From positions 2,294,001 through 2,358,000 of the forward strand of contig NZ_CP063194.1 in the NCBI RefSeq assembly GCF_028609865.1: 64,000 nucleotides of DNA, in the 5' to 3' direction. The stretch is from Corynebacterium jeddahense (GTDB lineage Bacteria > Actinomycetota > Actinomycetes > Mycobacteriales > Mycobacteriaceae). The notes under the pieces were generated by a model, which was not told the origin of the DNA, did not search any database, and saw only the letters and a list, made by a program, of their open reading frames with translations. Positions 1 to 64,000 of this stretch are shown here, piece by piece (the first letter of the stretch is position 1; each line of letters begins with the position of its first letter). The position numbers were made by a program, and so were the translations under genes.

Positions 1-3000
1 TGGCGGTTCTTGTCGTCGGAGTGCTGCGTCACGCCCTGCAGATTGGTCGTGACAGCCGACGTCGGATCCGGCGTGGGGTAGAACGCCGAGATCTGGCCGG
101 GCACCTGTGCAGGGATTCCGTCGAGGTTGGTGGCGGTGTAGTCGATGGGGGTCGGGCTGCCCACAAACGCGCCGCCCTCACCGTCAGGTCCCTGCGGAGT
201 GAAGGTGAAGTTGCCTTGCTCATCGACGGTCCATGTGCCCTCGCCTGGCACAACCAGCGTCTTGCCGTCATCGGAGAGCGTGCTGCCTTGCGGCGCGATG
301 ATCCGGATCGTGCTCGTGTCGACAGTCTTGTCGAGGTATTCGGGCGTGATCGTGACCGGCTGGCCAATGCGGGTGGCCTTGGCGTAGTCGGACGGGATCT
401 CAACGCGCACCGGCACCACGAACGGCTGGTAGGTGCTGGTCATCTCGGTCGGCTGGCCGCTGGCGTCCCTGAGGCCGACGGTCTGGATCTCCACTGCCGG
501 GGCCTGGCCTGTGAAGCCCTTCTCCGGCTCGAACTTCACGGTGCCCTTGACCGGGTCGATGGTGTAGGTGCCCACACCGTCGACCGTAAGAACATTGTCG
601 GTTGCACCTACGAGCTGGAACTTCACCGGGCTGTTGGCCTTGCCGTACCAATCTCCGGGCAGGTTCGGGAACATCTCGGCAGGGGTGCGGCCGGTGTCGT
701 TCGCGTCCTTGTCGAAGCTGTTCTGGGCGGTGCCCTGCGGGCCGACGGTGGTGGCGGGGACCGTGATGGCCGCCGGGTAGGTGATGGTCACACCACCGGT
801 GTCGGTCACCGTGCCGCCGTTGGTGGCCGCGGCGGTGTAGAGCACGCTCACCGGCGTGCCGACGAAGCCCGGCACCGGCGTGAAGGTGAATTCGCCCGTC
901 GTTGGGTCGACGGTCCAGGTGCCTTGTCCCGGGATGTCCAGCGTCTTGCCGACGGGGTTGCCGGCAGCGTCGAGAAGCTGCACGCTCGTCGGGTCGATGG
1001 TGGTGCCGTAATCGGGCGTCGCCTTACCCGGCTCGCCGAGCGGCGCCGAGTTGGTGGCGGACGGCAGCGTGTACGTGCGGTCTTCGACGGTCGGGATGTA
1101 CTGCGCAATGAGCGTCGAGTTGACCTTCGTACCGTTGGCAGTGGTGTTGATGGCCTGAATCTTCACCCCGCCCGCCTGTTTCGAGGGCTGGCCGCCAAGG
1201 AACCCGGCGTCCGGGGTGAACGAGACCACGCCGGTGGCGGGATCGATGGTGTAGATGCCCTCGCCTGCGACGGGGAGGGTGTCGACGAGGTTGGTGCCGT
1301 CCACGAGCTTGAACTGCACCGGCGCGTTGAACCAAGCCTCGGGCAGGCCCGGGAAGAGCTCCGCGGTGGTCTTGCCGGCGTCGCCCGGGGAGTTCAGGTC
1401 GGTGGATTTCTGGGTGTCGGTCGGGCCGCCGATGGTGGTGGCGGTACGGGTGACCAGCGGGTTGTAGGTAACCGTGACGGTGGACGGCTCGCGGGCCGCG
1501 ATACCGTCGACACTCCGCGCGGTGTACTTCACCGGCGCCGGGTTGCCAAGGAAGCCCGCAACCGGGGTGAAGGAGAACTCACCGGTCGCAAGATCGACGG
1601 TCCAGGTGCCCTGGCCATCGACGGTGAGGGTGGTGCCGACGCGGTTGCCGGAGTCGTCGATAAGCGAAATGCTCTCGGTGTCGATCTTCGGCAGGCCGGC
1701 GATCGCGTAGTCCGGTGTGGCCTTGAGCGTGTCGCCGACGTTGCCGTTGGCGAACGCGGGCTGGAGGTACACGTTCGAGGCGGTAACCACGGGTAAGTAG
1801 GAGCCGTCCGCGCCGCGCTCCTGGCCGTTCGCGGTGGTGAGGTTGGCGATGCGCACGCCGACCTCCGGTGCGGGGCCGACGAAGAACGGGTCCGGGGTGA
1901 AGGTGACCTCGCCGGACGCGGCGTCGATGGTGTAGGTGCCAACGTTGTCGTACTTGAGCGCGGTGTTCGGCGCGATTGCGTTGCCGTTCCGGTCGACAAG
2001 CTGGTAGGTGAACGAGCTGTACCAGTTGGTGGGATACCCCGGGAACATCTGCTGGGCGGTCAGTCCGCGGTCGCCCTCGGAAGTGGTCCTGTCGGTGGAC
2101 TTCTGCGTCACGCCCTGGGTGCCGAACGTCGTTGCCGGGCGACCGTCCGGCACGAAGTAGTCGACGGTGAGCGTGGCCGGGTCCGCCTGGATGCCGACGG
2201 TGTTCTTCGCCGTGTACTGCACCGGGGTCGGGTCACCGATAAAGCCGACCTGCGGGGTGAAGGTGACGGTGCCGTTGCTGTTGACCTGCCAGGTGCCCTC
2301 GTTTTCCACGGTGAGGGTTTTGCCGGCGGTCGTGCCGTCCGGGTTCAGCAGCTCAACGGTGTCCGTGTTGATCGCCGGTGCGCCGTCAGCCTGCGCGTAG
2401 TTCGGGCGCAACGTCACGGCGCGGCCGACCTGGTTCTGCGCTGCGACGTCCTTGAGCTGCACCGACGGCTTGGTCACCGTCGGGGTGTAGGTGGTGTTGA
2501 CCTCGGAGTAGGACTGGTTGTTCGCCTTGATCGTGTGCGCGGGGCGGGTGACGCCGTACGCCATGACGCGGCCGTTGCCCTCGTCCGTGTTCGTGGTCAT
2601 GTTGGACACGATCACGCGGATCGGGGTGGCCTGTTTGGTGGTCGGGTCGCCAGTTTTGAAGAAGTCGTTGTTCGGGGTGAACGTGACCTCGCCGGAGTCC
2701 GGGTTAATCGTGTACCGGCCCTCGCTGGTGTTCAGCTCGTTGGTGACGTAGCCGACGTAGTTGCCGTCTGCGTCGGTGGCAAACTGGTCGTCGGTGAGGT
2801 TGGCCAGCGCCACGATCGGGTCGTTCCTGTCAACCTGGAACGCGTAGGTGGCCAGGTAACCGTCCCAGATGATGCCGTCGGTGACACCTTGGAACGCGGT
2901 CCTGGCCTGCACGGTCTGAGCGGTGCCGAGCGCACCCGTAGACGTGAGCGGGGTGGTGGTCTTGCCCGGCAGTCCGGTGGTGGCGTAGTCGTACTGCGGC

Positions 3001-3572
3001 GCGGGCTGGCCACCGGGCTTCGACGGGTCGATCTGGATCGGCAGCGGAGGGGCGTAGCCGATGTAGCCCGGCGCGGGGTTCCAGGTCACCTGGAACATGG
3101 AGCTTTGGGAGATGTAGGTCCATTCGCCAAGCTGAGTCGTAATCTTGTTGGAATTGCTGAACGGATCTGGGCGCACAGCAGACGTAAACCCATTGCGGTA
3201 GATCGTCTGATTGGCGGGATCCCAGATGGTCAGCGGAACGGGGCTTCCCCACTGGTCGTAGGTGCCGGTATTCGCGATGCCGTCCTTTTCGACGGCGTCC
3301 AGGCTCAGGTACAACGTGCCGTAGCGCGTGACGTTCTGCTTCACCGTGGTCGACCACGGCACGGAGGCCGGGTTTTGGTCGTCGTAGGTGACGGTGGTGC
3401 CCTGAACCGTGCGCGTCGCGGCATCGGCGGTTGGCAGGAAGGTCGAATCGGGGGCGGCCACCTGCACGGTGGTCAGGCCGAGGATGGCGACGGTTGCGGC
3501 GCCAATCGCACGGGTGGAGACGGATGCACGCGAACGCGAGCCCCAGTTAGCCCGCGAGGAGGTAGTAGACAT
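1..3572 (-). CDS. Large secreted surface fibril/adhesin protein, CshA-type repeats (3' end beyond window)
   Basis: The minus-strand frame is open from an ATG at 3572 to the window edge, giving about 1190 residues without a stop, so the C-terminus is missing. The N-terminus is basic (several Arg and Ser) followed by a hydrophobic stretch AIGAATVAILGLTTVQVAA, which fits a Sec signal peptide. After a unique region of about 350 residues, modules recur that contain GTWTVDPTTGEFTFTP, GTYTIDPVKGTVKFEP and similar, a pattern typical of CshA-type fibril repeats that form extended surface stalks. Expected role: adhesion or a wall-anchored fibril. A C-terminal sorting signal would lie outside the window. 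A weak GGAAAA precedes the start. It follows the DUF4143 ATPase gene on the same strand after 149 bp. Family assignment is by motif recognition. Confidence 0.8.
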   Translation of the reverse strand, partial: MSTTSSRANWGSRSRASVSTRAIGAATVAILGLTTVQVAAPDSTFLPTADAATRTVQGTTVTYDDQNPASVPWSTTVKQNVTRYGTLYLSLDAVEKDGIANTGTYDQWGSPVPLTIWDPANQTIYRNGFTSAVRPDPFSNSNKITTQLGEWTYISQSSMFQVTWNPAPGYIGYAPPLPIQIDPSKPGGQPAPQYDYATTGLPGKTTTPLTSTGALGTAQTVQARTAFQGVTDGIIWDGYLATYAFQVDRNDPIVALANLTDDQFATDADGNYVGYVTNELNTSEGRYTINPDSGEVTFTPNNDFFKTGDPTTKQATPIRVIVSNMTTNTDEGNGRVMAYGVTRPAHTIKANNQSYSEVNTTYTPTVTKPSVQLKDVAAQNQVGRAVTLRPNYAQADGAPAINTDTVELLNPDGTTAGKTLTVENEGTWQVNSNGTVTFTPQVGFIGDPTPVQYTAKNTVGIQADPATLTVDYFVPDGRPATTFGTQGVTQKSTDRTTSEGDRGLTAQQMFPGYPTNWYSSFTYQLVDRNGNAIAPNTALKYDNVGTYTIDAASGEVTFTPDPFFVGPAPEVGVRIANLTTANGQERGADGSYLPVVTASNVYLQPAFANGNVGDTLKATPDYAIAGLPKIDTESISLIDDSGNRVGTTLTVDGQGTWTVDLATGEFSFTPVAGFLGNPAPVKYTARSVDGIAAREPSTVTVTYNPLVTRTATTIGGPTDTQKSTDLNSPGDAGKTTAELFPGLPEAWFNAPVQFKLVDGTNLVDTLPVAGEGIYTIDPATGVVSFTPDAGFLGGQPSKQAGGVKIQAINTTANGTKVNSTLIAQYIPTVEDRTYTLPSATNSAPLGEPGKATPDYGTTIDPTSVQLLDAAGNPVGKTLDIPGQGTWTVDPTTGEFTFTPVPGFVGTPVSVLYTAAATNGGTVTDTGGVTITYPAAITVPATTVGPQGTAQNSFDKDANDTGRTPAEMFPNLPGDWYGKANSPVKFQLVGATDNVLTVDGVGTYTIDPVKGTVKFEPEKGFTGQAPAVEIQTVGLRDASGQPTEMTSTYQPFVVPVRVEIPSDYAKATRIGQPVTITPEYLDKTVDTSTIRIIAPQGSTLSDDGKTLVVPGEGTWTVDEQGNFTFTPQGPDGEGGAFVGSPTPIDYTATNLDGIPAQVPGQISAFYPTPDPTSAVTTNLQGVTQHSDDKNR
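24..2117 (-). repeat. Tandem ~690-bp coding repeat in the fibril gene
   Basis: A conserved segment encoding a T-T-x-G-x-x-G-T-x-Q-like stretch recurs at about 24, 723, 1410 and 2103, so the spacing is 699, 687 and 693 bp (about 230 residues per unit). Each unit pairs a module containing an M/L-FP-x-x-P-x-x-W/F motif with a module containing TPDYG and G-T-W-T-V-D. The copies are diverged rather than identical, which points to old duplication plus selection. The array continues beyond the window edge. Confidence 0.8.
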
Positions 3573-3721
3573 GATGTGCAATTTTCCGATCTATGAAAAA
3601 GGTGGATAATTGGCTGAACACTACGCTCAGGCGCAGTTTTCACGCCCCTCCATAACATCACAGTTTGCCGTGAACTTCCCGCGAAACTGTGGCGAGAGCG
3701 CCGATAAGCAAAAATCCCTGC

Positions 3722-4933
3722 TTACGGCCCGAGAAGCGACACCGGCGCAACGACGATGCCGTCCGCGCGGGTGTAGGCGGGCCCGCCCCCGGTGACCACG
3801 AGCAGGACTGGTTCGACCTCCAACTGGCTGGCAAAGCGCGTGAGCGTCGACGCCGCTTCGTCCACGACGTGCGGGTAGTGTCCAAGTTTCACTTCGACCA
3901 GAAGGGGCCGGCCGTTTAGCTGCACCACCGCATCGACCTCAAGGTTTGTGTTCAGACGGGCGTGGTAGACCTGCTCGTCACTGTACGCGCGCAGCTCGTG
4001 TACGACGAAGGATTCGAAGAGCTGCCCCGCGTACTCGGGGTCGTCGGCAATGTCTCGCGGCTGGCGGGCGAGCGCTGCGACCGCCAGCGCGGGGTCCACG
4101 AAGTGGCGCTTCGGGGACTTTCGCAAAGTGGCTTTGGAGCGGAGGTGGGTCGACCACGCCGGCTGATCCACCGAAATGAAGATCCGCGACAGCGCATCCA
4201 AATAATCAACCACCGTGTCCCGAGAAACCCCCACATCCTTGGCCAGAGTTTGAATGTCCGCTTCAGTTCCAACATTTCGTGCGAGTGAAGCCAGGAGCCG
4301 GTTGACCCGCTCCGGACTGCGCTGAACGCCATCGGGAGTCCTGATATCCACATGTGCGACCTGCTCGAGGTACTCGCGGTTTGAGCGGAGAGCATCTTGA
4401 ACGGTGAGACCCACGTTGTCGGGCCACCCGCCACGGCACATTGTCTCAACAAGTTCGTCGAAGCTGAGGCCGCTCTCCAAATAGTTCGGAGTCTCACCCT
4501 CCGCAAGTGCAGCGAGCGACACCGCCCCAGAGGACTCACCCGTCTCAAACATCGTCAGCGTCGACATGGTTACATGTGCGAAACGCCCAGCTCCCGAGTG
4601 TCGGGTGAGCTCCTCTGTCGGCGCCGTCGACCCGGTGAAGATGAATTGCCCCTTTACCTGCCTGCGGTCGATCGTGTGTCGTGCGAGGTCCCATAGGTGA
4701 GGTTGAATCTGCCACTCGTCAATCAGCCTCGGAACATCTCCCTCGAGCAAACTCCCCGGGTCAGCTCCCATGAGAAACGGCACGCGCGGGTCAGTATCCA
4801 CACTCAGCACGCTGTTCGCCTGCTGCCGCGACGTCTCCGTTTTGCCGCACCCTTTCGGTCCGCGAACTAAGACGCCACCTTTGCGTTGCAACGCGTTTTC
4901 AAGCCGGGAATCTGCGAGCCGCGGAATGTACAT
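3722..4933 (-). CDS. AAA ATPase with DUF4143 C-terminal domain (copy 1)
   Basis: A 403-residue protein. The N-terminal AAA core has Walker A GPKGCGKT near residues 25-32 and a Walker B-like RLIDEWQ. The C-terminal half is of the DUF4143 type. It ends with an LEVDAVV...LLVEVKLG segment that resembles a PD-(D/E)xK nuclease-like signature (Asp, then Glu-x-Lys). Such stand-alone proteins are common in actinobacteria, and their role is not established; links to conflict or stress systems are inference. A paralogue of 406 residues lies at 55597-56817. The promoter TATAAT (4942-4947, minus strand) lies only 8 nt from the ATG, so the mRNA is probably leaderless. The gene is preceded by two perfect 23-bp repeats. 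Confidence 0.8.
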   Translation of the reverse strand: MYIPRLADSRLENALQRKGGVLVRGPKGCGKTETSRQQANSVLSVDTDPRVPFLMGADPGSLLEGDVPRLIDEWQIQPHLWDLARHTIDRRQVKGQFIFTGSTAPTEELTRHSGAGRFAHVTMSTLTMFETGESSGAVSLAALAEGETPNYLESGLSFDELVETMCRGGWPDNVGLTVQDALRSNREYLEQVAHVDIRTPDGVQRSPERVNRLLASLARNVGTEADIQTLAKDVGVSRDTVVDYLDALSRIFISVDQPAWSTHLRSKATLRKSPKRHFVDPALAVAALARQPRDIADDPEYAGQLFESFVVHELRAYSDEQVYHARLNTNLEVDAVVQLNGRPLLVEVKLGHYPHVVDEAASTLTRFASQLEVEPVLLVVTGGGPAYTRADGIVVAPVSLLGP

Positions 4934-4941
4934 GACATGCG

Positions 4942-5004
4942 ATTATAGCGCCGACCCAACAGATTGAAACGCGATCGCTCGACAGATTGAAACGCGATCG
5001 CTCG
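4942..5004 (-). promoter_or_regulatory. Promoter and twin 23-bp iterons upstream of DUF4143 ATPase copy 1
   Basis: Two identical 23-bp units lie head to tail at 4959-4981 and 4982-5004. Each contains TTGAAA (4964-4969 and 4987-4992 on the plus strand) and the palindrome GCGATCGC. The minus-strand -10 TATAAT is at 4947-4942, and the iteron nearest the gene falls where a -35 would be. The same TTGAAA motif with the same 23-bp period occurs before the paralogue near 56.9 kb, so this is probably an operator, perhaps autoregulatory (inference). Confidence 0.6.
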
Positions 5005-5067
5005 GCAAAATGTAATTCACACTGTCTGCGAGCGAGGGCACGGAGTTGCCGGACCCGGCCCGAGTTT

Positions 5068-5128
5068 CCAGCGGAACGGTTGTAGCGAATCGCCGGTTGG
5101 GGTCGATTCGCTACAACCGCTTCGCTGG
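5068..5128. terminator. Long hairpin with 25-nt arms downstream of ugd
   Basis: Arms 5068-5092 and 5104-5128 pair over 25 nt with two mismatches; the inner 16 bp (5077-5092 with 5104-5119) are perfect, and the loop is 11 nt. It lies just past the ugd stop codon. No T-tract follows on the minus strand, so a classical intrinsic terminator is uncertain. Two other hairpins with 25-nt arms occur at 25763-25828 and 48160-48220. Confidence 0.5.
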
Positions 5129-5167
5129 ATTCTTCGCGGGCTCCGGGTCACCCGAGTCGGGCTGGGG

Positions 5168-6487
5168 TTACCCGAGGCTGCGGCCGAGAGCGTGCAGCTC
5201 CCACCCGGCCTGCTGCCACTGTTCGACGGGGAGGACGTTGCGGCCGTCGATGAGCACTTGCTTCTCGACGAGCTCCGCCGCGTGAACCGGGTCCATCTGC
5301 TTGAACTCGTCCCACTCGGTGGCCAGGATGACAAGCTCCGCTCCGGTGAGCGCGTCCTCGAGGGAGGCGGCGTAATCCAGCGTGGGGAACACCTTCCGGG
5401 CGTTGTCCATGCCTTGCGGGTCGTAGACGCGCACCGCGGCACCGGCAAGCGAAAGCTGACCCGCGACGGCAAGGGCAGGCGAATCGCGCACGTCGTCGGA
5501 ATTCGGCTTGAACGCCGCACCCAGCACCGTGATCCGCTTGCCGATCAGCGAGCCCAGCACCTCCCTGCTCAGATCGATCACGCGCTGGCGGCGGCGCATG
5601 TTGATCGCGTCGACCTCGCGCAAAAACGTCAGCGCCTGGTCCGCGCCCACCTCGCCGGCGCGCGCCATGAACGCGCGGATGTCCTTCGGCAGGCACCCGC
5701 CACCGAACCCGAGACCGGCGCCGAGGAACTTGCGGCCGATGCGGTCGTCGTGGCCGATGGCGTCGGCAAGCTGGGTGACATCTGCGCCGACGATCTCGCA
5801 GACCTCGGACACGGCGTTGATAAATGAGATCTTGGTGGCCAGGAAGGCGTTGGCGGAGACTTTCACCAGCTCCGCGGTCTGCAGATCCGTGACGATGAAC
5901 GGGGTGTTGTTCGCGAGCGGGGTGGCGTACACCTCCCGCGCGATCGCTTCGGCGTTGGAACCGGCCTGTACGCCCAGCACGATGCGGTCCGGTTCAATGG
6001 TGTCTTTCACCGCGTAGCCCTCGCGGAGGAACTCGGGGTTCCACGCGATCTCGACGGTGGTGCCCGGCTGTGCAAGCTTGTCGGCGCGCTCCTGCAGCGC
6101 CGCCGCGGTGCCCACCGGGACGGTGGACTTACCCAGGATCAGGTGCTCGCCCTCCAGGTGCGGCACCAGCGAATCGATCACCGCCTCCACGTACCGGGTA
6201 TCTGCCGCGTACGAGCCGCGCTGCTGCGGGGTACCCACGCCGATGAAGTGAACGTTGGCGAACTGGGCGGCTTCTTCGTAGTTGGTGGTGAAACGGAGCC
6301 GTCGAGAAGCGATATTGCGCTCGAGCACCTCGGGCAGGCCCGGCTCGTAGAACGGGACCCGGCCGTTTTGCAGGGCCTCGATCTTCGCCTCGTCCACGTC
6401 CACGCCCAGCACCTCGTGGCGGAGCTCCGCCATGCACGCCGCGTGCGTCGCACCCAGGTAACCAGTACCAATCACAGTCATCCGCAT
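5168..6487 (-). CDS. ugd: UDP-glucose 6-dehydrogenase
   Basis: A 439-residue UDP-glucose/GDP-mannose dehydrogenase family protein. It oxidises UDP-glucose to UDP-glucuronate with two NAD+, supplying uronic acid for envelope glycans. The sequence shows an N-terminal Rossmann motif GTGYLG, the NPEFLREG motif in the first domain, and the catalytic-cysteine motif GGGCLPKD at about residue 265. The length is usual for the bacterial enzyme. The start at 6487 (MRMTV) is used; an in-frame ATG two codons later is equally possible. It is divergent from the fic gene across 183 bp and transcribed alone. A long hairpin lies past its stop codon. Confidence 0.93.
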   Translation of the reverse strand: MRMTVIGTGYLGATHAACMAELRHEVLGVDVDEAKIEALQNGRVPFYEPGLPEVLERNIASRRLRFTTNYEEAAQFANVHFIGVGTPQQRGSYAADTRYVEAVIDSLVPHLEGEHLILGKSTVPVGTAAALQERADKLAQPGTTVEIAWNPEFLREGYAVKDTIEPDRIVLGVQAGSNAEAIAREVYATPLANNTPFIVTDLQTAELVKVSANAFLATKISFINAVSEVCEIVGADVTQLADAIGHDDRIGRKFLGAGLGFGGGCLPKDIRAFMARAGEVGADQALTFLREVDAINMRRRQRVIDLSREVLGSLIGKRITVLGAAFKPNSDDVRDSPALAVAGQLSLAGAAVRVYDPQGMDNARKVFPTLDYAASLEDALTGAELVILATEWDEFKQMDPVHAAELVEKQVLIDGRNVLPVEQWQQAGWELHALGRSLG

Positions 6488-6547
6488 AACAGGCCATTAT
6501 GCCTGGGGATGGACGGTTCGGCAGCGCGGGAAATGAGCTGGGCGAAT

Positions 6548-6656
6548 TTGCAATGTTGCAATCAAGAGGCGCTGCTGCGAGACCTTAATTGCAAAAACCG
6601 CCGATTTTGCAAAATAGGGGGGCGCTGGGGCGCTTATAATTGCAGTATTGCAATTA
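6548..6656 (+). promoter_or_regulatory. Fic promoter with TTGCAA repeat array
   Basis: TTGCAA occurs at 6548, 6556, 6589, 6607 and 6648. The last is part of a perfect inverted repeat TAATTGCA-GTAT-TGCAATTA (6637-6656). A consensus -10 TATAAT lies at 6635-6640 and overlaps the palindrome, so a protein bound there would block transcription. A strong ribosome site AGGGGGAG follows before the ATG at 6671. This looks like a multi-site operator for fic; the binding protein is unknown. Confidence 0.6.
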
Positions 6657-6670
6657 ACCGAGGGGGAGAT

Positions 6671-7879
6671 ATGGCTGGAGACTACAAACCGCTCAAGACG
6701 GTTTTCCACCAATCGCGTGACGGGAAGCGGGTCGCGGATCAAACGTACGAGTCTCGCTTCACCTCCCCGTCCTCCTTACATTGGGACTTTTCCGTCGGAA
6801 ATTACCCGTTGTTCGTCCTGCTCACCGAGGAGATTCAAGGTCTCCTCGAGCGAGTTTGGAAGACGGAGCTACGCATCGCTCATAAGTGGACAACACTTCC
6901 GGGCGTAGCGGGCGGACACTATCTCACGGGACTCCTCATTGAAGAGATTCAGGCGACGAACCAAATCGAGGGTGTCCATTCGACGCGGAAAGAAATTGCA
7001 GAGGCCTTGGAAAACCCTTCGACCGGCCCACATAAACGCTTCCGGGAGATGGCTGCGCTTTATCAATCCCTACTCAGCACTGCGGACCGGCCGCATTTTC
7101 CGTCGTCACCGGCGGAGCTGCGAAACGAGTACGACAAACTCCTGGACGGCGAGATCGACGAAAAGGATCTTCCCGATGGCCAACATTTTCGGGCGGGATC
7201 CGTGGGCATCCACGACGGCATGAAGGAAATCCATCAGGCTCCCGTCGGTGAGCGCAACATCGAGGAGAGGATCGAGACCTTTCTCGCATCCCAGCGCACC
7301 GAATCCCACTTGCTGGTGAACGCCCTCATCGGTCATTTCATGTTTGAGTACACCCACCCCTTTTACGACGGAAACGGCCGCATGGGTAGGTTCCTCCTAG
7401 CTTTCAAAGCGCTGGAGATTCTTTCTCCGCCGACTTCGATGTCACTGTCGCACCAATTCTCCTTACAGCGCAAGAAGTACTACGCCGCCTTTACCAATGC
7501 CGAGACCCAGATGAACTATGGAGAGGGCACCTTCTTCCTCAAAGCCATGCTGGAAATGCTGGTCAACGCCCAAGACGATTTGGAGAGCTCACTTGACCAA
7601 AAGCACGCCCACTTGGAGGACTTGGATGTCACATTGTCGAGCCTCAAACGCGGTGAATACGAACGTGATCTGCTCTTCCTCGCAGGACAGACATATCTGT
7701 TCGGCCCCCACCGCCCCATCCCGCTGAACGAGGCTGTGGCCGCAATGAAGCGGTCTTGGAACACGATCCGTCCTGTCGCGGAAGAGCTGGAACGCGAAGG
7801 CCTTCTCGCCGCCGCAACTAAGAGGCCCCTCGCCTACCAGCTCACGACGGAAGGACGTGAGCTTCTCAAACTGCGGTAA
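6671..7879 (+). CDS. Fic family protein (class II, N-terminal inhibitory helix)
   Basis: A 402-residue Fic-domain protein, expected to transfer AMP (or another nucleotide group) to target hydroxyls. The catalytic loop HPFYDGNGRMGR at about residue 227 matches HPFx[D/E]GNGRxxR completely. The self-inhibition motif [S/T]xxxE[G/N] appears as TNQIEG at about residues 96-101, placing it among Fic proteins with an N-terminal inhibitory helix. The C-terminal region (AVAAMKRSWNTIRPVAEEL...) looks like a winged helix. The start was set by the RBS AGGGGGAG just upstream; longer in-frame extensions run through the AT-rich promoter and are unlikely. It stands alone and divergent from ugd. No antitoxin partner is visible. 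Confidence 0.9.
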   Translation: MAGDYKPLKTVFHQSRDGKRVADQTYESRFTSPSSLHWDFSVGNYPLFVLLTEEIQGLLERVWKTELRIAHKWTTLPGVAGGHYLTGLLIEEIQATNQIEGVHSTRKEIAEALENPSTGPHKRFREMAALYQSLLSTADRPHFPSSPAELRNEYDKLLDGEIDEKDLPDGQHFRAGSVGIHDGMKEIHQAPVGERNIEERIETFLASQRTESHLLVNALIGHFMFEYTHPFYDGNGRMGRFLLAFKALEILSPPTSMSLSHQFSLQRKKYYAAFTNAETQMNYGEGTFFLKAMLEMLVNAQDDLESSLDQKHAHLEDLDVTLSSLKRGEYERDLLFLAGQTYLFGPHRPIPLNEAVAAMKRSWNTIRPVAEELEREGLLAAATKRPLAYQLTTEGRELLKLR

Positions 7880-7910
7880 GTAAGGGCCCTTCGCTTATCG
7901 ACGTTTCCGT

Positions 7911-8345
7911 CTAATTCAAGTTCCCCTTCTCAGCCTCACCGGCGCCGGACTCAGTGGCTTCGCCCGTGGTCGCACCCAGGTTGCCGCCGTTCCAGTCGGT
8001 GCCGGGGCGGTGGGTCTCTGCGGTTTCGACAGTGGTCACGGCGCCGTCGGTGTCAGCGTTGACGTTGTCGCGGCCGATCTCGTCGTCGTGCCTGCCTTCG
8101 CCGTGGTCGTGGCCGTGGTTGTGGCCCTCGCACTTGCACTCGCCGGGAGGGCAGTCGCAGGTCTGGTGGCCGCACGAGCACTGGCCCGCCTCATGGCCGC
8201 AGCCGCAGGCCTCGCCGTTTGCCGGAGCAACTACCTTATCGACGGAACCTTCGGCCGGAACGATCTTGATTTCCTCACGCACTTCAGCGTTCGCGGGGTT
8301 GACCGGCTTGTCGTGGTTGCCGCAGCCGCAGGTGTTGTTGGACAT
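7911..8345 (-). CDS. Cys/His-rich hypothetical protein, possible metal binder
   Basis: A 144-residue soluble acidic protein with clustered CGCG, CGCGHE, CSCGHQTCDC and CKCEG motifs near residues 6-80, followed by HNHGHDHGEGRHDDE. No signal peptide or membrane segment is seen. The arrangement suggests binding of soft metals (zinc, copper, cadmium) by Cys and His, as in small bacterial metallothioneins, but the protein is longer and the spacing differs from classical SmtA/MymT types, so the function is inference. The start at 8345 is chosen because GAGAGGAG lies 6 nt upstream. The C-terminal third is low-complexity Gly/Thr/Glu. A 7-bp inverted repeat sits in its promoter. Confidence 0.6.
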   Translation of the reverse strand: MSNNTCGCGNHDKPVNPANAEVREEIKIVPAEGSVDKVVAPANGEACGCGHEAGQCSCGHQTCDCPPGECKCEGHNHGHDHGEGRHDDEIGRDNVNADTDGAVTTVETAETHRPGTDWNGGNLGATTGEATESGAGEAEKGNLN

Positions 8346-8363
8346 GGGTCGCTCCTCTCGCCA

Positions 8364-8390
8364 GGTATAAGTACAGCTCAACGGTACTTA
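8364..8390 (-). promoter_or_regulatory. Candidate operator of the Cys/His-rich gene
   Basis: The inverted repeat TAAGTAC (8368-8374) and GTACTTA (8384-8390) with a 9-nt spacer covers the likely -35/-10 region of the minus-strand gene (TATACC at 8369-8364). Placement before a probable metal-binding protein would suit a metal sensor, but the regulator is unknown. Confidence 0.45.
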
Positions 8391-8678
8391 CGGTTGGGTT
8401 GCGAACAAGGAGTTTCGCCGAGTGACCACGGATTTCCGCCGGTCAATGCCCCTTCATTATTGGCAACCAGTTTCATTAGTGGGTGGTGGTGCGGTGGGAC
8501 CGGAGGTCGTCGATAAGCAGGCTGCTCCGAGGTGGAGGTGGGCCGTCAGACAAATCGAGCTTCCCGCCGATTTTTGTGCAGGTAGCTCGATCTTGGTAGC
8601 TGCATCTTGAGGCAAGCGGGCGCTGTCAGGAGGTACCTTGCTTCTAGTCATCGTTTTCCGACCCGAGAAAGACCCCAG
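8391..8678. other. Intergenic region without a recognisable gene
   Basis: Between the Cys/His-rich gene and the secreted protein at 8679 no convincing reading frame is seen. It contains one copy of the dispersed motif GCTTATCGACG (8508-8518, minus) and two copies of GGTAGCT near 8580-8600. The last part should hold the promoter of the downstream gene. Confidence 0.5.
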
Positions 8679-9356
8679 ATGAAGAAGTTTATTGCCGGCT
8701 TCGTGTCCACTGCGCTCCTGGTGGGCGCAGCTCCGGCCGCCGCCCAGGAAGTGACGTTCAGTGGATCACCGGAGCCCACCCCGACGAGCACGTCGGAGAC
8801 GTTCGGCCGGCAGGAGCCGAAGCCTGCGCCCAAACCGAAACTTTCAGAGCTTGGTTTCGGCCCGGAAGATATTAAGCTGCGCAAACGCGGTGAGGTTTGT
8901 TTCATCGATATCCCGGATGGTGCCGGGAACCCGATGGAGGACCTTTATGAGCGCTTCTACAGCAAGACTTCCTGGACCTCACTCGAGGCAGAAACCTATC
9001 TGCCGATCATCGAAGAGGCTCGGGAAGAAGCGCGAAGAAAAGGGGTTTGGAGCAACGACGAGCAGCGCTACATTCCCCTCACCGAGCTGGATAAGACAGA
9101 GGTCGCCATGGCCGACGCCCAGGTGCAAGCGCTGAGGGACTGCGCAAAACCCGAGGCAAAACCCGAAGCCAAACCAGAGGCTACGCCGCAGAAAACGACG
9201 GTTGAGAGGACGACGGTGGAGCGGACGACCGTCGTGAAGGAGCCCGCCGCGCCTCAGGGGAAGAACACGCTGGCCATCGTGGCGATCGTACTGTCCGTGC
9301 TCAGCCTGCTCGTTTCCGCCGCGGGCCTCGCACCGCAGCTGCAGCAGCTCCTATAA
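8679..9356 (+). CDS. Secreted or membrane-anchored protein with KPEA repeats, unknown function
   Basis: A 225-residue protein not assigned to a family. The N-terminal signal peptide (KKFIAGFVSTALLVGAAPAAA) has a probable cleavage after AAA. A Pro/Thr/Ser segment follows, then a folded central region of about 110 residues with two cysteines (EVCFIDIP and LRDCAKPE) that could pair. After that come KPEAKPEA and TVERTTVERT repeats. A C-terminal hydrophobic helix (LAIVAIVLSVLSLLVSAAGLA) suggests anchoring in the membrane. The start at 8679 is preceded by GAGAAAG and begins a clear signal sequence, so longer in-frame starts were rejected. It stands alone, convergent with dcd. Confidence 0.75.
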   Translation: MKKFIAGFVSTALLVGAAPAAAQEVTFSGSPEPTPTSTSETFGRQEPKPAPKPKLSELGFGPEDIKLRKRGEVCFIDIPDGAGNPMEDLYERFYSKTSWTSLEAETYLPIIEEAREEARRKGVWSNDEQRYIPLTELDKTEVAMADAQVQALRDCAKPEAKPEAKPEATPQKTTVERTTVERTTVVKEPAAPQGKNTLAIVAIVLSVLSLLVSAAGLAPQLQQLL

Positions 9357-9392
9357 CCGCAGCCGCACCCCCCAAACTCAAACGCCGAACAC

Positions 9393-9956
9393 CTACTGGA
9401 AGTTGAGGTACGCCTTCGACGGCGTCGGCCCGCGCTGGCCCTGGTACTTGGAGCCGAGCGCGGACGATCCGTAGGGGATCTCGGCCGGCGAGGTCATGGC
9501 GAACAGCGCGAGCTGGCCGACCTTCATGCCCGGCCACAGCGTGATCGGCAGGTTGGCCACGTTGGAAAGCTCCAGCGTGATGTGGCCGGTGAAGCCCGGG
9601 TCGATGAAGCCGGCGGTCGAGTGCGTGAGCAGACCGAGGCGGCCGAGGGAGGATTTGCCTTCGAGGCGGCCGGCGAGGTCGTCGGGAAGCGTGAAGCGCT
9701 CCAGCGTCGCACCCAGGACAAACTCGCCGGGGTGCAGCACGAACGGCTCGCCCTCGGGCACCTCGACGAGCGTGGTCAGGTCGGGCTGCTCCAGCTTCGG
9801 ATCGATGTGCGTGTAGCGCTGGTTATTGAACACCCGGAACAGGCTGTCCAGGCGCACGTCGATCGAGCTCGGTTGAATCAGCCCTGCGTCGAAAGGCTCA
9901 ATGAGGAGCCTTTGCTTATCGACGGACTCACGGATATCACGATCAGAAAGCAGCAC
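9393..9956 (-). CDS. dcd: dCTP deaminase
   Basis: A 187-residue enzyme of the dCTP deaminase/dUTPase family. It converts dCTP toward dUTP or, in the bifunctional form known in actinobacteria, directly to dUMP, supplying thymidylate synthesis. Visible family motifs are PSSIDVRL near the N-terminus, [11 protein letters not shown], and [18 protein letters not shown], which holds the catalytic glutamate. The C-terminal [19 protein letters not shown] tail is typical of the family. The start codon is GTG at 9956. A tRNA-Gly gene follows on the other strand. Confidence 0.95.
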
Positions 9957-10038
9957 GCCGGCCAGTGTAGTTGGGCGCTTTTTGGGCTGGGCGGGGGCGG
10001 TGCTACTCTTACCTCTGCTGCATTTCAGGTGTGGCAGT

Positions 10039-10109
10039 GCCGGCGTAGTTTAGTGGTAGAACATCAGCTTCCCAAGCTGAGAGTGCGAGTTCGATTCTCG
10101 TCGCCGGCT
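10039..10109 (+). tRNA. tRNA-Gly (anticodon CCC)
   Basis: A complete cloverleaf of 71 nt: acceptor stem GCCGGCG pairs with CGCCGGC, the D-loop region is TAGTTTAGTGGTAGAAC, the anticodon stem TCAGC/GCTGA encloses loop TTCCCAA, and the T-arm contains GTTCGATTC. The discriminator base is T and CCA is not encoded. It reads GGG codons. Confidence 0.95.
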
Positions 10110-10123
10110 CTCCTAGATGGGGC

Positions 10124-10669
10124 TTACGCGGGGGTCGTGCACGGGATACCGGGGAGACCCGTGGCCGACAGGTACTTGGGGCGCGCCCCTCCGGTCACGA
10201 GCATGGTGTACCTCGGCGCGTAGGCCACCGCGCGGGACAGGGCCTGGGGATCGTGGTGGAAGACCTCCCGCATGATCATGGTGTTGATTTCCACAAAGAC
10301 CAGCCGGATGCCGGTGTGTTCCACGATCTCGATAGGTTCCCAGTGAATGGGTTCCGACGATTCAAGAGCCATGAGGCGGCGCTTCGGTAGGTGGTGCCCG
10401 CGGGCGAAGTGGGTACATTGTTCCAGGTCGACGAACCGGCAGGCGCTGCGCAGATGAGGCAGCGGGTAGATCTTTCCGCAGCTGCGGAACGCGTTGAGCG
10501 CCGACGAGATCTCGAACACCTGCCCCATGCGCCGCCACAACACATCCACTCCCCTGCTCGTGCGCAGCCTGAACGTGAACTGGTAGAAGGACATGTTCAC
10601 GGTGAGACAGGTGCCGAAGCGACGGTACTTGGTGGCGGGCACCCAGTCTTGGACGGCAAGCTCACGCAA
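10124..10669 (-). CDS. Hypothetical protein
   Basis: A 181-residue soluble protein with no family recognised. It is rich in His and Arg, contains cysteines at CRFVDLEQCTHFARGHH that might bind metal, and has no signal or membrane segment. The TTG start at 10669 overlaps the stop of the upstream gene (10662-11015) by 8 nt, so the two are translationally coupled and probably functionally linked. It lies 14 bp from the tRNA-Gly gene, in convergent orientation. Confidence 0.55.
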   Translation of the reverse strand: MRELAVQDWVPATKYRRFGTCLTVNMSFYQFTFRLRTSRGVDVLWRRMGQVFEISSALNAFRSCGKIYPLPHLRSACRFVDLEQCTHFARGHHLPKRRLMALESSEPIHWEPIEIVEHTGIRLVFVEINTMIMREVFHHDPQALSRAVAYAPRYTMLVTGGARPKYLSATGLPGIPCTTPA

Positions 10670-11015
10670 CGGACACCTCGCAGGGGCCGATCGGCGACAT
10701 CGACACCAGGTGGACGCTTCGCCTGGTATGACCGTCCTCGCCGGTCACCTCCGGACCGCGCAGCACGCCCCACTCGCGGTTGAAGTCGACGGCTTGGGCG
10801 GCGCCCGCGGGGTCGTGGTTGTAGCGGGTGAACGTGCCGCGGGCGGTCTCAATGACAAGCTGCGTGCCGTCGACCTGCACGGACAGGATCTCCAACCACA
10901 GCTCCTCCGGCCCGTTCGCGGCCTTGAGCGCCGGGATCCAGTGGGGTTTGTGGCCGCGCGCCACCAAGTCGCACTCGCGGTGGCCGATGGACGGGGCTGT
11001 TTCAACCCGGGACAT
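10662..11015 (-). CDS. Hypothetical protein, operon partner of 10124-10669
   Basis: A 117-residue soluble protein. The segment EILSVQVDGTQLVIETARGTFTRYNHDP looks like a small beta-barrel or beta-sandwich, and the C-terminus is Val/Ser-rich. No catalytic motif is recognised. The ATG start at 11015 opens the two-gene unit; the stop overlaps the next gene. The upstream 200 bp divides it from the divergent lipase gene. Confidence 0.55.
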   Translation of the reverse strand: MSRVETAPSIGHRECDLVARGHKPHWIPALKAANGPEELWLEILSVQVDGTQLVIETARGTFTRYNHDPAGAAQAVDFNREWGVLRGPEVTGEDGHTRRSVHLVSMSPIGPCEVSVA

Positions 11016-11212
11016 GGGGGTTTCTCCTCAGAGCAATCGCACTTCCGGCGGGCGGTTGCCGCGCCGGCGGATCTTCTCCCGGAAGCACCGTGCGCGATCT
11101 TGCGCGGTTGCTAATCGACGATCGCCGGGAGACGTAGCCGTCAATTTCTTGATCCATCGGGCACAGTAGTAGACAGCTTTGTCTAGCGCAAGCTTGGATA
11201 CACTCTTCCTCC

Positions 11213-12040
11213 ATGCAGCTCACTCGCGCACTCATGGGACTGGCCGCAGGCTACGGCGCGCTGCAGGGCCGCGAGAACCGGCCGCGTCTGCCGTTCAACG
11301 ACCCGTCGTTTGGCGCCAAGCACGCAACACCGGTGATGTACGTCCACGGAATCAATTCGCGGGCGGCGGCGTTCCGCCACAACGCCCAGCACCTGAAAGA
11401 CCACGGGTTCTGGGTGTGGGGATACGACTACGGGGACATGATCGCGCCCGGGTTCTTCGGCGTGGGGGACTTAAACGCCATCGTGGGCGACGTCGCGAAC
11501 AACGTTGAGCGCGTACTTAAGGCGACGGGCGCAAAGCAGGTGGACATCGTGGCGCACTCACAGGGTGCGCTGATGACGAAGCTGTTCATCGCCCGCGGCG
11601 GCGCCGGGAAGGTCCGGCGCGTGGTGGCGATGGGCGGCAACTTTCACGGCACCGATTTCCGCGGGTGGGCCGGCGACCTGGGCAAGGTGGCGTCCCGGCT
11701 GCCCCGGCTGACTTCTTTGGTGGCGCCGGGTGCGGCGCAGCAGCTGGTGGGGTCGGCGTGGCTTCGGGACTTTGCAAAGGTGCCGGACACCGACCCGCGC
11801 GTGGTGTACACCTCGCTGTATTCGCCGGCGGACACGGTGGTCACCCCGAACTCTGCATCCGAGCTCGAATCTGTGGGAGGCGCGGACGTGGCCAACGTGG
11901 ATTCGGCGCGCTTCTACGGCGGGTACGCGCCCCTGCACATGCTCATGCCGCGGGACCCGCTGTACGCGGAGCTGACGTTGTGGGGACTCACGCGCGACGT
12001 GGGCGAGCACACACCCCCGGAAGTGGATTGGCTGGTGTAA
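11213..12040 (+). CDS. Alpha/beta-hydrolase, lipase class 2-like
   Basis: A 275-residue serine hydrolase resembling EstA/LipA-type class 2 lipases. The nucleophile elbow AHSQG (A-x-S-x-G variant) lies near residue 117. The oxyanion region is VMYVHGINSR, and SPADTVVTP and a late His (APLHMLM) fit the catalytic Asp and His. The N-terminus MQLTRALMGLAAGYGAL is mildly hydrophobic but not a clear signal peptide. The likely substrate is an acyl ester; the exact substrate is unknown. TTGTCT and TACACT upstream fit a promoter close to the start, so the transcript may have a very short leader. Confidence 0.8.
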   Translation: MQLTRALMGLAAGYGALQGRENRPRLPFNDPSFGAKHATPVMYVHGINSRAAAFRHNAQHLKDHGFWVWGYDYGDMIAPGFFGVGDLNAIVGDVANNVERVLKATGAKQVDIVAHSQGALMTKLFIARGGAGKVRRVVAMGGNFHGTDFRGWAGDLGKVASRLPRLTSLVAPGAAQQLVGSAWLRDFAKVPDTDPRVVYTSLYSPADTVVTPNSASELESVGGADVANVDSARFYGGYAPLHMLMPRDPLYAELTLWGLTRDVGEHTPPEVDWLV

Positions 12041-12044
12041 CGCG

Positions 12045-13436
<1,392 letters not shown>

Positions 13437-13473
13437 GGTGGGTACCTTATCGGCCGCGCCGACACGGTCGGAG

Positions 13474-15170
13474 CTACCCGCAATTCACAATCGGCTGCGG
13501 GTCGTAGACCGTGGTCTGGGTTTCGCTGTCGAGGAGGTTGCCGGCGAGGTCGTAGATGTAGCGGGTGTCGGAGGTGGTGAAGCCCTGCGCGCCACCGGAG
13601 GGCACGCAACTGGCGCCGGACACCGACACCGGGGACGGGGAGGTGTAGGCCCAGCGGCCGCCGTTGACGGATTCGACGTTCACCGTTTTCACACCCATGA
13701 GGGAGACGGTCACTTCTCCCCCGCCGACGCTGGTGGCGATGCGCACGGGGTGCAGGCTGTCGTTGCGGAACTGCAGGTCAATCGCGCCTTCGTAGACGGT
13801 GGCCTCGCGCCCGGCCGGGTAGCGGGAGATGTAGTAGGAGTGCGGGGTGTGCGCCACGTCGGTCATGCCGGCGAAGTAGGCGGCGTTGTACAAGGTGGTG
13901 GCGAACTGGGAAATGCCGCCGCCGACGGCGTTGTCGGCGCGCCCGTTCAAGATGATCCCGGAGTTCACGTAGCCCTGGGCGGTGCCGCGGGGGCCGGTGT
14001 AGCCGTTTAGGGAGAAGGTCTCGCCCGGGTTCACGATGGCCCCGTTGACAGTGGAGGCGACCAGCGCGATGTTCGTGCCGGACGCACCCGAATACCCGCC
14101 GGTGGTGAACGAGCCAACGACCTGGTCGAACGTGGCGTTATTCGCGGCCTCAGTGGTGAAGTCGGCCGGCACCGCCTTGTACGCGGCCTCCCAGTCGCGG
14201 GGTTGATCGGCAAGCAGCCTGGCGTCGAAGTCTCGGAGCGTGACGTCCCAGTCCACCACCGAACCGTCAACGGAGGGTTCGACCCCGCCGCCTGCGAGGA
14301 CGCGGGCGTTTTGCATCTCCGTTTCCGTGCCTGCGAGCTGCTCGCCGAAGATGGTGCGGGCGGCGTCAGTGTTCACGACCGGGTCGATGCGGCCCTCCAC
14401 GTTGGGGAACTGCACAACCTCACCGAGACGGTCCTGCGGGATCGTCGCCTGGACCGCGTCCTTGCCCCCAGCGTGAGCGGCCCGGCGAGCGCGGACTTCA
14501 CCGGGCCGGACATCGCCGCCTGGATCACTGAGTTATTCACCGCCGGCTGGACTTCCTCTGGCTGCACCGTCACGCCCTGGGGGTTGAGCCAGCTTGTCGT
14601 CAGCTCATCACGAAGCATCGGGCGCGGGACGTCCTGGCCCAGCTTTGGGTCGGTGACCTTGCCCTGGCCGGCCTCGACGTTGATGGCGCCGTCGACAGGT
14701 TCGACGTGCAGCTCCTTGACCAGCCTGTCCAGCTGGGGGTTCAGGGCGGCGTCGTCGACCACGGTCACCGCGTCCACCTCGTGTGTGCGAAACAGGCCGG
14801 TCAGACGCGTAACCGGGTTGGCGGACTGCACGCCTGCGGCGGCGACGGTTGCGGGCCAATCGATGCCCAGCCCGGCTTGTTCCGGCACCACCGTCGCCTC
14901 CTGCGAGGCGGCGCGGACGGTCACCGGCTTCGCGGCCACCCCGCCAAGCTCCTGTTCGAGGCTGCGCTCGGCCTCCTCGGGTGCCATGCCGCCGATGGCG
15001 ACGCCGCCGACGGTGGTGCCGCGGGGCACGTTGCCGCGGTTCATGGCCAGATCCGCGAGGTACAGCGCGAGCAGCACTACGAGCACGCCGAGAAGCGTCC
15101 AGAGCGCGATCTTCCCGGCCCGGCCGGAGCTCCTGCCGACACTATGCGAGGTTGGCTGTACGGTAGTCAC
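13474..15170 (-). pseudogene. VanW/YoaR-like envelope protein, split by a single-base frameshift
   Basis: Two overlapping frames form one protein of about 565 residues. The upstream frame (15170 to about 14470) encodes a basic N-terminus, one membrane helix (IALWTLLGVLVVLLALYLADL) and YoaR-like peptidoglycan-binding modules with V-x-x-G-x-x-I/V-G-G-M. The downstream frame (about 14470 to 13474) encodes the VanW domain with GETFSLNGYTGPR, GGGISQFATTLYNAAYFAGM and HSYYISRYPAGREATV. The frames join at a run of five C on the plus strand (14465-14469): one added base restores L-T-L-G-G-K-D-A-V-Q. This is either a true inactivation, a slippage site, or an assembly error. The family is linked to the cell wall, but the precise role is unknown. 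Confidence 0.85.
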
Positions 15171-15201
15171 CCGATTAAGGGTAGCCCGCGCGGCGACACG
15201 A

Positions 15202-16389
15202 TCACAGCCCGACGCTGATGAGTTGCTGCTGCACGCGCGTCGCGGCTTCGTCGATGCGCGCCTCCGGGATGTAGCCGTTCTGCACGCACCAGACGATGTG
15301 GTCGATGATCCGCGGCAGGTCCGCGCCGGAGGACCACAGCGCTTGGTCGGCGCCGGAGCCGATCGCGCGGGCCACCGCGTCCATCGTCGGCGCGTAGTCG
15401 AGGATGCCGCGCATGCCGGACAGGTCGTCGGTGACCACGACGCCGTCGAACGGCACCCCGCCCGGGTAGTCGCCGGTGCGCAGCAGTCTGTATGCCTCCG
15501 GGTTCATCGAGCTGGGGACCCCCTCGGGGCCGAGCCCGGGCACGATCATGTGGCCCATCATCACACTTGCCTGCGGGAACGCGGCCAGGAGCGGGCCGTA
15601 GGGGCGCAGGTCGCTGCCGCGCAGGTCGTCGATCGGCGGGGTGACGGCGAGCTGCAGGTGGGTGTCGCCGGACGCGCGCCCGTGGCCGGGGAAGTGCTTG
15701 AACGTCGGGGTGACGCCAGCGTCGATAAGCCCCTGCGAAAACAGGCCCGCCACGCGCGCGACCTCGTCCGGGTTCCCGTTAAACGAGCGGTCCCCGACGA
15801 TGTCGAGGCCCGCGACGTCGAGGTCGAGCAGCGGCGCGTAGTCCACGTTCACCCCGTAGGCCCGCAGCGAGCGCCCGATGTCCCAGCCGGTGCCGCGGAT
15901 CACCTCGGGCGGCGTGCCGGCGAGCGCGCGCGGCGGCATGAAATCGCCGAACACCTGCGTGTGCCGCTGCACGCGCCCGCCCTCGAAGTCGATGGCCACC
16001 GAGAAGGGGCGCTGGTACTCCTCGCGCAGGGCGTTGATGTTGCGCCCCGGCTCGGTGAGCAGCGCCGGGTCCGCCCAGCTCGGGATGATCACCCCGCCGA
16101 CCCCCTGATCGAGCGCGAATCGCGCCTGGTCGTAATCGGCCACCCCCACCACCATGAGGGTGGCCACCCGCGCGCGCAGATCCTCCGGTACCCGCAGCTG
16201 CGCAGGGGTCGGGGCGTGTTGCGTATCGACGCCCTCCGGCGCCGCCTGCGTCGACAACGCCGGCTGCGCAGACTCGTCCGGTGCCGCCGTCTCAACCGCG
16301 TCCTCCTCGCCGCACCCGGCCAGGCCCAAGGCGGCGACGCAGGCGAGCGCCGGCGCGAGGAGCGCCGCAGCGACGACCCGAGCCCTCAT
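15202..16389 (-). CDS. GH3 beta-N-acetylhexosaminidase lipoprotein (LpqI/NagZ-like)
   Basis: A 395-residue glycoside hydrolase family 3 enzyme expected to release N-acetylglucosamine from peptidoglycan fragments. The N-terminus is a lipoprotein signal with lipobox LAGC near residue 26. The signature KHFPGHG (His general acid/base loop of NagZ-type GH3) and the nucleophile-region TDDLSGM are both present. The ATG at 16389, preceded by GGGGCGAGA, starts the signal peptide; longer starts were rejected. It is divergent from the DUF2613 protein and AftD, the same neighbourhood as lpqI-Rv0236A-aftD in Mycobacterium tuberculosis, which supports the call. Confidence 0.9.
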   Translation of the reverse strand: MRARVVAAALLAPALACVAALGLAGCGEEDAVETAAPDESAQPALSTQAAPEGVDTQHAPTPAQLRVPEDLRARVATLMVVGVADYDQARFALDQGVGGVIIPSWADPALLTEPGRNINALREEYQRPFSVAIDFEGGRVQRHTQVFGDFMPPRALAGTPPEVIRGTGWDIGRSLRAYGVNVDYAPLLDLDVAGLDIVGDRSFNGNPDEVARVAGLFSQGLIDAGVTPTFKHFPGHGRASGDTHLQLAVTPPIDDLRGSDLRPYGPLLAAFPQASVMMGHMIVPGLGPEGVPSSMNPEAYRLLRTGDYPGGVPFDGVVVTDDLSGMRGILDYAPTMDAVARAIGSGADQALWSSGADLPRIIDHIVWCVQNGYIPEARIDEAATRVQQQLISVGL

Positions 16390-16463
16390 CGTCTCGCCCC
16401 TTCGCACCCGACACCTGCCACAAAACCACCGCCACTGTACCCGCGCTGGTAGGCTCAGCCGAC

Positions 16464-16697
16464 ATGTCCCACCGAGTCTTCCTTCCCCAGCAGCCGCAGG
16501 ATCCCTCGGCGTCGCGGGCGGAGCGAACCTCCCGGGTCTCGCCGGTGCTCGCCAGCGCGGCAGTCGGCGCGGTCTTGGGCGTCGTGGGCGTGCTCGGCAT
16601 CGCGGCCGCCTCGGGCCAGTCGACGGTGCCGGAGAGCAACGCGGTCCCAGCGGACAACGCTGTCCTCGGCGGGCCGGAGTACGGCTCCCGGAAGTAG
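16464..16697 (+). CDS. Small DUF2613-type membrane protein
   Basis: A 77-residue protein with one hydrophobic helix (VLASAAVGAVLGVVGVLGIAAA) and a short polar tail ending GGPEYGSRK. It fits the small DUF2613 family, whose mycobacterial member (Rv0236A) lies beside aftD. Function is unknown; a role as a partner of AftD is inference from the conserved neighbourhood. It sits 5 bp before the GTG start of aftD. Confidence 0.8.
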   Translation: MSHRVFLPQQPQDPSASRAERTSRVSPVLASAAVGAVLGVVGVLGIAAASGQSTVPESNAVPADNAVLGGPEYGSRK

Positions 16698-16702
16698 GCG
16701 CC

Positions 16703-19606
16703 GTGCGGGGGATGCGCGCACACCTCGCGGGCTGGCTCGCGCTGGTTCTGCTCGTGCTCGCCCAGCCGCCCGGGCGGGTGGCGGCGGACACGAAGTTCGA
16801 TCTCGTCGCGGATCCGGCCCGCTTCCTCGCGCGCGCCACGCACGCCTACACCGACGGGTTCCCGCTGGGTCAGGTGCAAAACCAGGCCTACGGCTACCTC
16901 TTCCCCCACGGGCCCTTCTTCCTCCTCGGCCACCTGCTACGCGTGCCCGACTGGCTGATCCAGCGCGCGTGGTGGGCGCTGCTGCTGTGCCTCGCGTACT
17001 CCGGCACGCTCGCCCTCGCTCGGCGCGTCGGTGTGCGCGGCACCCTCCCCCAGGTGCTCGGCGCGGCGTGCTACGCGCTGAGCCCGCGCATCCTCACCAC
17101 CCTCACGGCGATCTCGTCGGAGGCCTGGCCCGTCGCCCTCGTGCCGTGGACGCTCCTCCCGCTCACCGGGCGCAAACCCCGCGTCGCGCCCGCCCTTATC
17201 GCCGTGGCCTGCATGGGCGCGGTCAACGCCGCGGCGACGATGGCGGCCTGCCTGCCCGCGTTCGTCCTGCTGCTCGCCCGGCGCGCGCCGAAGCAGGCGG
17301 CGGGGTTCGCGCTCGGCGCCGCTGCCGTGTCCGCGTGGTGGATCGGCCCGCTCATCGTCCTCGGGCGCTACTCACCCCCGTTTACGGAGTTCATCGAGTC
17401 CGCGCACGTGACCACGGCCTGGCTCAACCCCGTGGAGATCCTGCGCGGCACGACGAGCTGGACGCCCTTCGTCGACACGGAGCGCGCCGCAGGCCACCTC
17501 CTCGTCGCCGAGCCCGCGTTCATCATCGCCACCTGTCTCGTCGCCGCAGCGGGGCTCGCGGGGCTGGCGCGCCGCGACATGCCGTGGCGCGGCCCGCTCA
17601 TCACCGTCTTCGCCGTCGGGTTCGTCGTCCTCGGGTCCGCCCACATGTGCACCACGCTGTACGACGGGGCCCTGGCCCCCTTCCGCAACCTGCACAAGTT
17701 CGACCCGCTCGTGCGTCTCCCGCTCGCCCTCGGCGCGGCGCACCTCGCGTCTCGGGTGGACCGGCCGCGGGCCGTGGCCGTCGCGCTCGCCGCCGCGGTG
17801 GCGCTCGCCCCCGCGTGGTCACTGCGCCTGCTGCCGGAGGGCACGTGGCGGGAGGTGTCCCAGGACTGGGTCGCGGCCGGGCAGTGGCTCGACGAGCACG
17901 CGGCAGGCACCCGCACCCTGGTAGTCCCGCCCGCGCAGTTCGCCCGCCAGACGTGGGGGTGGACGCGCGACGAGCCGATCCAGGCGCTCACCGCCAGCCG
18001 CTTCGCGTTTCGGGACGCGGTGCCGCTCGTGGACCCGGAGGCGATTCGGGGGCTCGATGGGCAGGCGGAGCTCGTCGATACGCAGGCGCTGCGCTCGATC
18101 GGGGTGGGCGCGGTGGTGGTGCGTCGCGACCTCGAGCGGCAGCCGCCGACGCCGAACCTCGGCGAGCCGGCCGCGAGCTTCGGGGACCTCGACATTTTCC
18201 TGCTCGACCCAGACCGCGACGTCATGGTCACCGACCGCGCGCCGGTGGCGGTCGACGGCGGCGGCGAGGTGCTGCCGCTGCTGTGGCGCGAGCTGGGCTA
18301 CTTCCCGGCGCGTCTTACCGGCGAGCACCCCGACATCGTCACCGATACCCCGGCGCTCGCGGCGCGCAACTACGGCGCGATCCGCGGGCAGGGCGGGTAC
18401 CTCGCCGGCGGGTGGGAGGACTCGACGGTGGCGAACCGGCTGAAGGACTACCCCTCGGACGGCACGCGCACCGGCGTCGCCGAGGACGGTATGGCGCGCG
18501 CGTCCTCTTCCGCCGCGGACGCGGGCGCGTTCGGCGGGCCCGACCCGTCGAAGTCGCTCACCGCCGCGTTCGACGGTCTCGCGGAAACCGCCTGGTGGCC
18601 AGCCCCCGGGGACGCGCACCCGTGGATCGAGTTCGTGTCGCAGCAGGAGACCATCTCCGTCACCGCCACCGCGGACACCACCGTGCGACTGTGCGACGGG
18701 CAGCGCGCCTGCCGCAGCGTCTCCCTGGTGAAGGACCAACCCCGGCAGCTCAGCCGCCGCGGCGCGACCATCCTCGAACTCACGGGGCGCGTCGGCATCC
18801 GCGAGCTCGACGTCGGCGTGCGCCGCATCGTCGAGGTCGAGGGCACCGCAGACCGCTACTTCTTCCAGCGCCACTTCCCGGACAACACCGTCATCCAGCG
18901 CCGCTTCACCACCGCCGAGGACGCGACGTGGCAGCTCTCCGCCCCCGCCACCATCGACGGCGAGCGCCGCGTCGGCAGCGTCACCTTGCCCGCGGGCACG
19001 CACGAGCTGTTCACCCGGGCAGAGACGGTGATGCTCTCGTGCGCGCCCCTGCCGGAGCGCACCGGGGACACGCTCGTGCTCACCACCCGTGCGTTCAACT
19101 CGGGCCTGCGCGCCACCCTCGGGGGCACGCCGCTCGAGCCGGTGCGTCTCGACGCTGGCGCCCAGGCCTTCCGCGTCCCCGCCGGGGCCAGCGGCGAGTT
19201 CGCCATGACGTTCGCGGGCGAGGACGCGTACCGCTACTCCCTCATCTTCGGCGGCGCGTTCAGCCTGCTCGCCGTCGCCGCGTGCGTGTTGCTGACCCGG
19301 CTGCGCGAGGACGGGCCGTACGCGCCGCCCGACGCCGTCGGCTGGGTGCCCGCCGCAGCCGCGGTCGCCGCCTTCCCGCTCCCGGGCCTCGCTGCGGTGG
19401 CGCTCGCGTGGGTGGTGCGCCGCTTCACAGTGCTGGACACCTCCCGGGTCGCGGCCGCCGCCATGGCCGTGTGCGGGCTCGTCCTCGCCCGCGCCCCGTG
19501 GCCCACGGCGCACTACGCCGGCTCGTCCACCTTCCTCGTCGCCGCCGGGTGCTTCGCGGTGGCCTGCCTCACCAGCCGCGCGCCGGGCACCTCCACGAGC
19601 TCGTAG
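16703..19606 (+). CDS. aftD: Alpha-(1->3)-arabinofuranosyltransferase AftD-like (DUF3367)
   Basis: A GT-C type membrane glycosyltransferase of about 967 residues that should add alpha-1,3-linked arabinofuranose from decaprenyl-phosphoarabinose to arabinan. The N-terminal half carries many membrane helices and a first-loop acidic motif (TKFDLVADPARFL). The C-terminal half is a large extracytoplasmic region with a discoidin/carbohydrate-binding-like part (DPSKSLTAAFDGLAETAWWPAPG), then three helices at the end. The GTG at 16703 has GGAAG about 8 nt upstream; the in-frame ATG at 16712 is an alternative. It is shorter than the mycobacterial protein (about 1400). Its 3' end overlaps the opposite-strand acyltransferase by 94 bp. 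Confidence 0.87.
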   Translation: MRGMRAHLAGWLALVLLVLAQPPGRVAADTKFDLVADPARFLARATHAYTDGFPLGQVQNQAYGYLFPHGPFFLLGHLLRVPDWLIQRAWWALLLCLAYSGTLALARRVGVRGTLPQVLGAACYALSPRILTTLTAISSEAWPVALVPWTLLPLTGRKPRVAPALIAVACMGAVNAAATMAACLPAFVLLLARRAPKQAAGFALGAAAVSAWWIGPLIVLGRYSPPFTEFIESAHVTTAWLNPVEILRGTTSWTPFVDTERAAGHLLVAEPAFIIATCLVAAAGLAGLARRDMPWRGPLITVFAVGFVVLGSAHMCTTLYDGALAPFRNLHKFDPLVRLPLALGAAHLASRVDRPRAVAVALAAAVALAPAWSLRLLPEGTWREVSQDWVAAGQWLDEHAAGTRTLVVPPAQFARQTWGWTRDEPIQALTASRFAFRDAVPLVDPEAIRGLDGQAELVDTQALRSIGVGAVVVRRDLERQPPTPNLGEPAASFGDLDIFLLDPDRDVMVTDRAPVAVDGGGEVLPLLWRELGYFPARLTGEHPDIVTDTPALAARNYGAIRGQGGYLAGGWEDSTVANRLKDYPSDGTRTGVAEDGMARASSSAADAGAFGGPDPSKSLTAAFDGLAETAWWPAPGDAHPWIEFVSQQETISVTATADTTVRLCDGQRACRSVSLVKDQPRQLSRRGATILELTGRVGIRELDVGVRRIVEVEGTADRYFFQRHFPDNTVIQRRFTTAEDATWQLSAPATIDGERRVGSVTLPAGTHELFTRAETVMLSCAPLPERTGDTLVLTTRAFNSGLRATLGGTPLEPVRLDAGAQAFRVPAGASGEFAMTFAGEDAYRYSLIFGGAFSLLAVAACVLLTRLREDGPYAPPDAVGWVPAAAAVAAFPLPGLAAVALAWVVRRFTVLDTSRVAAAAMAVCGLVLARAPWPTAHYAGSSTFLVAAGCFAVACLTSRAPGTSTSS

Positions 19607-20565
19607 GAGACGTACGCCACGGCCGTCGTCGCCAGCGCCGTCGCCGCGTACACGAGCAGGAAGTGGCCGCCGAAGACCGGCACCCCGAGCACCGGGAAGA
19701 CGAAGTACAGCACCGCCATGTGCCAGAGGAACACCGAGTAGGACCAGCGCCCCAGCGTGCGCATCGTGGCCGAGGACAGCACGGTGCCGCGCTCCCGCGG
19801 CCCCAGCGCGTAGGGCGCAACGACGAGCGCGGCGAACAGCGCGCCCAGCAGGACCCGCGCGTTGAACTCGGCAGGTGACGGGTGGGTGAGCCCACGCGGG
19901 CCGATCACGCCCGCGAACCACGCCACGGGCAGCGCGGAGAGCGGGAACGGCCAGCGCGGCCCCCGGTAGGCCACCCCGGCGCGCTCCAGCTCGGCGAGCG
20001 CAAGCCCGACGGCGAACCACAGCGCGTACGAGGGCGGCCAGATCTGCAGGTTGAGCACCGCGGAGTCCTCGATGCCCGCCACGGCCCACGGCCACGCCAG
20101 CCCCGCCGCCACCGCGGCGGCGAGCGCCACGCGCCGGCCCCGCCCGCCGAGGCGCAGGTACGCGGGCAGGACGACGTAGAACGCGGCCTCGACGCACAGC
20201 GACCACATCTGCGTGAGCCCGTCGATAAGCGAATGCGGCACGTAAAGCTGCAGCAACAGCAGGTTCGCCGCCGCCTGCGCCCACGACACCCCCGCGAGCG
20301 GCGGGAGCGCGAGCAGCACGACGGCGACGCACACCACGTACGCCGGCGCGAGCCGCGCCACCCGCCGCGCCGCGTAGCCCGGGCGCATCCCGCCGCGGGC
20401 GAGCAGGAACGCCGACAGCGCGAAGAACACCGCCACGAAGTAGTCGAAGCGCTCGAGTACCGCCGAACCCGTCGCGGTCTGGAACGCGACGTGCGTGGCC
20501 ACGATGCCGTACGCGGCGACGGCGCGCAGGCCGTCGAGCTCTGGCAGAAGGGGCGGTCTGTTCAC
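19513..20565 (-). CDS. tmaT: Acyltransferase family 3 membrane protein, probable TmaT
   Basis: A 350-residue integral membrane acyltransferase. The family hallmark LDGLRAVAAYGIVATHVAF at residues 10-28 includes the conserved His, and about ten membrane helices follow. In Corynebacterium glutamicum the acyltransferase 3 protein TmaT acetylates trehalose monocorynomycolate before export; TmaT, an AftD-like gene, MtrP and pck lie close together there, so orthology is likely but inferred. The C-terminus is basic. The coding end runs 94 bp into the antisense of aftD. A divergent unit (20603) starts 37 bp upstream. Confidence 0.75.
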   Translation of the reverse strand: MNRPPLLPELDGLRAVAAYGIVATHVAFQTATGSAVLERFDYFVAVFFALSAFLLARGGMRPGYAARRVARLAPAYVVCVAVVLLALPPLAGVSWAQAAANLLLLQLYVPHSLIDGLTQMWSLCVEAAFYVVLPAYLRLGGRGRRVALAAAVAAGLAWPWAVAGIEDSAVLNLQIWPPSYALWFAVGLALAELERAGVAYRGPRWPFPLSALPVAWFAGVIGPRGLTHPSPAEFNARVLLGALFAALVVAPYALGPRERGTVLSSATMRTLGRWSYSVFLWHMAVLYFVFPVLGVPVFGGHFLLVYAATALATTAVAYVSYELVEVPGARLVRQATAKHPAATRKVDEPA

Positions 20566-20602
20566 GATGGCGCAAGTTTAACCGCCCGGCAGGCCCGGTA
20601 GG

Positions 20603-21301
20603 GTGGCACGGGTGAACCTGCGCCGCCGCCTCGCCGCCTGCCTCGGCGTCATCGTCGTGTGCGCCGCGCTCAACCTCATCTCCCCGGCCGTCATCGCGCA
20701 CCAGCGCACGCTGCGGCCCGGCGACTACACCATGCGTTTCGACGCCGCTTCGCCCGGCGACCGCGCCACCACCCAGACTCAGACCCAGACCCACACCCGC
20801 ACCGTCACCCTCACCAAGGCCCCGAAGCAGCTCAACGCCGTGGTGACCGTGGACGGCGAGGAAGTGGACCACTTCCCCATCGATCCCTCCACCGCCTTCC
20901 CCGCGAAGGGGCGCGCCGGGCTCGGCCCGTTCCTGCCGTACCGCCCGGAGCGGCGCTCCTACCCGCTGTTCGACACCGCCGCGGGCCGCGACGTCGCGCT
21001 GGATTACGTCGGCCCCGGCTCCGTGCGGGGGCTGGAGACCTCGAAGTACGCCGCCACACTCTCGGACGGCTGCACCCGCACCGTCGACGCGGAGCGGCGC
21101 ACCGGGCGCATCGTCGACGAGGTGTGGGACTGCCCGCCCGAGCAGTGGGTGCTCGCCGAGGAGTCGAAGGCGGCCGCGGTCGACGCCGCCCGGCGCGACG
21201 TCGCGTGGCTGCGCGGGCTGCAGGTGATGGCGGTGCTCACCCGCTTCACCGCGGCGGCCGCGTTCATCGTCGGCCTGGTGAGTTATGCGCGCCGGCGGTA
21301 G
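20603..21301 (+). CDS. Membrane-anchored protein with two end helices (DUF3068-like)
   Basis: A 232-residue protein with an N-terminal helix (LAACLGVIVVCAALNLISPAV), an extracytoplasmic domain, and a C-terminal helix (FTAAAAFIVGLVSYARRR). Topology and length suggest a relative of the DUF3068 envelope proteins, but similarity is judged by eye only. A Thr/Gln repeat (TQTQTQTHTRT) lies at about residue 53. It starts with GTG at 20603 (a second GTG is three codons later) and overlaps the next gene by 17 bp, so they form an operon divergent from the TmaT-like gene. Role: unknown, possibly mycolate transport or envelope assembly. Confidence 0.6.
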   Translation: MARVNLRRRLAACLGVIVVCAALNLISPAVIAHQRTLRPGDYTMRFDAASPGDRATTQTQTQTHTRTVTLTKAPKQLNAVVTVDGEEVDHFPIDPSTAFPAKGRAGLGPFLPYRPERRSYPLFDTAAGRDVALDYVGPGSVRGLETSKYAATLSDGCTRTVDAERRTGRIVDEVWDCPPEQWVLAEESKAAAVDAARRDVAWLRGLQVMAVLTRFTAAAAFIVGLVSYARRR

Positions 21302-22727
21302 CGCACGCTGGCTGGCCGGCTACGGCGCGCTGCTGGTTGTGGCCGTGACGTGGCCGTTTCTCGTGCCCGGCGGGGCGTTCGCGCTGCGCGACATGATGGT
21401 CTTCGACGCGATGGCGCTCACCCGGGCGTCGCTCGGCTGGGGCGACCTGCCCGCCCGCAACGTGCCGCAGGACGCGCTGCTGGGCATCCTCCCCCACCCC
21501 GTGTTGTTCCTGCGTTTCGCCGTCGTCGGCGCCGCGGCCTGCGCGGCGCGGGCGGGCTACCTGCTCGGGCGCGGCACGTTCGGCCGGGCGGCGGCGATGA
21601 CGGTGGCGGTGTGGAACCCGTTTGTGGTGGAGCGACTTCTCCAGGGGCAGTGGTCCCTCGCCGTCGCCGCGTGGCTGCTGCCGCTCGTGGCGCTGGGCCG
21701 GGGCCCGGCGGCGACGCTCGCGCACTGGCTCGCCTCGCTCACCCCCACCGGCGCGCTCGCCGCGGCGTGCGCCGCTCGCGGGCGGGCTGGGCTCGCCGTG
21801 AGCGCGCTCACCTGCCTGCCGTGGGTCGTCGCCGGCGTGTTTGCGGGCGCGGGCGGGACCGCGTCGGCGGCGTCGGCGGGCGTGTTCGCCCCGCGCGCGG
21901 AGGCGCTCGCCGGCACCCTCGGGGCACTTGCCGGACTCGGCGGGATCTGGAACGGCGAGGCCGTGCCCCCGTCGCGCTCGGCGGGGTTCGCCCTCGCCGG
22001 CGTCGCGCTGCTCGCGCTGCTCGCCCTGGCCTGGCGCGACGTCCCCCGCCGCTGGCTCGCCCTCGCCGCGGCCGGGTTCGCTCTCGCGCTCGCCTCCTGG
22101 GCGGGGCTGACGGGCCCGCTCGTCGCCCACGTCCCCGGCGCGGGGCTGCTCCGCGACGGGCAGAAGTGGCTCATCCTCGCCGTCCCCGCCTACGTCGCGG
22201 CCGCGGGCGCGCTGGACGGGCGTCGTGCGCTCGCCGCCTGCGCGTTCGCGCTGCTCCAGGTCCCGGACGCGCCGGTCGCGCTCGCCGCGCTCACCCCCGT
22301 GCCCGCCGCCGCGGTTGAGATCCCGGCCGTCGATGACCGCGGCCGCGACGTCGTCTTCGAGTCCCGCCCGGCGCTTACGCGCGTCGCGGGCCGCGTCGCC
22401 GTCGACCCCGCCCCGAAGGCCATGAACGTCGTCGAGTCCGGCGCGCTCGCCGTTGACGGCGTGGTGGTGGACCCGCCGTCGGCGCGCTGGTCCGCCGCGC
22501 AGGTGGCACTGGATGGGCCCGACAGCCTGGGCCGGCTGCGCGGGCTCGGCATCGGGCTGGCCGTCCGCGCTGATGGCAGCGTCGTGGACGCGGGTGCCCC
22601 GGCGCGGGGCCTGCCGCCGGTTGGCGTGGCGCTCTTCGCGCTCTGGTGCGCCGTCCCCCTCCTCGCATGTGTCCAAGGTCACACCCTCAAAATAAACCGT
22701 CCTCACCTGCATCGTTACGCGGATTAG
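21285..22727 (+). CDS. Polytopic membrane protein, unknown function
   Basis: A 480-residue very hydrophobic protein, with about ten helices in the first 320 residues, then a soluble domain of about 130 residues and a last helix. An early loop has GAFALRDMMVFDAM, and the layout recalls GT-C glycosyltransferases, but no confident family match is recognised. It overlaps the upstream gene by 17 bp and is followed by 156 bp with two palindromes. Codon use is strongly GC-rich like its neighbours, so it is native. Confidence 0.6.
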   Translation: MRAGGSARWLAGYGALLVVAVTWPFLVPGGAFALRDMMVFDAMALTRASLGWGDLPARNVPQDALLGILPHPVLFLRFAVVGAAACAARAGYLLGRGTFGRAAAMTVAVWNPFVVERLLQGQWSLAVAAWLLPLVALGRGPAATLAHWLASLTPTGALAAACAARGRAGLAVSALTCLPWVVAGVFAGAGGTASAASAGVFAPRAEALAGTLGALAGLGGIWNGEAVPPSRSAGFALAGVALLALLALAWRDVPRRWLALAAAGFALALASWAGLTGPLVAHVPGAGLLRDGQKWLILAVPAYVAAAGALDGRRALAACAFALLQVPDAPVALAALTPVPAAAVEIPAVDDRGRDVVFESRPALTRVAGRVAVDPAPKAMNVVESGALAVDGVVVDPPSARWSAAQVALDGPDSLGRLRGLGIGLAVRADGSVVDAGAPARGLPPVGVALFALWCAVPLLACVQGHTLKINRPHLHRYAD

Positions 22728-22838
22728 TGGGCGTACGCCCATTAATGGCGGTCGCCCACCGTTGGCCCCCTTGCATCACTTCCGGGCGCTTCCTAAAGTG
22801 AACAGCACATGAACAACAGGTTACGTAATCGCGTAACC
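22728..22838 (+). promoter_or_regulatory. Two palindromic sites upstream of the helix-bundle gene
   Basis: A perfect 14-bp palindrome TGGGCGTACGCCCA lies at 22728-22741, just past the stop of the membrane protein. A second inverted repeat GGTTACGTAATCGCGTAACC (7-bp arms, 6-bp spacer) lies at 22819-22838, 45 bp before the next ATG. Both look like repressor sites; the regulator is unknown. Confidence 0.45.
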
Positions 22839-22883
22839 ACGATCTGACCGAAGGAGCAGATACAGCTTCTGCAAGGAGGAACA

Positions 22884-23120
22884 ATGGCGAACAACATCGA
22901 TTTCAGCATCATCCGCGAGCGTGCCCTGCGAAACATCCGCGAGGACCTGCTCACGGAGTACACTGGCCAGTTCGACGCGCTCGAGATCAACGACGCCTTC
23001 GACGCCGTCCTGCGCGCCCACAAGCGCTCCGCCACGGTCGAGGACTTCATCCCCGTCCTCGTCGAGGCAGAGATGCGTGACCGCCTGCGCGACGGCGAGC
23101 TGTTCCCCACCGCGGCGTAA
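22884..23120 (+). CDS. Small three-helix-bundle-type protein
   Basis: A 78-residue helical protein. The pattern I-R-E-R-x-x-x-x-I-R-E-D-L at the start and VEDFIPVLVEAEMRDRL near the end matches actinobacterial small proteins named for a three-helix bundle dimerisation domain, which also occurs fused to other proteins. A strong RBS (GGAGGAAC) lies just before the ATG at 22884. It is a single-gene unit between the palindromic promoter region and a strong hairpin terminator. The biological role is unknown. Confidence 0.7.
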   Translation: MANNIDFSIIRERALRNIREDLLTEYTGQFDALEINDAFDAVLRAHKRSATVEDFIPVLVEAEMRDRLRDGELFPTAA

Positions 23121-23132
23121 CGCCCGTCCCGC

Positions 23133-23166
23133 GCGCCCAGCCCTTCCGCAGGGCTGGGCGCTTTGC
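23133..23166 (+). terminator. Intrinsic terminator
   Basis: A perfect 12-bp stem GCGCCCAGCCCT/AGGGCTGGGCGC with a 5-nt loop is followed by TTTGCT, 12 nt after the helix-bundle gene stop. It separates that gene from the structured RNA candidate. Confidence 0.8.
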
Positions 23167-23191
23167 TATGTTCGGCCAAGAACTGTCGGTA

Positions 23192-23321
23192 GCGTGCGCA
23201 CGCGTATCGACGTCACCCCGCCCAGCGAACGCCAACCCCACGTTGCCCGGGGCAAAGGGCAACACGCATGGCGCCCTGCGGCCGCATCAGGGCAAGAGCG
23301 GTTCGAATCCGCTCGCACGCA
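23192..23321 (+). ncRNA. tRNA-like structured RNA candidate upstream of DIP1984 gene
   Basis: A non-coding stretch that ends like a tRNA. T-arm GAGCGG-TTCGAAT-CCGCTC (23296-23314) is followed by CGCACGC (23314-23320) and an A. This 3' strand pairs perfectly with GCGTGCG at 23192-23198, giving a 7-bp acceptor-like stem stacked on a canonical T-arm. The closed span is 130 nt, too long for a tRNA. Inside are hairpins GTTGCCC/GGGCAAC (23242-23263) and GCCCTG/CAGGGC (23273-23293). No D-arm with GG or clear anticodon arm is seen, and CCA is not encoded. It could be a YrlA-like or other tRNA-mimic RNA, or a degraded tRNA. Structure is judged by eye. Confidence 0.45.
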
Positions 23322-23482
23322 CGGAGCACGCGGCCGGCACGGAGCACACGGGCACGGCCCCCACCACAGGGTCGCACCGGGCACCGATTACTACCGGGGC
23401 GTTGGGGGCCGGAGGTGGACGTCGAGACGCAACGCGCGCGTGAGGGTCGGGCACGGGGACAGAACGGATAAAGGAGGCACAC

Positions 23483-23935
23483 ATGCTGCTCGCGGAGGCG
23501 CTGGCGCGGCGCGCGGAGGCGCAGGATCGGCTGAACAAGCTGCAGGAACGCCTGGTGCAGGGCGCCGTGGTCCAGGAGGGCGACGCCCCTGCCGAGGACC
23601 CGGCGGCGCTGCTCGAGGAAGCCGCGGCGCTGCTCCAGGAGATCGAGACGCTCGTGCGCCGCATCAACCACACAAACGCGCAGACGCCGTTCGAGGGAGC
23701 AACGCTCACAGACGCGATCGCGCGCCGCGACGCCCTGCTGCGCTCGCGCCGGCTCTACGCCGCGGTGGCGGACGCCGCGACGGTGACCAGCCACCGCTAC
23801 TCCCGCTCCGAGGTGCGCTTCGTGCCCACCGTGGACGTCAAGGCGCTGCGGGACATGGCGGATTCCGCGTCCAAGGCCTACCGGGAGCTGGACACGAAGA
23901 TCCAGCAGCTCAACTGGTCGACGCAGCTGCAATAA
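23483..23935 (+). CDS. DIP1984 family protein
   Basis: A 150-residue, mostly helical protein of the DIP1984 (septicolysin-named) family. It starts LLAEALARRAEAQDRLNKLQERL, has LVRRINHTNAQTPF in the middle and ends KAYRELDTKIQQLNW, all family-typical. The helices look like a coiled-coil bundle. Function is not established. A textbook RBS (AAAGGAGG) precedes the ATG at 23483. The 3' end overlaps the convergent glycosyltransferase by 26 bp. The tRNA-like RNA candidate lies about 160 bp upstream on the same strand and could share its transcript. Confidence 0.88.
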   Translation: MLLAEALARRAEAQDRLNKLQERLVQGAVVQEGDAPAEDPAALLEEAAALLQEIETLVRRINHTNAQTPFEGATLTDAIARRDALLRSRRLYAAVADAATVTSHRYSRSEVRFVPTVDVKALRDMADSASKAYRELDTKIQQLNWSTQLQ

Positions 23936-24986
23936 CGCGCTCGAACTTCGCGCCGGTGGCCTCCCACGAGAACCGCGCGGCCCACTTGCCCGCGGACTGC
24001 GCCATCGCCGCACCGCGCCCGAGGGTCTCCGCGACCGCCTCCGCGAAGTCCTCGCCCGGCCGCACTAGCCGCCCCGTCTCGCCGTCGCGAATGGAGTCGG
24101 CCACCCCGCCCGCGCTCGCGTACGCCACCGTGGGCAGGCCGTGCTGCGCCGCCTCGATGACGGCGATGCCCCACCCCTCCTTCCGCGAGGGCAGCAGGTG
24201 CACGCCGCCGGTGCGCGCGGCCCGTTCGAGCAGCGCGTGCTTGTACGCCTCGGAGACGTGGCCGTGGAACACCACCTTCGCCCCGTGCGGCGCGGCGTAC
24301 TCGCGCAGCTCGTCCTCCCACCAGCCGGAGCCGACGACGTCGAGCACCGCCCCCTCCATGCCCGCGACCACGTCGATCGCCTCCTCGATGCGCTTGTGTG
24401 GCACGAGGCGGGAGAGGGTGACCAGGTGGGTGCGACCGTCGTCGGGAAGCACGGGCGTCTCGGCCGGCACGGGGTCCACGCCGTTTTCCACGATCGCGAT
24501 GTCGCCCTCGCGCACGCCGAGCGCCACGAGGTCGCGCTTCGACGCCTCCGAGACCGTCACGTATGGTGCGCCCCGGTGCACGCGCGGGGCAACCTTCGAC
24601 TCGAGGAACCAGCCCAGCCGCCCGATGAACGGCCCCGCCACAGGCCACTGCTCCTTGTGGCAGTGGTGCGTGAGCAGCACCACCGGCCTGCGGGTGCACA
24701 GGCGCGCGAAGAACGGGATGCCGTTTTGCGTGTCCACCACCACGTCCGGCCGGTGGCGCCAGATGGCCAGCGGCGCGGCGAGGTAGACGCTGAACTTCCC
24801 GCCGACGCGCTCGTAGCGCACCCCGTCGCGTCTCGAGCGGCGCGGCGCGTCCGTGTGCATCGACGTGCGGTAGATCACCTCGTGGCCCCGCGCGGCGAGG
24901 TACTCGCCCACGCGCTCGAGGTAGCGCTCCGAGCCGCCGCCTTGCGGGTGGGTGGAATCGCGCCAACACATGAGCAGTATCTTCAT
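23910..24986 (-). CDS. GT4 family glycosyltransferase
   Basis: A 358-residue glycosyltransferase of GT-B fold. The donor-binding C-terminal domain shows LVTLSRLVPHKRIEEAI and PSRKEGWGIAVIEAAQHGLPTVAY, with the E-x7-E motif of GT4 retaining enzymes. The N-terminal domain has a Gly-rich GGGSERYLERV loop. The acceptor is unknown; the neighbourhood suggests a cell-envelope glycolipid or lipoglycan. The start is set at 24986 (MKILLMCWR); longer versions would add an Arg-rich tail that overlaps the divergent methyltransferase. Its end overlaps the DIP1984 gene by 26 bp. Confidence 0.85.
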   Translation of the reverse strand: MKILLMCWRDSTHPQGGGSERYLERVGEYLAARGHEVIYRTSMHTDAPRRSRRDGVRYERVGGKFSVYLAAPLAIWRHRPDVVVDTQNGIPFFARLCTRRPVVLLTHHCHKEQWPVAGPFIGRLGWFLESKVAPRVHRGAPYVTVSEASKRDLVALGVREGDIAIVENGVDPVPAETPVLPDDGRTHLVTLSRLVPHKRIEEAIDVVAGMEGAVLDVVGSGWWEDELREYAAPHGAKVVFHGHVSEAYKHALLERAARTGGVHLLPSRKEGWGIAVIEAAQHGLPTVAYASAGGVADSIRDGETGRLVRPGEDFAEAVAETLGRGAAMAQSAGKWAARFSWEATGAKFERVIAAASTS

Positions 24987-25008
24987 CGCTATGCACCGTA
25001 CCCGCCGG

Positions 25009-25776
25009 ATGGCCACGCTTCGCCGCTCGCTCCGGCTGCTGCGCACGTTCCCCTACGAGCAGTTCCGCCCGCGCGTGTTCTACTCGGCGCTCGCCCGCGA
25101 TACGCGCTTGCTTCTCGACGCCCTCACGGCCGACCTCACCAACCACCCCCTCGCCGGCGCGTCCGTCTTGGACGTCGGCGGCGGCCCCGGCTACTTCGCC
25201 GACGCCTTCGCGGACTGCTTCTACGTCGGCCTCGAGCCCAACGTCACGGAGCTCTCCGCCGCGGGGCTCTCGGGCTTCGGCGCGGTGCGCGGCGACGGCG
25301 CGGCCCTGCCCTTCGCGGGCGGCTCTTTCGACGTCGTGTACTCCTCCAACGTCGCCGAGCACATCCCCGACTGGCGCGCCATGGGCGAGGAGATGCTGCG
25401 CGTGGCCAAGCCCGGCGGGCTGGTGGTGCTGAGCTACACGGTGTGGCTCGGCCCGTTCGGCGGGCACGAGACAGGGCTGTGGCAGCACTACGTGGGCGGG
25501 GAGTACGCGCGGCGTCGATACGCGAAAGCCCACGGCCGCGAGCCGAAGAACATCTTCGGCGAATCCCTCTTCGCCGTCTCCGCGGGCGAGGGGCTCGCGT
25601 GGGCGGAGTGCACCGGCCAGCTCGCCGCCGCGTTCCCGCGCTACCACCCGCGGTGGGCGTGGTGGGTCACGCGCGTGCCGGTGCTGCGGGAGTTCGCGGT
25701 GTCGAACCTGGTGCTCGTGCTGCGCAAGGCCGCCCCCGCGGCCGCCCCCGCGAACAACCCAAAACCGGCTACCTAG
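25009..25776 (+). CDS. Class I SAM-dependent methyltransferase, probable MtrP
   Basis: A methyltransferase of about 255 residues with SAM motif VLDVGGGPGYFAD near residue 46, acidic motif II (GLEPN) and a later SSNVAEHIPDW motif. In C. glutamicum the gene next to pck in this convergent arrangement encodes MtrP, required for transport of trehalose monocorynomycolate; the same position here suggests orthology (inference). The start is uncertain: ATG 25009 is used, ATG 24991 and 24952 are in frame, and the last overlaps the divergent glycosyltransferase. The stop codon lies inside the left arm of a long hairpin. Confidence 0.8.
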   Translation: MATLRRSLRLLRTFPYEQFRPRVFYSALARDTRLLLDALTADLTNHPLAGASVLDVGGGPGYFADAFADCFYVGLEPNVTELSAAGLSGFGAVRGDGAALPFAGGSFDVVYSSNVAEHIPDWRAMGEEMLRVAKPGGLVVLSYTVWLGPFGGHETGLWQHYVGGEYARRRYAKAHGREPKNIFGESLFAVSAGEGLAWAECTGQLAAAFPRYHPRWAWWVTRVPVLREFAVSNLVLVLRKAAPAAAPANNPKPAT

Positions 25777-25828
25777 AACCGGCTACCCCGCCGAAAAACG
25801 GCCGGTAGCCGGTTCTAGGTAGCCGGTT
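25763..25828. terminator. Perfect 25-bp hairpin between convergent mtrP-like and pckG genes
   Basis: Arms 25763-25787 and 25804-25828 are perfectly complementary over 25 nt. Each arm consists of an 11-mer AACCGGCTACC repeated with a 3-nt spacer, so the structure holds two direct and two inverted copies. The loop contains GCCG-AAAAA-CGGC, a small inner stem. On the minus strand GGTTTTGGGTT follows, weakly T-rich. It probably ends transcription of both convergent genes. Confidence 0.7.
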
Positions 25829-25845
25829 CCTAGGTGGGGGCAGGC

Positions 25846-27669
25846 CTAACGCGCGGCGTGAATGCGCCCGTCGAGCTGCTTCAGCTGGTCGAAGATCTCC
25901 TCCGGCACGCGGGAGCCGAGGCCCTCGAGGTACCGGCGCGCGTCGGCGACGTCTTCCTTCCACAGCTCCGGGTCGGCGGTGAGCGCCTCGCGCACATCCT
26001 CGATCGGGGTGTCCAGGCCGGTGAGGTCCAAGTCCTCGGCGCGGGCGGTGTGGCCGACGACGGTCTCGTCCGCATCCACCTTGCCCTCGAGGCGGTCGAC
26101 GATCCACTTGAGCACGCGCGAGTTGTCACCGAAGCCCGGCCACAGGAAGCGGCCGTCCTCGCCGCGGCGGAACCAGTTGACCAGGAAGATCGCCGGCATG
26201 CGATCCCCGCCGGTGCGGCCCATGTCAAGCCAGTGCTGGAAGTAGTCGCCCACGTTGTAGCCCATGAACGGCAGCATGGCCATCGGGTCGTGGCGCAGAG
26301 AGCCAACCTTGGCTTCCGCGGAGGCGGCGGTCTGGCCGGAGGAGAGCATCGCGCCGATCATGGTGCCGTGCTCCCAGTTGTGCGCCTGGGTAACCAGCGG
26401 CACGGTGTCCGGGCGGCGGCCGCCGAAGAGGATGGCGTCAATCTTCACGCCCTGCCAGTCGTTGAACTCCGGTGCGGCAGCCGGGCACTGCTCGATGGCC
26501 ACGCAGTAGCGGGAGTTCGGGTGGGCGGCCTTGGAGGAGGATTCAGGCGTCCAGTCCTCGCCGCGCCAGTCGATGAGGTGCGCGGGCGCCTCGCCGTCCA
26601 TGCCTTCCCACCAGACGTCGCCGTCGTCGGTGAGCGCGACGTTGGTGAACAGGATGTTGCCCGGCTCCATGCTCTTCATGGCGATCGGGTTGGAGGCGTA
26701 GTTGGTACCCGGCGCGACGCCGAAGAAACCGTTTTCCGGGTTGACGGCGTACAGCCCGTCCTCGCGCAGTTTCATCCAGGCGATGTCGTCGCCGACGACC
26801 TCGGCCGTCCAGCCGTCGAGCGTCGGGGTGAGCATGGCCAGGTTGGTCTTGCCGCAGGCGGACGGGAAGGCGGCGGCGATGTGGTAGGCCTTGCCCTCCG
26901 GGGAGGTGAGCTTGAGGATGAGCATGTGCTCAGCCATCCAGCCCTCCTCGCGCGCCATCACGGACGCGATGCGCAGCGCGTAGCACTTCTTGGCCAGGAT
27001 GGCGTTGCCGCCGTAGCCGGAGCCGTAGGACCAGATCTCCTTGGTCTCGGGGAACTGGGAGATGTACTTCGTCTCGTTGCACGGCCACGCCACGTCTTCC
27101 TGGCCCGGCTCGAGCGGGGCACCGACGGAGTGGAGGCAGTGCACGAAATTCTCGCCCTCGATCTTCTCCAGCGCCTGAGCGCCCATTCGGGTCATGATGC
27201 GCATGGAGAGCACGACGTAGGCCGAGTCCGTCAGCTGGACGCCGAGCTTCGGGTCCGGGTCGCCGATCGGGCCCATGCAGAACGGCACGACGTACATCGT
27301 GCGCCCGCGCATGGAGCCCTTGAAGTGCTCGAGCATCTCCTCTTTGAGGGCGGCCGGCTTCATCCAGTTGTTCGTCGGGCCGGCGTCTTCCTCGTGCTCC
27401 GTGGAAATGAAGGTGCGCGACTCCACGCGTGCCACGTCGGAGGGGTTGGAGCGGGCGAGGTACGAATTTGGGCGCTTTTCCTCGTTGAGCTTGATCAGGG
27501 TGCCGGCCTCGACCAGCTCGGCGGCGAGGCGGTTCCATTCGTCGTCTGAGCCGTCCGCGAAAACCACCTTCTCCGGCTCGAACAGGTCGACCGCCTCGTT
27601 GATCCAGGCGATGAGCTGCTCGTTGTCCGTGGGGGTATCCCCCTCCAGGCGTTTAACTGCCGCGGTCAT
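25846..27669 (-). CDS. pckG: Phosphoenolpyruvate carboxykinase (GTP)
   Basis: A 607-residue GTP-dependent PEP carboxykinase that converts oxaloacetate and GTP to PEP, CO2 and GDP in gluconeogenesis. The P-loop [14 protein letters not shown] lies at about residue 275 and contains the reactive cysteine. [11 protein letters not shown] and the FNVGDY-like [11 protein letters not shown] motif near the C-terminus also fit. Length matches the family (about 600-620). The ATG start at 27669 has AAAGGAGAGC upstream. Upstream inverted repeats probably regulate it. Confidence 0.97.
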
Positions 27670-27964
27670 GTGCTCTCCTTTGGTGACTGGTTATAGCCAG
27701 TGTGCGTGCGCCCACTACTCGATACGGTGTTCCAAGCGTATCGAAACGGGCGCCCATCTGGCTAAAAGTTGGGCCCGTTCATTCGTAGGCCGGATATAAC
27801 CAGCGCGCGCGAGCATGGCGTTTGCGCCCAGCGGGGGTAAACGCCTACCCCCTTTCCGTAACCGGGATGCACATGCTTCTCGACGCGCCGGGGGTGACAC
27901 ACGCCGCCGCCGCCAAGCCGCGGCGAAACTTGCGTTTGACCTGTGGTTATGGAGAATGAACACG
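27670..27964 (-). promoter_or_regulatory. pckG/trmB divergent control region
   Basis: Between the divergent starts of pckG and trmB there is an inverted repeat CGATACG (27720-27726) and CGTATCG (27737-27743) with a 10-nt spacer, and a pair of related elements, GGTTATAGCC near 27685 and GGATATAACC near 27790, in opposite orientation. These are good candidates for carbon-source regulator sites on pckG. One dispersed-motif copy GCTTCTCGACG lies at 27874-27884. Confidence 0.45.
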
Positions 27965-28735
27965 ATGGATAATACTGAAAACTCCCGCCCGGGCACCGGC
28001 GAACTGCCGGCCGGGCGCCCCCTCCAGACCGACTTCGGCACGGGCCTCGACTACCCGCGCCTCGGCTCGGTGACCTTCCGTCGCGGCACGCTCACCGACA
28101 ACCAGGAGGCCCTGTTCAACGAGCACTGGCCGCGCCTCGGCCGCGTGCTCGCCGAGGGCGCGGACGACCCGATCGACATCGACGCCTGGTTCGGGCGCTC
28201 CGGACACCCCACGATCGTGGAGATCGGCTCCGGCACCGGCACCTCCACCGCCGCGATGGCGCCGCTCGAGGCGGACACGAACATCGTCGCCGTCGAGCTC
28301 TACAAGCCGGGCCTTGCCAAGCTGCTCGGCGCGTTGGTGCGCGGCGGCATCGACAACGTCCGCATGGTGCGCGGCGACGGCGTCGAGGTCCTGGCCCGCA
28401 TGTTCGGCGAGGAGTCCCTCGACGGCGTACGCATCTTCTTCCCCGACCCGTGGCCGAAGGCGCGCCACCACAAGCGCCGCATCATCCAGTCCGGCACGCT
28501 CAACCTCATCGCTACCCGCCTCAAGCCCGGCGGGGTGCTCCACGTGGCCACCGACCACGCCGGCTACGCGGAGTGGATCGACGAGCTCGTGGACGTCGAG
28601 CCGATGATGGAATACAAGGGGTGGCCGTGGCCGGACGCGCCGTTGCTCACGGACCGGCAGGTGATCACTAAATTCGAGGGCAAAGGTCTGGACAAGGACC
28701 ACGTCATTCGCGAGTACCTCTGGGAGAAGAAGTGA
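27965..28735 (+). CDS. trmB: tRNA (guanine-N7-)-methyltransferase
   Basis: A 256-residue SAM-dependent enzyme that makes m7G46 in tRNA. The SAM-binding motif [15 protein letters not shown] and the family signature [17 protein letters not shown] are present. The ATG at 27965 is preferred because GGAGA lies 10 nt upstream; an ATG three codons earlier is too close to it. The stop overlaps the GTG of the next gene (GTGA), so the two are coupled. The N-terminus has a Pro/Gly-rich extension typical of actinobacteria. Confidence 0.94.
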
Positions 28736-29412
28736 GCATGGACCTGCAGTCGCTGACGCACCCCTACACGCCCGGTGCGGCCCCCGGCCCGGAGAGCTAC
28801 CTGCTCGTGTGGGACGCGCCGAACCTCGACATGGGACTCGGCGCCATCCTCGGCGGCCGCCCCACGGCGGCGCACCGCCCGCGTTTCGACGCGATCGGGC
28901 GCTGGCTCATCGACCTCGCCGACGAGCGCTCCGCGGAGCTCGGCCACGCCGTGGAACCCGAGGCCACCGTGTTCACCAACGTCGCCGCGAGCGGCGCGGA
29001 CGCGATCCGCCCGTGGGTGGAGGCGCTGCGCAATGTCGGCTTCGCCGTCTTCGCCAAACCGAAGAGCGACGAGGACTCGGACGTGGACCGCGATATGCTC
29101 GCCCACATCGAGCGCCGCCGCGACGAGGGCGTGCTGCAGGGCGTCGTCGTCGCGTCGGCGGACGGCCAGAACTTCCAGGAACCGCTGCTCGAGCTCGTCG
29201 GCGCCGGCGTCCCCGTCACCGTCTTGGGCTTCCACGAGCACGCCTCCTGGGCCGTGAACTCCCCGGACGTGCGCTTCGTGGACCTCGAGGACATCCCGGG
29301 CGTGTTCCAGAACCCGCTGCCGCGCGTCAACCTCGACCAACTGCCGGACGAGGGCGCCTGGCTGCAGCCGTTCCGCCCGCTCAAGTCGCTGCTGCACAGC
29401 ACCCGCGATTAG
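28732..29412 (+). CDS. NYN domain (PIN-like) protein
   Basis: A 226-residue protein with a NYN-type fold: [18 protein letters not shown] places the first conserved Asp near residue 28, VFTNVA follows, and [18 protein letters not shown] holds the second acidic cluster. These proteins are predicted metal-dependent RNases or RNA binders. The start GTG at 28732 overlaps the trmB stop, so it may act in RNA or tRNA metabolism (inference); ATG 28738 is an alternative start. It lies 15 bp before the MmpL gene. Confidence 0.82.
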
Positions 29413-29427
29413 GAAGGGGCATCCGCC

Positions 29428-31746
29428 GTGTTCACCAAGTGGGGCCGCTTCGCCTACCGCCACCGCCGCGTCATCCCGCTCGTCGTCGTCGCGCTCATCC
29501 TCATCCTCCAGGTGTGCTTCGGCTCCAAGCTCGGCGAGCGCCTCTCGCAGGAGGGGTGGGAGGACCCCGGCGCGGACTCCACCGCCGCCGCGGCGATCGA
29601 GCAGGACACGTTCGGGCGCGACAACTCCGGCGATGTGATTGTGCTCGTGGATGCTCCGGAGGGCGTCGATACGCAAGCGCTCGTCGCGTCGATGAACTCC
29701 CAGCTCGGGGGGCTGCGCGACCAGTTCCCGAACGAGATCGCCTCGGTGAACAGCTACTTCGAGCACCCCAACCCGCAGCAGGTCAACGCCGAGCACACGA
29801 AGGCGTTCGCGGCGATCGGGCTGAAGGGCGACGGTGAGCAGACGCTCAAGGACTTCCGGACGATCAAGCCCGTGCTCGACGCGCTCGAGGCGCCGGGCGG
29901 CACCGTCCAGGTCGCCGGGGCCACCGCCGTCGCCGACGCGCTGGACAAGGGCATGGCCGACGACATCGCGCGCGCGGAGAAGATCGGCCTCGTGTTCGTG
30001 GCCGTCATCCTCCTCTTCGTTTTCGGCGGCGTGGTCGCGGCGGCGATGCCGCTCATCGTGGGCATCCTCTCCATCATCGGGTCGCTGTCGCTGCTCAGCG
30101 TGCTCGCGCAGTTCCAGCAGGTGAACATCTTTTCCCAGTCCATCATCACGCTGCTCGGCCTCGGCCTGGCCATCGACTACGGCTTGTTCATGGTCTCGCG
30201 GTTCAGGGAGGAGCTCGACCGCGGCCGGTCCACCGAAGACGCCGTCGCCGTGACAACGAACACGGCGGGCAAGACGGTCTTCTTCTCCGCCCTCATGGTC
30301 GGCGTGGCGCTGTCCGGCCTGCTCATGTTCCCCCAGGCCTTCCTCAAATCCGTGGCGTACGGCGCAATGAGCGCAGTCCTGCTCGCCGCGCTCATCTCGG
30401 TGATCATGCTCCCGTCACTGTTCGGCATGCTCGGCCCGAGGATCGACATGTGGTCGGTCCGGAGGACGTCGAGAAGCGGTAAGCGCCTCGAAGACACCGT
30501 CTGGTACAAGATCCCCGCCTGGGCGATGCGGCGCGCGAAGGGCGTCACCGCCGGCCTGGCCGTCCTCCTCGTCGCGCTCACGCTGCCCATCCTCGGCATC
30601 ACGTTCGGCGGCATCAACGAGACGTACCTCCCACCAGACCAGGTCACGCGCCAGGCCCAGGACGAGTTCAACGAGGAGTTCCCCGCCTTCCGCACCGACC
30701 CGGTCAAGCTCGTGGTCACGGGCGCGTCGAACGAGCAGCTCATCGACGTGGTCATGCAGACCCGTCAGGTCGACGGCCTCGCCGCGCCGATGAAGCCAGC
30801 CCACCCGACGCAGGACGGCACGACGGTGCTCTCCGCGCCGCTTGCGGACCGCACCGACAGCGCGGACGTGGTAAAGCAGCTGCGCGAGATCAAGGCGCCG
30901 GACGGCGTGCGCACGTACGTCTCCGGCACGCCGGCGATGGAGGTCGAGTCCATCGAGGCGCTCCTGCACCGCCTGCCCTGGATGGCGCTCTACATGGTGC
31001 TGGCCACGTTCCTGCTCATGGCGCTCGTGTTCGGCTCGCTCATCCTCCCGGCGAAGGCCGTGATCATGAACGTGCTCAGCATCGGCGCGACGCTCGGCTT
31101 CCTCACCGCCGTCTTCGTCGACGGCCTCGGCTCTGGCGCGCTCAACTTCACCCCGGGCCCGCTCATGAGCCCGATCCTCGTGCTCATCATCGCCATCCTC
31201 TACGGCCTGTCCACGGACTACGAGGTCTTCCTCGTCTCCCGCATGGTCGAGGCCCGCCAGGACGGCGCCTCCACCGACGACGCCATCCGCCGCGGCACCG
31301 CCCACACCGGCGGCATCATCACTGCCGCCGCGCTCATCATGATCGTGGTCGCCGCCGCGTTCGCGCTCTCCGACATCGTGATGATGAAGTACATCGCCTA
31401 CGGCATGATCTTCTCCCTCGCCCTCGACGCCACGGTCATCCGCCTCCTCTTCGTCCCCGCCGTCATGCATCTCCTGCGCGAGGACAGCTGGTGGGCGCCT
31501 CGCTGGGTGAAGCGCGCCGCCGGGGCGTTCGGCGAGGGCTCAGGCGTATCGACGCCCACCTCCGGCGAGACCCCCATCGAACAAGCAGTCGTGGACGACC
31601 AGCCCGGGCGCGCCGGCGTGAGCGTGGCGGAAAACGCCTCCCTCGTCCCCTTCTCCGAGCTCATGCGCGAGCTCGACGAGCGGGGCGGGCGCGACGGGCG
31701 ACGCGCCGCACTCGAGCAGCTGAAGAAGAAGGAACTTGAGCGCTAG
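29428..31746 (+). CDS. MmpL family RND exporter (CmpL1/MmpL3-like)
   Basis: A 772-residue RND-type lipid transporter with 12 predicted helices in two halves, each with a periplasmic domain. The paired proton-relay motifs GLAIDYGLFMVSR and GLSTDYEVFLVSR (Asp-Tyr pairs in helices 4 and 10) are both present. The corynebacterial homologue beside the mycolate locus is CmpL1, which moves trehalose monocorynomycolate to the outer side; that role is inferred from position and type. The start is GTG at 29428, after GGAAGGGGC. The C-terminus has a cytoplasmic Lys/Glu tail and overlaps the following gene by 11 bp. Confidence 0.88.
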   Translation: MFTKWGRFAYRHRRVIPLVVVALILILQVCFGSKLGERLSQEGWEDPGADSTAAAAIEQDTFGRDNSGDVIVLVDAPEGVDTQALVASMNSQLGGLRDQFPNEIASVNSYFEHPNPQQVNAEHTKAFAAIGLKGDGEQTLKDFRTIKPVLDALEAPGGTVQVAGATAVADALDKGMADDIARAEKIGLVFVAVILLFVFGGVVAAAMPLIVGILSIIGSLSLLSVLAQFQQVNIFSQSIITLLGLGLAIDYGLFMVSRFREELDRGRSTEDAVAVTTNTAGKTVFFSALMVGVALSGLLMFPQAFLKSVAYGAMSAVLLAALISVIMLPSLFGMLGPRIDMWSVRRTSRSGKRLEDTVWYKIPAWAMRRAKGVTAGLAVLLVALTLPILGITFGGINETYLPPDQVTRQAQDEFNEEFPAFRTDPVKLVVTGASNEQLIDVVMQTRQVDGLAAPMKPAHPTQDGTTVLSAPLADRTDSADVVKQLREIKAPDGVRTYVSGTPAMEVESIEALLHRLPWMALYMVLATFLLMALVFGSLILPAKAVIMNVLSIGATLGFLTAVFVDGLGSGALNFTPGPLMSPILVLIIAILYGLSTDYEVFLVSRMVEARQDGASTDDAIRRGTAHTGGIITAAALIMIVVAAAFALSDIVMMKYIAYGMIFSLALDATVIRLLFVPAVMHLLREDSWWAPRWVKRAAGAFGEGSGVSTPTSGETPIEQAVVDDQPGRAGVSVAENASLVPFSELMRELDERGGRDGRRAALEQLKKKELER

Positions 31747-32779
31747 CCACTGGCGCCAGTGGCTGCGCTGGCTCGCGCCGGTCGCCGCCCTCGCCGCCGT
31801 GCTCGTCATCCTCCGCGACCAGCTGCCGTTTTTCGGCGAGGCGTGGCAGGCGATCGGCGCGGCCTCCCCCCTCCCCCTCGCGTGCGCCGCGGCCACGGCC
31901 GCGCTCGCGCTCGCGGCGATGGCCGCGGTGATGCAGATCCTGCTCAACGTGGACGGCCCGGTGGCCGACGCGGCCGGCACGAACGCCATCACGCTCGCGT
32001 CCAACGCGTGGTCCACGACGGTGCCGGGCGGGCCGGCGATCTCCGCCTGGCTCACCTACCGCGTGCACCGCTCCTGGGGCGCGTCACCCGGCCTGTGCGG
32101 CTGGTTCTTCGTCGTCTCCGGCGCGCTGTCGACGGTGTGGATGGTGCTCATCGGCGTCGTGGCGGTGATGCTGCTCGGCGCCGAGCTGTCGCTGTGGTCG
32201 TTGCTGGCCACGCTCGCCGCGGCGGCCCTCACCATCGCCGCGGTGTTCTGGGCGACGGTGCACCCCGCGGTGCTCAAGCGGTGGGTCCGCTTCCTGCCCG
32301 ACAAGGTGCGCGGCCGCGTCGACGGGGTGATCGACCAGGTCGCCGCCATCCGCATCTCCGGGCCCGCCTTCACCGCCGCCGCGGGGCTCTCGCTCGCAAA
32401 CCAGCTGCTCGACGTCGCCACCATGGTCTTCTCCGTCTGGGCCGTCACGGGCGTGATGCCGGGTGGGGCGCCGGGCGGGCCGGAGGTGGCGTCGTCAAGC
32501 GACGGCATCTCGCTCATGGGGGTGTGCCTCGCGTACGTCATGACGAAACTGGCGGGCTCGGCGCAGGTGACGCCGGGTGGGCTGGGCACGGTCGAGCCCG
32601 TCGCCGCGGGCATGCTCGTCGCGGGCGGGCTCACCCTCGCGCACGCGACCGCGGCGACGGTGGTGTACAGGGCGATCTCGTTCGTGCTCATTACGGCGAT
32701 CGGGTGGGTCGTCTACGCCGCCGTCTACGCAGGGCGCGGCTTCATGGTCGGGCGGCCCGTCGCGGGCGACGCCGTCTGA
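31736..32779 (+). CDS. UPF0104/YbhN family membrane protein
   Basis: A 347-residue membrane protein resembling the lysylphosphatidylglycerol-synthase transmembrane region family, with about eight helices. It contains TNAITLASNAWSTTVPGGPAI and GSAQVTPGGLGTVEPVAAGML, the duplicated Pro-Gly-G motifs typical of the family. Substrate is unknown; flippase-like roles have been proposed for some members. The TTG start at 31736 overlaps the MmpL stop by 11 bp, so the two are translated together and may handle the same lipid. Confidence 0.8.
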   Translation: MSASHWRQWLRWLAPVAALAAVLVILRDQLPFFGEAWQAIGAASPLPLACAAATAALALAAMAAVMQILLNVDGPVADAAGTNAITLASNAWSTTVPGGPAISAWLTYRVHRSWGASPGLCGWFFVVSGALSTVWMVLIGVVAVMLLGAELSLWSLLATLAAAALTIAAVFWATVHPAVLKRWVRFLPDKVRGRVDGVIDQVAAIRISGPAFTAAAGLSLANQLLDVATMVFSVWAVTGVMPGGAPGGPEVASSSDGISLMGVCLAYVMTKLAGSAQVTPGGLGTVEPVAAGMLVAGGLTLAHATAATVVYRAISFVLITAIGWVVYAAVYAGRGFMVGRPVAGDAV

Positions 32780-32797
32780 GCTGGCGTGACGATATTA

Positions 32798-32818
32798 ACT
32801 TGCGCACTGCGCGCAAGT
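32798..32818 (+). promoter_or_regulatory. Inverted repeat in the tmsA promoter
   Basis: ACTTGCGC (32798-32805) and GCGCAAGT (32811-32818) form perfect 8-bp arms around a 5-nt spacer, 20 bp before the tmsA ATG. An AT-rich GATATTAA precedes it. It looks like a TetR- or MarR-type operator for branched fatty acid synthesis; the regulator is not in the window. Confidence 0.5.
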
Positions 32819-32838
32819 GAGGGCTATCGTGGCCCTAC

Positions 32839-34308
32839 ATGAGCGTTTCCAGCATGCTTTACGGTCGCACCGTGGATTTCCAACGCGTCCTGCCCGTCGG
32901 CTGGCACGCGCACGAGGAAGCGGTCGCCGCGCTCCTTGAGAGCTTCCGGCAGGTGCCGGACGGGCAGCGCGTGCGGCTGGCAAAGAAGACGTCGAACCTG
33001 TTCCGCTCCCGCGGCACGGGCAGCGTCGGCCTGGACGTCGACGGGCTGCGCGGCGTCATCGCCATCGACCCGGTGGCCAAGACCGCGGACGTGCAGGGCA
33101 TGTGCACCTACGAGGACCTCGTCGACGCGACGCTGCCGTACGGGCTCGCACCGCTCGTCGTGCCGCAGCTCAAGACCATCACCCTCGGCGGCGCCGTCTC
33201 CGGCATGGGCGTGGAATCGACGTCCTTCCGCAACGGCCTACCGCACGAGTCCGTCATCGAGATGGACGTCCTCGTGGGCACCGGCGAGATCATCACCTGC
33301 TCGCGCGAGCACAACGTCGCGCTCTTCCGCGCGTTCCCGAACTCGTACGGCTCCCTCGGCTACGCGGTGCGCCTGAAAATCGAGCTCGAGGAGGTCGCCC
33401 CCTTTATCGAGCTCGATCACGTGCGTTTCGACGACCTCACGGCTTTCCAGGACGCCCTCGCCGCCGCGGCCGCCTCCGGCGAGTGGGACGGGCGGGCGCT
33501 GCACGGCCTCGACGCGGTCGCATTCTCGCCCTCCGAGCAGTACCTCGTGTGCGCGTTCCAGACCAACGACGCCCCCGGGGTGTCCGACTACACGCGCGAC
33601 GCCATCTACTACCGCTCGCTGCAGCACCCGTCCGGGGTGCACCACGACTACCTCACCATCCGCGACTACATCTGGCGCTGGGACACGGACTGGTTCTGGT
33701 GCTCCCGCGCCTTCGGTACCCAGAACCCCAAGGTGCGCAAGGTGTGGCCGCGCGAGCTGCGCCGCAGCGCGTTCTACTGGAAGCTCGTCGGCCTGGACAA
33801 GAAGTACGACCTCGAATACCGCTTCCTGAAGAAGCCGAAGCACCTGCCGCGCACCGAACGCGTCGTGCAGGACATCGAGGTGCGCGACACCCAGCTCGCC
33901 GAGTTCCTCGACTGGTTCTTCCAGGCGAGCGACATCGAGCCGGTCTGGCTCTGCCCCATTCGGCTCCGTGAGGGCGTCGAGACGCTGGCGGGCGTCGAGC
34001 TCGAGGAGCGCGCGCCGTGGCCGCTCTACCCGCTCGAACCCGGCACGACCTGGATCAACGTCGGGTTCTGGTCCGGCGTGCCCGCCGACCACGTCTCGCC
34101 AGCGCAGGAGCCCGGTGCCTTCAACAAGGTCATCGAGCGCAAGGTCTCGCAGCTCGGCGGGCACAAGTCGCTCTACTCGGAGGCGTTCTACGACCGCGCC
34201 GAGTTCGAGCAGCTCTACGGCGGGGACCTACCGGAGCGGATCAAGGCCCAGTACGATCCGGACCGACGCTTCCCGGGCCTCTACGAAAAAACAGTGGAAA
34301 ACGCGTAG
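32839..34308 (+). CDS. tmsA: FAD-binding oxidoreductase for 10-methyl fatty acid synthesis
   Basis: A 489-residue PCMH-type FAD-binding oxidoreductase. FAD-domain motifs include TITLGGAVSGMGVESTSFRNG and the N-terminal VRLAKKTSNLFR. It precedes a cyclopropane-synthase-like methyltransferase and a small membrane protein; this trio corresponds to tmsA-tmsB-tmsC of actinomycetes. There TmsB methylenates oleoyl chains and TmsA reduces the 10-methylene to 10-methylstearate (tuberculostearate). The reaction assigned here follows that model. The ATG start at 32839 follows an 8-bp inverted repeat in the promoter. The gap to the next gene is 14 bp. Confidence 0.85.
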   Translation: MSVSSMLYGRTVDFQRVLPVGWHAHEEAVAALLESFRQVPDGQRVRLAKKTSNLFRSRGTGSVGLDVDGLRGVIAIDPVAKTADVQGMCTYEDLVDATLPYGLAPLVVPQLKTITLGGAVSGMGVESTSFRNGLPHESVIEMDVLVGTGEIITCSREHNVALFRAFPNSYGSLGYAVRLKIELEEVAPFIELDHVRFDDLTAFQDALAAAAASGEWDGRALHGLDAVAFSPSEQYLVCAFQTNDAPGVSDYTRDAIYYRSLQHPSGVHHDYLTIRDYIWRWDTDWFWCSRAFGTQNPKVRKVWPRELRRSAFYWKLVGLDKKYDLEYRFLKKPKHLPRTERVVQDIEVRDTQLAEFLDWFFQASDIEPVWLCPIRLREGVETLAGVELEERAPWPLYPLEPGTTWINVGFWSGVPADHVSPAQEPGAFNKVIERKVSQLGGHKSLYSEAFYDRAEFEQLYGGDLPERIKAQYDPDRRFPGLYEKTVENA

Positions 34309-34322
34309 GAGAATTCAGCACA

Positions 34323-35627
34323 ATGGCAACCTTCACTCCGATGACCGTCGCGGACATCGTGGACACCCTTTTTCCCTCCGGCACCCCGTTTAAGTGGGAG
34401 GCGTTCGATGGCTCGTCGACCGGGCCGGCGGACGCGAAGCACACCGTGCGGGTGAACAGCCCCGAGGGTCTGTCCTACATTGTCACCCACCCCGGCGACG
34501 TCGGCCTCGCGCGGGCCTGGGTCACCGACGGCCTCGCCGTCGAGGGCGCGCACCTCGCCCACCCCTACGACGTCTTCGACGACATGCGCACCCTGTATGG
34601 CAACTACAAGCGCCCCAACCCGCGCGAGATCGTGCGCATCGCGCGCTCCCTGCGCTCCATGGGCGCGCTGCAGATCCAGCCCGTGCCCGAGGCGGAGCAC
34701 GCGTCCTGGCTCGAGCGCACCATCCGCCAGGGCCTCGCCCCGCACTCCAAGGAGCGCGACGCCCAGGTCATCTCCTCCCACTACGACGTGGGCAACGACT
34801 TCTACGAGCTCTTCCTGGGCAAGTCCATGGCCTACACCTGCGCCTACTACCCCACCCCGGACGCCACGCTCGACGAGGCGCAGGAGAACAAGTTCCGCCT
34901 CGTCTTTGAAAAGATGCACCTCAAGCCCGGCGACAAGCACCTCGATGTGGGCTGTGGCTGGGGCTCCATGGTGCGCTACGCCGCACGCCAGGGCGTGAAG
35001 TCCCTCGGCGTCACCCTGTCCAGGGAGCAGGCGGAGTGGGCGCAGGCGAAGATCAAAGAGGAGGGTCTCGAGGACCTCGCCGAGGTGCGCTTCCTCGACT
35101 ACCGCGACGTCACCGAGACCGGCTTCGACGGCATCTCCTCCATCGGCCTGCTCGAGCACATCGGCGTGGACAACTACGCCAGCTACTTCCAGTTCCTCGC
35201 CGACAAGCTGCGCCCGGGCGGCGTGATGGTCAACCACTGCATCACCTACCCGGACAACCACGAGACGCCGCAGGGCGACTTCATCAACCGCTACATCTTC
35301 CCCGACGGCGAGCTCACCGGCTCCGGCACCATCATCCACGAGATGCAGGATCACGGCTTCGAGGTCTACCACGAGGAAAACATCCGCTTCGACTACATGC
35401 GCACCCTCCACGACTGGTGCGAGAACCTCAAGGCGAACTGGGACGAGGCGGTCTCGCTGGTCGGCATGAACACCGCCAAGCTGTGGGGCATGTACATGGC
35501 CGGCTCGGAGTGGGGCTTCGAGCACGACGTCGTCGAGCTGCACCAGGTCATCGGCGTCAAGCTCGACGAAAACGGCTCGCGCGCCGGCACCCCCGAGCGC
35601 CGCTGGTGGAACGACTCCGTCTTTTAA
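34323..35627 (+). CDS. tmsB: Cyclopropane-fatty-acid-synthase-like methyltransferase
   Basis: A 434-residue SAM-dependent methyltransferase of the CFA/CMAS family. The SAM site LDVGCGWGSMVRYAA and GLLEHIGVDNYASYF are present, and HYDVGNDFYELFLGKSMAYTCAYY is the typical lipid-binding start of the family. In the tms system it adds a methylene to C10 of phospholipid-bound oleate. The ATG at 34323 follows AGGAG 13 nt upstream; earlier in-frame codons lie inside tmsA and were rejected. It is followed by tmsC after 17 bp. Confidence 0.88.
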   Translation: MATFTPMTVADIVDTLFPSGTPFKWEAFDGSSTGPADAKHTVRVNSPEGLSYIVTHPGDVGLARAWVTDGLAVEGAHLAHPYDVFDDMRTLYGNYKRPNPREIVRIARSLRSMGALQIQPVPEAEHASWLERTIRQGLAPHSKERDAQVISSHYDVGNDFYELFLGKSMAYTCAYYPTPDATLDEAQENKFRLVFEKMHLKPGDKHLDVGCGWGSMVRYAARQGVKSLGVTLSREQAEWAQAKIKEEGLEDLAEVRFLDYRDVTETGFDGISSIGLLEHIGVDNYASYFQFLADKLRPGGVMVNHCITYPDNHETPQGDFINRYIFPDGELTGSGTIIHEMQDHGFEVYHEENIRFDYMRTLHDWCENLKANWDEAVSLVGMNTAKLWGMYMAGSEWGFEHDVVELHQVIGVKLDENGSRAGTPERRWWNDSVF

Positions 35628-35644
35628 GTTCTAGAGTGGCTGGC

Positions 35645-35995
35645 ATGCGCAACACCATCTCCAAGCCGTACGCCATCGCCGCCGACTACGTCGCCATCGC
35701 CGCCTTCGCGCTCCTCGCGCGGGCGGCGCACCAGTCCGACGAGATGCCCTTCAACTTCTCCGGCTGGCTGTCCACCTTGTGGCCGTTCGCCCTCGGTGTG
35801 ACGCTGGGCTGGCTGATCACCCGCGAGAACAAGGGTGGTCTCATCTGGATCATCACCGTGGTCACCGGGCTGGTGATCTGGGGCATCCGCAACGGCCGGG
35901 TTCCCCACTGGTCCTTCATCGTCGTAGCCACCACGATGTCCGCGCTGCTCATGCTCGGCTGGCGCGGGGTGGCCAAGCTGGCGAAAAAGCGCTAG
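35645..35995 (+). CDS. tmsC: DUF3054 small membrane protein
   Basis: A 116-residue protein with four hydrophobic helices and a short basic end. It matches the DUF3054 type found as third gene (tmsC) in tms operons, where it accompanies 10-methyl fatty acid formation; its exact action is not known. The start at 35645 is 17 bp after tmsB. It closes the plus-strand operon, and the next genes run in the opposite direction. Confidence 0.8.
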   Translation: MRNTISKPYAIAADYVAIAAFALLARAAHQSDEMPFNFSGWLSTLWPFALGVTLGWLITRENKGGLIWIITVVTGLVIWGIRNGRVPHWSFIVVATTMSALLMLGWRGVAKLAKKR

Positions 35996-36091
35996 CCCGC
36001 AACCAGGTGCCCCAGGTCAGGGCACTATTAGAAATCGCTCGCTTATGCGAATTTTTACAAGGGCGCGCACCCGCCACGACCGCCGCGCAAC

Positions 36092-36122
36092 AGAAAACCC
36101 GGGCGGCCAGCGCCGCCCGGGT
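36092..36122 (-). terminator. Intrinsic terminator of the accD3/pks13 operon
   Basis: On the minus strand ACCCGGGCGGC-GCTG-GCCGCCCGGGT forms a perfect 11-bp stem with a 4-nt loop and is followed by TTTCTG. It lies 15 nt after the stop of the small PorA-like gene. Confidence 0.85.
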
Positions 36123-36136
36123 CTGCGCCGGAACCG

Positions 36137-36253
36137 CTAGAAGCTGGAGCCCCAGTTGTACAGCGGGTCGTGGTTGTTGGCTAGGAGACCGTTGACGAAC
36201 ACGATCACCATGCTGATGAGGTCGCCGACGATGTCAAGGGTGGAAGAGAGCAT
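36137..36253 (-). CDS. 38-residue peptide, candidate PorA-type channel protein
   Basis: A short open frame (ATG 36253 to TAG 36137) encodes an N-terminal amphipathic helix rich in I, V, L, D (LDIVGDLISMVIVFVNGLL) and a polar end NNHDPLYNWGSSF. There is no signal peptide. A weak purine-rich stretch AGAAAGAT precedes it, and a perfect intrinsic terminator follows 15 nt after the stop, supporting a real transcribed gene. It lies 22 bp downstream of accD3. Corynebacterial outer-membrane channel proteins of the PorA/PorH type are about 40-60 residues, acidic and signal-less, and I recall a ~40-residue PorA in C. jeikeium near mycolate genes. Function is inference. Confidence 0.6.
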   Translation of the reverse strand: MLSSTLDIVGDLISMVIVFVNGLLANNHDPLYNWGSSF

Positions 36254-36275
36254 AGGAAACAAATCTTTCTACGTG

Positions 36276-37841
36276 TTAGAGGGGGCTGATGGTGTGCTTC
36301 TTCGGCAGGTCAAACTCCTGCTTGGAGGCTAGCTGCCGGAGGGCTCGTCGTAAAGCAATGCGGGTCTGCGAGGGCTCGATCATCTGGTCAATGTACCCCC
36401 GCTCCGCGGCGACGTACGGGGAGGTCATCTCCTGGTCGTAGAAGTCCATGAACATCTTCTTCATGGCCTCGCGCTGAACCGGGTCCTCGATCGCCGCGAG
36501 CTGCTTGCCCTGCAGCATGACCACGGCGGCCGAGGAGCCCATCACCGCGATCTGGGCGGTGGGCCACGCGAGGTTGATGTCGCCGTTCAAGTTCTTCGAC
36601 CCCATCACCGCGTACGCGCCGCCGTAGGCCTTGCGCACGATGAGGGTCACCTTCGGCACGGTGGCCTCCACGCCGGCGAAGGCGAACTTCGCGCCGCGGT
36701 GGATGAGGCCTTCGCGCTCCTGCTCCACGCCAGGCAGGTAGCCCGGGGTGTCCACGACGTAGACCACGGGGATGTTGTAGGCGTCGCAGGTGCGGATGAA
36801 GCGGGCGCCCTTATCCGCGGCGTCGGCGTCGATGCAGCCCGCGAGGTAGAGCGGGTTGTTGGCCACAAAACCGACGGCGCGCCCGTCGATGCGGCCGAAG
36901 GCGCAGATGAGGTTCTCGGCGTAGTTTGCCTGCACCTCGACAAGGTCCTCGTCGTCGCCGAGCTGCACGAGCAGGTCCATCATGTCGTAGCCGGCATTCG
37001 TGTCGTCCGGCATGAAGGTGTCCAGCGCGGAGTCGTCGAGCTCCTCATCGGGCTGCGCGGCGACGACCGGGGCGGCATCGAATGTGGAGGTCGGCAGGTG
37101 CGCGAGCAGGTCGCGGACGTAGTCAAACGCCTCCTCCTCCGAGGCGACCACGGCCTGGATGTTGCCCGCCTGCTCCTGCACGCGCGCGCCGCCGAGCTCG
37201 GCGGAGGTGATGTCCTCGCCGGTGACCTCGCGGATCACGTTCGGGCCGGTGACGTACATCTCGGACTCGCCGTCGACGGCCACCACGAAGTCGGTGGTCA
37301 CCGGGGCGTAGACCGCGCCACCCGCGGATTTGCCCAGCATGATCGAGATCTGCGGCACGCGGCCCGACAGCGGCAGCTGGCGTTTCGCGATCTCGGAGTA
37401 CATCGCCAGCGACGTCACCGCGTCCTGGATGCGCGCGCCGCCGGAGTCCTGGATGCCGATGACGGGGCAGGAGATCTTGATCGCGAACTCCATGACCTCG
37501 GTGACCTTGCGCCCGAACGTCACGCCGACGGAGCCGCCGTAGACGGTTTTGTCGTGGGCGTAGATGGCGACGGGGCGCCCGTCGATACGCCCGTAGCCCG
37601 TGACCACGCCGTCGGAGTACACCGCGTCGGGGTCGCCGGGGGTGCGGGCGAGCGCGCCGATTTCGACGAAGGAGCCCTCGTCGAGCAGCGCGTCGATGCG
37701 CTGGCGCGGGGTGGTGCGCCCGGCCTCGTCGCGCTTCTTGCGCGAGCGCTCGGACCCGGGGTCCTGCGCCTTGTCCAGGCGCTCGCGCAGGTCGGCGAGC
37801 TTCTCCGCGGTCGAGCTTGTGCGTATCGACGACTCCGTCAC
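36276..37841 (-). CDS. accD3: Acyl-CoA carboxylase beta subunit (carboxyltransferase)
   Basis: A 521-residue carboxyltransferase subunit of the acyl-CoA carboxylase that makes carboxylated fatty acyl-CoA for Pks13. Both carboxyltransferase halves are seen, with oxyanion-loop regions SGGARIQDAVTSL and KSAGGAVYAPVTTDF in the first and GFVANNPLYLAG and RKAYGGAYAVMGSK in the second. The GTG start at 37841 overlaps the pks13 stop (GTGA), so it is coupled to pks13 as in other mycolata, where the homologue is accD4/accD3. Confidence 0.94.
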   Translation of the reverse strand: MTESSIRTSSTAEKLADLRERLDKAQDPGSERSRKKRDEAGRTTPRQRIDALLDEGSFVEIGALARTPGDPDAVYSDGVVTGYGRIDGRPVAIYAHDKTVYGGSVGVTFGRKVTEVMEFAIKISCPVIGIQDSGGARIQDAVTSLAMYSEIAKRQLPLSGRVPQISIMLGKSAGGAVYAPVTTDFVVAVDGESEMYVTGPNVIREVTGEDITSAELGGARVQEQAGNIQAVVASEEEAFDYVRDLLAHLPTSTFDAAPVVAAQPDEELDDSALDTFMPDDTNAGYDMMDLLVQLGDDEDLVEVQANYAENLICAFGRIDGRAVGFVANNPLYLAGCIDADAADKGARFIRTCDAYNIPVVYVVDTPGYLPGVEQEREGLIHRGAKFAFAGVEATVPKVTLIVRKAYGGAYAVMGSKNLNGDINLAWPTAQIAVMGSSAAVVMLQGKQLAAIEDPVQREAMKKMFMDFYDQEMTSPYVAAERGYIDQMIEPSQTRIALRRALRQLASKQEFDLPKKHTISPL

Positions 37842-40800
37842 TTCCGCTTCCCCTCAATCCATGCGTTCATGTGCTTGCCCACGATGCCGACAGCCGGCTC
37901 GTCGACCACGGCGAGGTGGTCGCCCGGCAGGTGGACGATGGTCAAGTCGTCCACGATAGCGCCCCAACCGCCGTCCTCGTCAATGTGCGCGTAGTTCGGC
38001 TCGAGCGTGATCGCGCCCTCGTGCATGCCCTCCGAGCGGAAGAGCAGCACCGGCACGTCGACGTCCGCCCAGCGGCGGAAATCGAGGTGGTTGAGGATCT
38101 GGTTGTCCACGAACGACGCCCGCTGGTGCTCGAGCACGCCGGCCGCGAGCCCGTGCTCGGAGGCGTTGGTGGTGGCGAGGAACTCGGTGAGCATCTCGAG
38201 CAACGCGTCCTCGCCCGCGGTCTCGAGCAGCTCGTACGGCGGCTCGAAATCGAGGCCGTACGTGTCGCTGGCGAACTTGGCGTAGCGGCCCCAGCGCGCC
38301 TTCGTCTCTTCGAGCGTGTCCGGGATCGGCTCGGAGGGCTGCGTCGTGTCCAGCAGCGAGATGAACTCGACCCGGTCGTTGCCCAGCTGGTGCGCGACCT
38401 CGTAGGCGAGCGCGCCGCCGAAGGACCAACCGGAGAGGACGACCTTGCGCCCGTCGGCAATCCGCTCGATGTCCTCGACGTACGCCTTCGCGCGGTCCTC
38501 GAGCGAGCCCTCGAGGCGCTCGATGCCGTAGACCGGCACGTCCTCCGCGAGCCGGCGCGCGAGTGGCGCGTATACGACGCTCGACCCGCCGGCCGGGTGG
38601 AACACGAACACGGGGTTCACGTCCGCCGAGCCGTCGCGGAAGACGCGGATGTTGCCGTCCACCGGGGTCTCCAGCCCCTCACGCACCATGTTCGCCAGCG
38701 GCTCGAGGGTCGCGGCACCGAGGACGTCGGCGGCGGTCACCTCGACGCCGGAGCGGTCGGCGAGGTGCGCGGCGATCTCGCCCGCCTGCTGCTCGGTGAT
38801 CTCCGGCAACGGCGACGTCACGCCCGCCGCGGCGGCGCCGGCGTACTTCGCCCACGCGCCGAAGACCATGCGTTCCGACGCGTCGCGCGGCGCCACGCCC
38901 ACACCCTGCGTCTTCGCGGTCGCGGCGGCCGGGTCGCGCGCCTCGTCGTTGTACGGCAGCGGCTGCGGGGCCTCGGGCTCGCCGGCCACCGCGTCCTCGA
39001 CGATGCGGATGACGTCGGCGACGGAGGCGTCCCGCAGCGTCTGCACCTGCAGCGGCGGAATCTGGAAGTCGTTTTCCACCCGGTTCTTGATGCGCATGCC
39101 CATGAGGGAATCGAGGCCGAGGTCGATGAGCGGCAGCTCGTCCGGCAGGTCCTCCGGGTCGTAGCCCATGGACTCGGAGACGATGCCGCGTAGGCGCTCG
39201 GCGACGGTCTCGCCGGAGGCGGGGTCCCAGCGGACCGCCTCGACGTCCGCGTCATCAGTGCCAGCGGCGGCGGCGTCGGCGGCGTCGGCGGGGGCCGAAG
39301 GGCCGTCGTGACGCTCGGGCTCCATGACCCCCTGCACGGGCGCACCGGCGACGTCGAGGGTGGCCGCGAAGCCCTCCGCGACGAGCGCGACGCCGTCGTA
39401 CACTTTCACCGCGAGCCCACCGAGCGACGCGGCGACGACAGTGGTCACCTCGCCGTCCGCGGGCAGGTAGCCGTGCTCCTCGGTGGCCACGACGCGCGCG
39501 CCCGGCGCGACCTCGGCCGCGGCGGCCTCGATGAGCTGGTGCGGGCTGTAGACCTGGTCCGCGGCGGTCGAGAACGCGACCTGCCCGTCGGGCAGGTGCA
39601 CCCGCGCGCCGAGCAGCGTCGTGCGCGACGAAGACGGGCGCGCCGGCGTCCAGTGGTCCACCTGCTTGAACGCGGTCTTCGGCGCGGCGATGGCCTCGCC
39701 CGGGCCGTAGAACACGCCGAAGTCCACCGGCATGCCGCCGACGTAGAGCTTCGCGGCGAGGTCCATGAGGGACTCGAGCTCATCCACCTTGCGCTTCGTG
39801 GTGTAGAGCAGCTGGGCGTCCGGCTTGCCGGCGGCGAAGGCGGTGTTCATCATGCCCATGAGCGCCACCGGGTTCGGGGTGACCTCCACGAGGGTGGAGT
39901 GGCCCGCGGCGAACGCGGCCTCGGTGGCGTCCTGGAAGTACACCGGCTGGCGGGTCATGCGCAGGAAGTACTTGTCGTCGTGCACGACCTGGCCCGGCTG
40001 GTACACCTCGCCGCGGTCCACGGAGCTGAACAGCGGGACGCGCAGCGGCTTCGCGTCGATGCCGGCGATCTCACCGGCGAGGTCGCCCATGATTGGGTCG
40101 AGCGCGCTCGTGTGCCCGGCGCCGCGCACGTTGAGCTTGCGCGCGAACTTCTCCTCGGCGGTGAGCGCCTCCACGATGTAGTCCACGGCCTTCGACGGCC
40201 CGCCGACGGTGGTCATGCCGGGCCCCGCGTACACCGCGGGCTCGACGCCGGTCGCCTCGGGATGCTTCTCGACGAACTCCGCCAGCGCCTCCCGTGACAG
40301 CTCCACGACGGCCATCGCGCCCTCCTGGTCCGTGCCGGCGATCATCGCCTCGCCCTCGCCCATGAGGCGGGCGCGGGCGGTGGCGATGAGGATCGCGTCG
40401 CTGTCGGAGAGCCCGCCCGCGCCGTACGCCGCGGCGATCTCGCCCATGGACATGCCCATGGTCGCCGCCGGGGTGATGCCGGCGGAGGCGAGCAGGTCCG
40501 TCTGCGCGATCTGGATCGCGGTGATGGTGACCTGGCCGTTCTCGGTGTCGTACGTGAGCTCGTCGTTCTCGATGATGTCGAGCATCGACCAGCCGGCCTG
40601 GAACTTCACCATCTCGTCGAGCTCGCGCATGCGGCGCGCGAACAGCGGGGAGCGGTTGATGAGCTCCTTGGCCATCTTGCGGTGCTGGGAGCCGAAGCCG
40701 GAGTAGACGAAGACGGGGCCCATCGGGCTCGGCGCGTCGGCGACCGCGATGCCAGGGCCGATCTTGCCGTCGGCCACCTGGCGCAGGCGCTTCACGGCGT

Positions 40801-42595
40801 CCTCGACGGTGGCGGCCTGCACGACGGCGGCGGAGCGGCCGTGGTTGCGCTTCGCCAGCGAGCGCGCGACGGGGATGAGGTCCGCGTCGTCGCGGCCCTC
40901 GAGGAAGTCCGCCAGCCGCGCGGCAGCCTCCTTGCGGCGCGAGGGCAGCAGGCCCGTCACCGGCAGCGCCGCCGCGGCGACCCCGGTGAAGCTCGCCTCG
41001 GTTTCGGGGACGTCGACGTCGTAGTCGGCCGGGTCGAAGTCCGCGAGCACGACGTGCGCGTTCGTGCCGCCGAAGCCGAAGCCGGAGACGCCGGCGACGC
41101 GGCGGCCGGAGTAGCGCGGCCACTCGCGCGGGTCCTGCACGACCTCGATGCGCTCGGCGTCGAAGTCGACGTAGTGGTTCGGCGCGGTGAAGTTGATGGT
41201 CTCCGGGATCGTGTCGTGCTTAAGCGCCTCGAGCACCTTGATCAGCGCCACCACGCCCGCGGCGGACTCGGAGTGGCCGATGTTCGACTTCGCGGAGCCG
41301 AGCAGCAGCGGCTTCGACGCCTCGCGCCCGCGGCCGAGCACCTCGCCGAGCGCGGTGGCCTCGATCGGGTCGCCGAGGATGGTGCCGGTGCCGTGCGCCT
41401 CGACGAGGTCCACGTCGCGCGGATCCACCCCGGCGTCGGCGTAGGCGCGGCGCAGCACGTCCACCTGTGCCTCCGGGTTCGGTGCGGTGAGCCCGTTCGA
41501 GTGCCCGTCCGAGTTCGTCGCCGAGCCCTTGACCACTGCGACGATGTCGTCGCCGTCGCGCACCGCGTCCTCGACGCGCTTGAGCACGACGAAGCCCGCG
41601 GCGTCCGCGCGGACAATGCCGTCGGCGTCGTCAGAGAACGCGTGGATGCGCCCCGTCGGCGAGATGACGCCGAGCTCGGAGAACGCGAGCGAGGCAAACG
41701 GGTTGGCCAGGATGTTCACGCCGCCAGCGAGCGCCACGTCCGCCTCCCCGTCGCGCAGCGCGCGCACCGCGTGGTGCACGCTGACCAGCGACGACGAGCA
41801 CGCCGTATCCACGTTCATGGACGGCCCGCGGAAGTCGAAGGCGTAGGAGATGCGGTTCGGGATCACCGCGCTCGACGCGCCGGTGAGTGCGTACGGGTGC
41901 GCCTCCGCCGGGTCCGCGGCGATGAGCATGCCGTAGTCGTTGTTCGACGAGCCCACGAACACGCCGACCGGCGTCCCGCGCAACGCGCTCGGCGCCAGCC
42001 CCGCGTCCTCGAGCGCCTCCCACGCCACCTCGAGCATGATGCGCTGCTGCGGATCCATGTTCTGCGCCTCAAGCGGGGAGACGCCGAAGAACTCGTGGTC
42101 GAACGACGCGATGCCGTCCATATACCCGCCGTCGGTGTTCTCCTCCGCCATCTTCGTTCGCACGACCGGGTCGCCGAGGTACTCGTCCCACCGCGGCGCG
42201 GGGAGGGGCCGGGTGGCCGAGCGGCCGTCGAGAAGCAACTGCCAAAACTCGTCGTTGTCCCGCGCGCCGGGGAAGCGCCCGGCCGAGCCGACGACCGCGA
42301 TGTCGTGGGTCGCGGGAGTTGTCGCGGTTGCGTGACGACGCACCTCCGGCGCCTCCGGCACCGCCCCCCGCGGGGCCGTGAGCGCCTTGGCCAGCGACGC
42401 CACGGTCGGGTACTGATAGGCGATGGTCGGGTCGACGTGGCGGCCGAGCAGCGTTTCCAGCTCCCCGGAAAGGATGACCGCGTCGCGCGAGGCCAGCCCG
42501 TACGTCTCCAGCGGCGTGGCGGGGTCGACAGCGTCGACACCCGTGGCACCCTGGACCCAACTGGTGAGCCACTGAATCAGATCATGCTCGTTCAT
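37838..42595 (-). CDS. pks13: Polyketide synthase Pks13, mycolic acid condensase
   Basis: A 1585-residue type I polyketide synthase that condenses a meromycoloyl-type acyl chain with a carboxylated acyl chain to a beta-keto corynomycolate. Visible domains: N-terminal ACP with YGLASRDAV (phosphopantetheine Ser about residue 36); ketosynthase with DTACSSS (Cys about 265) and the His motifs EAHGTGT and NIGHSE; acyltransferase with GMSMGE (about 711); second ACP with DLGLDSLMG (about 1161); C-terminal thioesterase with GWSFGG (about 1387). No KR, DH or ER domain is seen, as expected. It is the middle of the fadD32-pks13-accD3 operon. Confidence 0.97.
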   Translation of the reverse strand: MNEHDLIQWLTSWVQGATGVDAVDPATPLETYGLASRDAVILSGELETLLGRHVDPTIAYQYPTVASLAKALTAPRGAVPEAPEVRRHATATTPATHDIAVVGSAGRFPGARDNDEFWQLLLDGRSATRPLPAPRWDEYLGDPVVRTKMAEENTDGGYMDGIASFDHEFFGVSPLEAQNMDPQQRIMLEVAWEALEDAGLAPSALRGTPVGVFVGSSNNDYGMLIAADPAEAHPYALTGASSAVIPNRISYAFDFRGPSMNVDTACSSSLVSVHHAVRALRDGEADVALAGGVNILANPFASLAFSELGVISPTGRIHAFSDDADGIVRADAAGFVVLKRVEDAVRDGDDIVAVVKGSATNSDGHSNGLTAPNPEAQVDVLRRAYADAGVDPRDVDLVEAHGTGTILGDPIEATALGEVLGRGREASKPLLLGSAKSNIGHSESAAGVVALIKVLEALKHDTIPETINFTAPNHYVDFDAERIEVVQDPREWPRYSGRRVAGVSGFGFGGTNAHVVLADFDPADYDVDVPETEASFTGVAAAALPVTGLLPSRRKEAAARLADFLEGRDDADLIPVARSLAKRNHGRSAAVVQAATVEDAVKRLRQVADGKIGPGIAVADAPSPMGPVFVYSGFGSQHRKMAKELINRSPLFARRMRELDEMVKFQAGWSMLDIIENDELTYDTENGQVTITAIQIAQTDLLASAGITPAATMGMSMGEIAAAYGAGGLSDSDAILIATARARLMGEGEAMIAGTDQEGAMAVVELSREALAEFVEKHPEATGVEPAVYAGPGMTTVGGPSKAVDYIVEALTAEEKFARKLNVRGAGHTSALDPIMGDLAGEIAGIDAKPLRVPLFSSVDRGEVYQPGQVVHDDKYFLRMTRQPVYFQDATEAAFAAGHSTLVEVTPNPVALMGMMNTAFAAGKPDAQLLYTTKRKVDELESLMDLAAKLYVGGMPVDFGVFYGPGEAIAAPKTAFKQVDHWTPARPSSSRTTLLGARVHLPDGQVAFSTAADQVYSPHQLIEAAAAEVAPGARVVATEEHGYLPADGEVTTVVAASLGGLAVKVYDGVALVAEGFAATLDVAGAPVQGVMEPERHDGPSAPADAADAAAAGTDDADVEAVRWDPASGETVAERLRGIVSESMGYDPEDLPDELPLIDLGLDSLMGMRIKNRVENDFQIPPLQVQTLRDASVADVIRIVEDAVAGEPEAPQPLPYNDEARDPAAATAKTQGVGVAPRDASERMVFGAWAKYAGAAAAGVTSPLPEITEQQAGEIAAHLADRSGVEVTAADVLGAATLEPLANMVREGLETPVDGNIRVFRDGSADVNPVFVFHPAGGSSVVYAPLARRLAEDVPVYGIERLEGSLEDRAKAYVEDIERIADGRKVVLSGWSFGGALAYEVAHQLGNDRVEFISLLDTTQPSEPIPDTLEETKARWGRYAKFASDTYGLDFEPPYELLETAGEDALLEMLTEFLATTNASEHGLAAGVLEHQRASFVDNQILNHLDFRRWADVDVPVLLFRSEGMHEGAITLEPNYAHIDEDGGWGAIVDDLTIVHLPGDHLAVVDEPAVGIVGKHMNAWIEGKRK

Positions 42596-42630
42596 AACAG
42601 TTCAGAGTATCGCCCGCCGTGACCGTTTCG

Positions 42631-44451
42631 TTACTTGGAACCTGCGTGTTCGCGCTCGGTGAACCGCTTCGCGTTCACCCGGCGCGCGATTTTGCCCGCC
42701 GAGGAGCGCGCGATACCGCCCGGCTCGGTGAACTCGATGACCTCGGGCGAGACGCCGTGGTTCGTGGTCACGGCGGAGCGGATGGCGTCCTCGGCCGCGG
42801 CGTCGCCGTCGGCGTCGGCGCCGTCCGCGCGCTCGGCGAGGATGATGAGGCGCTCCACGTCGTCGCCCGGCACAGCAAACGCGGCGACGGCGTCGGTACG
42901 CACGTGGTCGCTCGCCTCCATGACGGTGGCCTCGATGTCCTGCGGGTAGTGGTTGCGCCCGGCCACGACGACGAGGTCCTTCACGCGGCCGGTGATGTAG
43001 AGGTGCCCGTCGAGCACGACGCCGAGGTCCCCGGTGGCGCACCAGTTGTCCCGCGGCAGGCCCTCCTGGAGCGTCTCGCCGATGGTGTTGTGGAAGGTCG
43101 CCTCCGTCTCCTCGGGGCGGTCGAGGTAGCCCGCGGCGACGTTGCCGCCGTTGACCCAGATCTCGCCGATCTCGCCCTCGGGCAGCTCGTTGCGGGTGTC
43201 TTCGGTGTCCACGATGGCGAAGTGCATCCACTTCACCGGCTGCCCGTTCGACGCCATGGGCACCCCGCCGTCCGCCGGCACGGCCCTGCCGTCCGCGAGT
43301 GCGTCGCGGTCGAACTCGACGAACTTCGGCCGATCCTGCGTGCGGTCCGTGGCCACGAGCAGCGTCGTCTCCGCGAGCCCGTAGGAGGGGCGCAGCACGG
43401 TACGGTCGAGCCCGGACGCCCCGAACGCCTCGATGAACGCGTCCACGCCGGGCTTGGTCACTGACTCGGAGCCGACGATGATGCAGTCCACCGCGGAGAA
43501 GTCGTACTCGGACGGGTCCGCCGGCGCGGCGTAGCGGGCCGAGAGGTCGAGCGCGAAGTTGGGGATGCAGCTGTAGATGTGCAGATCCTGCGGGTCGTCC
43601 TCGCGCCGGGAGAGGCGCTCGACCCACCGCTTCGGCTGCTGGACGAAGTCGCGTGGCGCGAACAGCTCGAGCTCCTGGCCCAGCACCACGCCGATCACGG
43701 CCACGATCACTCCCATGTCGTGGTGCAAGGGCAGCCAGGTGGGGATGCGCAGGGGCGTAGTGAACTGCAGCGCCTCGTTGATCTGCAGCACGTCCGTCAC
43801 CAGCGCCTCGTTGGTGATGATCACGCCGGCGGGGTTGCGCGTCGAGCCCGAGGTGTACTGCAAGAAGCACACCTGCGCGCCCGTGTCCTCCCCGTCGACC
43901 GGGGCGATGGGCTGCCAGGACTCGGCGAGCGAGTCCGGCAGCGAGTCCACCACGAGGATGCGGGGGCGCTCGGCGGCGGGCAGCTCGGCGAAGTGGGCGC
44001 GCACCGCTGCCGCGCCGGCGCCGTTGGTGACCACGACGCGCACGGCAGCGTCGTCAAGCACTGCCTTGAGGTGCCCCTCGTGCCCGGGCTCGTTCGGGTC
44101 GTAGAGCGGCACCGGCACGAGGCCGGCGTAGAGCGCGCCCATGAAGCCGAAGAGGTACTCGGCGGAGTTGGCCGCCATGATGGCCACGCGCTCCCCCGGC
44201 TGCCCGATCTGCGCGAGGCGGGCCGCGACTGCCTTGATGCGGGTGTTCACCTCGGTGCGGGTGTAGGTGGTCACCTCGCCGTCGGGGGCGGAGGAGAAGT
44301 CCCAGTCGCGGATGTTCACCGCGTCGCCTTTCCCCGCCTCGAGGTGGGCCTGGTAGAGCATCTCCGCGAGCCGCGGGAGGGTGAAGTGCTCCGGCAGCGC
44401 GATGGCCCCGTCCGCGCCGATGAATTGGGCAGTCAGCTGCTGCAGGTCCAT
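42631..44451 (-). CDS. fadD32: Long-chain fatty acid-AMP ligase FadD32
   Basis: A 606-residue fatty acyl-AMP ligase that activates the mero chain as acyl-adenylate and loads it on Pks13. The AMP-binding motif QYTSGSTRNPAGVIIT (about residue 200), YGLAETTLLV and GDLGVVLDGHLYITGRVKDLVVVAGRNHYPQDIE are present, the last in the C-terminal domain. The ATG at 44451 with GAGAAAGGGG upstream is chosen; a more distal ATG (44472) lacks a good RBS. The gap to pks13 is 35 bp and to the upstream cutinase-like gene 37 bp. Confidence 0.96.
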   Translation of the reverse strand: MDLQQLTAQFIGADGAIALPEHFTLPRLAEMLYQAHLEAGKGDAVNIRDWDFSSAPDGEVTTYTRTEVNTRIKAVAARLAQIGQPGERVAIMAANSAEYLFGFMGALYAGLVPVPLYDPNEPGHEGHLKAVLDDAAVRVVVTNGAGAAAVRAHFAELPAAERPRILVVDSLPDSLAESWQPIAPVDGEDTGAQVCFLQYTSGSTRNPAGVIITNEALVTDVLQINEALQFTTPLRIPTWLPLHHDMGVIVAVIGVVLGQELELFAPRDFVQQPKRWVERLSRREDDPQDLHIYSCIPNFALDLSARYAAPADPSEYDFSAVDCIIVGSESVTKPGVDAFIEAFGASGLDRTVLRPSYGLAETTLLVATDRTQDRPKFVEFDRDALADGRAVPADGGVPMASNGQPVKWMHFAIVDTEDTRNELPEGEIGEIWVNGGNVAAGYLDRPEETEATFHNTIGETLQEGLPRDNWCATGDLGVVLDGHLYITGRVKDLVVVAGRNHYPQDIEATVMEASDHVRTDAVAAFAVPGDDVERLIILAERADGADADGDAAAEDAIRSAVTTNHGVSPEVIEFTEPGGIARSSAGKIARRVNAKRFTEREHAGSK

Positions 44452-44488
44452 CCGAACCCCTTTCTCGTACATATGTAAACGAATTCGC

Positions 44489-45457
44489 CTACATACTCTC
44501 TACCACACCGCGCACCCAATGTACCGTCCATTCCGACGCCGTCGTTCCCGGAATCACGCCCGGGTTCGTCGCGTACAGGGAGTGGTTGCCGTTCGCGGCG
44601 ATGAGCGCCCGCGCCCGCTCCACCGCGTTTCCCACGTTGAGCGGGGCGTCGCAGACCGTGTCGTCGGGCGCGCAGATCTCGTAGGCGCGGTCCGCCACCA
44701 CCCCGAACCCGCCGGGGCGCGGGCCCGTGAGCGTCGCGCCCGGGGTGACGGTGTCCGCCACCCGCTGCAGCGGCTGCAGCGCGATCTCCGCACCGGTACC
44801 CTTCACGTCCACGCCGGGGTTGACGCCCACGCCGTTCTCGCGCCGGCCGTCCGCGATCATCACCGCGCCGAGCAGCCGCTCCGGCGCGATCGGCCCGGCA
44901 CTGTTGCCGATCTGGGAGGTCACGTCGCCCGCGATCACCGCCCCCTGCGAGAACCCGGCGATGATGAATTTCGTCGTCGGGCACGTCTGGGCCACGAACC
45001 GCAGCTCCCCGGACAGCTTCGCGGTGCCCTCCGCGCGCGAGTCGTCGTACGTCATCTCCGCGCGGCCACGCTCCGTCTGGATGTTGCGGAACTGCGCCGT
45101 GTACGGGACGGTGAACACGCGCACGCGACCGATGTCGTAGGCCTCCTGCAGCGGCTTCGTAATAGTGAGCATGTAGCTCGCCGGGTTCGCCTGCGGGTTG
45201 AACGGGTCGTCGTCGGCGGAGGACTCCCACGTGCCCGGCACGGAGACCACCTCCACGGCGGGGCACCACTCGGGCTCGGCGGGCGTCGTCGTGGTCGCCG
45301 CCGTCTCCGGGGCCGGGCTACTCGACGTGCCCAGTGGCCCGCCCGCGTTCGGCAGCTCCCCCTCGGACCCCGTCCGCCACTGGTAGATGCCCAGCCCGAT
45401 GAGGGCGAGCACCACGAGCACCGCAGCGACGACGAATACGTTGCGCGATCTGCGCAT
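44489..45457 (-). CDS. Cutinase-like serine hydrolase (Culp6/Rv3802c-like)
   Basis: A 322-residue secreted or membrane-anchored cutinase-family protein. The N-terminal helix NVFVVAAVLVVLALIGLGIYQW anchors it, followed by a Pro/Thr linker. The nucleophile motif GFSQG lies at about residue 170, and cysteines at WCPAVEV, TCPTTK and ICAPDDTVCDAP fit disulphides. In M. tuberculosis the equivalent in the fadD32-pks13 neighbourhood is Rv3802c (Culp6), with phospholipase and thioesterase activity essential for envelope lipids. The RBS AAAGGAG precedes the ATG. It lies 19 bp from the upstream lipoprotein gene. Confidence 0.88.
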   Translation of the reverse strand: MRRSRNVFVVAAVLVVLALIGLGIYQWRTGSEGELPNAGGPLGTSSSPAPETAATTTTPAEPEWCPAVEVVSVPGTWESSADDDPFNPQANPASYMLTITKPLQEAYDIGRVRVFTVPYTAQFRNIQTERGRAEMTYDDSRAEGTAKLSGELRFVAQTCPTTKFIIAGFSQGAVIAGDVTSQIGNSAGPIAPERLLGAVMIADGRRENGVGVNPGVDVKGTGAEIALQPLQRVADTVTPGATLTGPRPGGFGVVADRAYEICAPDDTVCDAPLNVGNAVERARALIAANGNHSLYATNPGVIPGTTASEWTVHWVRGVVESM

Positions 45458-45476
45458 ACCTTGAGGCTCCTTTCTG

Positions 45477-45977
45477 CTAGGAGCAGAGGTTGGCGCGCGC
45501 GGTGTCGCTCAGCAGGGCGGCCACGGCGGACGCGTCCATGTCGGTGCGGCGCTGCTCCACGAGCTGCCCGGCGACCGCGTCGCGGGTAATCGGATCGTTC
45601 GCGCACACGGTAGCGCCGGTGGCTGTGAGCTGATCCTCAATACCGTCGACGTTGACTCCACTTTCCTTGAGATGGTCCAGGTACGCCTGCTCCTGCGGCG
45701 AGTAGGTGGGCACCATCGTCGCCGGCGCGTCCACCTCGCGCGCCGGCTGGTCCTCGTAGGAGCCCTCGCGTATCGACGTGCTCCGCTCCGTCACCGTCGC
45801 CGTCGAGGCCGACGTGGTTGCGGTCGCGGTTGCGTCGGTCGCGCCCGTGGACGCCGCCGCGGTGGTGCTCGTCGCCCCGGACTCCGTCACGTCGTCCGAG
45901 TCCACGGTCGCGCCGCCGCACGCGGCGAGCGTTGCGGCGCTGGCGAACGTCGCCAAGCAAAATGCGAACTTGCGCAC
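45477..45977 (-). CDS. DUF732-type lipoprotein
   Basis: A 166-residue lipoprotein: signal peptide with lipobox LAAC near residue 20, then a Thr/Ala/Ser-rich linker. The C-terminal domain of about 80 residues (YLDHLKESGVNVDG ... TARANLCS) holds two cysteines that may pair. It resembles the DUF732 family of secreted actinobacterial proteins of unknown function. The GTG start shares one base with the stop codon of the upstream mycolyltransferase, so it is translationally coupled to it, suggesting a role in the same envelope layer. Confidence 0.7.
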   Translation of the reverse strand: MRKFAFCLATFASAATLAACGGATVDSDDVTESGATSTTAAASTGATDATATATTSASTATVTERSTSIREGSYEDQPAREVDAPATMVPTYSPQEQAYLDHLKESGVNVDGIEDQLTATGATVCANDPITRDAVAGQLVEQRRTDMDASAVAALLSDTARANLCS

Positions 45978-47956
45978 TACTTCTTCCTTACGTTGACCTG
46001 GCCGTTGACCTGCTCGATCGTGCCGCGCTGGAAGTCGATGGTCAGGCCGCCGGCGGGGATCTTCGCCATGTCCTTAACCGGCCAGCCCAGCTCGCCCTGC
46101 TCGTAGCCGCGCTTACCCCACTCGTCGAAGATGTCGCCGGTGAGGACTGTGTGCGCGCCTGTCGCCGCGGACCAGTAGATGTTGCCGTGCTCGAAGGCCT
46201 GGAAGAAGCCGCCCTTGACCGCGACCTCGTTCGCCGTCGGGTAGCCCAGCTCGGAGGTGGCGGTGCCGATCTCGCCGTACTTCTCCCCGATCGCGCCGTG
46301 GACAATGAAGTGGCTGCCGTCCGGGTTGCGGGTGAGGTAGCCGCCCTGGAACTTCTGCACGTAACCCTTGCCCACCTGGTTAGCCTCGGCCACCGGGTAC
46401 TTCAGGTCGCCCGTTTCATAGCCGTTCTTGCCCCAGGCCTCGAACATGTCGCCCGGGATAGCGTAGGCGCCGGTCTCCGCGGTCCAGTAGACGGAGCCGT
46501 TCTGGAAGTGGACGAAGCGCCCCTTGCCATCCGGCGTCTGCGTCTCGCCCGTGACCGGGAAGCCGAGCCAGCCGGACGCGCCGCCGAGCGCGTTGTACTT
46601 GGCCAGGATCGCGCCGTAGAGGGCGTGCGCGCCGGTCCCGGGCGACCAGAACGCGGTGCCGCCGCGGAAGTCCTGCGCCTTGCCCTTCGTGTCCTTGCCG
46701 GTGTCGTACTCGTCGTTGACGCAGGTGCCGATGACGCCGGAGGTGGTCTCTTCCGCGATCGCGCCGACCGGGGTGCACTTCGAGCCACGGTCCGCCTCGG
46801 CGACGTTGAGCGCGTTGGCGATGAACGGCCACGCCTGCGCCATCTCGAACTGCCAGTACTCCCAGGAGTGGACGCCGGACGGGCGGAAGCGCACGATCGG
46901 CTTCACGCTCGTGCGGCTGGCGTAGTCCACAAACGTCTGGGTGGACAGGCGCGAGAGCACCTCGAGGCCGACGCCGGCCGGGTTGGCCTGGCCCTTAGCC
47001 ACGGACTCGGCGGCGCCGAAGTCGTCGCGACCGGAACCCGCGGAGACGTAGACCGTCATGTCCTTGAGGTTCTCGATGCCCAGCTTCGGGTCGTGGTCGA
47101 TCCAGTCCTGCGAGCCGAGCGGGCCCCACATTGCCTCGGCGTTGTAGCCACCGGCGTCGAGCTGCGCCGCCTTGATCGCGGTGGGCATGCCGGTGGTCGT
47201 CGTATCCAGGTAGCCCGAGAACGAGCCGACGAAGTTGAACAGCTGCGGGTTGCGCTCGGCGAGGTTGACCGCCGCGGTGCCGCCCATGGACAGGCCGGTC
47301 ACCGCGCGGTGGCCGTTCGAGCGGAACTCGTTGTTGAGCACCGGGATGAGCTCCTTGGTCAGGAACGTCTCCCACATGTAGTGCTTGCCGTTGTTCTCGC
47401 GCTGCCAGTCCGAGTAGAAGGAGGACTCGCCGCCCACCGGGAGGATGACGTTGACGTTCTTATCGGCGTAGAACTGCTCGATGTTCGTCTCGATGGTCCA
47501 GCCGTTCTCGTCGTCGCGGGCGCGCAGGCCGTCGAGCGCCCAGACCTCGGGGAACTTCGCGGTCGGGTTGGAGTGCCAGTCGCGCGCGAGCAGGATCTGC
47601 ACCTGGATCGGGTGCTCCGGCATGGCGGCCGACTTGATAAAGACGGCGACGCGGCGGTTCGTGATCCACTCGATGCGGTCCACCGACACGCCCGCGGGCA
47701 GGCCCGGCACCACGGGGTTCTGCTCCACCTCGATCGGGGTGCGCTTCGGCGGGTCCGAGGGGCGCAGGCCGTCGGACAGCCCGCGGTTCGAGGAGAGGGC
47801 GGTCAGGTCGGAGGAGGACGACTGCGCCTGGGCGTTCGTGCCTACCGACGTCGCCAGCGCCGGAGCCAGCGTCAGCGCAAGGGCCGCTGGCAGCGCGAGG
47901 GCGGCCGGCAATTTCGCGGCCGACAGCCTGGTTGGGGTGGTCCGGTTGTCTCGCAT
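45977..47956 (-). CDS. Corynomycolyltransferase with C-terminal LGFP repeats (Cop1/CmytA-like)
   Basis: A 659-residue secreted antigen-85-type mycolyltransferase that moves corynomycolate from trehalose monomycolate to arabinogalactan or a second trehalose. The N-terminal signal peptide (LPAALALPAALALTLAPALA) is followed by the catalytic alpha/beta-hydrolase domain with GLSMGGTAAVNL (Ser about residue 222) and the His region SGVHSWEYWQ. After about residue 420 come repeated modules, such as AWGKNGYETGDLKYPVAE, of the LGFP type thought to tether the protein to the wall. The ATG at 47956 with TAGGAG upstream is used. CmytA of C. glutamicum has the same two-part layout. Confidence 0.93.
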   Translation of the reverse strand: MRDNRTTPTRLSAAKLPAALALPAALALTLAPALATSVGTNAQAQSSSSDLTALSSNRGLSDGLRPSDPPKRTPIEVEQNPVVPGLPAGVSVDRIEWITNRRVAVFIKSAAMPEHPIQVQILLARDWHSNPTAKFPEVWALDGLRARDDENGWTIETNIEQFYADKNVNVILPVGGESSFYSDWQRENNGKHYMWETFLTKELIPVLNNEFRSNGHRAVTGLSMGGTAAVNLAERNPQLFNFVGSFSGYLDTTTTGMPTAIKAAQLDAGGYNAEAMWGPLGSQDWIDHDPKLGIENLKDMTVYVSAGSGRDDFGAAESVAKGQANPAGVGLEVLSRLSTQTFVDYASRTSVKPIVRFRPSGVHSWEYWQFEMAQAWPFIANALNVAEADRGSKCTPVGAIAEETTSGVIGTCVNDEYDTGKDTKGKAQDFRGGTAFWSPGTGAHALYGAILAKYNALGGASGWLGFPVTGETQTPDGKGRFVHFQNGSVYWTAETGAYAIPGDMFEAWGKNGYETGDLKYPVAEANQVGKGYVQKFQGGYLTRNPDGSHFIVHGAIGEKYGEIGTATSELGYPTANEVAVKGGFFQAFEHGNIYWSAATGAHTVLTGDIFDEWGKRGYEQGELGWPVKDMAKIPAGGLTIDFQRGTIEQVNGQVNVRKK

Positions 47957-47997
47957 GAGTCTCCTACCTCGTCGGGCTACTAGTGTCACAACAGTAT

Positions 47998-48039
47998 CGC
48001 TTAAAGCTTAAGTTTCACTTGAAGCTTTAGTCGTAAGCG
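47998..48039 (-). promoter_or_regulatory. Nested inverted repeats upstream of the cmytA-like gene
   Basis: CGCTTA (47998-48003) pairs with TAAGCG (48034-48039) and inner AAAGCTT-AAGT with ACTTGAAGCTTT, with one bulge. The A/T-rich patch stands out from GC-rich surroundings and lies 42 bp before the start codon, so it is a plausible operator or promoter-region hairpin. Confidence 0.45.
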
Positions 48040-48159
48040 ACACGCGTTGCGTTACGTGCGGTGCGCGAGGTGTTGGTCCGTGCGGGGGCGTTCTGTGGCG
48101 CGGTCCCAGCCCCCAGAATCGCCCGCCGCCCGCCCCCCAGCCCCCCAGAATCGCCAAAT

Positions 48160-48220
48160 CCAGCTACTAAGACCCAGCTAATCGGTCCCAAATGGCGATT
48201 AGCTGGGTCTTGGTAGCTGG
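48160..48220. terminator. Long hairpin with 25-nt arms between the two mycolyltransferase genes
   Basis: Arms 48160-48184 and 48196-48220 match over 25 nt with one mismatch and an 11-nt loop. It lies past the stop of the cmytB-like gene and before the promoter of the cmytA-like gene, so it may end the upstream operon, though no T-tract follows on the minus strand. Confidence 0.55.
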
Positions 48221-48233
48221 AAACAGCCAAAAA

Positions 48234-48322
48234 GGGGCGGGCGGGGCGGGCGGGTCGGGGCGGGCGGGCGGGGCGGGCGGGACCGAACAGCCCCGGCCGA
48301 ACAGCCCCGGCCGAACAGCGCC
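48234..48322. repeat. G-tract array and 14-bp tandem repeat
   Basis: On the plus strand 48234-48281 is built from GGGGCGGGCGGG-like units with more than ten runs of three to four G and one-base spacers, a strong candidate for G-quadruplex formation. It is followed by about three copies of a 14-bp unit CCGAACAGCCCCGG (48283-48296, 48297-48310, then a diverged copy). All lies in the gap just past the cmytB-like stop codon. Confidence 0.75.
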
Positions 48323-48338
48323 GACGCGCGAGCCCGCC

Positions 48339-49352
48339 CTACCAGGCGTTCATCACGTTGAGGATGCGCGGCTTCGTCGCCTCGAGCTGCGAGCCGAACT
48401 GGTCCCAGTTGTGCAGGCCCGTCGGCGTGTACACGGCGGTGTGCTTCACGCCGATGGCGGTCGCCTTCGCGTCCCACGCGTGGGTGGTCGCGTTCGCGAT
48501 GGACTCCAGGGCGATGCCCGCGGCGCGGTGCTGGGGCAGGTACTTCTCGTCGGCCGGGCCTGGGATCGCGGAGCCGGCGGAGACGTACACGTCGGTGTTG
48601 CGCAGGTTGCCCATGTTGAGGAACGGGTCGTTCTCGAAGCGGCGCGGGTTGAGGGAGGAGCCCCACATGGCGTTGACGTTGAACCGGCCGGCGTCGAGAA
48701 GAGCGGCGCGCACGGCGGTCTGGGCACCCGGGATGGTGGTGGTGAGGTACCCGGAGTACGACAGCGTCTGGCGGAACTGGTTCGTGTGCAGCGCGGCGAG
48801 ATTGATCGCGGCCGTGCCGCCCATGGACAGGCCGAGGATGGAGTTGTTCGTCGGGGAGACGCCGAAGTTGCGCTGCAGGTACGGCGGCAGCTCCTTGGTC
48901 AGGAACGTATCCCACTTGTAGGTGACGGGGTTGTTGAAGTCGTACGTCGCCGGGGCGTTCCAGTCGGTGTAGAACGAGGACTCGCCGCCCACCGGCATCA
49001 CGAGGGTGATGTTGTTGTCCTTGAACGTGCGCGCGGCGTTGACGTCGTTAACCCAAGCATTCGTGATCTCGGTCGCGCGCAGGCCGTCGAGCATGTACAG
49101 GCCCGCGTTGCCGCCGCGCTGGGCCGGCTGGATCTGCACGGTGATGTGACGGTTCATCGCCGGGGACCACACGGTGCAGCGCTGCACCCAAAAGCCGACG
49201 CGGTCCCACTCGCACATGCCGGTGGAATCGGGGCGCAGCCAGTCGCGGTTCGCGGCGGACGCCTGCGGCGCGCCGACTACGACGGCGGCGGCGCTGGCGA
49301 CGGTCGCCAGCACTGCGGTGAGCTTTCGGCGCACGGAAGATCGGGCGTTCAT
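48339..49352 (-). CDS. Corynomycolyltransferase (CmytB-like, single-domain)
   Basis: A 337-residue secreted mycolyltransferase of the antigen 85 fold without a repeat domain. The signal peptide is RKLTAVLATVASAAAVVVGAPQASA. The nucleophile region GLSMGGTAAINL is at about residue 176, WDQFGSQL near the C-terminus contributes the His region (TGLHNWDQ), and MCEWDRV and QRCTVW supply cysteines. It is the short partner of the LGFP-containing enzyme 382 bp further on. It lies 65 bp after aftB and may be co-transcribed with it. Confidence 0.93.
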   Translation of the reverse strand: MNARSSVRRKLTAVLATVASAAAVVVGAPQASAANRDWLRPDSTGMCEWDRVGFWVQRCTVWSPAMNRHITVQIQPAQRGGNAGLYMLDGLRATEITNAWVNDVNAARTFKDNNITLVMPVGGESSFYTDWNAPATYDFNNPVTYKWDTFLTKELPPYLQRNFGVSPTNNSILGLSMGGTAAINLAALHTNQFRQTLSYSGYLTTTIPGAQTAVRAALLDAGRFNVNAMWGSSLNPRRFENDPFLNMGNLRNTDVYVSAGSAIPGPADEKYLPQHRAAGIALESIANATTHAWDAKATAIGVKHTAVYTPTGLHNWDQFGSQLEATKPRILNVMNAW

Positions 49353-49417
49353 AGTCTCCCTCGCATCATTTTTCAGGTGATAGACACGATCAAGTTACCA
49401 AAATGCAACACTGGTCG

Positions 49418-51259
49418 CTATTCGCTGGGGTCGTTTGCGGTCTTCACCGTCACGGGCCACGCGATCTGCGTGCCGCTCTCGCCCGGGTCCTCGCCTCGCC
49501 GGATCGCCTTGCGGGTGGCTGGGTCGAGGTAGGCCCCCGGGTCGTCGTGAAGCGTGAGCGTTCGGCCCTTGCCCACGGAGTACCGCACGTTCGCCCAGAA
49601 CCGCTGCCAACTCATCGGCTCGCGCGAGGTGGCCAGCAACTCGGCGATCTCGGGGGTGCGCAGCGCCGCGCGGGCCTGCTTCGCGCGCAGGGGGTTGATG
49701 AACGCGGGCAGCCTGTCCAGGTCGGTGCCGGAATCGGCGGCCTGCCACGCCGGGTCGAGCTGCTTGTCGTGGCCGATGCGCCCGCCGGGGATGCGCGGCA
49801 TGCGCGCCGCGATCGGGGTGGCCAGGCCGACGGTGTCCAGCACGCGCACGTCGAGCGGCGCGTTCATGCTGGTCATGCCCAGGTTGATGAGGTAGGCGGT
49901 GAGGCCCAGGTTGTTCAGGTCGGTCTCCGCGTCGACGCGGTCGCGGTAGAACCACTTGTAGATCTCCGGATCCGCGCTCACGTAGGCCAGGTTGAGCTGC
50001 GCGGCCTCCGCATCGATGCCGTCTTGCAGCGCGTCCTCCCAGTTCTGCATGAGTTTCGAGCCGAGGAAGTCCTCCGCGTGGCGCGGGGGATCGCCGAGCT
50101 CGCGGCCGAGGGCGAGGGTCCAGAACTCGCGCTCGTCGACGATGCCGAGCTCCTTCTCCCCCGTCTGGTACGCCTCCCAGTCGATGGGGTGCGCGCGCAC
50201 GATGGTCACCCCGCCCCACACGGCGACGGCCGCGGTGAGCGCGACGCTCGCGCGGCTCACCGGCACCGCCATGACGGGCAGCAGCAGCGCGAACAGCGGC
50301 AGCAGCCACATGCGCCCGTGCATGAAGTCGCCGCCCACGCGCAGGACGTAGACGATGTGCGCGAGCGCGCACCCCACCACTACAAGGGCGATTGCTAATC
50401 GACGCCCACGGGTCCCCACGAGCAACCACCAGCCGAGCGCCACCGCGCCGAGGAGCGGCAGCCACAGCCAGTAGTAGCCGGCGAAATCCCAGAGGTACTC
50501 GAACCCGCTGCCCCACTCCGCGCCGGAGGCCGACTTCGCCACCGCCGTGTGCGGGGTGAGCAGGCCGTAGTAGCCCATGCGGAACAGCTCGTACGCCGCC
50601 GGCACCGGCAGCGCCGCGGCGAGGATGCCGCCAGTCTTGCGCGGGGCGTACGCGATGAGCATGATCCCGGTGACGCCGCCGTAAAGCGCCAGCTCCGGGC
50701 GCACGAGCCAGGACAACCCGCACCAGAACGCGAGGAGGTAGCCCACCGGCGGCATGCCGTGGCGGGTCGGCCGGTCGGGCGCCGCCCACGCGACGAGCAG
50801 GGCCCACCACACCGCGATCCAGAGCAGGGACAAACCCCACTCGAGCCCGGAGGTGGCGAAGTCGCGGGCGGGCGGGAGCGCGAGGTAGATGAGGATGCCG
50901 AACGGGACGACGTAGTGCGCGCCGCCCTTGGTGAACCAGTAGCGGCCGGAGGCAAACGTCGATACGCATGCTGCCGCGACGGTGCACACGAGCGCGAGCC
51001 ACATGGCGACGTCCTCGAGGCGCGCGCCGGTGAGCCACGCGCACGCGGCGATGAGGTACTGCCACAGCGTCGAGGTGTTGGCCTCGACGCGCTCGCCGGC
51101 GTTGAACACGGGGCCGTTGCCGGCGAGGATGTTGCGCACGGTGCGCAGGACGATAAGGCCGTCGTCCGACATCCAGCGCCGGGTCCACCCGCCCCAGAAC
51201 GCAGCGACGCCCGCCATTGCGGCCGCGAGCAGCGCGGAGAGGCGGGCGTTGTTGGTCAT
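49418..51259 (-). CDS. aftB: Terminal beta-(1->2)-arabinofuranosyltransferase AftB
   Basis: A 613-residue GT-C membrane glycosyltransferase that adds the terminal beta-1,2 arabinofuranose to arabinan, creating the site for mycolate attachment. The first-loop catalytic motif RRWMSDDGL places two Asp at residues 32-33. About ten helices fill the N-terminal two thirds, and the last 200 residues are periplasmic. The position between the mycolyltransferase and ubiA matches Rv3805c. The start ATG at 51259 lies 25 bp after the ubiA stop. Confidence 0.94.
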   Translation of the reverse strand: MTNNARLSALLAAAMAGVAAFWGGWTRRWMSDDGLIVLRTVRNILAGNGPVFNAGERVEANTSTLWQYLIAACAWLTGARLEDVAMWLALVCTVAAACVSTFASGRYWFTKGGAHYVVPFGILIYLALPPARDFATSGLEWGLSLLWIAVWWALLVAWAAPDRPTRHGMPPVGYLLAFWCGLSWLVRPELALYGGVTGIMLIAYAPRKTGGILAAALPVPAAYELFRMGYYGLLTPHTAVAKSASGAEWGSGFEYLWDFAGYYWLWLPLLGAVALGWWLLVGTRGRRLAIALVVVGCALAHIVYVLRVGGDFMHGRMWLLPLFALLLPVMAVPVSRASVALTAAVAVWGGVTIVRAHPIDWEAYQTGEKELGIVDEREFWTLALGRELGDPPRHAEDFLGSKLMQNWEDALQDGIDAEAAQLNLAYVSADPEIYKWFYRDRVDAETDLNNLGLTAYLINLGMTSMNAPLDVRVLDTVGLATPIAARMPRIPGGRIGHDKQLDPAWQAADSGTDLDRLPAFINPLRAKQARAALRTPEIAELLATSREPMSWQRFWANVRYSVGKGRTLTLHDDPGAYLDPATRKAIRRGEDPGESGTQIAWPVTVKTANDPSE

Positions 51260-51284
51260 TGGTGAGATGTTAGCGGCTCCGGTC

Positions 51285-52280
51285 CTACCACCCGAAGTGC
51301 GGCACGACGTAGACCGCCATGACGATGCAGAAGATCCAGGCGAGCGCCAGCGTCTGCAGCACTCGGTCCTCGAGCGCGATCTCGTCCGGCGCGCCGCCCT
51401 GGCCGCCGTCGACGACGGAGGCGTAGCGCAGGATCGCGATGACGAACGGCACCATGGACACCTGGTACCAGATTGCCGCGGTGCCCCCGACCTCGTTGGA
51501 GAGCTGGAAACCCCACAGGGCGTAGGACATCACCACGGCGGTGGCGGACAGCGTCCACACGAAGCGCAGGTACGTCTCGGTGTAGCCCTGCAGCGAGCGA
51601 CGGATCTTCGCGCCCGTCTCCTTCACCAGCAGCAGCTCGGCGTAGCGCTTACCCGAGGCCATAAACAGGGAGCCGAACGCGGCGACGAGGAGGAACCACT
51701 GCGACAGGGCGATGCCGGCCGCGACGCCGCCGGCCATCGTGCGCAGCATGAAGCCGGAGGACACGAGCGCGATGTCGATCACGGGGATGTGCTTCCAGCC
51801 GAAGCAGTAGCCGAGCTGAAGCGCGATGTAGATGCCGATGACCCAGGCGAGCGCGCCGCCGTCCGTGGCCAGGAACGACAGGCCGAGCGCGGCGGCGATG
51901 AGCACCGCCGCCATACCGTAGGCCAGGTTGATCGGCAGCATGCCCGAGGCGATCGGGCGGAAGCGCTTCGTCGGGTGCTCGCGGTCGGACTCGACGTCGC
52001 GCGCGTCGTTGATGAGGTAGATCGAGGACGCGCCGCAGCAGAACACCACGAACGCGAGGAGGATGTCCACCGCCGTACGCGAGTTGAACGAGTCCGCACC
52101 CGCGGCCAGCGGCGCGGCGAGCACGAGGACGTTTTTCACCCACTGCTTCGGGCGCAGGCCCTTGACCATGGCGTCCGCGAGATTCTTCGGGGGCGTCTTC
52201 TTCATCACCTGGTCGACACCGGAGGTGTGCGGCTCCGACTTGATCAGGGGCTCGTCGACGGGTTCCTGGGTGTATTCCAC
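51285..52280 (-). CDS. ubiA: Decaprenyl-phosphate phosphoribosyltransferase (DPPR synthase)
   Basis: A 331-residue UbiA-family membrane prenyl-phosphate transferase. It makes decaprenylphosphoryl-5-phosphoribose, the first step to the arabinose donor DPA. The Asp-rich motif NDARDVESDREHPTKRF and the second acidic motif in the HIPVIDIALVSSGFML region are present, with about nine helices. The start codon GTG shares one base with the stop of the PAP2 gene, so both are translated together. It corresponds to Rv3806c. Confidence 0.95.
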   Translation of the reverse strand: MEYTQEPVDEPLIKSEPHTSGVDQVMKKTPPKNLADAMVKGLRPKQWVKNVLVLAAPLAAGADSFNSRTAVDILLAFVVFCCGASSIYLINDARDVESDREHPTKRFRPIASGMLPINLAYGMAAVLIAAALGLSFLATDGGALAWVIGIYIALQLGYCFGWKHIPVIDIALVSSGFMLRTMAGGVAAGIALSQWFLLVAAFGSLFMASGKRYAELLLVKETGAKIRRSLQGYTETYLRFVWTLSATAVVMSYALWGFQLSNEVGGTAAIWYQVSMVPFVIAILRYASVVDGGQGGAPDEIALEDRVLQTLALAWIFCIVMAVYVVPHFGW

Positions 52281-52780
52281 TAGATCCTCTTCTCCGCCTC
52301 GATGGCCACCTTCGCCGCGCCCACGCCGAGCGCGGCGCCCGCGAGGGTGTCAGTTGGGTAATGGACGCCGAGCACGTTACGCGAGAGCATCATCACCGGC
52401 ACGAGCAGCCACGGCGTCTTCCTGCCCGTGATGTCCGCGAGGTGCGCCGCCGCCGCGGCCGTGTTCGCCGCGTGCGAGGAGGGAAACGACAGCTGGGACG
52501 GCGTTTTCACCCCCACCTTCACGCGCTCGTCGCTCGGCCGCGGGCGCCGCACAATGCGCTTGAGCACCACGGTCGCCGCGTGCGCCGCGAAGGTTCCCGC
52601 CCCGAGGGCGAGCCACTTCGAGCGCCGTTGCTTATCGACGATTGCACCTCCGGCCGCGAGCGCCAACCACCCGAGGTCGTGCTCGCCGAAGTGGCTCAAC
52701 GCCCGCGCCGCCTTCACGGTCGCTTGGCTGTAGGCCAGGTCCTGGATCGCGACCAGGAGCTTCGTTTCTTTACTGGGCAT
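52280..52780 (-). CDS. PAP2 family phosphatase (Rv3807c-like)
   Basis: A 166-residue membrane phosphatase expected to dephosphorylate decaprenylphosphoryl-5-phosphoribose to the ribose form. The three PAP2 motifs are visible: KRIVRRPRPSDE, FPSSHAAN and SRNVLGVHYPTDTLAG. The start at 52780 (MPSKETKLL) overlaps the glfT2 stop by 11 bp; a longer in-frame start would run inside glfT2 and was rejected. It sits between glfT2 and ubiA as in other mycolata. Confidence 0.9.
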   Translation of the reverse strand: MPSKETKLLVAIQDLAYSQATVKAARALSHFGEHDLGWLALAAGGAIVDKQRRSKWLALGAGTFAAHAATVVLKRIVRRPRPSDERVKVGVKTPSQLSFPSSHAANTAAAAAHLADITGRKTPWLLVPVMMLSRNVLGVHYPTDTLAGAALGVGAAKVAIEAEKRI

Positions 52781-54731
52781 CGAACACCTTCCCCCAGTTC
52801 TCGCGGTTGGATAGCTCCGGGCGCGCCTCACGGTAGGTGCGCTTGAGTTCGGGCCAGCGTTGCTGGATCTGTTCGCGGAGCTGTTTCTGTTCGTTGGCCA
52901 GGTCGTCGGCAAGCTGCTTGTTCCTCTTGCGGAAGGCCACGCCCGTGCCGCCGGCTGTAGACACCGTCGCCGAGTCGAGGCGGGCGAGTGTGAACCAGCG
53001 CGCCTCCTCCGCGGTGAGGTTGAGTTGCGGGGCGTCCCAGTGGCCTTTGTCCTCAGGCTTGGTCAGGTGCAGCAGCGCCTTGGCCGCCCACGGCAGCTTC
53101 TTCACCTTGGCCAAGCGCCCGCCGATCTTCTTCGTGGGCACGCCCGGCGCGCCCGTGGCCGCGGGCAGGTCGGCGGCCGAGGGCACGATCTGCGCGTCCG
53201 AGTAGTTGGAGCGGATGCCCTGGATTCGCGGCAGCGAGGATTCGAGGATGTCGAAAAGCTGGTCGGGGCCGGCGAGGAAGTCGCGCATCGCCTCGTTTTG
53301 AATCGCGATTGTGGAGTACTCCATGCACATGTAGTGCTTGTGCGTGGACTTTCGCATGTTCTTCAGCATCGCCTCCGGGTTCTCGGGCCCATAGATCGCC
53401 GCGACGATCAGACGGTTGCGCATGTGGTAGTAGGCCTGCCAATCGATCGCGTCGTCCTTGTCCGCCCATGCCATGTGCCAAATGGCCACGCCGGGCCAGG
53501 TGACCGTCGGGAAGCCTGCTTCCTCTGCGCGGAAGGCGTACTCGTTGTCGTCCCACTTGATAAACAGGGGCAGCGGCAACCCGATCCGCTCCGCCACCAC
53601 GCGCGGGATGAGGTCCATCCACCATCCGTTGTAATTCACGTCGATGCGGCGGTGCAGCGGGCGCGAGGTGGTCTTCCTCGGGTCCAGGTCCTCCTCGTCC
53701 GTGCCCACGTAGCCGAGCGGGTACTTGGCAAAATCGTGATCGTACACCGCGTGCTCGGCGGCGCGGAACATGAAGATGTCCTTGTCCACCGTCTCACCCG
53801 TCGTCCGCAGCTGCGAGCGATCCTGCAGGTTGAGCATCTGCCCGCCGACCAGGAAAGGCGACTTCGCGTACCGGGCCACCTGCACCGCACTGGCGATGGA
53901 GTCCGGCTCGATGGCGATGTCGTCGTCCATGTACAAGATGAACGGCGCGTCGGTGCTGCTGAGGGCCTCGTACATAATGCGTGCGTACCCACCCGAGCCG
54001 CCCAGGTTGCCCTGCGGGAAGATGGTCAGCTTGCCGCCCAAGTTCTTCTCGGCCTCGGCGAAATCGGGCTCATCCGCCGGGTGCTGGTTGCCCTGGTCCG
54101 GCATGAGCACATCCGTGATGCACTCGGCCACGAACGGGTCCTCCGCCAGCGCGTGCAGCGCGTTGACGGCGTCGCGCGGCCGGTTGAACGTCGGAATGCC
54201 GACGGCGACGTGTTTGGGCTGCGGGGGGACGACGGAGCCGTCGGCAAGCAATTGCTTCTTGGGCGCGTGCGGGGCGACCCACGCGGCCTGCGAGACGGTG
54301 GTGTCCTCGTCCGCGGTGAGGTCGAACCAGAGCCAGCCGCCGTCCTCGAAGTTCGCGAGCTTCAGCGGGATTTCCGTGTACCCGCTGGCGTCGACGTTGG
54401 TCACGCTGATGCGGGTGCCGTCGTACTTCGAGCGGTACACGGACACGGTGGCGCGGCCGGTGACGTCGAGCGCGAGGATGACCTCGTCGAGCTGCGACCA
54501 GCGGCGCCAGTAGCTCGCCGGGAACGCGTTGAAGTATGTTTCGAAACTCACCTCTTGGCCCGCCGGGACCGTGAACTGCGTGCGGGTGTCCCAGCCCAGG
54601 CGCTGCGTGTTCTGCTCCGGCTCGATGAGGTAGAGCATGCGCACATCGCGCGGCTCGCCCTTCTTCGGCATGAGGATGCGGGCAAGGACGCGGTCGGCGT
54701 CTTGGTTTGCGTGCTGATCCACGGCTCTCAC
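52770..54731 (-). CDS. glfT2: Galactofuranosyltransferase GlfT2
   Basis: A GT2 family enzyme of about 653 residues that polymerises galactan by adding alternating beta-1,5 and beta-1,6 galactofuranose from UDP-Galf. The N-terminal beta-sandwich (FNAFPASYWRRWSQ) is followed by the GT-A domain with the YMDDDIAIEPD metal motif at about residue 267 and the WDDNE catalytic motif at about residue 394. A helical C-terminal part ends the protein. The GTG at 54731 is used because it aligns with known N-termini; GTG 54722 is also possible, and no ATG fits. It opens the arabinogalactan operon. Confidence 0.94.
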   Translation of the reverse strand: MRAVDQHANQDADRVLARILMPKKGEPRDVRMLYLIEPEQNTQRLGWDTRTQFTVPAGQEVSFETYFNAFPASYWRRWSQLDEVILALDVTGRATVSVYRSKYDGTRISVTNVDASGYTEIPLKLANFEDGGWLWFDLTADEDTTVSQAAWVAPHAPKKQLLADGSVVPPQPKHVAVGIPTFNRPRDAVNALHALAEDPFVAECITDVLMPDQGNQHPADEPDFAEAEKNLGGKLTIFPQGNLGGSGGYARIMYEALSSTDAPFILYMDDDIAIEPDSIASAVQVARYAKSPFLVGGQMLNLQDRSQLRTTGETVDKDIFMFRAAEHAVYDHDFAKYPLGYVGTDEEDLDPRKTTSRPLHRRIDVNYNGWWMDLIPRVVAERIGLPLPLFIKWDDNEYAFRAEEAGFPTVTWPGVAIWHMAWADKDDAIDWQAYYHMRNRLIVAAIYGPENPEAMLKNMRKSTHKHYMCMEYSTIAIQNEAMRDFLAGPDQLFDILESSLPRIQGIRSNYSDAQIVPSAADLPAATGAPGVPTKKIGGRLAKVKKLPWAAKALLHLTKPEDKGHWDAPQLNLTAEEARWFTLARLDSATVSTAGGTGVAFRKRNKQLADDLANEQKQLREQIQQRWPELKRTYREARPELSNRENWGKVFDAQ

Positions 54732-54847
54732 TTTCGTGCTGGGTAGCTTGAGTGGGCAGTTGGGTTTCAAGCGTAACGGTTGCACGCCCGAATTCGGGCT
54801 GTGGCTCGCGGTTGACGGGTTGCCCACGCGCCGGGATACTCGTGCGC

Positions 54848-55174
54848 ATGGGTTCTGCGGGCAGGGATTACGCGTTCGGCGGCTTCCTCATGGTCTTGGC
54901 GACGCTCGCGATGGTGTTCCTGGACGGCTCCCTCGCCGTCTTCGTCGCCATCGCCGCCGCGGTGTCCGGCATGGTGCTATTCGTGCGCGGGTCGCAGATC
55001 GAGCACTTCGCTGAGGACCCTTTGGCTGTCGAGGAGTACGGCATCCCCGGCCCCCGCGGCGAGGGGTTCAACACGGGTCTCGATTCGGGCTTCGACTGGG
55101 ATGCGCATTACCGACGCGAATTCGGCGAGGGGTCTGGCGGCGCGGGTGGTGCAGGCGGCAGCACGAGGCTGTAG
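54848..55174 (+). CDS. Small membrane protein, unknown function
   Basis: A 108-residue protein with two adjoining helices (GGFLMVLATLAMVFLDGSLAVF and AIAAAVSGMVLFV), an acidic linker and a Gly-rich C-terminus (FGEGSGGAGGAGG). No family is recognised. The ATG at 54848 starts just before the first helix, so the longer in-frame start was rejected. It is divergent from glfT2, with 116 bp between the starts. Confidence 0.6.
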   Translation: MGSAGRDYAFGGFLMVLATLAMVFLDGSLAVFVAIAAAVSGMVLFVRGSQIEHFAEDPLAVEEYGIPGPRGEGFNTGLDSGFDWDAHYRREFGEGSGGAGGAGGSTRL

Positions 55175-55596
55175 CTGCCCCACGGCGGGGTTACATCACT
55201 CGCCAAGTGTTTGCTACAGGCAAACCTGAATTCGCAAGCAGTGTCGGGGGAAACCATCGCAACGCGACCTGCGCCTTTAGGGACGCAAGATGCCGGTGGG
55301 CCCCCTTGAATTCAGGTTTCGCCCAAGCAAGCTATGGGAGACAGTGTGTGCGGAAAACGCACCCCTAGTGAGCAGCGCGTTTGCTACCTTTAAGTCAATT
55401 CCCGTCGCGTTGCAGAGCGGCGGCAGCAGCAGCGCCACGCCGACCGATATGCGCTCATTTGCCTTGACAGCTGGGGCCGGGACGATCACAGCATCGACTC
55501 GGGTTCGAGCGTGCGCGCCTATCGTGGCGGGCTGCCAGCGCAAGGCAAACGTCGCTAGCACCGATTTGGTTCGCTGCGTCGGTTGGAGCTCGCTAC
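55175..55596. other. Intergenic region with an inverted repeat; no supported gene
   Basis: A 422-bp gap with lower GC than its flanks. It holds a 12-bp inverted repeat AAACCTGAATTC (55222-55233) and GAATTCAGGTTT (55308-55319). A plus-strand frame from 55290 runs into the downstream ATPase gene antisense, but it has no ribosome site or recognised domain, so it is not called a gene. It could be a decayed insertion. Confidence 0.4.
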
Positions 55597-56817
55597 CTAC
55601 GGTCCCAGTGCCCCGATCGGGATCACTGCGACACCGTCGTTCCGTCGAATGGCAGGGCCACCAGAAGTGATGACTACCAACGCCGGATCGTCCTCGAGGT
55701 GGCCAGCGAACCGTTTGAGAGTGTCGGCGGCGTGATCGATTACCTCGGGACTGTAGCCGAGCTTCACCTCGACGAGCACGTCCCGTCCGCCGACGTTCGC
55801 GACCGCGTCTACCTCTAATTTCGTGTTCAAACGGGCGTGGTAGACCGTTCTGCCCGTGAGCGCGCGCAGTTCGTGCACCACGAGAGACTCGAAGAGTTGG
55901 CCGAAGTAGGCAGGATCCCGGAGCAGGTGCTCCGGCCCACGATCGAGTGCAGCCATGGCGAAGGAGGGGTCTGCGAGGTGGCGCTTCGGAGCCTTCCGCA
56001 ACGTCGCCTTGGAACGGAGGTGCGTGAACCACGCGGGCTGATCCACGGAGACGAAGATGCTCGCCAGCGCATCGAGATAGTCCCGTGTGGTCACTCGCGA
56101 CGAATCGGAATCGGTCGCAATGGTTTGCAGCTCCAGCTCGGTTCCGACGCCCCGAGCAAGCGAGCGGATCATCCGCCTCACGCGCTCAGAGTCACGATTC
56201 ACCCCGCCAGGAGTGTGGATGTCCACGTCCGCGACAGTCTGTACGTAGTCCCGGACGTTTTCCAGAGCGTCTTCGAGCGGTAGACCAACGTTGTAGGGTA
56301 AGCCGCCTCGGCAAACCCGTTCTGCCAACTCGGGCAGGGTCAATGATGGAGCGGCGAACGGCAACGGGTCACCAGCAACCACCGCTGAAAGCGAAACGGA
56401 CCCATCAGATTCACCGGTTTCAAAAAGCGTCATCGTCGACATGGTCAAACGGGCAAACCGGCCCGCGCCCGAGTGGCTCGTCGCATCCGCCCCGGGTGCT
56501 GTGGAACCGGTGAAAATGAACTGCCCTGTCGTCCGACGCTCATCAATCGAGTGCCGCGCGAAATCCCAGAGACGCGGTTGTAACTGCCATTCATCGATCA
56601 GACGCGGCGTCGCACCCTCCAACAACAGCCGCGGGTCCGTATCCATGGCAAGTGAGACGCCGGGATCAGTCTCCACGTTGAGGAAACTCGCAGCTTGCCG
56701 CTTCGCCGTCTCTGTCTTGCCGCAACCTTTCGGCCCCTGAATCAGCACCCCGCCCTGTCGACGGAGCGCCTTCTCCAATTCGTCATCCGCGAGACGCGGT
56801 AGATACACGCGAGCCAT
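55597..56817 (-). CDS. AAA ATPase with DUF4143 C-terminal domain (copy 2)
   Basis: A 406-residue paralogue of the protein at 3722-4933. The same Walker A (GPKGCGKTETAKRQ), Walker B-like RLIDEWQLQPRLWD and C-terminal LEVDAVANVGGRDVLVEVKLG segment are present, with conserved stretches throughout. Start ATG 56817 has a TACGAT -10-like box about 7 nt upstream, so the transcript is probably leaderless, as for copy 1. Four TTGAAA-type repeats with a 23-bp period lie upstream. Two copies of one family in one window with matched control elements suggest duplication or independent acquisition, each with its own operator. Confidence 0.8.
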   Translation of the reverse strand: MARVYLPRLADDELEKALRRQGGVLIQGPKGCGKTETAKRQAASFLNVETDPGVSLAMDTDPRLLLEGATPRLIDEWQLQPRLWDFARHSIDERRTTGQFIFTGSTAPGADATSHSGAGRFARLTMSTMTLFETGESDGSVSLSAVVAGDPLPFAAPSLTLPELAERVCRGGLPYNVGLPLEDALENVRDYVQTVADVDIHTPGGVNRDSERVRRMIRSLARGVGTELELQTIATDSDSSRVTTRDYLDALASIFVSVDQPAWFTHLRSKATLRKAPKRHLADPSFAMAALDRGPEHLLRDPAYFGQLFESLVVHELRALTGRTVYHARLNTKLEVDAVANVGGRDVLVEVKLGYSPEVIDHAADTLKRFAGHLEDDPALVVITSGGPAIRRNDGVAVIPIGALGP

Positions 56818-56823
56818 GGATCC

Positions 56824-56933
56824 ATATCGTAGCAGCTAGAAAGCTCAGGTTTATATTTTGAAAGCGTGTTGATTTACATATTGAAAATGAGTTGGTTTTC
56901 ATATCGAAAGCCGTTTGGTTGTCATTTTGAAAA
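56824..56933 (-). promoter_or_regulatory. Four-unit 23-bp iteron array upstream of DUF4143 ATPase copy 2
   Basis: TTGAAA or TCGAAA occurs at 56858, 56881, 56904 and 56927, exactly 23 bp apart, each within a GGTTTTCATATTGAAAG-like unit. The minus-strand -10 (TACGAT) is at 56829-56824. The period is identical to that of the two-unit array before copy 1, although most bases between the TTGAAA cores differ. Confidence 0.65.
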
Positions 56934-57068
56934 CGGAGGTTGTTGGCGATAGCGCATGACAGGCCCAAAAAGCGGGCAGTCTTCTGCCTAAATCAGCGCG
57001 TTGAGCTCTATCGCTGTATGGTCTCGGGTGATCTGCGGGCCGAAGGGGCGTCGATAAGCGAAAGGCCC

Positions 57069-57428
57069 CTACCGCAACCGCCGGGGAGGCGCGAGGGCGT
57101 CGCGCTCGGCGGCGAAGACCATGCTGTCGAGCTCCGCGAGCACCGCGTCCACGTCCGCGGGGTTGTAGCCGCGCTCGGTGCGGGCGTTCTCCAGCTCGGC
57201 GGTGGCGGCGGCCAGGGCCATGTTCTGCACCTCGATGGCGGCGGCGCAGGCCTGCTCAAACGCCTCGCGGCGCTCCCGGGAACTCTCCTTCCCTACGTGG
57301 CGGCGTTCGGCCAGCGCGTCCTGCCACTCCTGGACCATGGAGTACGACTCCGGGGCGAGCTTCGGCCCGTGTTCCTGGACGGTGTGGCGCGCGGCCTCGT
57401 ACGCGCGCTCGTTGAGCTCGGTAGCCAC
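57069..57428 (-). CDS. Free-standing copy of the antiporter C-terminal tail
   Basis: A 119-residue helical protein that resembles the last 120 residues of the upstream antiporter: ELNERAYEAARHTVQEHG matches ELNQRAYAAARKAVKQHG, and RGYNPADVDAVLAELDSM matches RQYNPADVDAVLADLDKL. The GTG start at 57428 lies 57 bp after the antiporter stop, so it may share its mRNA. The copy could be a soluble regulator of the channel, or the remnant of a second antiporter. It keeps an intact frame of normal composition. Confidence 0.7.
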   Translation of the reverse strand: MATELNERAYEAARHTVQEHGPKLAPESYSMVQEWQDALAERRHVGKESSRERREAFEQACAAAIEVQNMALAAATAELENARTERGYNPADVDAVLAELDSMVFAAERDALAPPRRLR

Positions 57429-57485
57429 GCCGCCGCCGCGGGCGTCCGGCCCACGAAAACTGTCACCGGCACGGTGTAGAAGTAG

Positions 57486-59084
57486 TTACTCTTCCGGCTC
57501 CCACTTCACCATGGTGCTGGGTGTGGCAAGCGCGCTGCGGTCGCGGGCGAGAATCAGCTTGTCCAGGTCTGCCAGCACCGCGTCGACGTCGGCGGGATTG
57601 TACTGGCGTTCGCGGCGGGCCTGCTGCAGCTCCCGGCTCGCGGCCCGCAGCGCGACTTCCTGCATCTGCAACGCCCCGGTGCGTGCACGCTTGAAGGCCT
57701 CCTTGCGCTCCTCGGACCCTTCGGGATCCTGCAGGCGCTTCTCCGCGATGGAATCCAACCACTCCTGCACCATCGCGTACGCCTCCGGCGCGTACTCCTC
57801 GCCGTGCTGCTTCACCGCCTTGCGCGCGGCGGCGTACGCGCGCTGGTTCAGCTCCTCAATGGCCTTGTCCCCGCCCGGCCCATTTTGCAGGTCAAGCTTA
57901 TCGACGAGCCAAGGTAACAACAGCCCCGGCACCACCATCGTGCAGGTGAGGACGGTGAGCGCGATGACTGAGAGCTCGTAGTGGTAACTCGTCGCCGACG
58001 CCGGGATGGACAAAACGAGCGCAAGCGTGACCAGGCCGCGCATGCCGGACCACGCCATCAGCAGCACCTCCTGCAGCCGCAGCGGGGAGACGTTCGTGCG
58101 GCCGCGCTTCGTGTTCATCTTGTACAGCACCCACATCCAGCCGAAGCGCACGGCGAACGCCACGAGGGACAGCACCACGCCCACCTGCACCGCCTGCCAG
58201 ATGTGCGTGCCGGCGGTGTCGATGGCGTCGCGCACGCTCATGCCGATCAGGCCGAACGCCACACCGGTGAACAGCAGCTCCACCGTTTCCCAGAAAGAGT
58301 GGCCGGTGAGGCGGTCTTCGGCCGTCATGGCGGAGCGGGACGACATCTCTACCGCCGCGATGACGATGGCAATCACGCCCGAGGCCTCGATCGCCTCAGC
58401 ACCGGCATAGATGGCAAACGGGAGCACCCACGTGAATGCGGTGCGGATAACGGAGTCCGGCACAGAGTTGGCGAACATGGCGGCGAGCCTGCCCACCACC
58501 AGGCCGATGACCACAGCGGCGATCGCCGCGTAGAGGAATTGGAAGAACCCTTTACTGAAGTCCACTTCACCATGCGCCACCGCCGCAGACATGGCCACGT
58601 TGAAGGTGACGATGGAGGCGGCGTCGTTGAACAGGCCCTCCGTCTGCAAGGTGCCGGTGATGCGTTTCGGGATGCCGGCCGGGCCTGCCACCGCGTCCAC
58701 AGCCACCGGGTCCGGCGGGGCAATCGCGGCGGCGAGCACCATCGCAGTGGCCAGGCTCAGCCCCGGCAGCATCCACATTGCCGTGGCCGTCAGCGCCGCG
58801 ATGGTGAGAAACACCAGGATCACCGACATGGTCAGCACCACGTTGAGTTGCGAGCCAATCTGCCCCCAGCTCGTGCGCCTCGCCAACGACCACAACAGCG
58901 GCGGCAGGAAGATGGGCAGGATCAGGTGCGGCGGTATGGACACCGTCTCGATCCCCGGTATGAACAGCACCGGAGCAACAACGACGGTGAGCAGCGCCGG
59001 CCACGGCAACCCGGTGCGCTCGCCAATCGCGGCGACAAAGACGGTGGCGAGCAGCAGCCCGATAAGTGCAATGAAAGTTCCCAC
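57486..59084 (-). CDS. Na+/H+ antiporter (CPA1 family)
   Basis: A 532-residue cation/proton antiporter with about 12 helices, of the NhaP/NHE type. The core motif AAAIAPPDPVAVDAVAG holds the ion-binding Asp. A long C-terminal cytoplasmic tail (about 130 residues, helical, EELNQRAYAAARKAV) follows the last helix. It should export Na+ (or K+) in exchange for protons for pH and salt balance. The start ATG at 59084 is used. The downstream gene carries a duplicate of its tail. Confidence 0.9.
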   Translation of the reverse strand: MGTFIALIGLLLATVFVAAIGERTGLPWPALLTVVVAPVLFIPGIETVSIPPHLILPIFLPPLLWSLARRTSWGQIGSQLNVVLTMSVILVFLTIAALTATAMWMLPGLSLATAMVLAAAIAPPDPVAVDAVAGPAGIPKRITGTLQTEGLFNDAASIVTFNVAMSAAVAHGEVDFSKGFFQFLYAAIAAVVIGLVVGRLAAMFANSVPDSVIRTAFTWVLPFAIYAGAEAIEASGVIAIVIAAVEMSSRSAMTAEDRLTGHSFWETVELLFTGVAFGLIGMSVRDAIDTAGTHIWQAVQVGVVLSLVAFAVRFGWMWVLYKMNTKRGRTNVSPLRLQEVLLMAWSGMRGLVTLALVLSIPASATSYHYELSVIALTVLTCTMVVPGLLLPWLVDKLDLQNGPGGDKAIEELNQRAYAAARKAVKQHGEEYAPEAYAMVQEWLDSIAEKRLQDPEGSEERKEAFKRARTGALQMQEVALRAASRELQQARRERQYNPADVDAVLADLDKLILARDRSALATPSTMVKWEPEE

Positions 59085-59164
59085 GCTGACCCAGCTTACG
59101 ACACGGCTCTCTCTCGCCCATCAGCCCAATTCACAGAAATCAGCTATCGTCTTCCGCCGGCAAC

Positions 59165-59341
59165 GTGTTGGACGTCCTCGGCAACTCCGTCCCAGCCTTC
59201 ACCGTCCCATACGCACTGCTTGCCCAAAACGACTCGGCCGAGGTCGGCACCGATTACGACACGGTGGTTGGCATCATCAACCGCTCCGACATCAACCGGT
59301 ACCTCGTCTCGACGTTCATCGACCCGGTCCCGAGCACCTAG
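59165..59341 (+). pseudogene. C-terminal gene remnant
   Basis: A plus-strand frame encodes about 58 residues (VLDVLGNSVPAFTVPYALL ... YLVSTFIDPVPST) and ends in TAG at 59341. Codon use is coding-like, but there is no ribosome site and no N-terminal part, so it looks like the tail of a lost gene. No family is recognised. Confidence 0.4.
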
Positions 59342-59355
59342 ACAAGGATTGCCAC

Positions 59356-59374
59356 TTAGGCAAGGCATACCTTA
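59356..59374 (+). promoter_or_regulatory. DtxR-type iron box 1
   Basis: TTAGGCAAGGCATACCTTA is a 19-bp imperfect palindrome that matches the DtxR consensus (TTAGGTTAGSCTAACCTAA) at most positions. It lies 67 bp before the siderophore-binding protein start. Confidence 0.75.
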
Positions 59375-59385
59375 GAGTGGTCGCG

Positions 59386-59404
59386 TTAGGTTAGGGAGAC
59401 CTAA
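59386..59404 (+). promoter_or_regulatory. DtxR-type iron box 2
   Basis: TTAGGTTAGGGAGACCTAA matches the DtxR consensus and sits inside a larger perfect inverted repeat, GCGTTAGGT (59383-59391) with ACCTAACGC (59399-59407). It lies 37 bp before the start, so bound repressor would block transcription under iron-replete conditions. Confidence 0.8.
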
Positions 59405-59440
59405 CGCGAAATTCTTTGACCACCTACGAAAGGTGCAACC

Positions 59441-60394
59441 TTGACACTCTTTACCTCTCGCGCACTGAAGGGGATCGCAGCCACGTTCACTGCGGCGCTC
59501 ATGCTTGCCAGCTGCTCCACCGAATCAAGCGATTCAACAACCGCTCCCGAAACCTCCAATGCCAACGGGTCAGAGGAGCGCATCGTGACAATGGGTCTCG
59601 GCGATGTCGATACGGTCCTTGCGCTCGGTGAACAACCGGTCGGTTACGCCACCTGGGAACAGGAAGGTTCGGGAGACCCTTCCGGACTTGGACCATGGGC
59701 CAAGGACAAGCTCACAGTCGACCCAAACCCGATCCGGGACACGACCACCGAGTTCAGCACCGACACTGCCGAACAAGTTGCCTCGCTCAACCCGACAAAG
59801 ATCATTGCGGTGAACAGTGGTCTCGAAGCCGACAAGAAGGCATTGCTCGAGCAGATTGCGCCAACCACTTTCCACTCGGATGAATACAAAGATTGGCAAG
59901 TGCCGTGGGATGAACAGATTAAGGAAATCTCCAAGGCGTTGAATAAGGAAGCCGAAGGCGAAAAACTCATCGCCGATTCCGAGCAGGCTTTCCAAGATTT
60001 CCGCGAAGCTCACCCTGAGTTGCAAGGCAAAACAGCGGTAATCGGCATGCCTTACGACGGGAAGTTTGGCGTATATACCTCGGGCGACGGCCGCGGCTCC
60101 TTCATTGAAAAGCTTGGGTTCAAGATCCCAGAGAAGTTCAACGGCGATGGCTCCAGCTACTTCCTCGACTGGTCGCCTGAAAACTACGTCGACTTCAATG
60201 ACGTGGATTACCTCTTCGTACTGGACTACTACAGCGCAATCGATGCGCTGAAAAACGACGCCACCTTCATGGACCTCGATGTGAATAAGCGTGGCGGGGT
60301 CTACTGGTTAGACACCGATACCGCCACTGCAATGAGCATGCCGAACCCCCTCACCATCCCGTACGCAATCGAGCAAATCAAAAAGTCGCTCTAG
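59441..60394 (+). CDS. Iron-siderophore ABC transporter substrate-binding lipoprotein
   Basis: A 317-residue periplasmic-binding-type lipoprotein. The lipobox LASC is near residue 25. The helical-backbone binding-protein fold is suggested by ERIVTMGLGDVDTVLALGEQPVGY and by EQVASLNPTKIIAVNSGLEAD, typical of FecB/FhuD-type receptors. The start codon is TTG at 59441 with GAAAGGTG upstream. Two DtxR boxes precede it, so it is iron-regulated. It converges with the ATPase gene of the transporter; stops are 21 bp apart. Confidence 0.9.
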   Translation: MTLFTSRALKGIAATFTAALMLASCSTESSDSTTAPETSNANGSEERIVTMGLGDVDTVLALGEQPVGYATWEQEGSGDPSGLGPWAKDKLTVDPNPIRDTTTEFSTDTAEQVASLNPTKIIAVNSGLEADKKALLEQIAPTTFHSDEYKDWQVPWDEQIKEISKALNKEAEGEKLIADSEQAFQDFREAHPELQGKTAVIGMPYDGKFGVYTSGDGRGSFIEKLGFKIPEKFNGDGSSYFLDWSPENYVDFNDVDYLFVLDYYSAIDALKNDATFMDLDVNKRGGVYWLDTDTATAMSMPNPLTIPYAIEQIKKSL

Positions 60395-60415
60395 AACACC
60401 AGGCGGAAGTGGTGC

Positions 60416-61186
60416 TTACCGGGGGACAACCAGTGGGCCCCCATTTACTGGGTCTGTTGTCACGACAGCAGGCAGATGAAAAACGCGGTCCAGTAAAGAC
60501 TCAGTAAGCACCTCAGCGGGCGCACCGACCGCGTCCACCTCGCCACGCTGCATCACGATGAGTTGATCCGAATAGCGTGCTGCGAGGTTCAAATCATGCA
60601 GCACCATAAGCACGGTTCTGCCCTCCTGATCGGCGAGTTGACGTACGAGCGACAAGACTTCGACAGAGTGAGACAAGTCTAGGTAAGTCGTCGGCTCGTC
60701 CAAGAACACGAGCGGAGTCTCCTGCGCTAAAACCATCGCAATCCAAGCGCGCTGACGCTGACCACCAGAAAGCCGCTCGAGCGGACGGTCTGCAAACTCC
60801 GTGATATTGGTCAGTTTCATCACTGCATCGACCACACGTGAATCCTCAGTCGAGCCCTGTCGCAGCCAAGATTGATGTGGGTGGCGTCCGCGGCCAACCA
60901 AATCACGAACTTGCAGCCCCTCGGGAGCAACCGGAGTCTGTGGCAACACAGCAAGCTGGCGTGCAATCTCGCGGCGCTTCAGATTTGCCAGGTCCACGCC
61001 GTTCAGCGTTACTGTGCCACAGTCACGCGTAAGAAGCCCTGCCGCAGCACGCAACAGCGTTGACTTGCCACAACCGTTTGGCCCGATGATTGTGGTGATT
61101 CCGCCTTTGGGCACGTCGAAATCAATGCCATTGAGTATGACGGAATCGCCATAACTTACCTTAAGATTTCGGCCTTGAAGCATCAT
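60416..61186 (-). CDS. Iron-siderophore ABC transporter ATP-binding protein
   Basis: A 256-residue ABC ATPase of the FecE/FhuC type. Walker A GPNGCGKST (residues 36-44), signature LSGGQRQR and Walker B LVFLDEPTTYLDL are all present. It powers the two permeases encoded upstream. The ATG at 61186 overlaps the permease stop by 4 bp, so the set is one operon on the minus strand. Confidence 0.95.
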   Translation of the reverse strand: MMLQGRNLKVSYGDSVILNGIDFDVPKGGITTIIGPNGCGKSTLLRAAAGLLTRDCGTVTLNGVDLANLKRREIARQLAVLPQTPVAPEGLQVRDLVGRGRHPHQSWLRQGSTEDSRVVDAVMKLTNITEFADRPLERLSGGQRQRAWIAMVLAQETPLVFLDEPTTYLDLSHSVEVLSLVRQLADQEGRTVLMVLHDLNLAARYSDQLIVMQRGEVDAVGAPAEVLTESLLDRVFHLPAVVTTDPVNGGPLVVPR

Positions 61187-62178
61187 ATGGACACCTTTCG
61201 TGTTGCACTCAACAGCGTGTAAAGCAGCACTGCGCCACCAATTACAGTTGTGGCTATCCCCACCGGCAGGTTCCCCGGCACCAGGACTCGCAACGCCAAG
61301 TCAGCGACGGAGACGATCGCCGCGCCAGTAAGCATCGCGGTTCCTAATGGCGGCGTTGCTGCATGTGCGAGCTTGTGTCCGATCTGTGGTGCGACAAACG
61401 CCACGAACGCTATCGGCCCAGACGCTGCAACGCCCATCGATGCCAGCATTACAGCCATCATCATGAGGATGAGCTGGGTACGGCGGGGCTCTACCCCGAG
61501 GCCAGCAGCAGTGGCCTCCCCAAGAGAGAGCGCCTCAAGTTTGAAGGCTGCCCACCGCAACAGTGGAATAACAACTGCCAGCGCAATGAGTACTGCGAGG
61601 ACATCGTGCCAACTAGAGGAACCCACTGAACCGGTTATCCACGCCTGCGCCTTGCCAACATCCCGATAGTCGGCGCGAACAAGCAAGAACGAGTTATAAG
61701 CCATCGCCAGCGCATTGATGATGATGCCGGCAAAAACAAGCTGGAAGGACCCTAAACCTGCACCACGGCTCAGCCACCAGATTGCAGCAGATACTGCCAC
61801 TCCACCGAGGAATGCGCTGAGTGGTACTCCCAGTCCACGCAACATCATCCCGGTACTTCCACCAGCGAGTAACGCGGTCAAAGCGAAAGCAGAGGCGCCC
61901 GAGGTGACCCCCAAGATGTCCGGGCTCGCCAGCGGGTTCCTTGTAATGGTCTGGAAGATCGCCCCGGCAAAGCCCAGCGCAGCACCTACACCCAGCGCCG
62001 TAACCACTCGTGGCAGGCGCCACTCAAGAACTACAGTCCGGGCCAACTCCGTGGTTTGGCCCATAAGGGCAGAGACTACGTCTCGAACTGATAGCTCGAA
62101 ATCTCCAACCATCACGCCCCCGAGGGCAGCGGCTAGGGCCAGCACCGCAAGAGCAGCGTTTATCGCGAAAACCCGCAT
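61183..62178 (-). CDS. FecCD-type iron-siderophore permease
   Basis: A 331-residue permease with about nine or ten helices. The FecCD-type motifs WRLPRVVTALGVGAALGFAG and GPIAFVAFVAPQIGHKL are present, the second resembling the cytoplasmic loop that contacts the ATPase. It forms a heterodimer with the next permease. Overlaps of 4 bp and 1 bp link it to its neighbours. Confidence 0.93.
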   Translation of the reverse strand: MRVFAINAALAVLALAAALGGVMVGDFELSVRDVVSALMGQTTELARTVVLEWRLPRVVTALGVGAALGFAGAIFQTITRNPLASPDILGVTSGASAFALTALLAGGSTGMMLRGLGVPLSAFLGGVAVSAAIWWLSRGAGLGSFQLVFAGIIINALAMAYNSFLLVRADYRDVGKAQAWITGSVGSSSWHDVLAVLIALAVVIPLLRWAAFKLEALSLGEATAAGLGVEPRRTQLILMMMAVMLASMGVAASGPIAFVAFVAPQIGHKLAHAATPPLGTAMLTGAAIVSVADLALRVLVPGNLPVGIATTVIGGAVLLYTLLSATRKVSI

Positions 62179-63200
62179 CAGCGATTCGCCCCTTTCCGCA
62201 AGATATGCAGTGCAAATGGGGCTCCAACGAAGGCAAGCGTGATGCCGACCTGCAATTCTCCAGGGCGCGCGATGACGCGACCAATAACGTCAGCGAGTAA
62301 GAGCAACGTCGCTCCAGCCAGCGCGGAACACGGCAGCACCCAGCGGTAGTCCGGGCCGGTGAGGCTACGCACGAGGTGCGGAACAACCAGGCCGACGAAC
62401 CCGATTGGGCCCGCCCCAGCCACCGCGGCACCCGTGAGCAATGCGACAAGAACAATGCCTACAGCTCGCGTGATGGGGACTCTCACGCCAAGGGCACTTG
62501 CCACATCGTCTCCCAAGTTCAGGAGGTTCACCCGATTTGCCGTAGCAAAGGCCCCCACAAGCCCGAGGAGAATCACCGGTGCGAGCACCGCGACCACTTG
62601 CATGTCGCGCCCAGCAATAGCGCCTGCCGTCCAAAACCGCATCTCGTTGAGGCTTTGCGTATTCGTCAGCACGATGCCACTGGTAAGCGCACTACAAACC
62701 GCGCCCAGCGCAGAACCACCGAGCACAACCATGATCGGGCTCGATCCCAGGCTTCTCACGCTGAGCAAGAAAACAAGCGCTACCGCAAGTACTGCGCCGA
62801 GGAATCCCACCCCGACAGTGCCCAACACCGTCATTGAGCCATGAAAGGAAATGGCTGCCGCCACCGCAAGCGCGGCGCCAGGACCTACACCTAGCAGGTT
62901 TGTGTCTGCGAGCGGGTTTCGGGTGTGTCCCTGCAGCAGTGCGCCCGCGGTGCCCAGCGCTGCCCCCACCAACAGACCAAGTAGGGTGCGCGGAACACGG
63001 AGTTGCGCGATGATCTTCGCCTCATCACTGGACGTCTCAAGTTGTTCGGCTGCGCCCGAGAACGCCAGCGGGAGTCCATTACGAACCGCGCTCACCGTTG
63101 CCTCGAAACCCATTTCGCGCGCCCCGATCAACAGCGACACCAGCGCTGCACACACAGTGGAAACCACAAGGAAGACGACAAGCCCAACACGTTTAGTCAC
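62178..63200 (-). CDS. FecCD-type iron-siderophore permease
   Basis: A 340-residue permease of the same family, second subunit of the pair. The conserved loops LRVPRTLLGLLVGAALGTAGALLQ and AGPIGFVGLVVPHLVRSL are visible. Its stop shares a base with the next gene's start (62178). It lies 12 bp after the siderophore-interacting protein gene, so all four minus-strand genes form one transcript. Confidence 0.93.
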   Translation of the reverse strand: MTKRVGLVVFLVVSTVCAALVSLLIGAREMGFEATVSAVRNGLPLAFSGAAEQLETSSDEAKIIAQLRVPRTLLGLLVGAALGTAGALLQGHTRNPLADTNLLGVGPGAALAVAAAISFHGSMTVLGTVGVGFLGAVLAVALVFLLSVRSLGSSPIMVVLGGSALGAVCSALTSGIVLTNTQSLNEMRFWTAGAIAGRDMQVVAVLAPVILLGLVGAFATANRVNLLNLGDDVASALGVRVPITRAVGIVLVALLTGAAVAGAGPIGFVGLVVPHLVRSLTGPDYRWVLPCSALAGATLLLLADVIGRVIARPGELQVGITLAFVGAPFALHILRKGANR

Positions 63201-63212
63201 GCTGTTACTCCG

Positions 63213-64000
63213 TTACCGCCAGTACCCCATGAACGACACGTGGTGGCGAGGCACTCCCGCCTCACCCACCAGAAGCCGCCGCATCGCCGTCACAGCTGTA
63301 TTCTTCCCAGCGATCCAGTAGTAGGTGTGCCCTGCACTACCCGACGTGGGACCTATCAATTCTCCACTGCTGGAATACGTGGGTGTCTCCCAGACTTCAT
63401 CGAGCTGGGCTTCGTCCACAAGGCCAGGTTTTCCAGTCTCCAACGAAGCAGAGCCACAACGGGATCCAACTTCCTGTTTCAGCTGCGCAAGAAGCAAGCC
63501 TCCGTAGTCGAAGTCCCCCTCTGCACGAAAATGCCAACGGACATCAACCTGTGAAGGAGAGTCGATGGGCAGGTAATTGCCGGCGGGCACCTCGATATCA
63601 ACCGAACCGGTGAGCCCCTCGGGCCACTCCTCCAAGATACGAGCCATTGCGGGCAACGCGGTTTCATCGCCGTAAAGACGGGCAACCACAGCAGATCCGG
63701 GGTTAAATTCAATACCAACACCGGAATCATCGGCGCGTGTTGGTCCAATAATCAGCAGCTGCTGTCCAGGGTGTGCGTCTTGTGCCCACGCCGAGGCGGG
63801 ACCGGGACTATCGCTGTGCAGAACAAAATCCACATCCACTTCGTCAGGGCTGTCAGCACTTCGCCGGAACTCCCGAATGGAATAGGTACGCAGATGTCCG
63901 CGCATGTGCTCCGGCATCTCACGCCATGTGTCCCACCACCCCTCTTCGGGAAGCTCGAACAGACCGCTGGCAGGCGGGATCAGCAGCTTGATACGCAAAT
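63213..64000 (-). CDS. Siderophore-interacting protein, ferric-siderophore reductase (5' end outside window)
   Basis: At least 261 residues of a siderophore-interacting flavoprotein (SIP) that reduces ferric siderophore to release iron. The part present holds RTYSIREFRR (FAD-binding region, an R-x-Y-S/T variant), DFVLHSDSPGPASAWAQDAHPGQQLLIIGP and YYWIAGKNTAVTAMRRLL near the end. The reading frame is open to the window edge, and family members are usually longer at the N-terminus, so the true start is outside; the TTG at 63998 is an unlikely start. Confidence 0.88.
   Translation of the reverse strand, partial: LRIKLLIPPASGLFELPEEGWWDTWREMPEHMRGHLRTYSIREFRRSADSPDEVDVDFVLHSDSPGPASAWAQDAHPGQQLLIIGPTRADDSGVGIEFNPGSAVVARLYGDETALPAMARILEEWPEGLTGSVDIEVPAGNYLPIDSPSQVDVRWHFRAEGDFDYGGLLLAQLKQEVGSRCGSASLETGKPGLVDEAQLDEVWETPTYSSSGELIGPTSGSAGHTYYWIAGKNTAVTAMRRLLVGEAGVPRHHVSFMGYWR

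What the first reader, a model, noticed from the sequence alone, without database searches (positions are those of the whole stretch)
5260..57906. Dispersed 11-bp motif GC[T/G]T[A/C]TCGACG, 28 copies on both strands
The same short word recurs in unrelated genes and gaps. Plus-strand copies start near 5260, 7893, 8234, 9914, 11110, 16221, 23202, 25110, 27874, 31544, 37821, 45768, 50394, 52630 and 57896. Minus-strand copies start near 6300, 8508, 15720, 18073, 20220, 25513, 29664, 30467, 37580, 42226, 48692, 50957 and 57049. Main forms are GCTTATCGACG, GCGTATCGACG and GCTTCTCGACG, with two GCTAATCGACG and two off by one base; GCGTCTCGACG was not seen. At uniform composition about 0.1-0.2 copies are expected for this many variants. 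Copies in genes use different reading frames (VDTQ, VDKQ, LLLDA), so DNA rather than protein is conserved. None lies in 1-5259 or 57907-64000, the parts with repeats or lower GC. Orientation is balanced (15:13). It could be a DNA-uptake or recognition word, a methylation or nucleoid-protein site.
Basis: seen in the sequence. Interest (0 to 1): 0.85.

Follow-up and report, generated by a model that had tools for sequence, protein, structure and literature searches.

The report
Genus-wide DNA uptake tag in Corynebacterium
Hundreds of copies of one short DNA word, spelled slightly differently from species to species, are scattered over both strands of most genomes of one bacterial genus (Corynebacterium, going by its nearest named relatives), and the word likely works as a self-recognition tag for taking up DNA from close kin, something so far known mainly from two distant families of bacteria.

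Summary
The word is real and genome-wide. GCKTMTCGACG occurs 30 times in the window and 885 times in the 2.57-Mb genome (448 forward, 437 reverse; reversed control 15). The full word is split: GCKT-NN-CGACG plus about 30 following bases rich in C and poor in G, absent after near-miss words. Codon preference is excluded (119 genic copies against 7.8 in synonymous shuffles). Strict copies show no replication or gene-strand bias and change in place by substitution. In the genus, 186 of 242 genomes have at least 250 copies of GCTTNNCGAYG, 46 fewer than 150. Species use dialects (CGACG or CGATG; different NN); one genome instead has 1106 copies of CGCGRCGTCA. None of 295 other genomes of the phylum is comparably dense. 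One transposon-rich island has 1 copy where about 15 are expected. This resembles DNA uptake sequences (DUS/USS), likely read by a Tad-pilus, ComEA and ComEC machine. Against it: those genes are also in word-poor genomes, no receptor was found, and no uptake was measured. New variant of a known kind.

The parts
854..864 (+). NN-variant copy GCGTGCCGACG
5260..5270 (+). word copy GCTTCTCGACG
5761..5771 (-). NN-variant copy GCTTGCCGACG
6300..6310 (-). word copy GCTTCTCGACG
7893..7903 (+). word copy GCTTATCGACG
8508..8518 (-). word copy GCTTATCGACG
9680..9690 (-). NN-variant copy GCTTCCCGACG
9914..9924 (+). word copy GCTTATCGACG
13139..13149 (-). NN-variant copy GCTTGCCGACG
15720..15730 (-). word copy GCTTATCGACG
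16221..16231 (+). word copy GCGTATCGACG
18073..18083 (-). word copy GCGTATCGACG
20220..20230 (-). word copy GCTTATCGACG
20734..20744 (+). NN-variant copy GCGTTTCGACG
23202..23212 (+). word copy GCGTATCGACG
24440..24450 (-). NN-variant copy GCTTCCCGACG
25110..25120 (+). word copy GCTTCTCGACG
25513..25523 (-). word copy GCGTATCGACG
27875..27885 (+). word copy GCTTCTCGACG
28881..28891 (+). NN-variant copy GCGTTTCGACG
29664..29674 (-). word copy GCGTATCGACG
30467..30477 (-). word copy GCTTCTCGACG
31544..31554 (+). word copy GCGTATCGACG
32490..32500 (-). NN-variant copy GCTTGACGACG
33423..33433 (+). NN-variant copy GCGTTTCGACG
36346..36356 (-). NN-variant copy GCTTTACGACG
37580..37590 (-). word copy GCGTATCGACG
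37821..37831 (+). word copy GCGTATCGACG
38870..38880 (+). NN-variant copy GCGTTCCGACG
39304..39314 (-). NN-variant copy GCGTCACGACG
42226..42236 (-). word copy GCTTCTCGACG
42330..42340 (+). NN-variant copy GCGTGACGACG
42891..42901 (-). NN-variant copy GCGTACCGACG
44049..44059 (-). NN-variant copy GCTTGACGACG
45768..45778 (+). word copy GCGTATCGACG
45948..45958 (-). NN-variant copy GCTTGGCGACG
49543..49553 (-). NN-variant copy GCTTCACGACG
50957..50967 (-). word copy GCGTATCGACG
52630..52640 (+). word copy GCTTATCGACG
52904..52914 (-). NN-variant copy GCTTGCCGACG
53505..53515 (-). NN-variant copy GCTTCCCGACG
54239..54249 (-). NN-variant copy GCTTGCCGACG
57049..57059 (-). word copy GCTTATCGACG
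57896..57906 (+). word copy GCTTATCGACG

Best explanation
GCKT-NN-CGACG followed by a C-rich tract is a chromosome-wide DNA word that likely acts as a DNA uptake sequence: a still unidentified receptor on the predicted Tad/Flp-pilus, ComEA and ComEC import machine would bind it on free DNA, so that DNA of close kin would be taken in and recombined in preference to foreign DNA. Shown here: the excess, the split word with its one-sided C-rich tail, balanced strands of the strict word, species dialects, in-place turnover by substitution, near absence from one acquired island, and genes for ComEA, ComEC and a Tad locus in the genome. Inferred: that the word raises uptake, that copies build up because transformation spreads alleles that carry it (molecular drive), and that the receptor is a Tad minor pilin or ComEA. 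Untested: competence of this organism and any binding.
For: (1) Excess: 885 strict copies genome-wide against 15 for the reversed pattern; 151 against 6.1 expected in 464 kb, with most one-base variants at background. (2) Not coding: 54 sense, 65 antisense, 29 intergenic and 3 edge copies; 119 genic copies against 7.8 +/- 2.3, maximum 15, in 200 synonymous shuffles; broad word 271 against 36.7 +/- 5.4. (3) DNA-level element: the 29 bases after the word are C-rich and G-poor at 151 strict copies (C .476, G .226) and at 180 copies with other NN (C .452, G .256; C exceeds G for each of the 14 other NN forms, n 3 to 34), but not after near-miss words (168 GCKCNNCGACG: C .347, G .333; 706 other TCGACG words.351.331); the tail is seen at sense, antisense and intergenic copies. 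(4) No polarity: 448 to 437; 69 leading to 82 lagging in the sample, p = .33, replichores inferred from GC skew. (5) Dialects: G298 and G301 use GCTTNNCGATG, G302 prefers NN = GC, G372 NN = CT; in G298 and G301 the C-rich tail follows CGATG, in the own genome the few CGATG forms (17) hardly have it. (6) Genus survey with GCTTNNCGAYG: 186 of 242 genomes with at least 250 copies, 10 with 150-249, 46 below 150 (my tally of its table). (7) Switch: G308 has 1106 copies of CGCGRCGTCA (555/551); the other 241 genomes have at most 103 (structure of the word). (8) In-place turnover: of 17 own sites alignable to G299, 0 have a gap, 7 remain the word, site identity .856 against flank .754, while random 11-mers are identical in .143. 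(9) Word-poor relative: of 12 G402 sites, 10 align to G339 and 0 survive there. (10) Foreign DNA: the site-poorest of 20 stretches (L008, 1 broad copy; mean of the other 19 is 14.7, Poisson 6e-6) holds four open frames with transposase or integrase-core domains, two P-type ATPases and a multicopper oxidase. (11) Machine genes: comEA-comEC and a Tad locus with ATPase and two T2SSF proteins. In Micrococcus luteus, an actinobacterium with comEA and comEC homologs, Tad/Flp pili are required for transformation (PMC4322843 and PMC6370729, passages).
Against: No uptake, binding or competence was measured and no receptor was found. ComEC is encoded in 61 of 61 genomes tested (36 word-rich, 1 intermediate, 24 word-poor), and the Tad ATPase has a strong match in 77 of 78 (38 of 39 word-rich, 39 of 39 word-poor; 76 over the cut-off, G524 just under it; the exception G462, a word-rich draft, has only a weak partial match). 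So machine presence does not predict the word. G339 and G426 lack any clear word yet have open frames aligning to nearly all of own ComEA, and to ComEC over its whole length (G339) or residues 3-447 of 555 (G426). The broad word is sense-biased in genes (164 sense, 107 antisense), although the strict word is not (54 to 65); this is unexplained. The C-rich tail is weak in G307 and absent in G302. Retention is weaker in G307: of 30 alignable sites, 4 gapped, 5 kept, site identity .71 against flank .68. No title or abstract start in my listings reports natural transformation of a Corynebacterium. Scarcity in acquired DNA rests on one island.
Confidence: 0.62

Rival explanations
1. A Chi-like site: the word, read as single strand with its C-rich 3' tail, would switch a helicase-nuclease from destruction to recombination, marking self DNA at double-strand breaks.
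For: Dispersed, strict and mostly genic, with a one-sided 3' context; it would also mark self DNA and differ between species.
Against: No orientation bias to replication: 69 to 82 in the sample, 448 to 437 overall; Chi in E. coli is strongly biased (recalled). A full switch to an unrelated word in G308 and loss in G339 would need matching changes in a core repair enzyme. Helicase-nuclease genes were not compared here.
Confidence: 0.14
2. A site for a chromosome-organising or nucleoid protein, or for a DNA modification enzyme, spread for chromosome function rather than for uptake.
For: Genome-wide spread over genes and gaps, density over 21 stretches not significantly uneven (chi-square p = .11); a split word with a two-base spacer resembles bipartite recognition.
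Against: The word is not palindromic, is mostly inside genes, and most near-misses are at background. Recognition sites of modification enzymes are not usually enriched 25-fold (recalled). Near absence from an acquired island and dialects fit poorly with structural need.
Confidence: 0.13
3. Codon or peptide preference, or a mobile repeat, produces the copies.
For: 50 of 54 sense copies sit in one reading phase; the broad word is sense-biased, 164 to 107.
Against: Synonymous shuffling removes most of the excess (119 to 7.8 strict, 271 to 36.7 broad); both strands, three antisense phases and intergenic copies; alignments to relatives show substitutions rather than insertions at most sites (0 of 17 gapped in G299, 4 of 30 in G307, 1 of 11 in named com loci).
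Confidence: 0.02

Closest known systems
DNA uptake sequence (DUS) of Neisseriaceae, with dialects (PMC3630211: abstract and section 6 read)
   Same: A short strict word in very many copies per small genome; variants fixed per species; a conserved core with changing positions; some relatives lack it.
   Different: Another word (split GCTT-NN-CGAYG), an extra C-rich 3' tract, an unrelated phylum; no ComP-like receptor, transformation or uptake shown. Copy numbers are lower: 250 to about 2000 of GCTTNNCGAYG against 943 to 5918 in section 6 of that paper.
Uptake signal sequence (USS) of Pasteurellaceae (flank tracts recalled; predicted minor-pilin receptor: PMC12616744, search listing and start of abstract only)
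   Same: Non-palindromic core with a one-sided extended 3' flank of about 30 bases (recalled for USS); dispersed on both strands.
   Different: The flank is C-rich here, A/T-rich in USS (recalled); the word is unrelated; no functional data here.
Tad/Flp-pilus dependent transformation of Micrococcus luteus (PMC4322843 and review PMC6370729, passages)
   Same: Actinobacterial comEA/comEC together with tad genes, the machine proposed here.
   Different: No uptake word in the M. luteus paper ('uptake sequence' has 0 occurrences in PMC4322843); M. luteus has two tad loci, here the T2SSF and ATPase profiles match one place only in the own genome.
Chi recombination hotspot (recalled)
   Same: Over-represented, non-palindromic, mostly in genes.
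   Different: No strand polarity here; longer, split word; dialect changes between species of one genus.

Membership tests
DNA uptake sequence (DUS/USS) | Short strict word far above chance over the whole genome | tested here: met
   885 against 15; 151 against 6.1 in a 464-kb sample; 119 against 7.8 in synonymous shuffles
DNA uptake sequence (DUS/USS) | Both strands, no replication polarity, in genes and gaps | tested here: met
   448/437; 69/82, p=.33; strict word 54 sense, 65 antisense, 29 intergenic, 3 edge; but broad word 164 sense to 107 antisense
DNA uptake sequence (DUS/USS) | Copies arise and decay in place by substitution | tested here: met
   G299: 17 sites, 0 gapped, 7 kept; weaker in G307: 30 sites, 4 gapped, 5 kept
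DNA uptake sequence (DUS/USS) | Related species share the word or a dialect of it | tested here: met
   186 of 242 genus genomes with >=250 copies; CGACG/CGATG and NN dialects
DNA uptake sequence (DUS/USS) | Scarce in recently acquired DNA | tested here: inconclusive
   One island: 1 copy against 14.7; n = 1
DNA uptake sequence (DUS/USS) | Host encodes DNA import machine (ComEC, ComEA, type IV filament) | tested here: met
   Own comEA/comEC and Tad locus; but also present in word-poor genomes
DNA uptake sequence (DUS/USS) | Cognate receptor (ComP-type minor pilin or equivalent) | not tested
   No receptor identified; ComP relatives were not searched for
DNA uptake sequence (DUS/USS) | Word raises uptake and transformation of DNA | not testable with these tools
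   Needs a bench assay
Chi site | Orientation bias along the replichores | tested here: not met
   69 leading, 82 lagging, p=.33 in the sample
Chi site | Modulates a RecBCD/AddAB/AdnAB-type enzyme | not testable with these tools
   -
KOPS / FtsK-orienting sequence | Strong polarity towards the terminus | tested here: not met
   As for Chi
Transcription-factor operator | Promoter location | tested here: not met
   119 of 151 inside called genes, sense and antisense
REP/MITE-type mobile repeat | Copies are insertions, usually with paired arms | tested here: not met
   Few gaps at sites; flank pairing no better than shuffled (3.89 against 3.90)

The most novel reading that the evidence does not exclude
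Corynebacterium runs a genus-wide sexual-isolation code: the first DNA uptake sequence system outside Neisseriaceae and Pasteurellaceae, read by a Tad/Flp-pilus import machine through a mycolate envelope, with a split word GCTT-NN-CGAYG, a C-rich landing tract, species dialects, losses, and one lineage (G308) that has replaced the whole vocabulary by CGCGRCGTCA.
Probability: 0.55. Interest if true: 0.93.

Novelty: new variant of a known kind. Interest (0 to 1): 0.86.

Why it matters
Self-specific DNA uptake is known mainly from two families of Gram-negative bacteria (recalled), and why it evolved is disputed. An independent case in a large actinobacterial genus, with many species, dialects, apparent losses and one full switch of word, would be a natural experiment on how such codes arise, change and vanish. 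It would suggest natural transformation in a genus of industrial and clinical weight, predict preferential recombination within species, and assign a role to the Tad and com genes that these bacteria carry.

Tried and rejected
Codon preference: rejected by synonymous shuffling. Hairpin or terminator: flank pairing equals shuffled pairing; close pairs are rarer than chance, not commoner. Mobile repeat: sites align with few gaps. Strand-polar site: no bias. Presence of machine genes as the cause of the distribution: ComEC in 61 of 61, strong Tad ATPase match in 77 of 78, T2SSF match in 76 of 80, 70 over the cut-off; the 4 genomes without a match and the 6 below the cut-off are all among the 44 word-poor ones, none among the 36 word-rich, which may reflect divergence of the family in a deep word-poor group, where tadB and tadC look fused in one frame. 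My first gene calls suggested that G426 lacked tadB/tadC; one search showed two T2SSF matches there, so I dropped that idea. A tree of three concatenated proteins from the Tad region of 20 genomes (two of the proteins found in 18 of 20) placed word-poor G339 with word-rich G402, and word-rich G302 among word-poor genomes; several nodes are weakly supported, so I count no events on it. Weak GGCGTC-type words in G304, G376 and G534 were not resolved. Outside the genus the strict word reached 170 copies in a 3.9-Mb genome of another family (G050; control 12; 11 of its 13 listed copies are GCGTCTCGACG) and 146 in G160 (control 24); not followed up. The plasmid search with the island transposase gave one Corynebacterium record among the 30 listed and was not followed. 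Paper searches for this word or for uptake sequences in Corynebacterium or Actinobacteria: in the titles and abstract starts listed, none reports it (all hits listed; 20 of 562, 15 of 42, 15 of 23); bioRxiv and most subscription papers are not held. PMC5217627 (passages), a spaced-motif survey, gives only CRISPR patterns for three Corynebacterium genomes in the passages seen.

Full report
What was checked. The window lies at 2,294,001-2,358,000 of a single 2,567,696-base contig. That genome has 448 forward and 437 reverse copies against 8 and 7 for the pattern read backwards.

What the word is. In a sample of 464 kb (20 stretches of 20 kb plus the window) there are 151 copies against 6.1 expected from an order-4 Markov model. 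Changing most positions drops the count to about expectation; positions 5 and 6 clearly tolerate other bases (a C at position 3 gives 5 against 1.2). All 16 dinucleotides occur at positions 5-6, so the word is GCKT-NN-CGACG: 331 copies in 460 kb of readable sequence, which would scale to about 1,850 per genome (inference). The 29 bases after it are C-rich and G-poor: C .476 and G .226 for the 151 strict copies, C .452 and G .256 for the 180 copies with other NN, against C .347, G .333 for 168 GCKCNNCGACG words and C .351, G .331 for 706 other TCGACG words. The tail is present whether the copy is sense, antisense or intergenic, so it is a property of DNA, not of coding. Upstream there is a weaker preference for GRGSC at -9 to -5 and TT at -2 and -1.

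What it is not. Shuffling synonymous codons within 350 called genes 200 times leaves 7.8 +/- 2.3 strict copies (maximum 15) where 119 are seen, and 36.7 +/- 5.4 broad copies where 271 are seen. Strict copies are sense 54, antisense 65, intergenic 29, edge 3 (gene calls by a crude model); 50 of 54 sense copies share one codon phase. The broad word is sense-biased (164 to 107, 60 intergenic or edge), which I cannot explain. There is no replichore polarity in the sample (69 to 82, p = .33; replichores inferred from GC skew) and close pairs are rarer than random (7 under 300 bases against 14.6 +/- 3.5). Flanks pair no better than shuffled flanks. Against relatives, sites differ mostly by substitutions: of 17 own sites alignable in G299, none is gapped, 7 remain the word and site identity is .856 against .754 for the flanks; in named com loci 11 sites, 1 gapped, 4 kept; in G307 30 sites, 4 gapped, 5 kept.71 against .68.

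Who has it. The genome's genus is Corynebacterium by inference: 10 of the 19 named ComEA loci found are Corynebacterium, at 43-72 per cent identity and the best ten hits, and a Pks13 gene is in the window. Within 242 genomes of the genus, the own one included, GCKTMTCGACG ranges from 2 to 1417 copies and GCTTNNCGAYG from 51 to 2032; by my tally 186 genomes have at least 250, 10 have 150-249 and 46 have fewer than 150, where reversed controls lie between about 22 and 150. Among 295 other genomes drawn from the phylum none reaches comparable density: the own genome has about 436 copies per Mb (10.9 times its control); the densest other that I find has about 119 per Mb with a control half of that, and the highest ratio is 44 copies to 7 in a 1.3-Mb genome (my reading). 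With the strict pattern, one genome of another family has 170 copies in 3.9 Mb against 12 (G050); that was not followed up.

Dialects and a switch. Unbiased gapped-word counts in 7 word-rich relatives put GCTTNNCGACG or, in G298 and G301, GCTTNNCGATG first in 6 and second in one (G299) (in the own genome a CRISPR array takes the top places). Preferred NN differ: AT in G299, G309, G533; CT in G372; GC in G302 and G298; GT in G301. In G298 and G301 the C tail follows CGATG (C .438/G .234 and .379/.215; near-miss controls .336/.292 and .327/.283), while in the own genome the 17 CGATG forms have .341/.288. The tail is weak in G307 and absent in G302. G308, poor in this word, has 1106 copies of CGCGRCGTCA, extended by TYAA, with its own near-misses at or near background; the other 241 genomes have at most 103. 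G339, G426 and G266 show no clear word in about 100-150 kb; G304, G376 and G534 show weak excess of GGCGTC-type words. Of 12 G402 sites 10 align to the word-poor G339 (72 per cent identity) and none survives there; of 13 G301 sites 5 align to word-rich G323 (79 per cent) and 3 survive. Numbers are small.

Surroundings. The own genome has comEA (L065 9912-10565, minus) and comEC (8241-9908) followed by a holA-like gene (name recalled) (Pfam HHH_3 and Competence) and a Tad locus beside a DEAD-box helicase: a TadZ-like gene (recalled; no Pfam match), ATPase, two T2SSF proteins, a DUF4244 protein of 75 aa, an unassigned protein of 98 aa and a protein with a TadE/G-like match just under the cut-off (L106 5931-10292). 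ComEC is encoded in 61 of 61 genomes tested, and the Tad ATPase strongly matched in 77 of 78, word-poor ones included. The only sampled stretch nearly free of the broad word is 910,001-930,000 (1 copy; 19 other stretches 7 to 20, mean 14.7), which carries four open frames with transposase or integrase-core domains, two P-type ATPases and a multicopper oxidase.

Mechanism. The set of properties (strict non-palindromic word, one-sided flank, both strands, in-place turnover, dialects, loss and replacement between related species, scarcity in an acquired island) is that of DNA uptake sequences. In Neisseriaceae eight dialects are described, with 943 to 5918 copies per genome, and five genomes of the family without an obvious one (PMC3630211, section 6). 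In M. luteus, an actinobacterium with comEA and comEC homologs, Tad/Flp pili are required for transformation (PMC4322843 passages; review PMC6370729 passages). I therefore propose that a receptor on the Tad/ComEA machine would bind GCKT-NN-CGACG with its C-rich tract on free DNA, and that copies would accumulate because transformed alleles bear the word. The receptor, the competence of these bacteria and the effect of the word are not shown. A Chi-like role and a chromosome or modification protein remain possible.

Novelty. No title or abstract start listed by my searches (some lists were capped) reports this word or an uptake sequence in Corynebacterium; the library lacks bioRxiv and most subscription journals. 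I file it as a new variant of a known kind, not as a proven member, since the functional defining features were not testable.

Noticed in passing
L004 (own genome 390001-410000): A long CRISPR array: 97 exact copies of the 26-mer CTCCCCGCGTGAGCGGGGATGAGCCC and 138 of its inner 12-mer in 20 kb.
   Followed up: no
L008 (own genome 910001-930000): Island with four open frames bearing transposase or integrase-core domains, two P-type ATPases, an ArsR-type regulator, a two-component system and a multicopper oxidase; nearly free of the word.
   Followed up: partly
G308 (L138-L141, L119, L077): A different dispersed word CGCGRCGTCA(TYAA), 1106 copies genome-wide, unique in the genus survey.
   Followed up: partly
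G325 (L130-L133, L123): A 12-13-copy longer repeat around CCCCTGGTATACTCC in 97 kb, unrelated to the word.
   Followed up: no
Tad loci L117, L120, L124, L125 and table: In a deep word-poor group tadB and tadC appear fused in one frame with two T2SSF domains, while most word-rich genomes seem to have two genes; many ComEC frames there are also longer.
   Followed up: partly
Own genome sample, broad word: Copies with NN other than AT/CT lie mostly on the sense strand of genes (broad word 164 sense, 107 antisense) while strict copies do not (54, 65); unexplained.
   Followed up: no
G050 (another family of the order): 170 copies of the strict pattern against 12 for the control in 3.9 Mb, 11 of the 13 listed being GCGTCTCGACG.
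   Followed up: no
G523 contig 13:122007-122782: ComEC match split into two neighbouring pieces in a word-rich draft genome; not examined further.
   Followed up: no
window 37838-42595: Pks13-type polyketide synthase of mycolate synthesis, over its curated cut-off.
   Followed up: no
window 59441-63200: Iron-type ABC transport genes: binding protein, ATPase and two FecCD permeases, in the lower-GC, word-free end of the window.
   Followed up: no
window 21-1796 and 2535-3596: Two ORFs of 591 and 353 aa without a Pfam match at 1e-5 near the start of the window.
   Followed up: no
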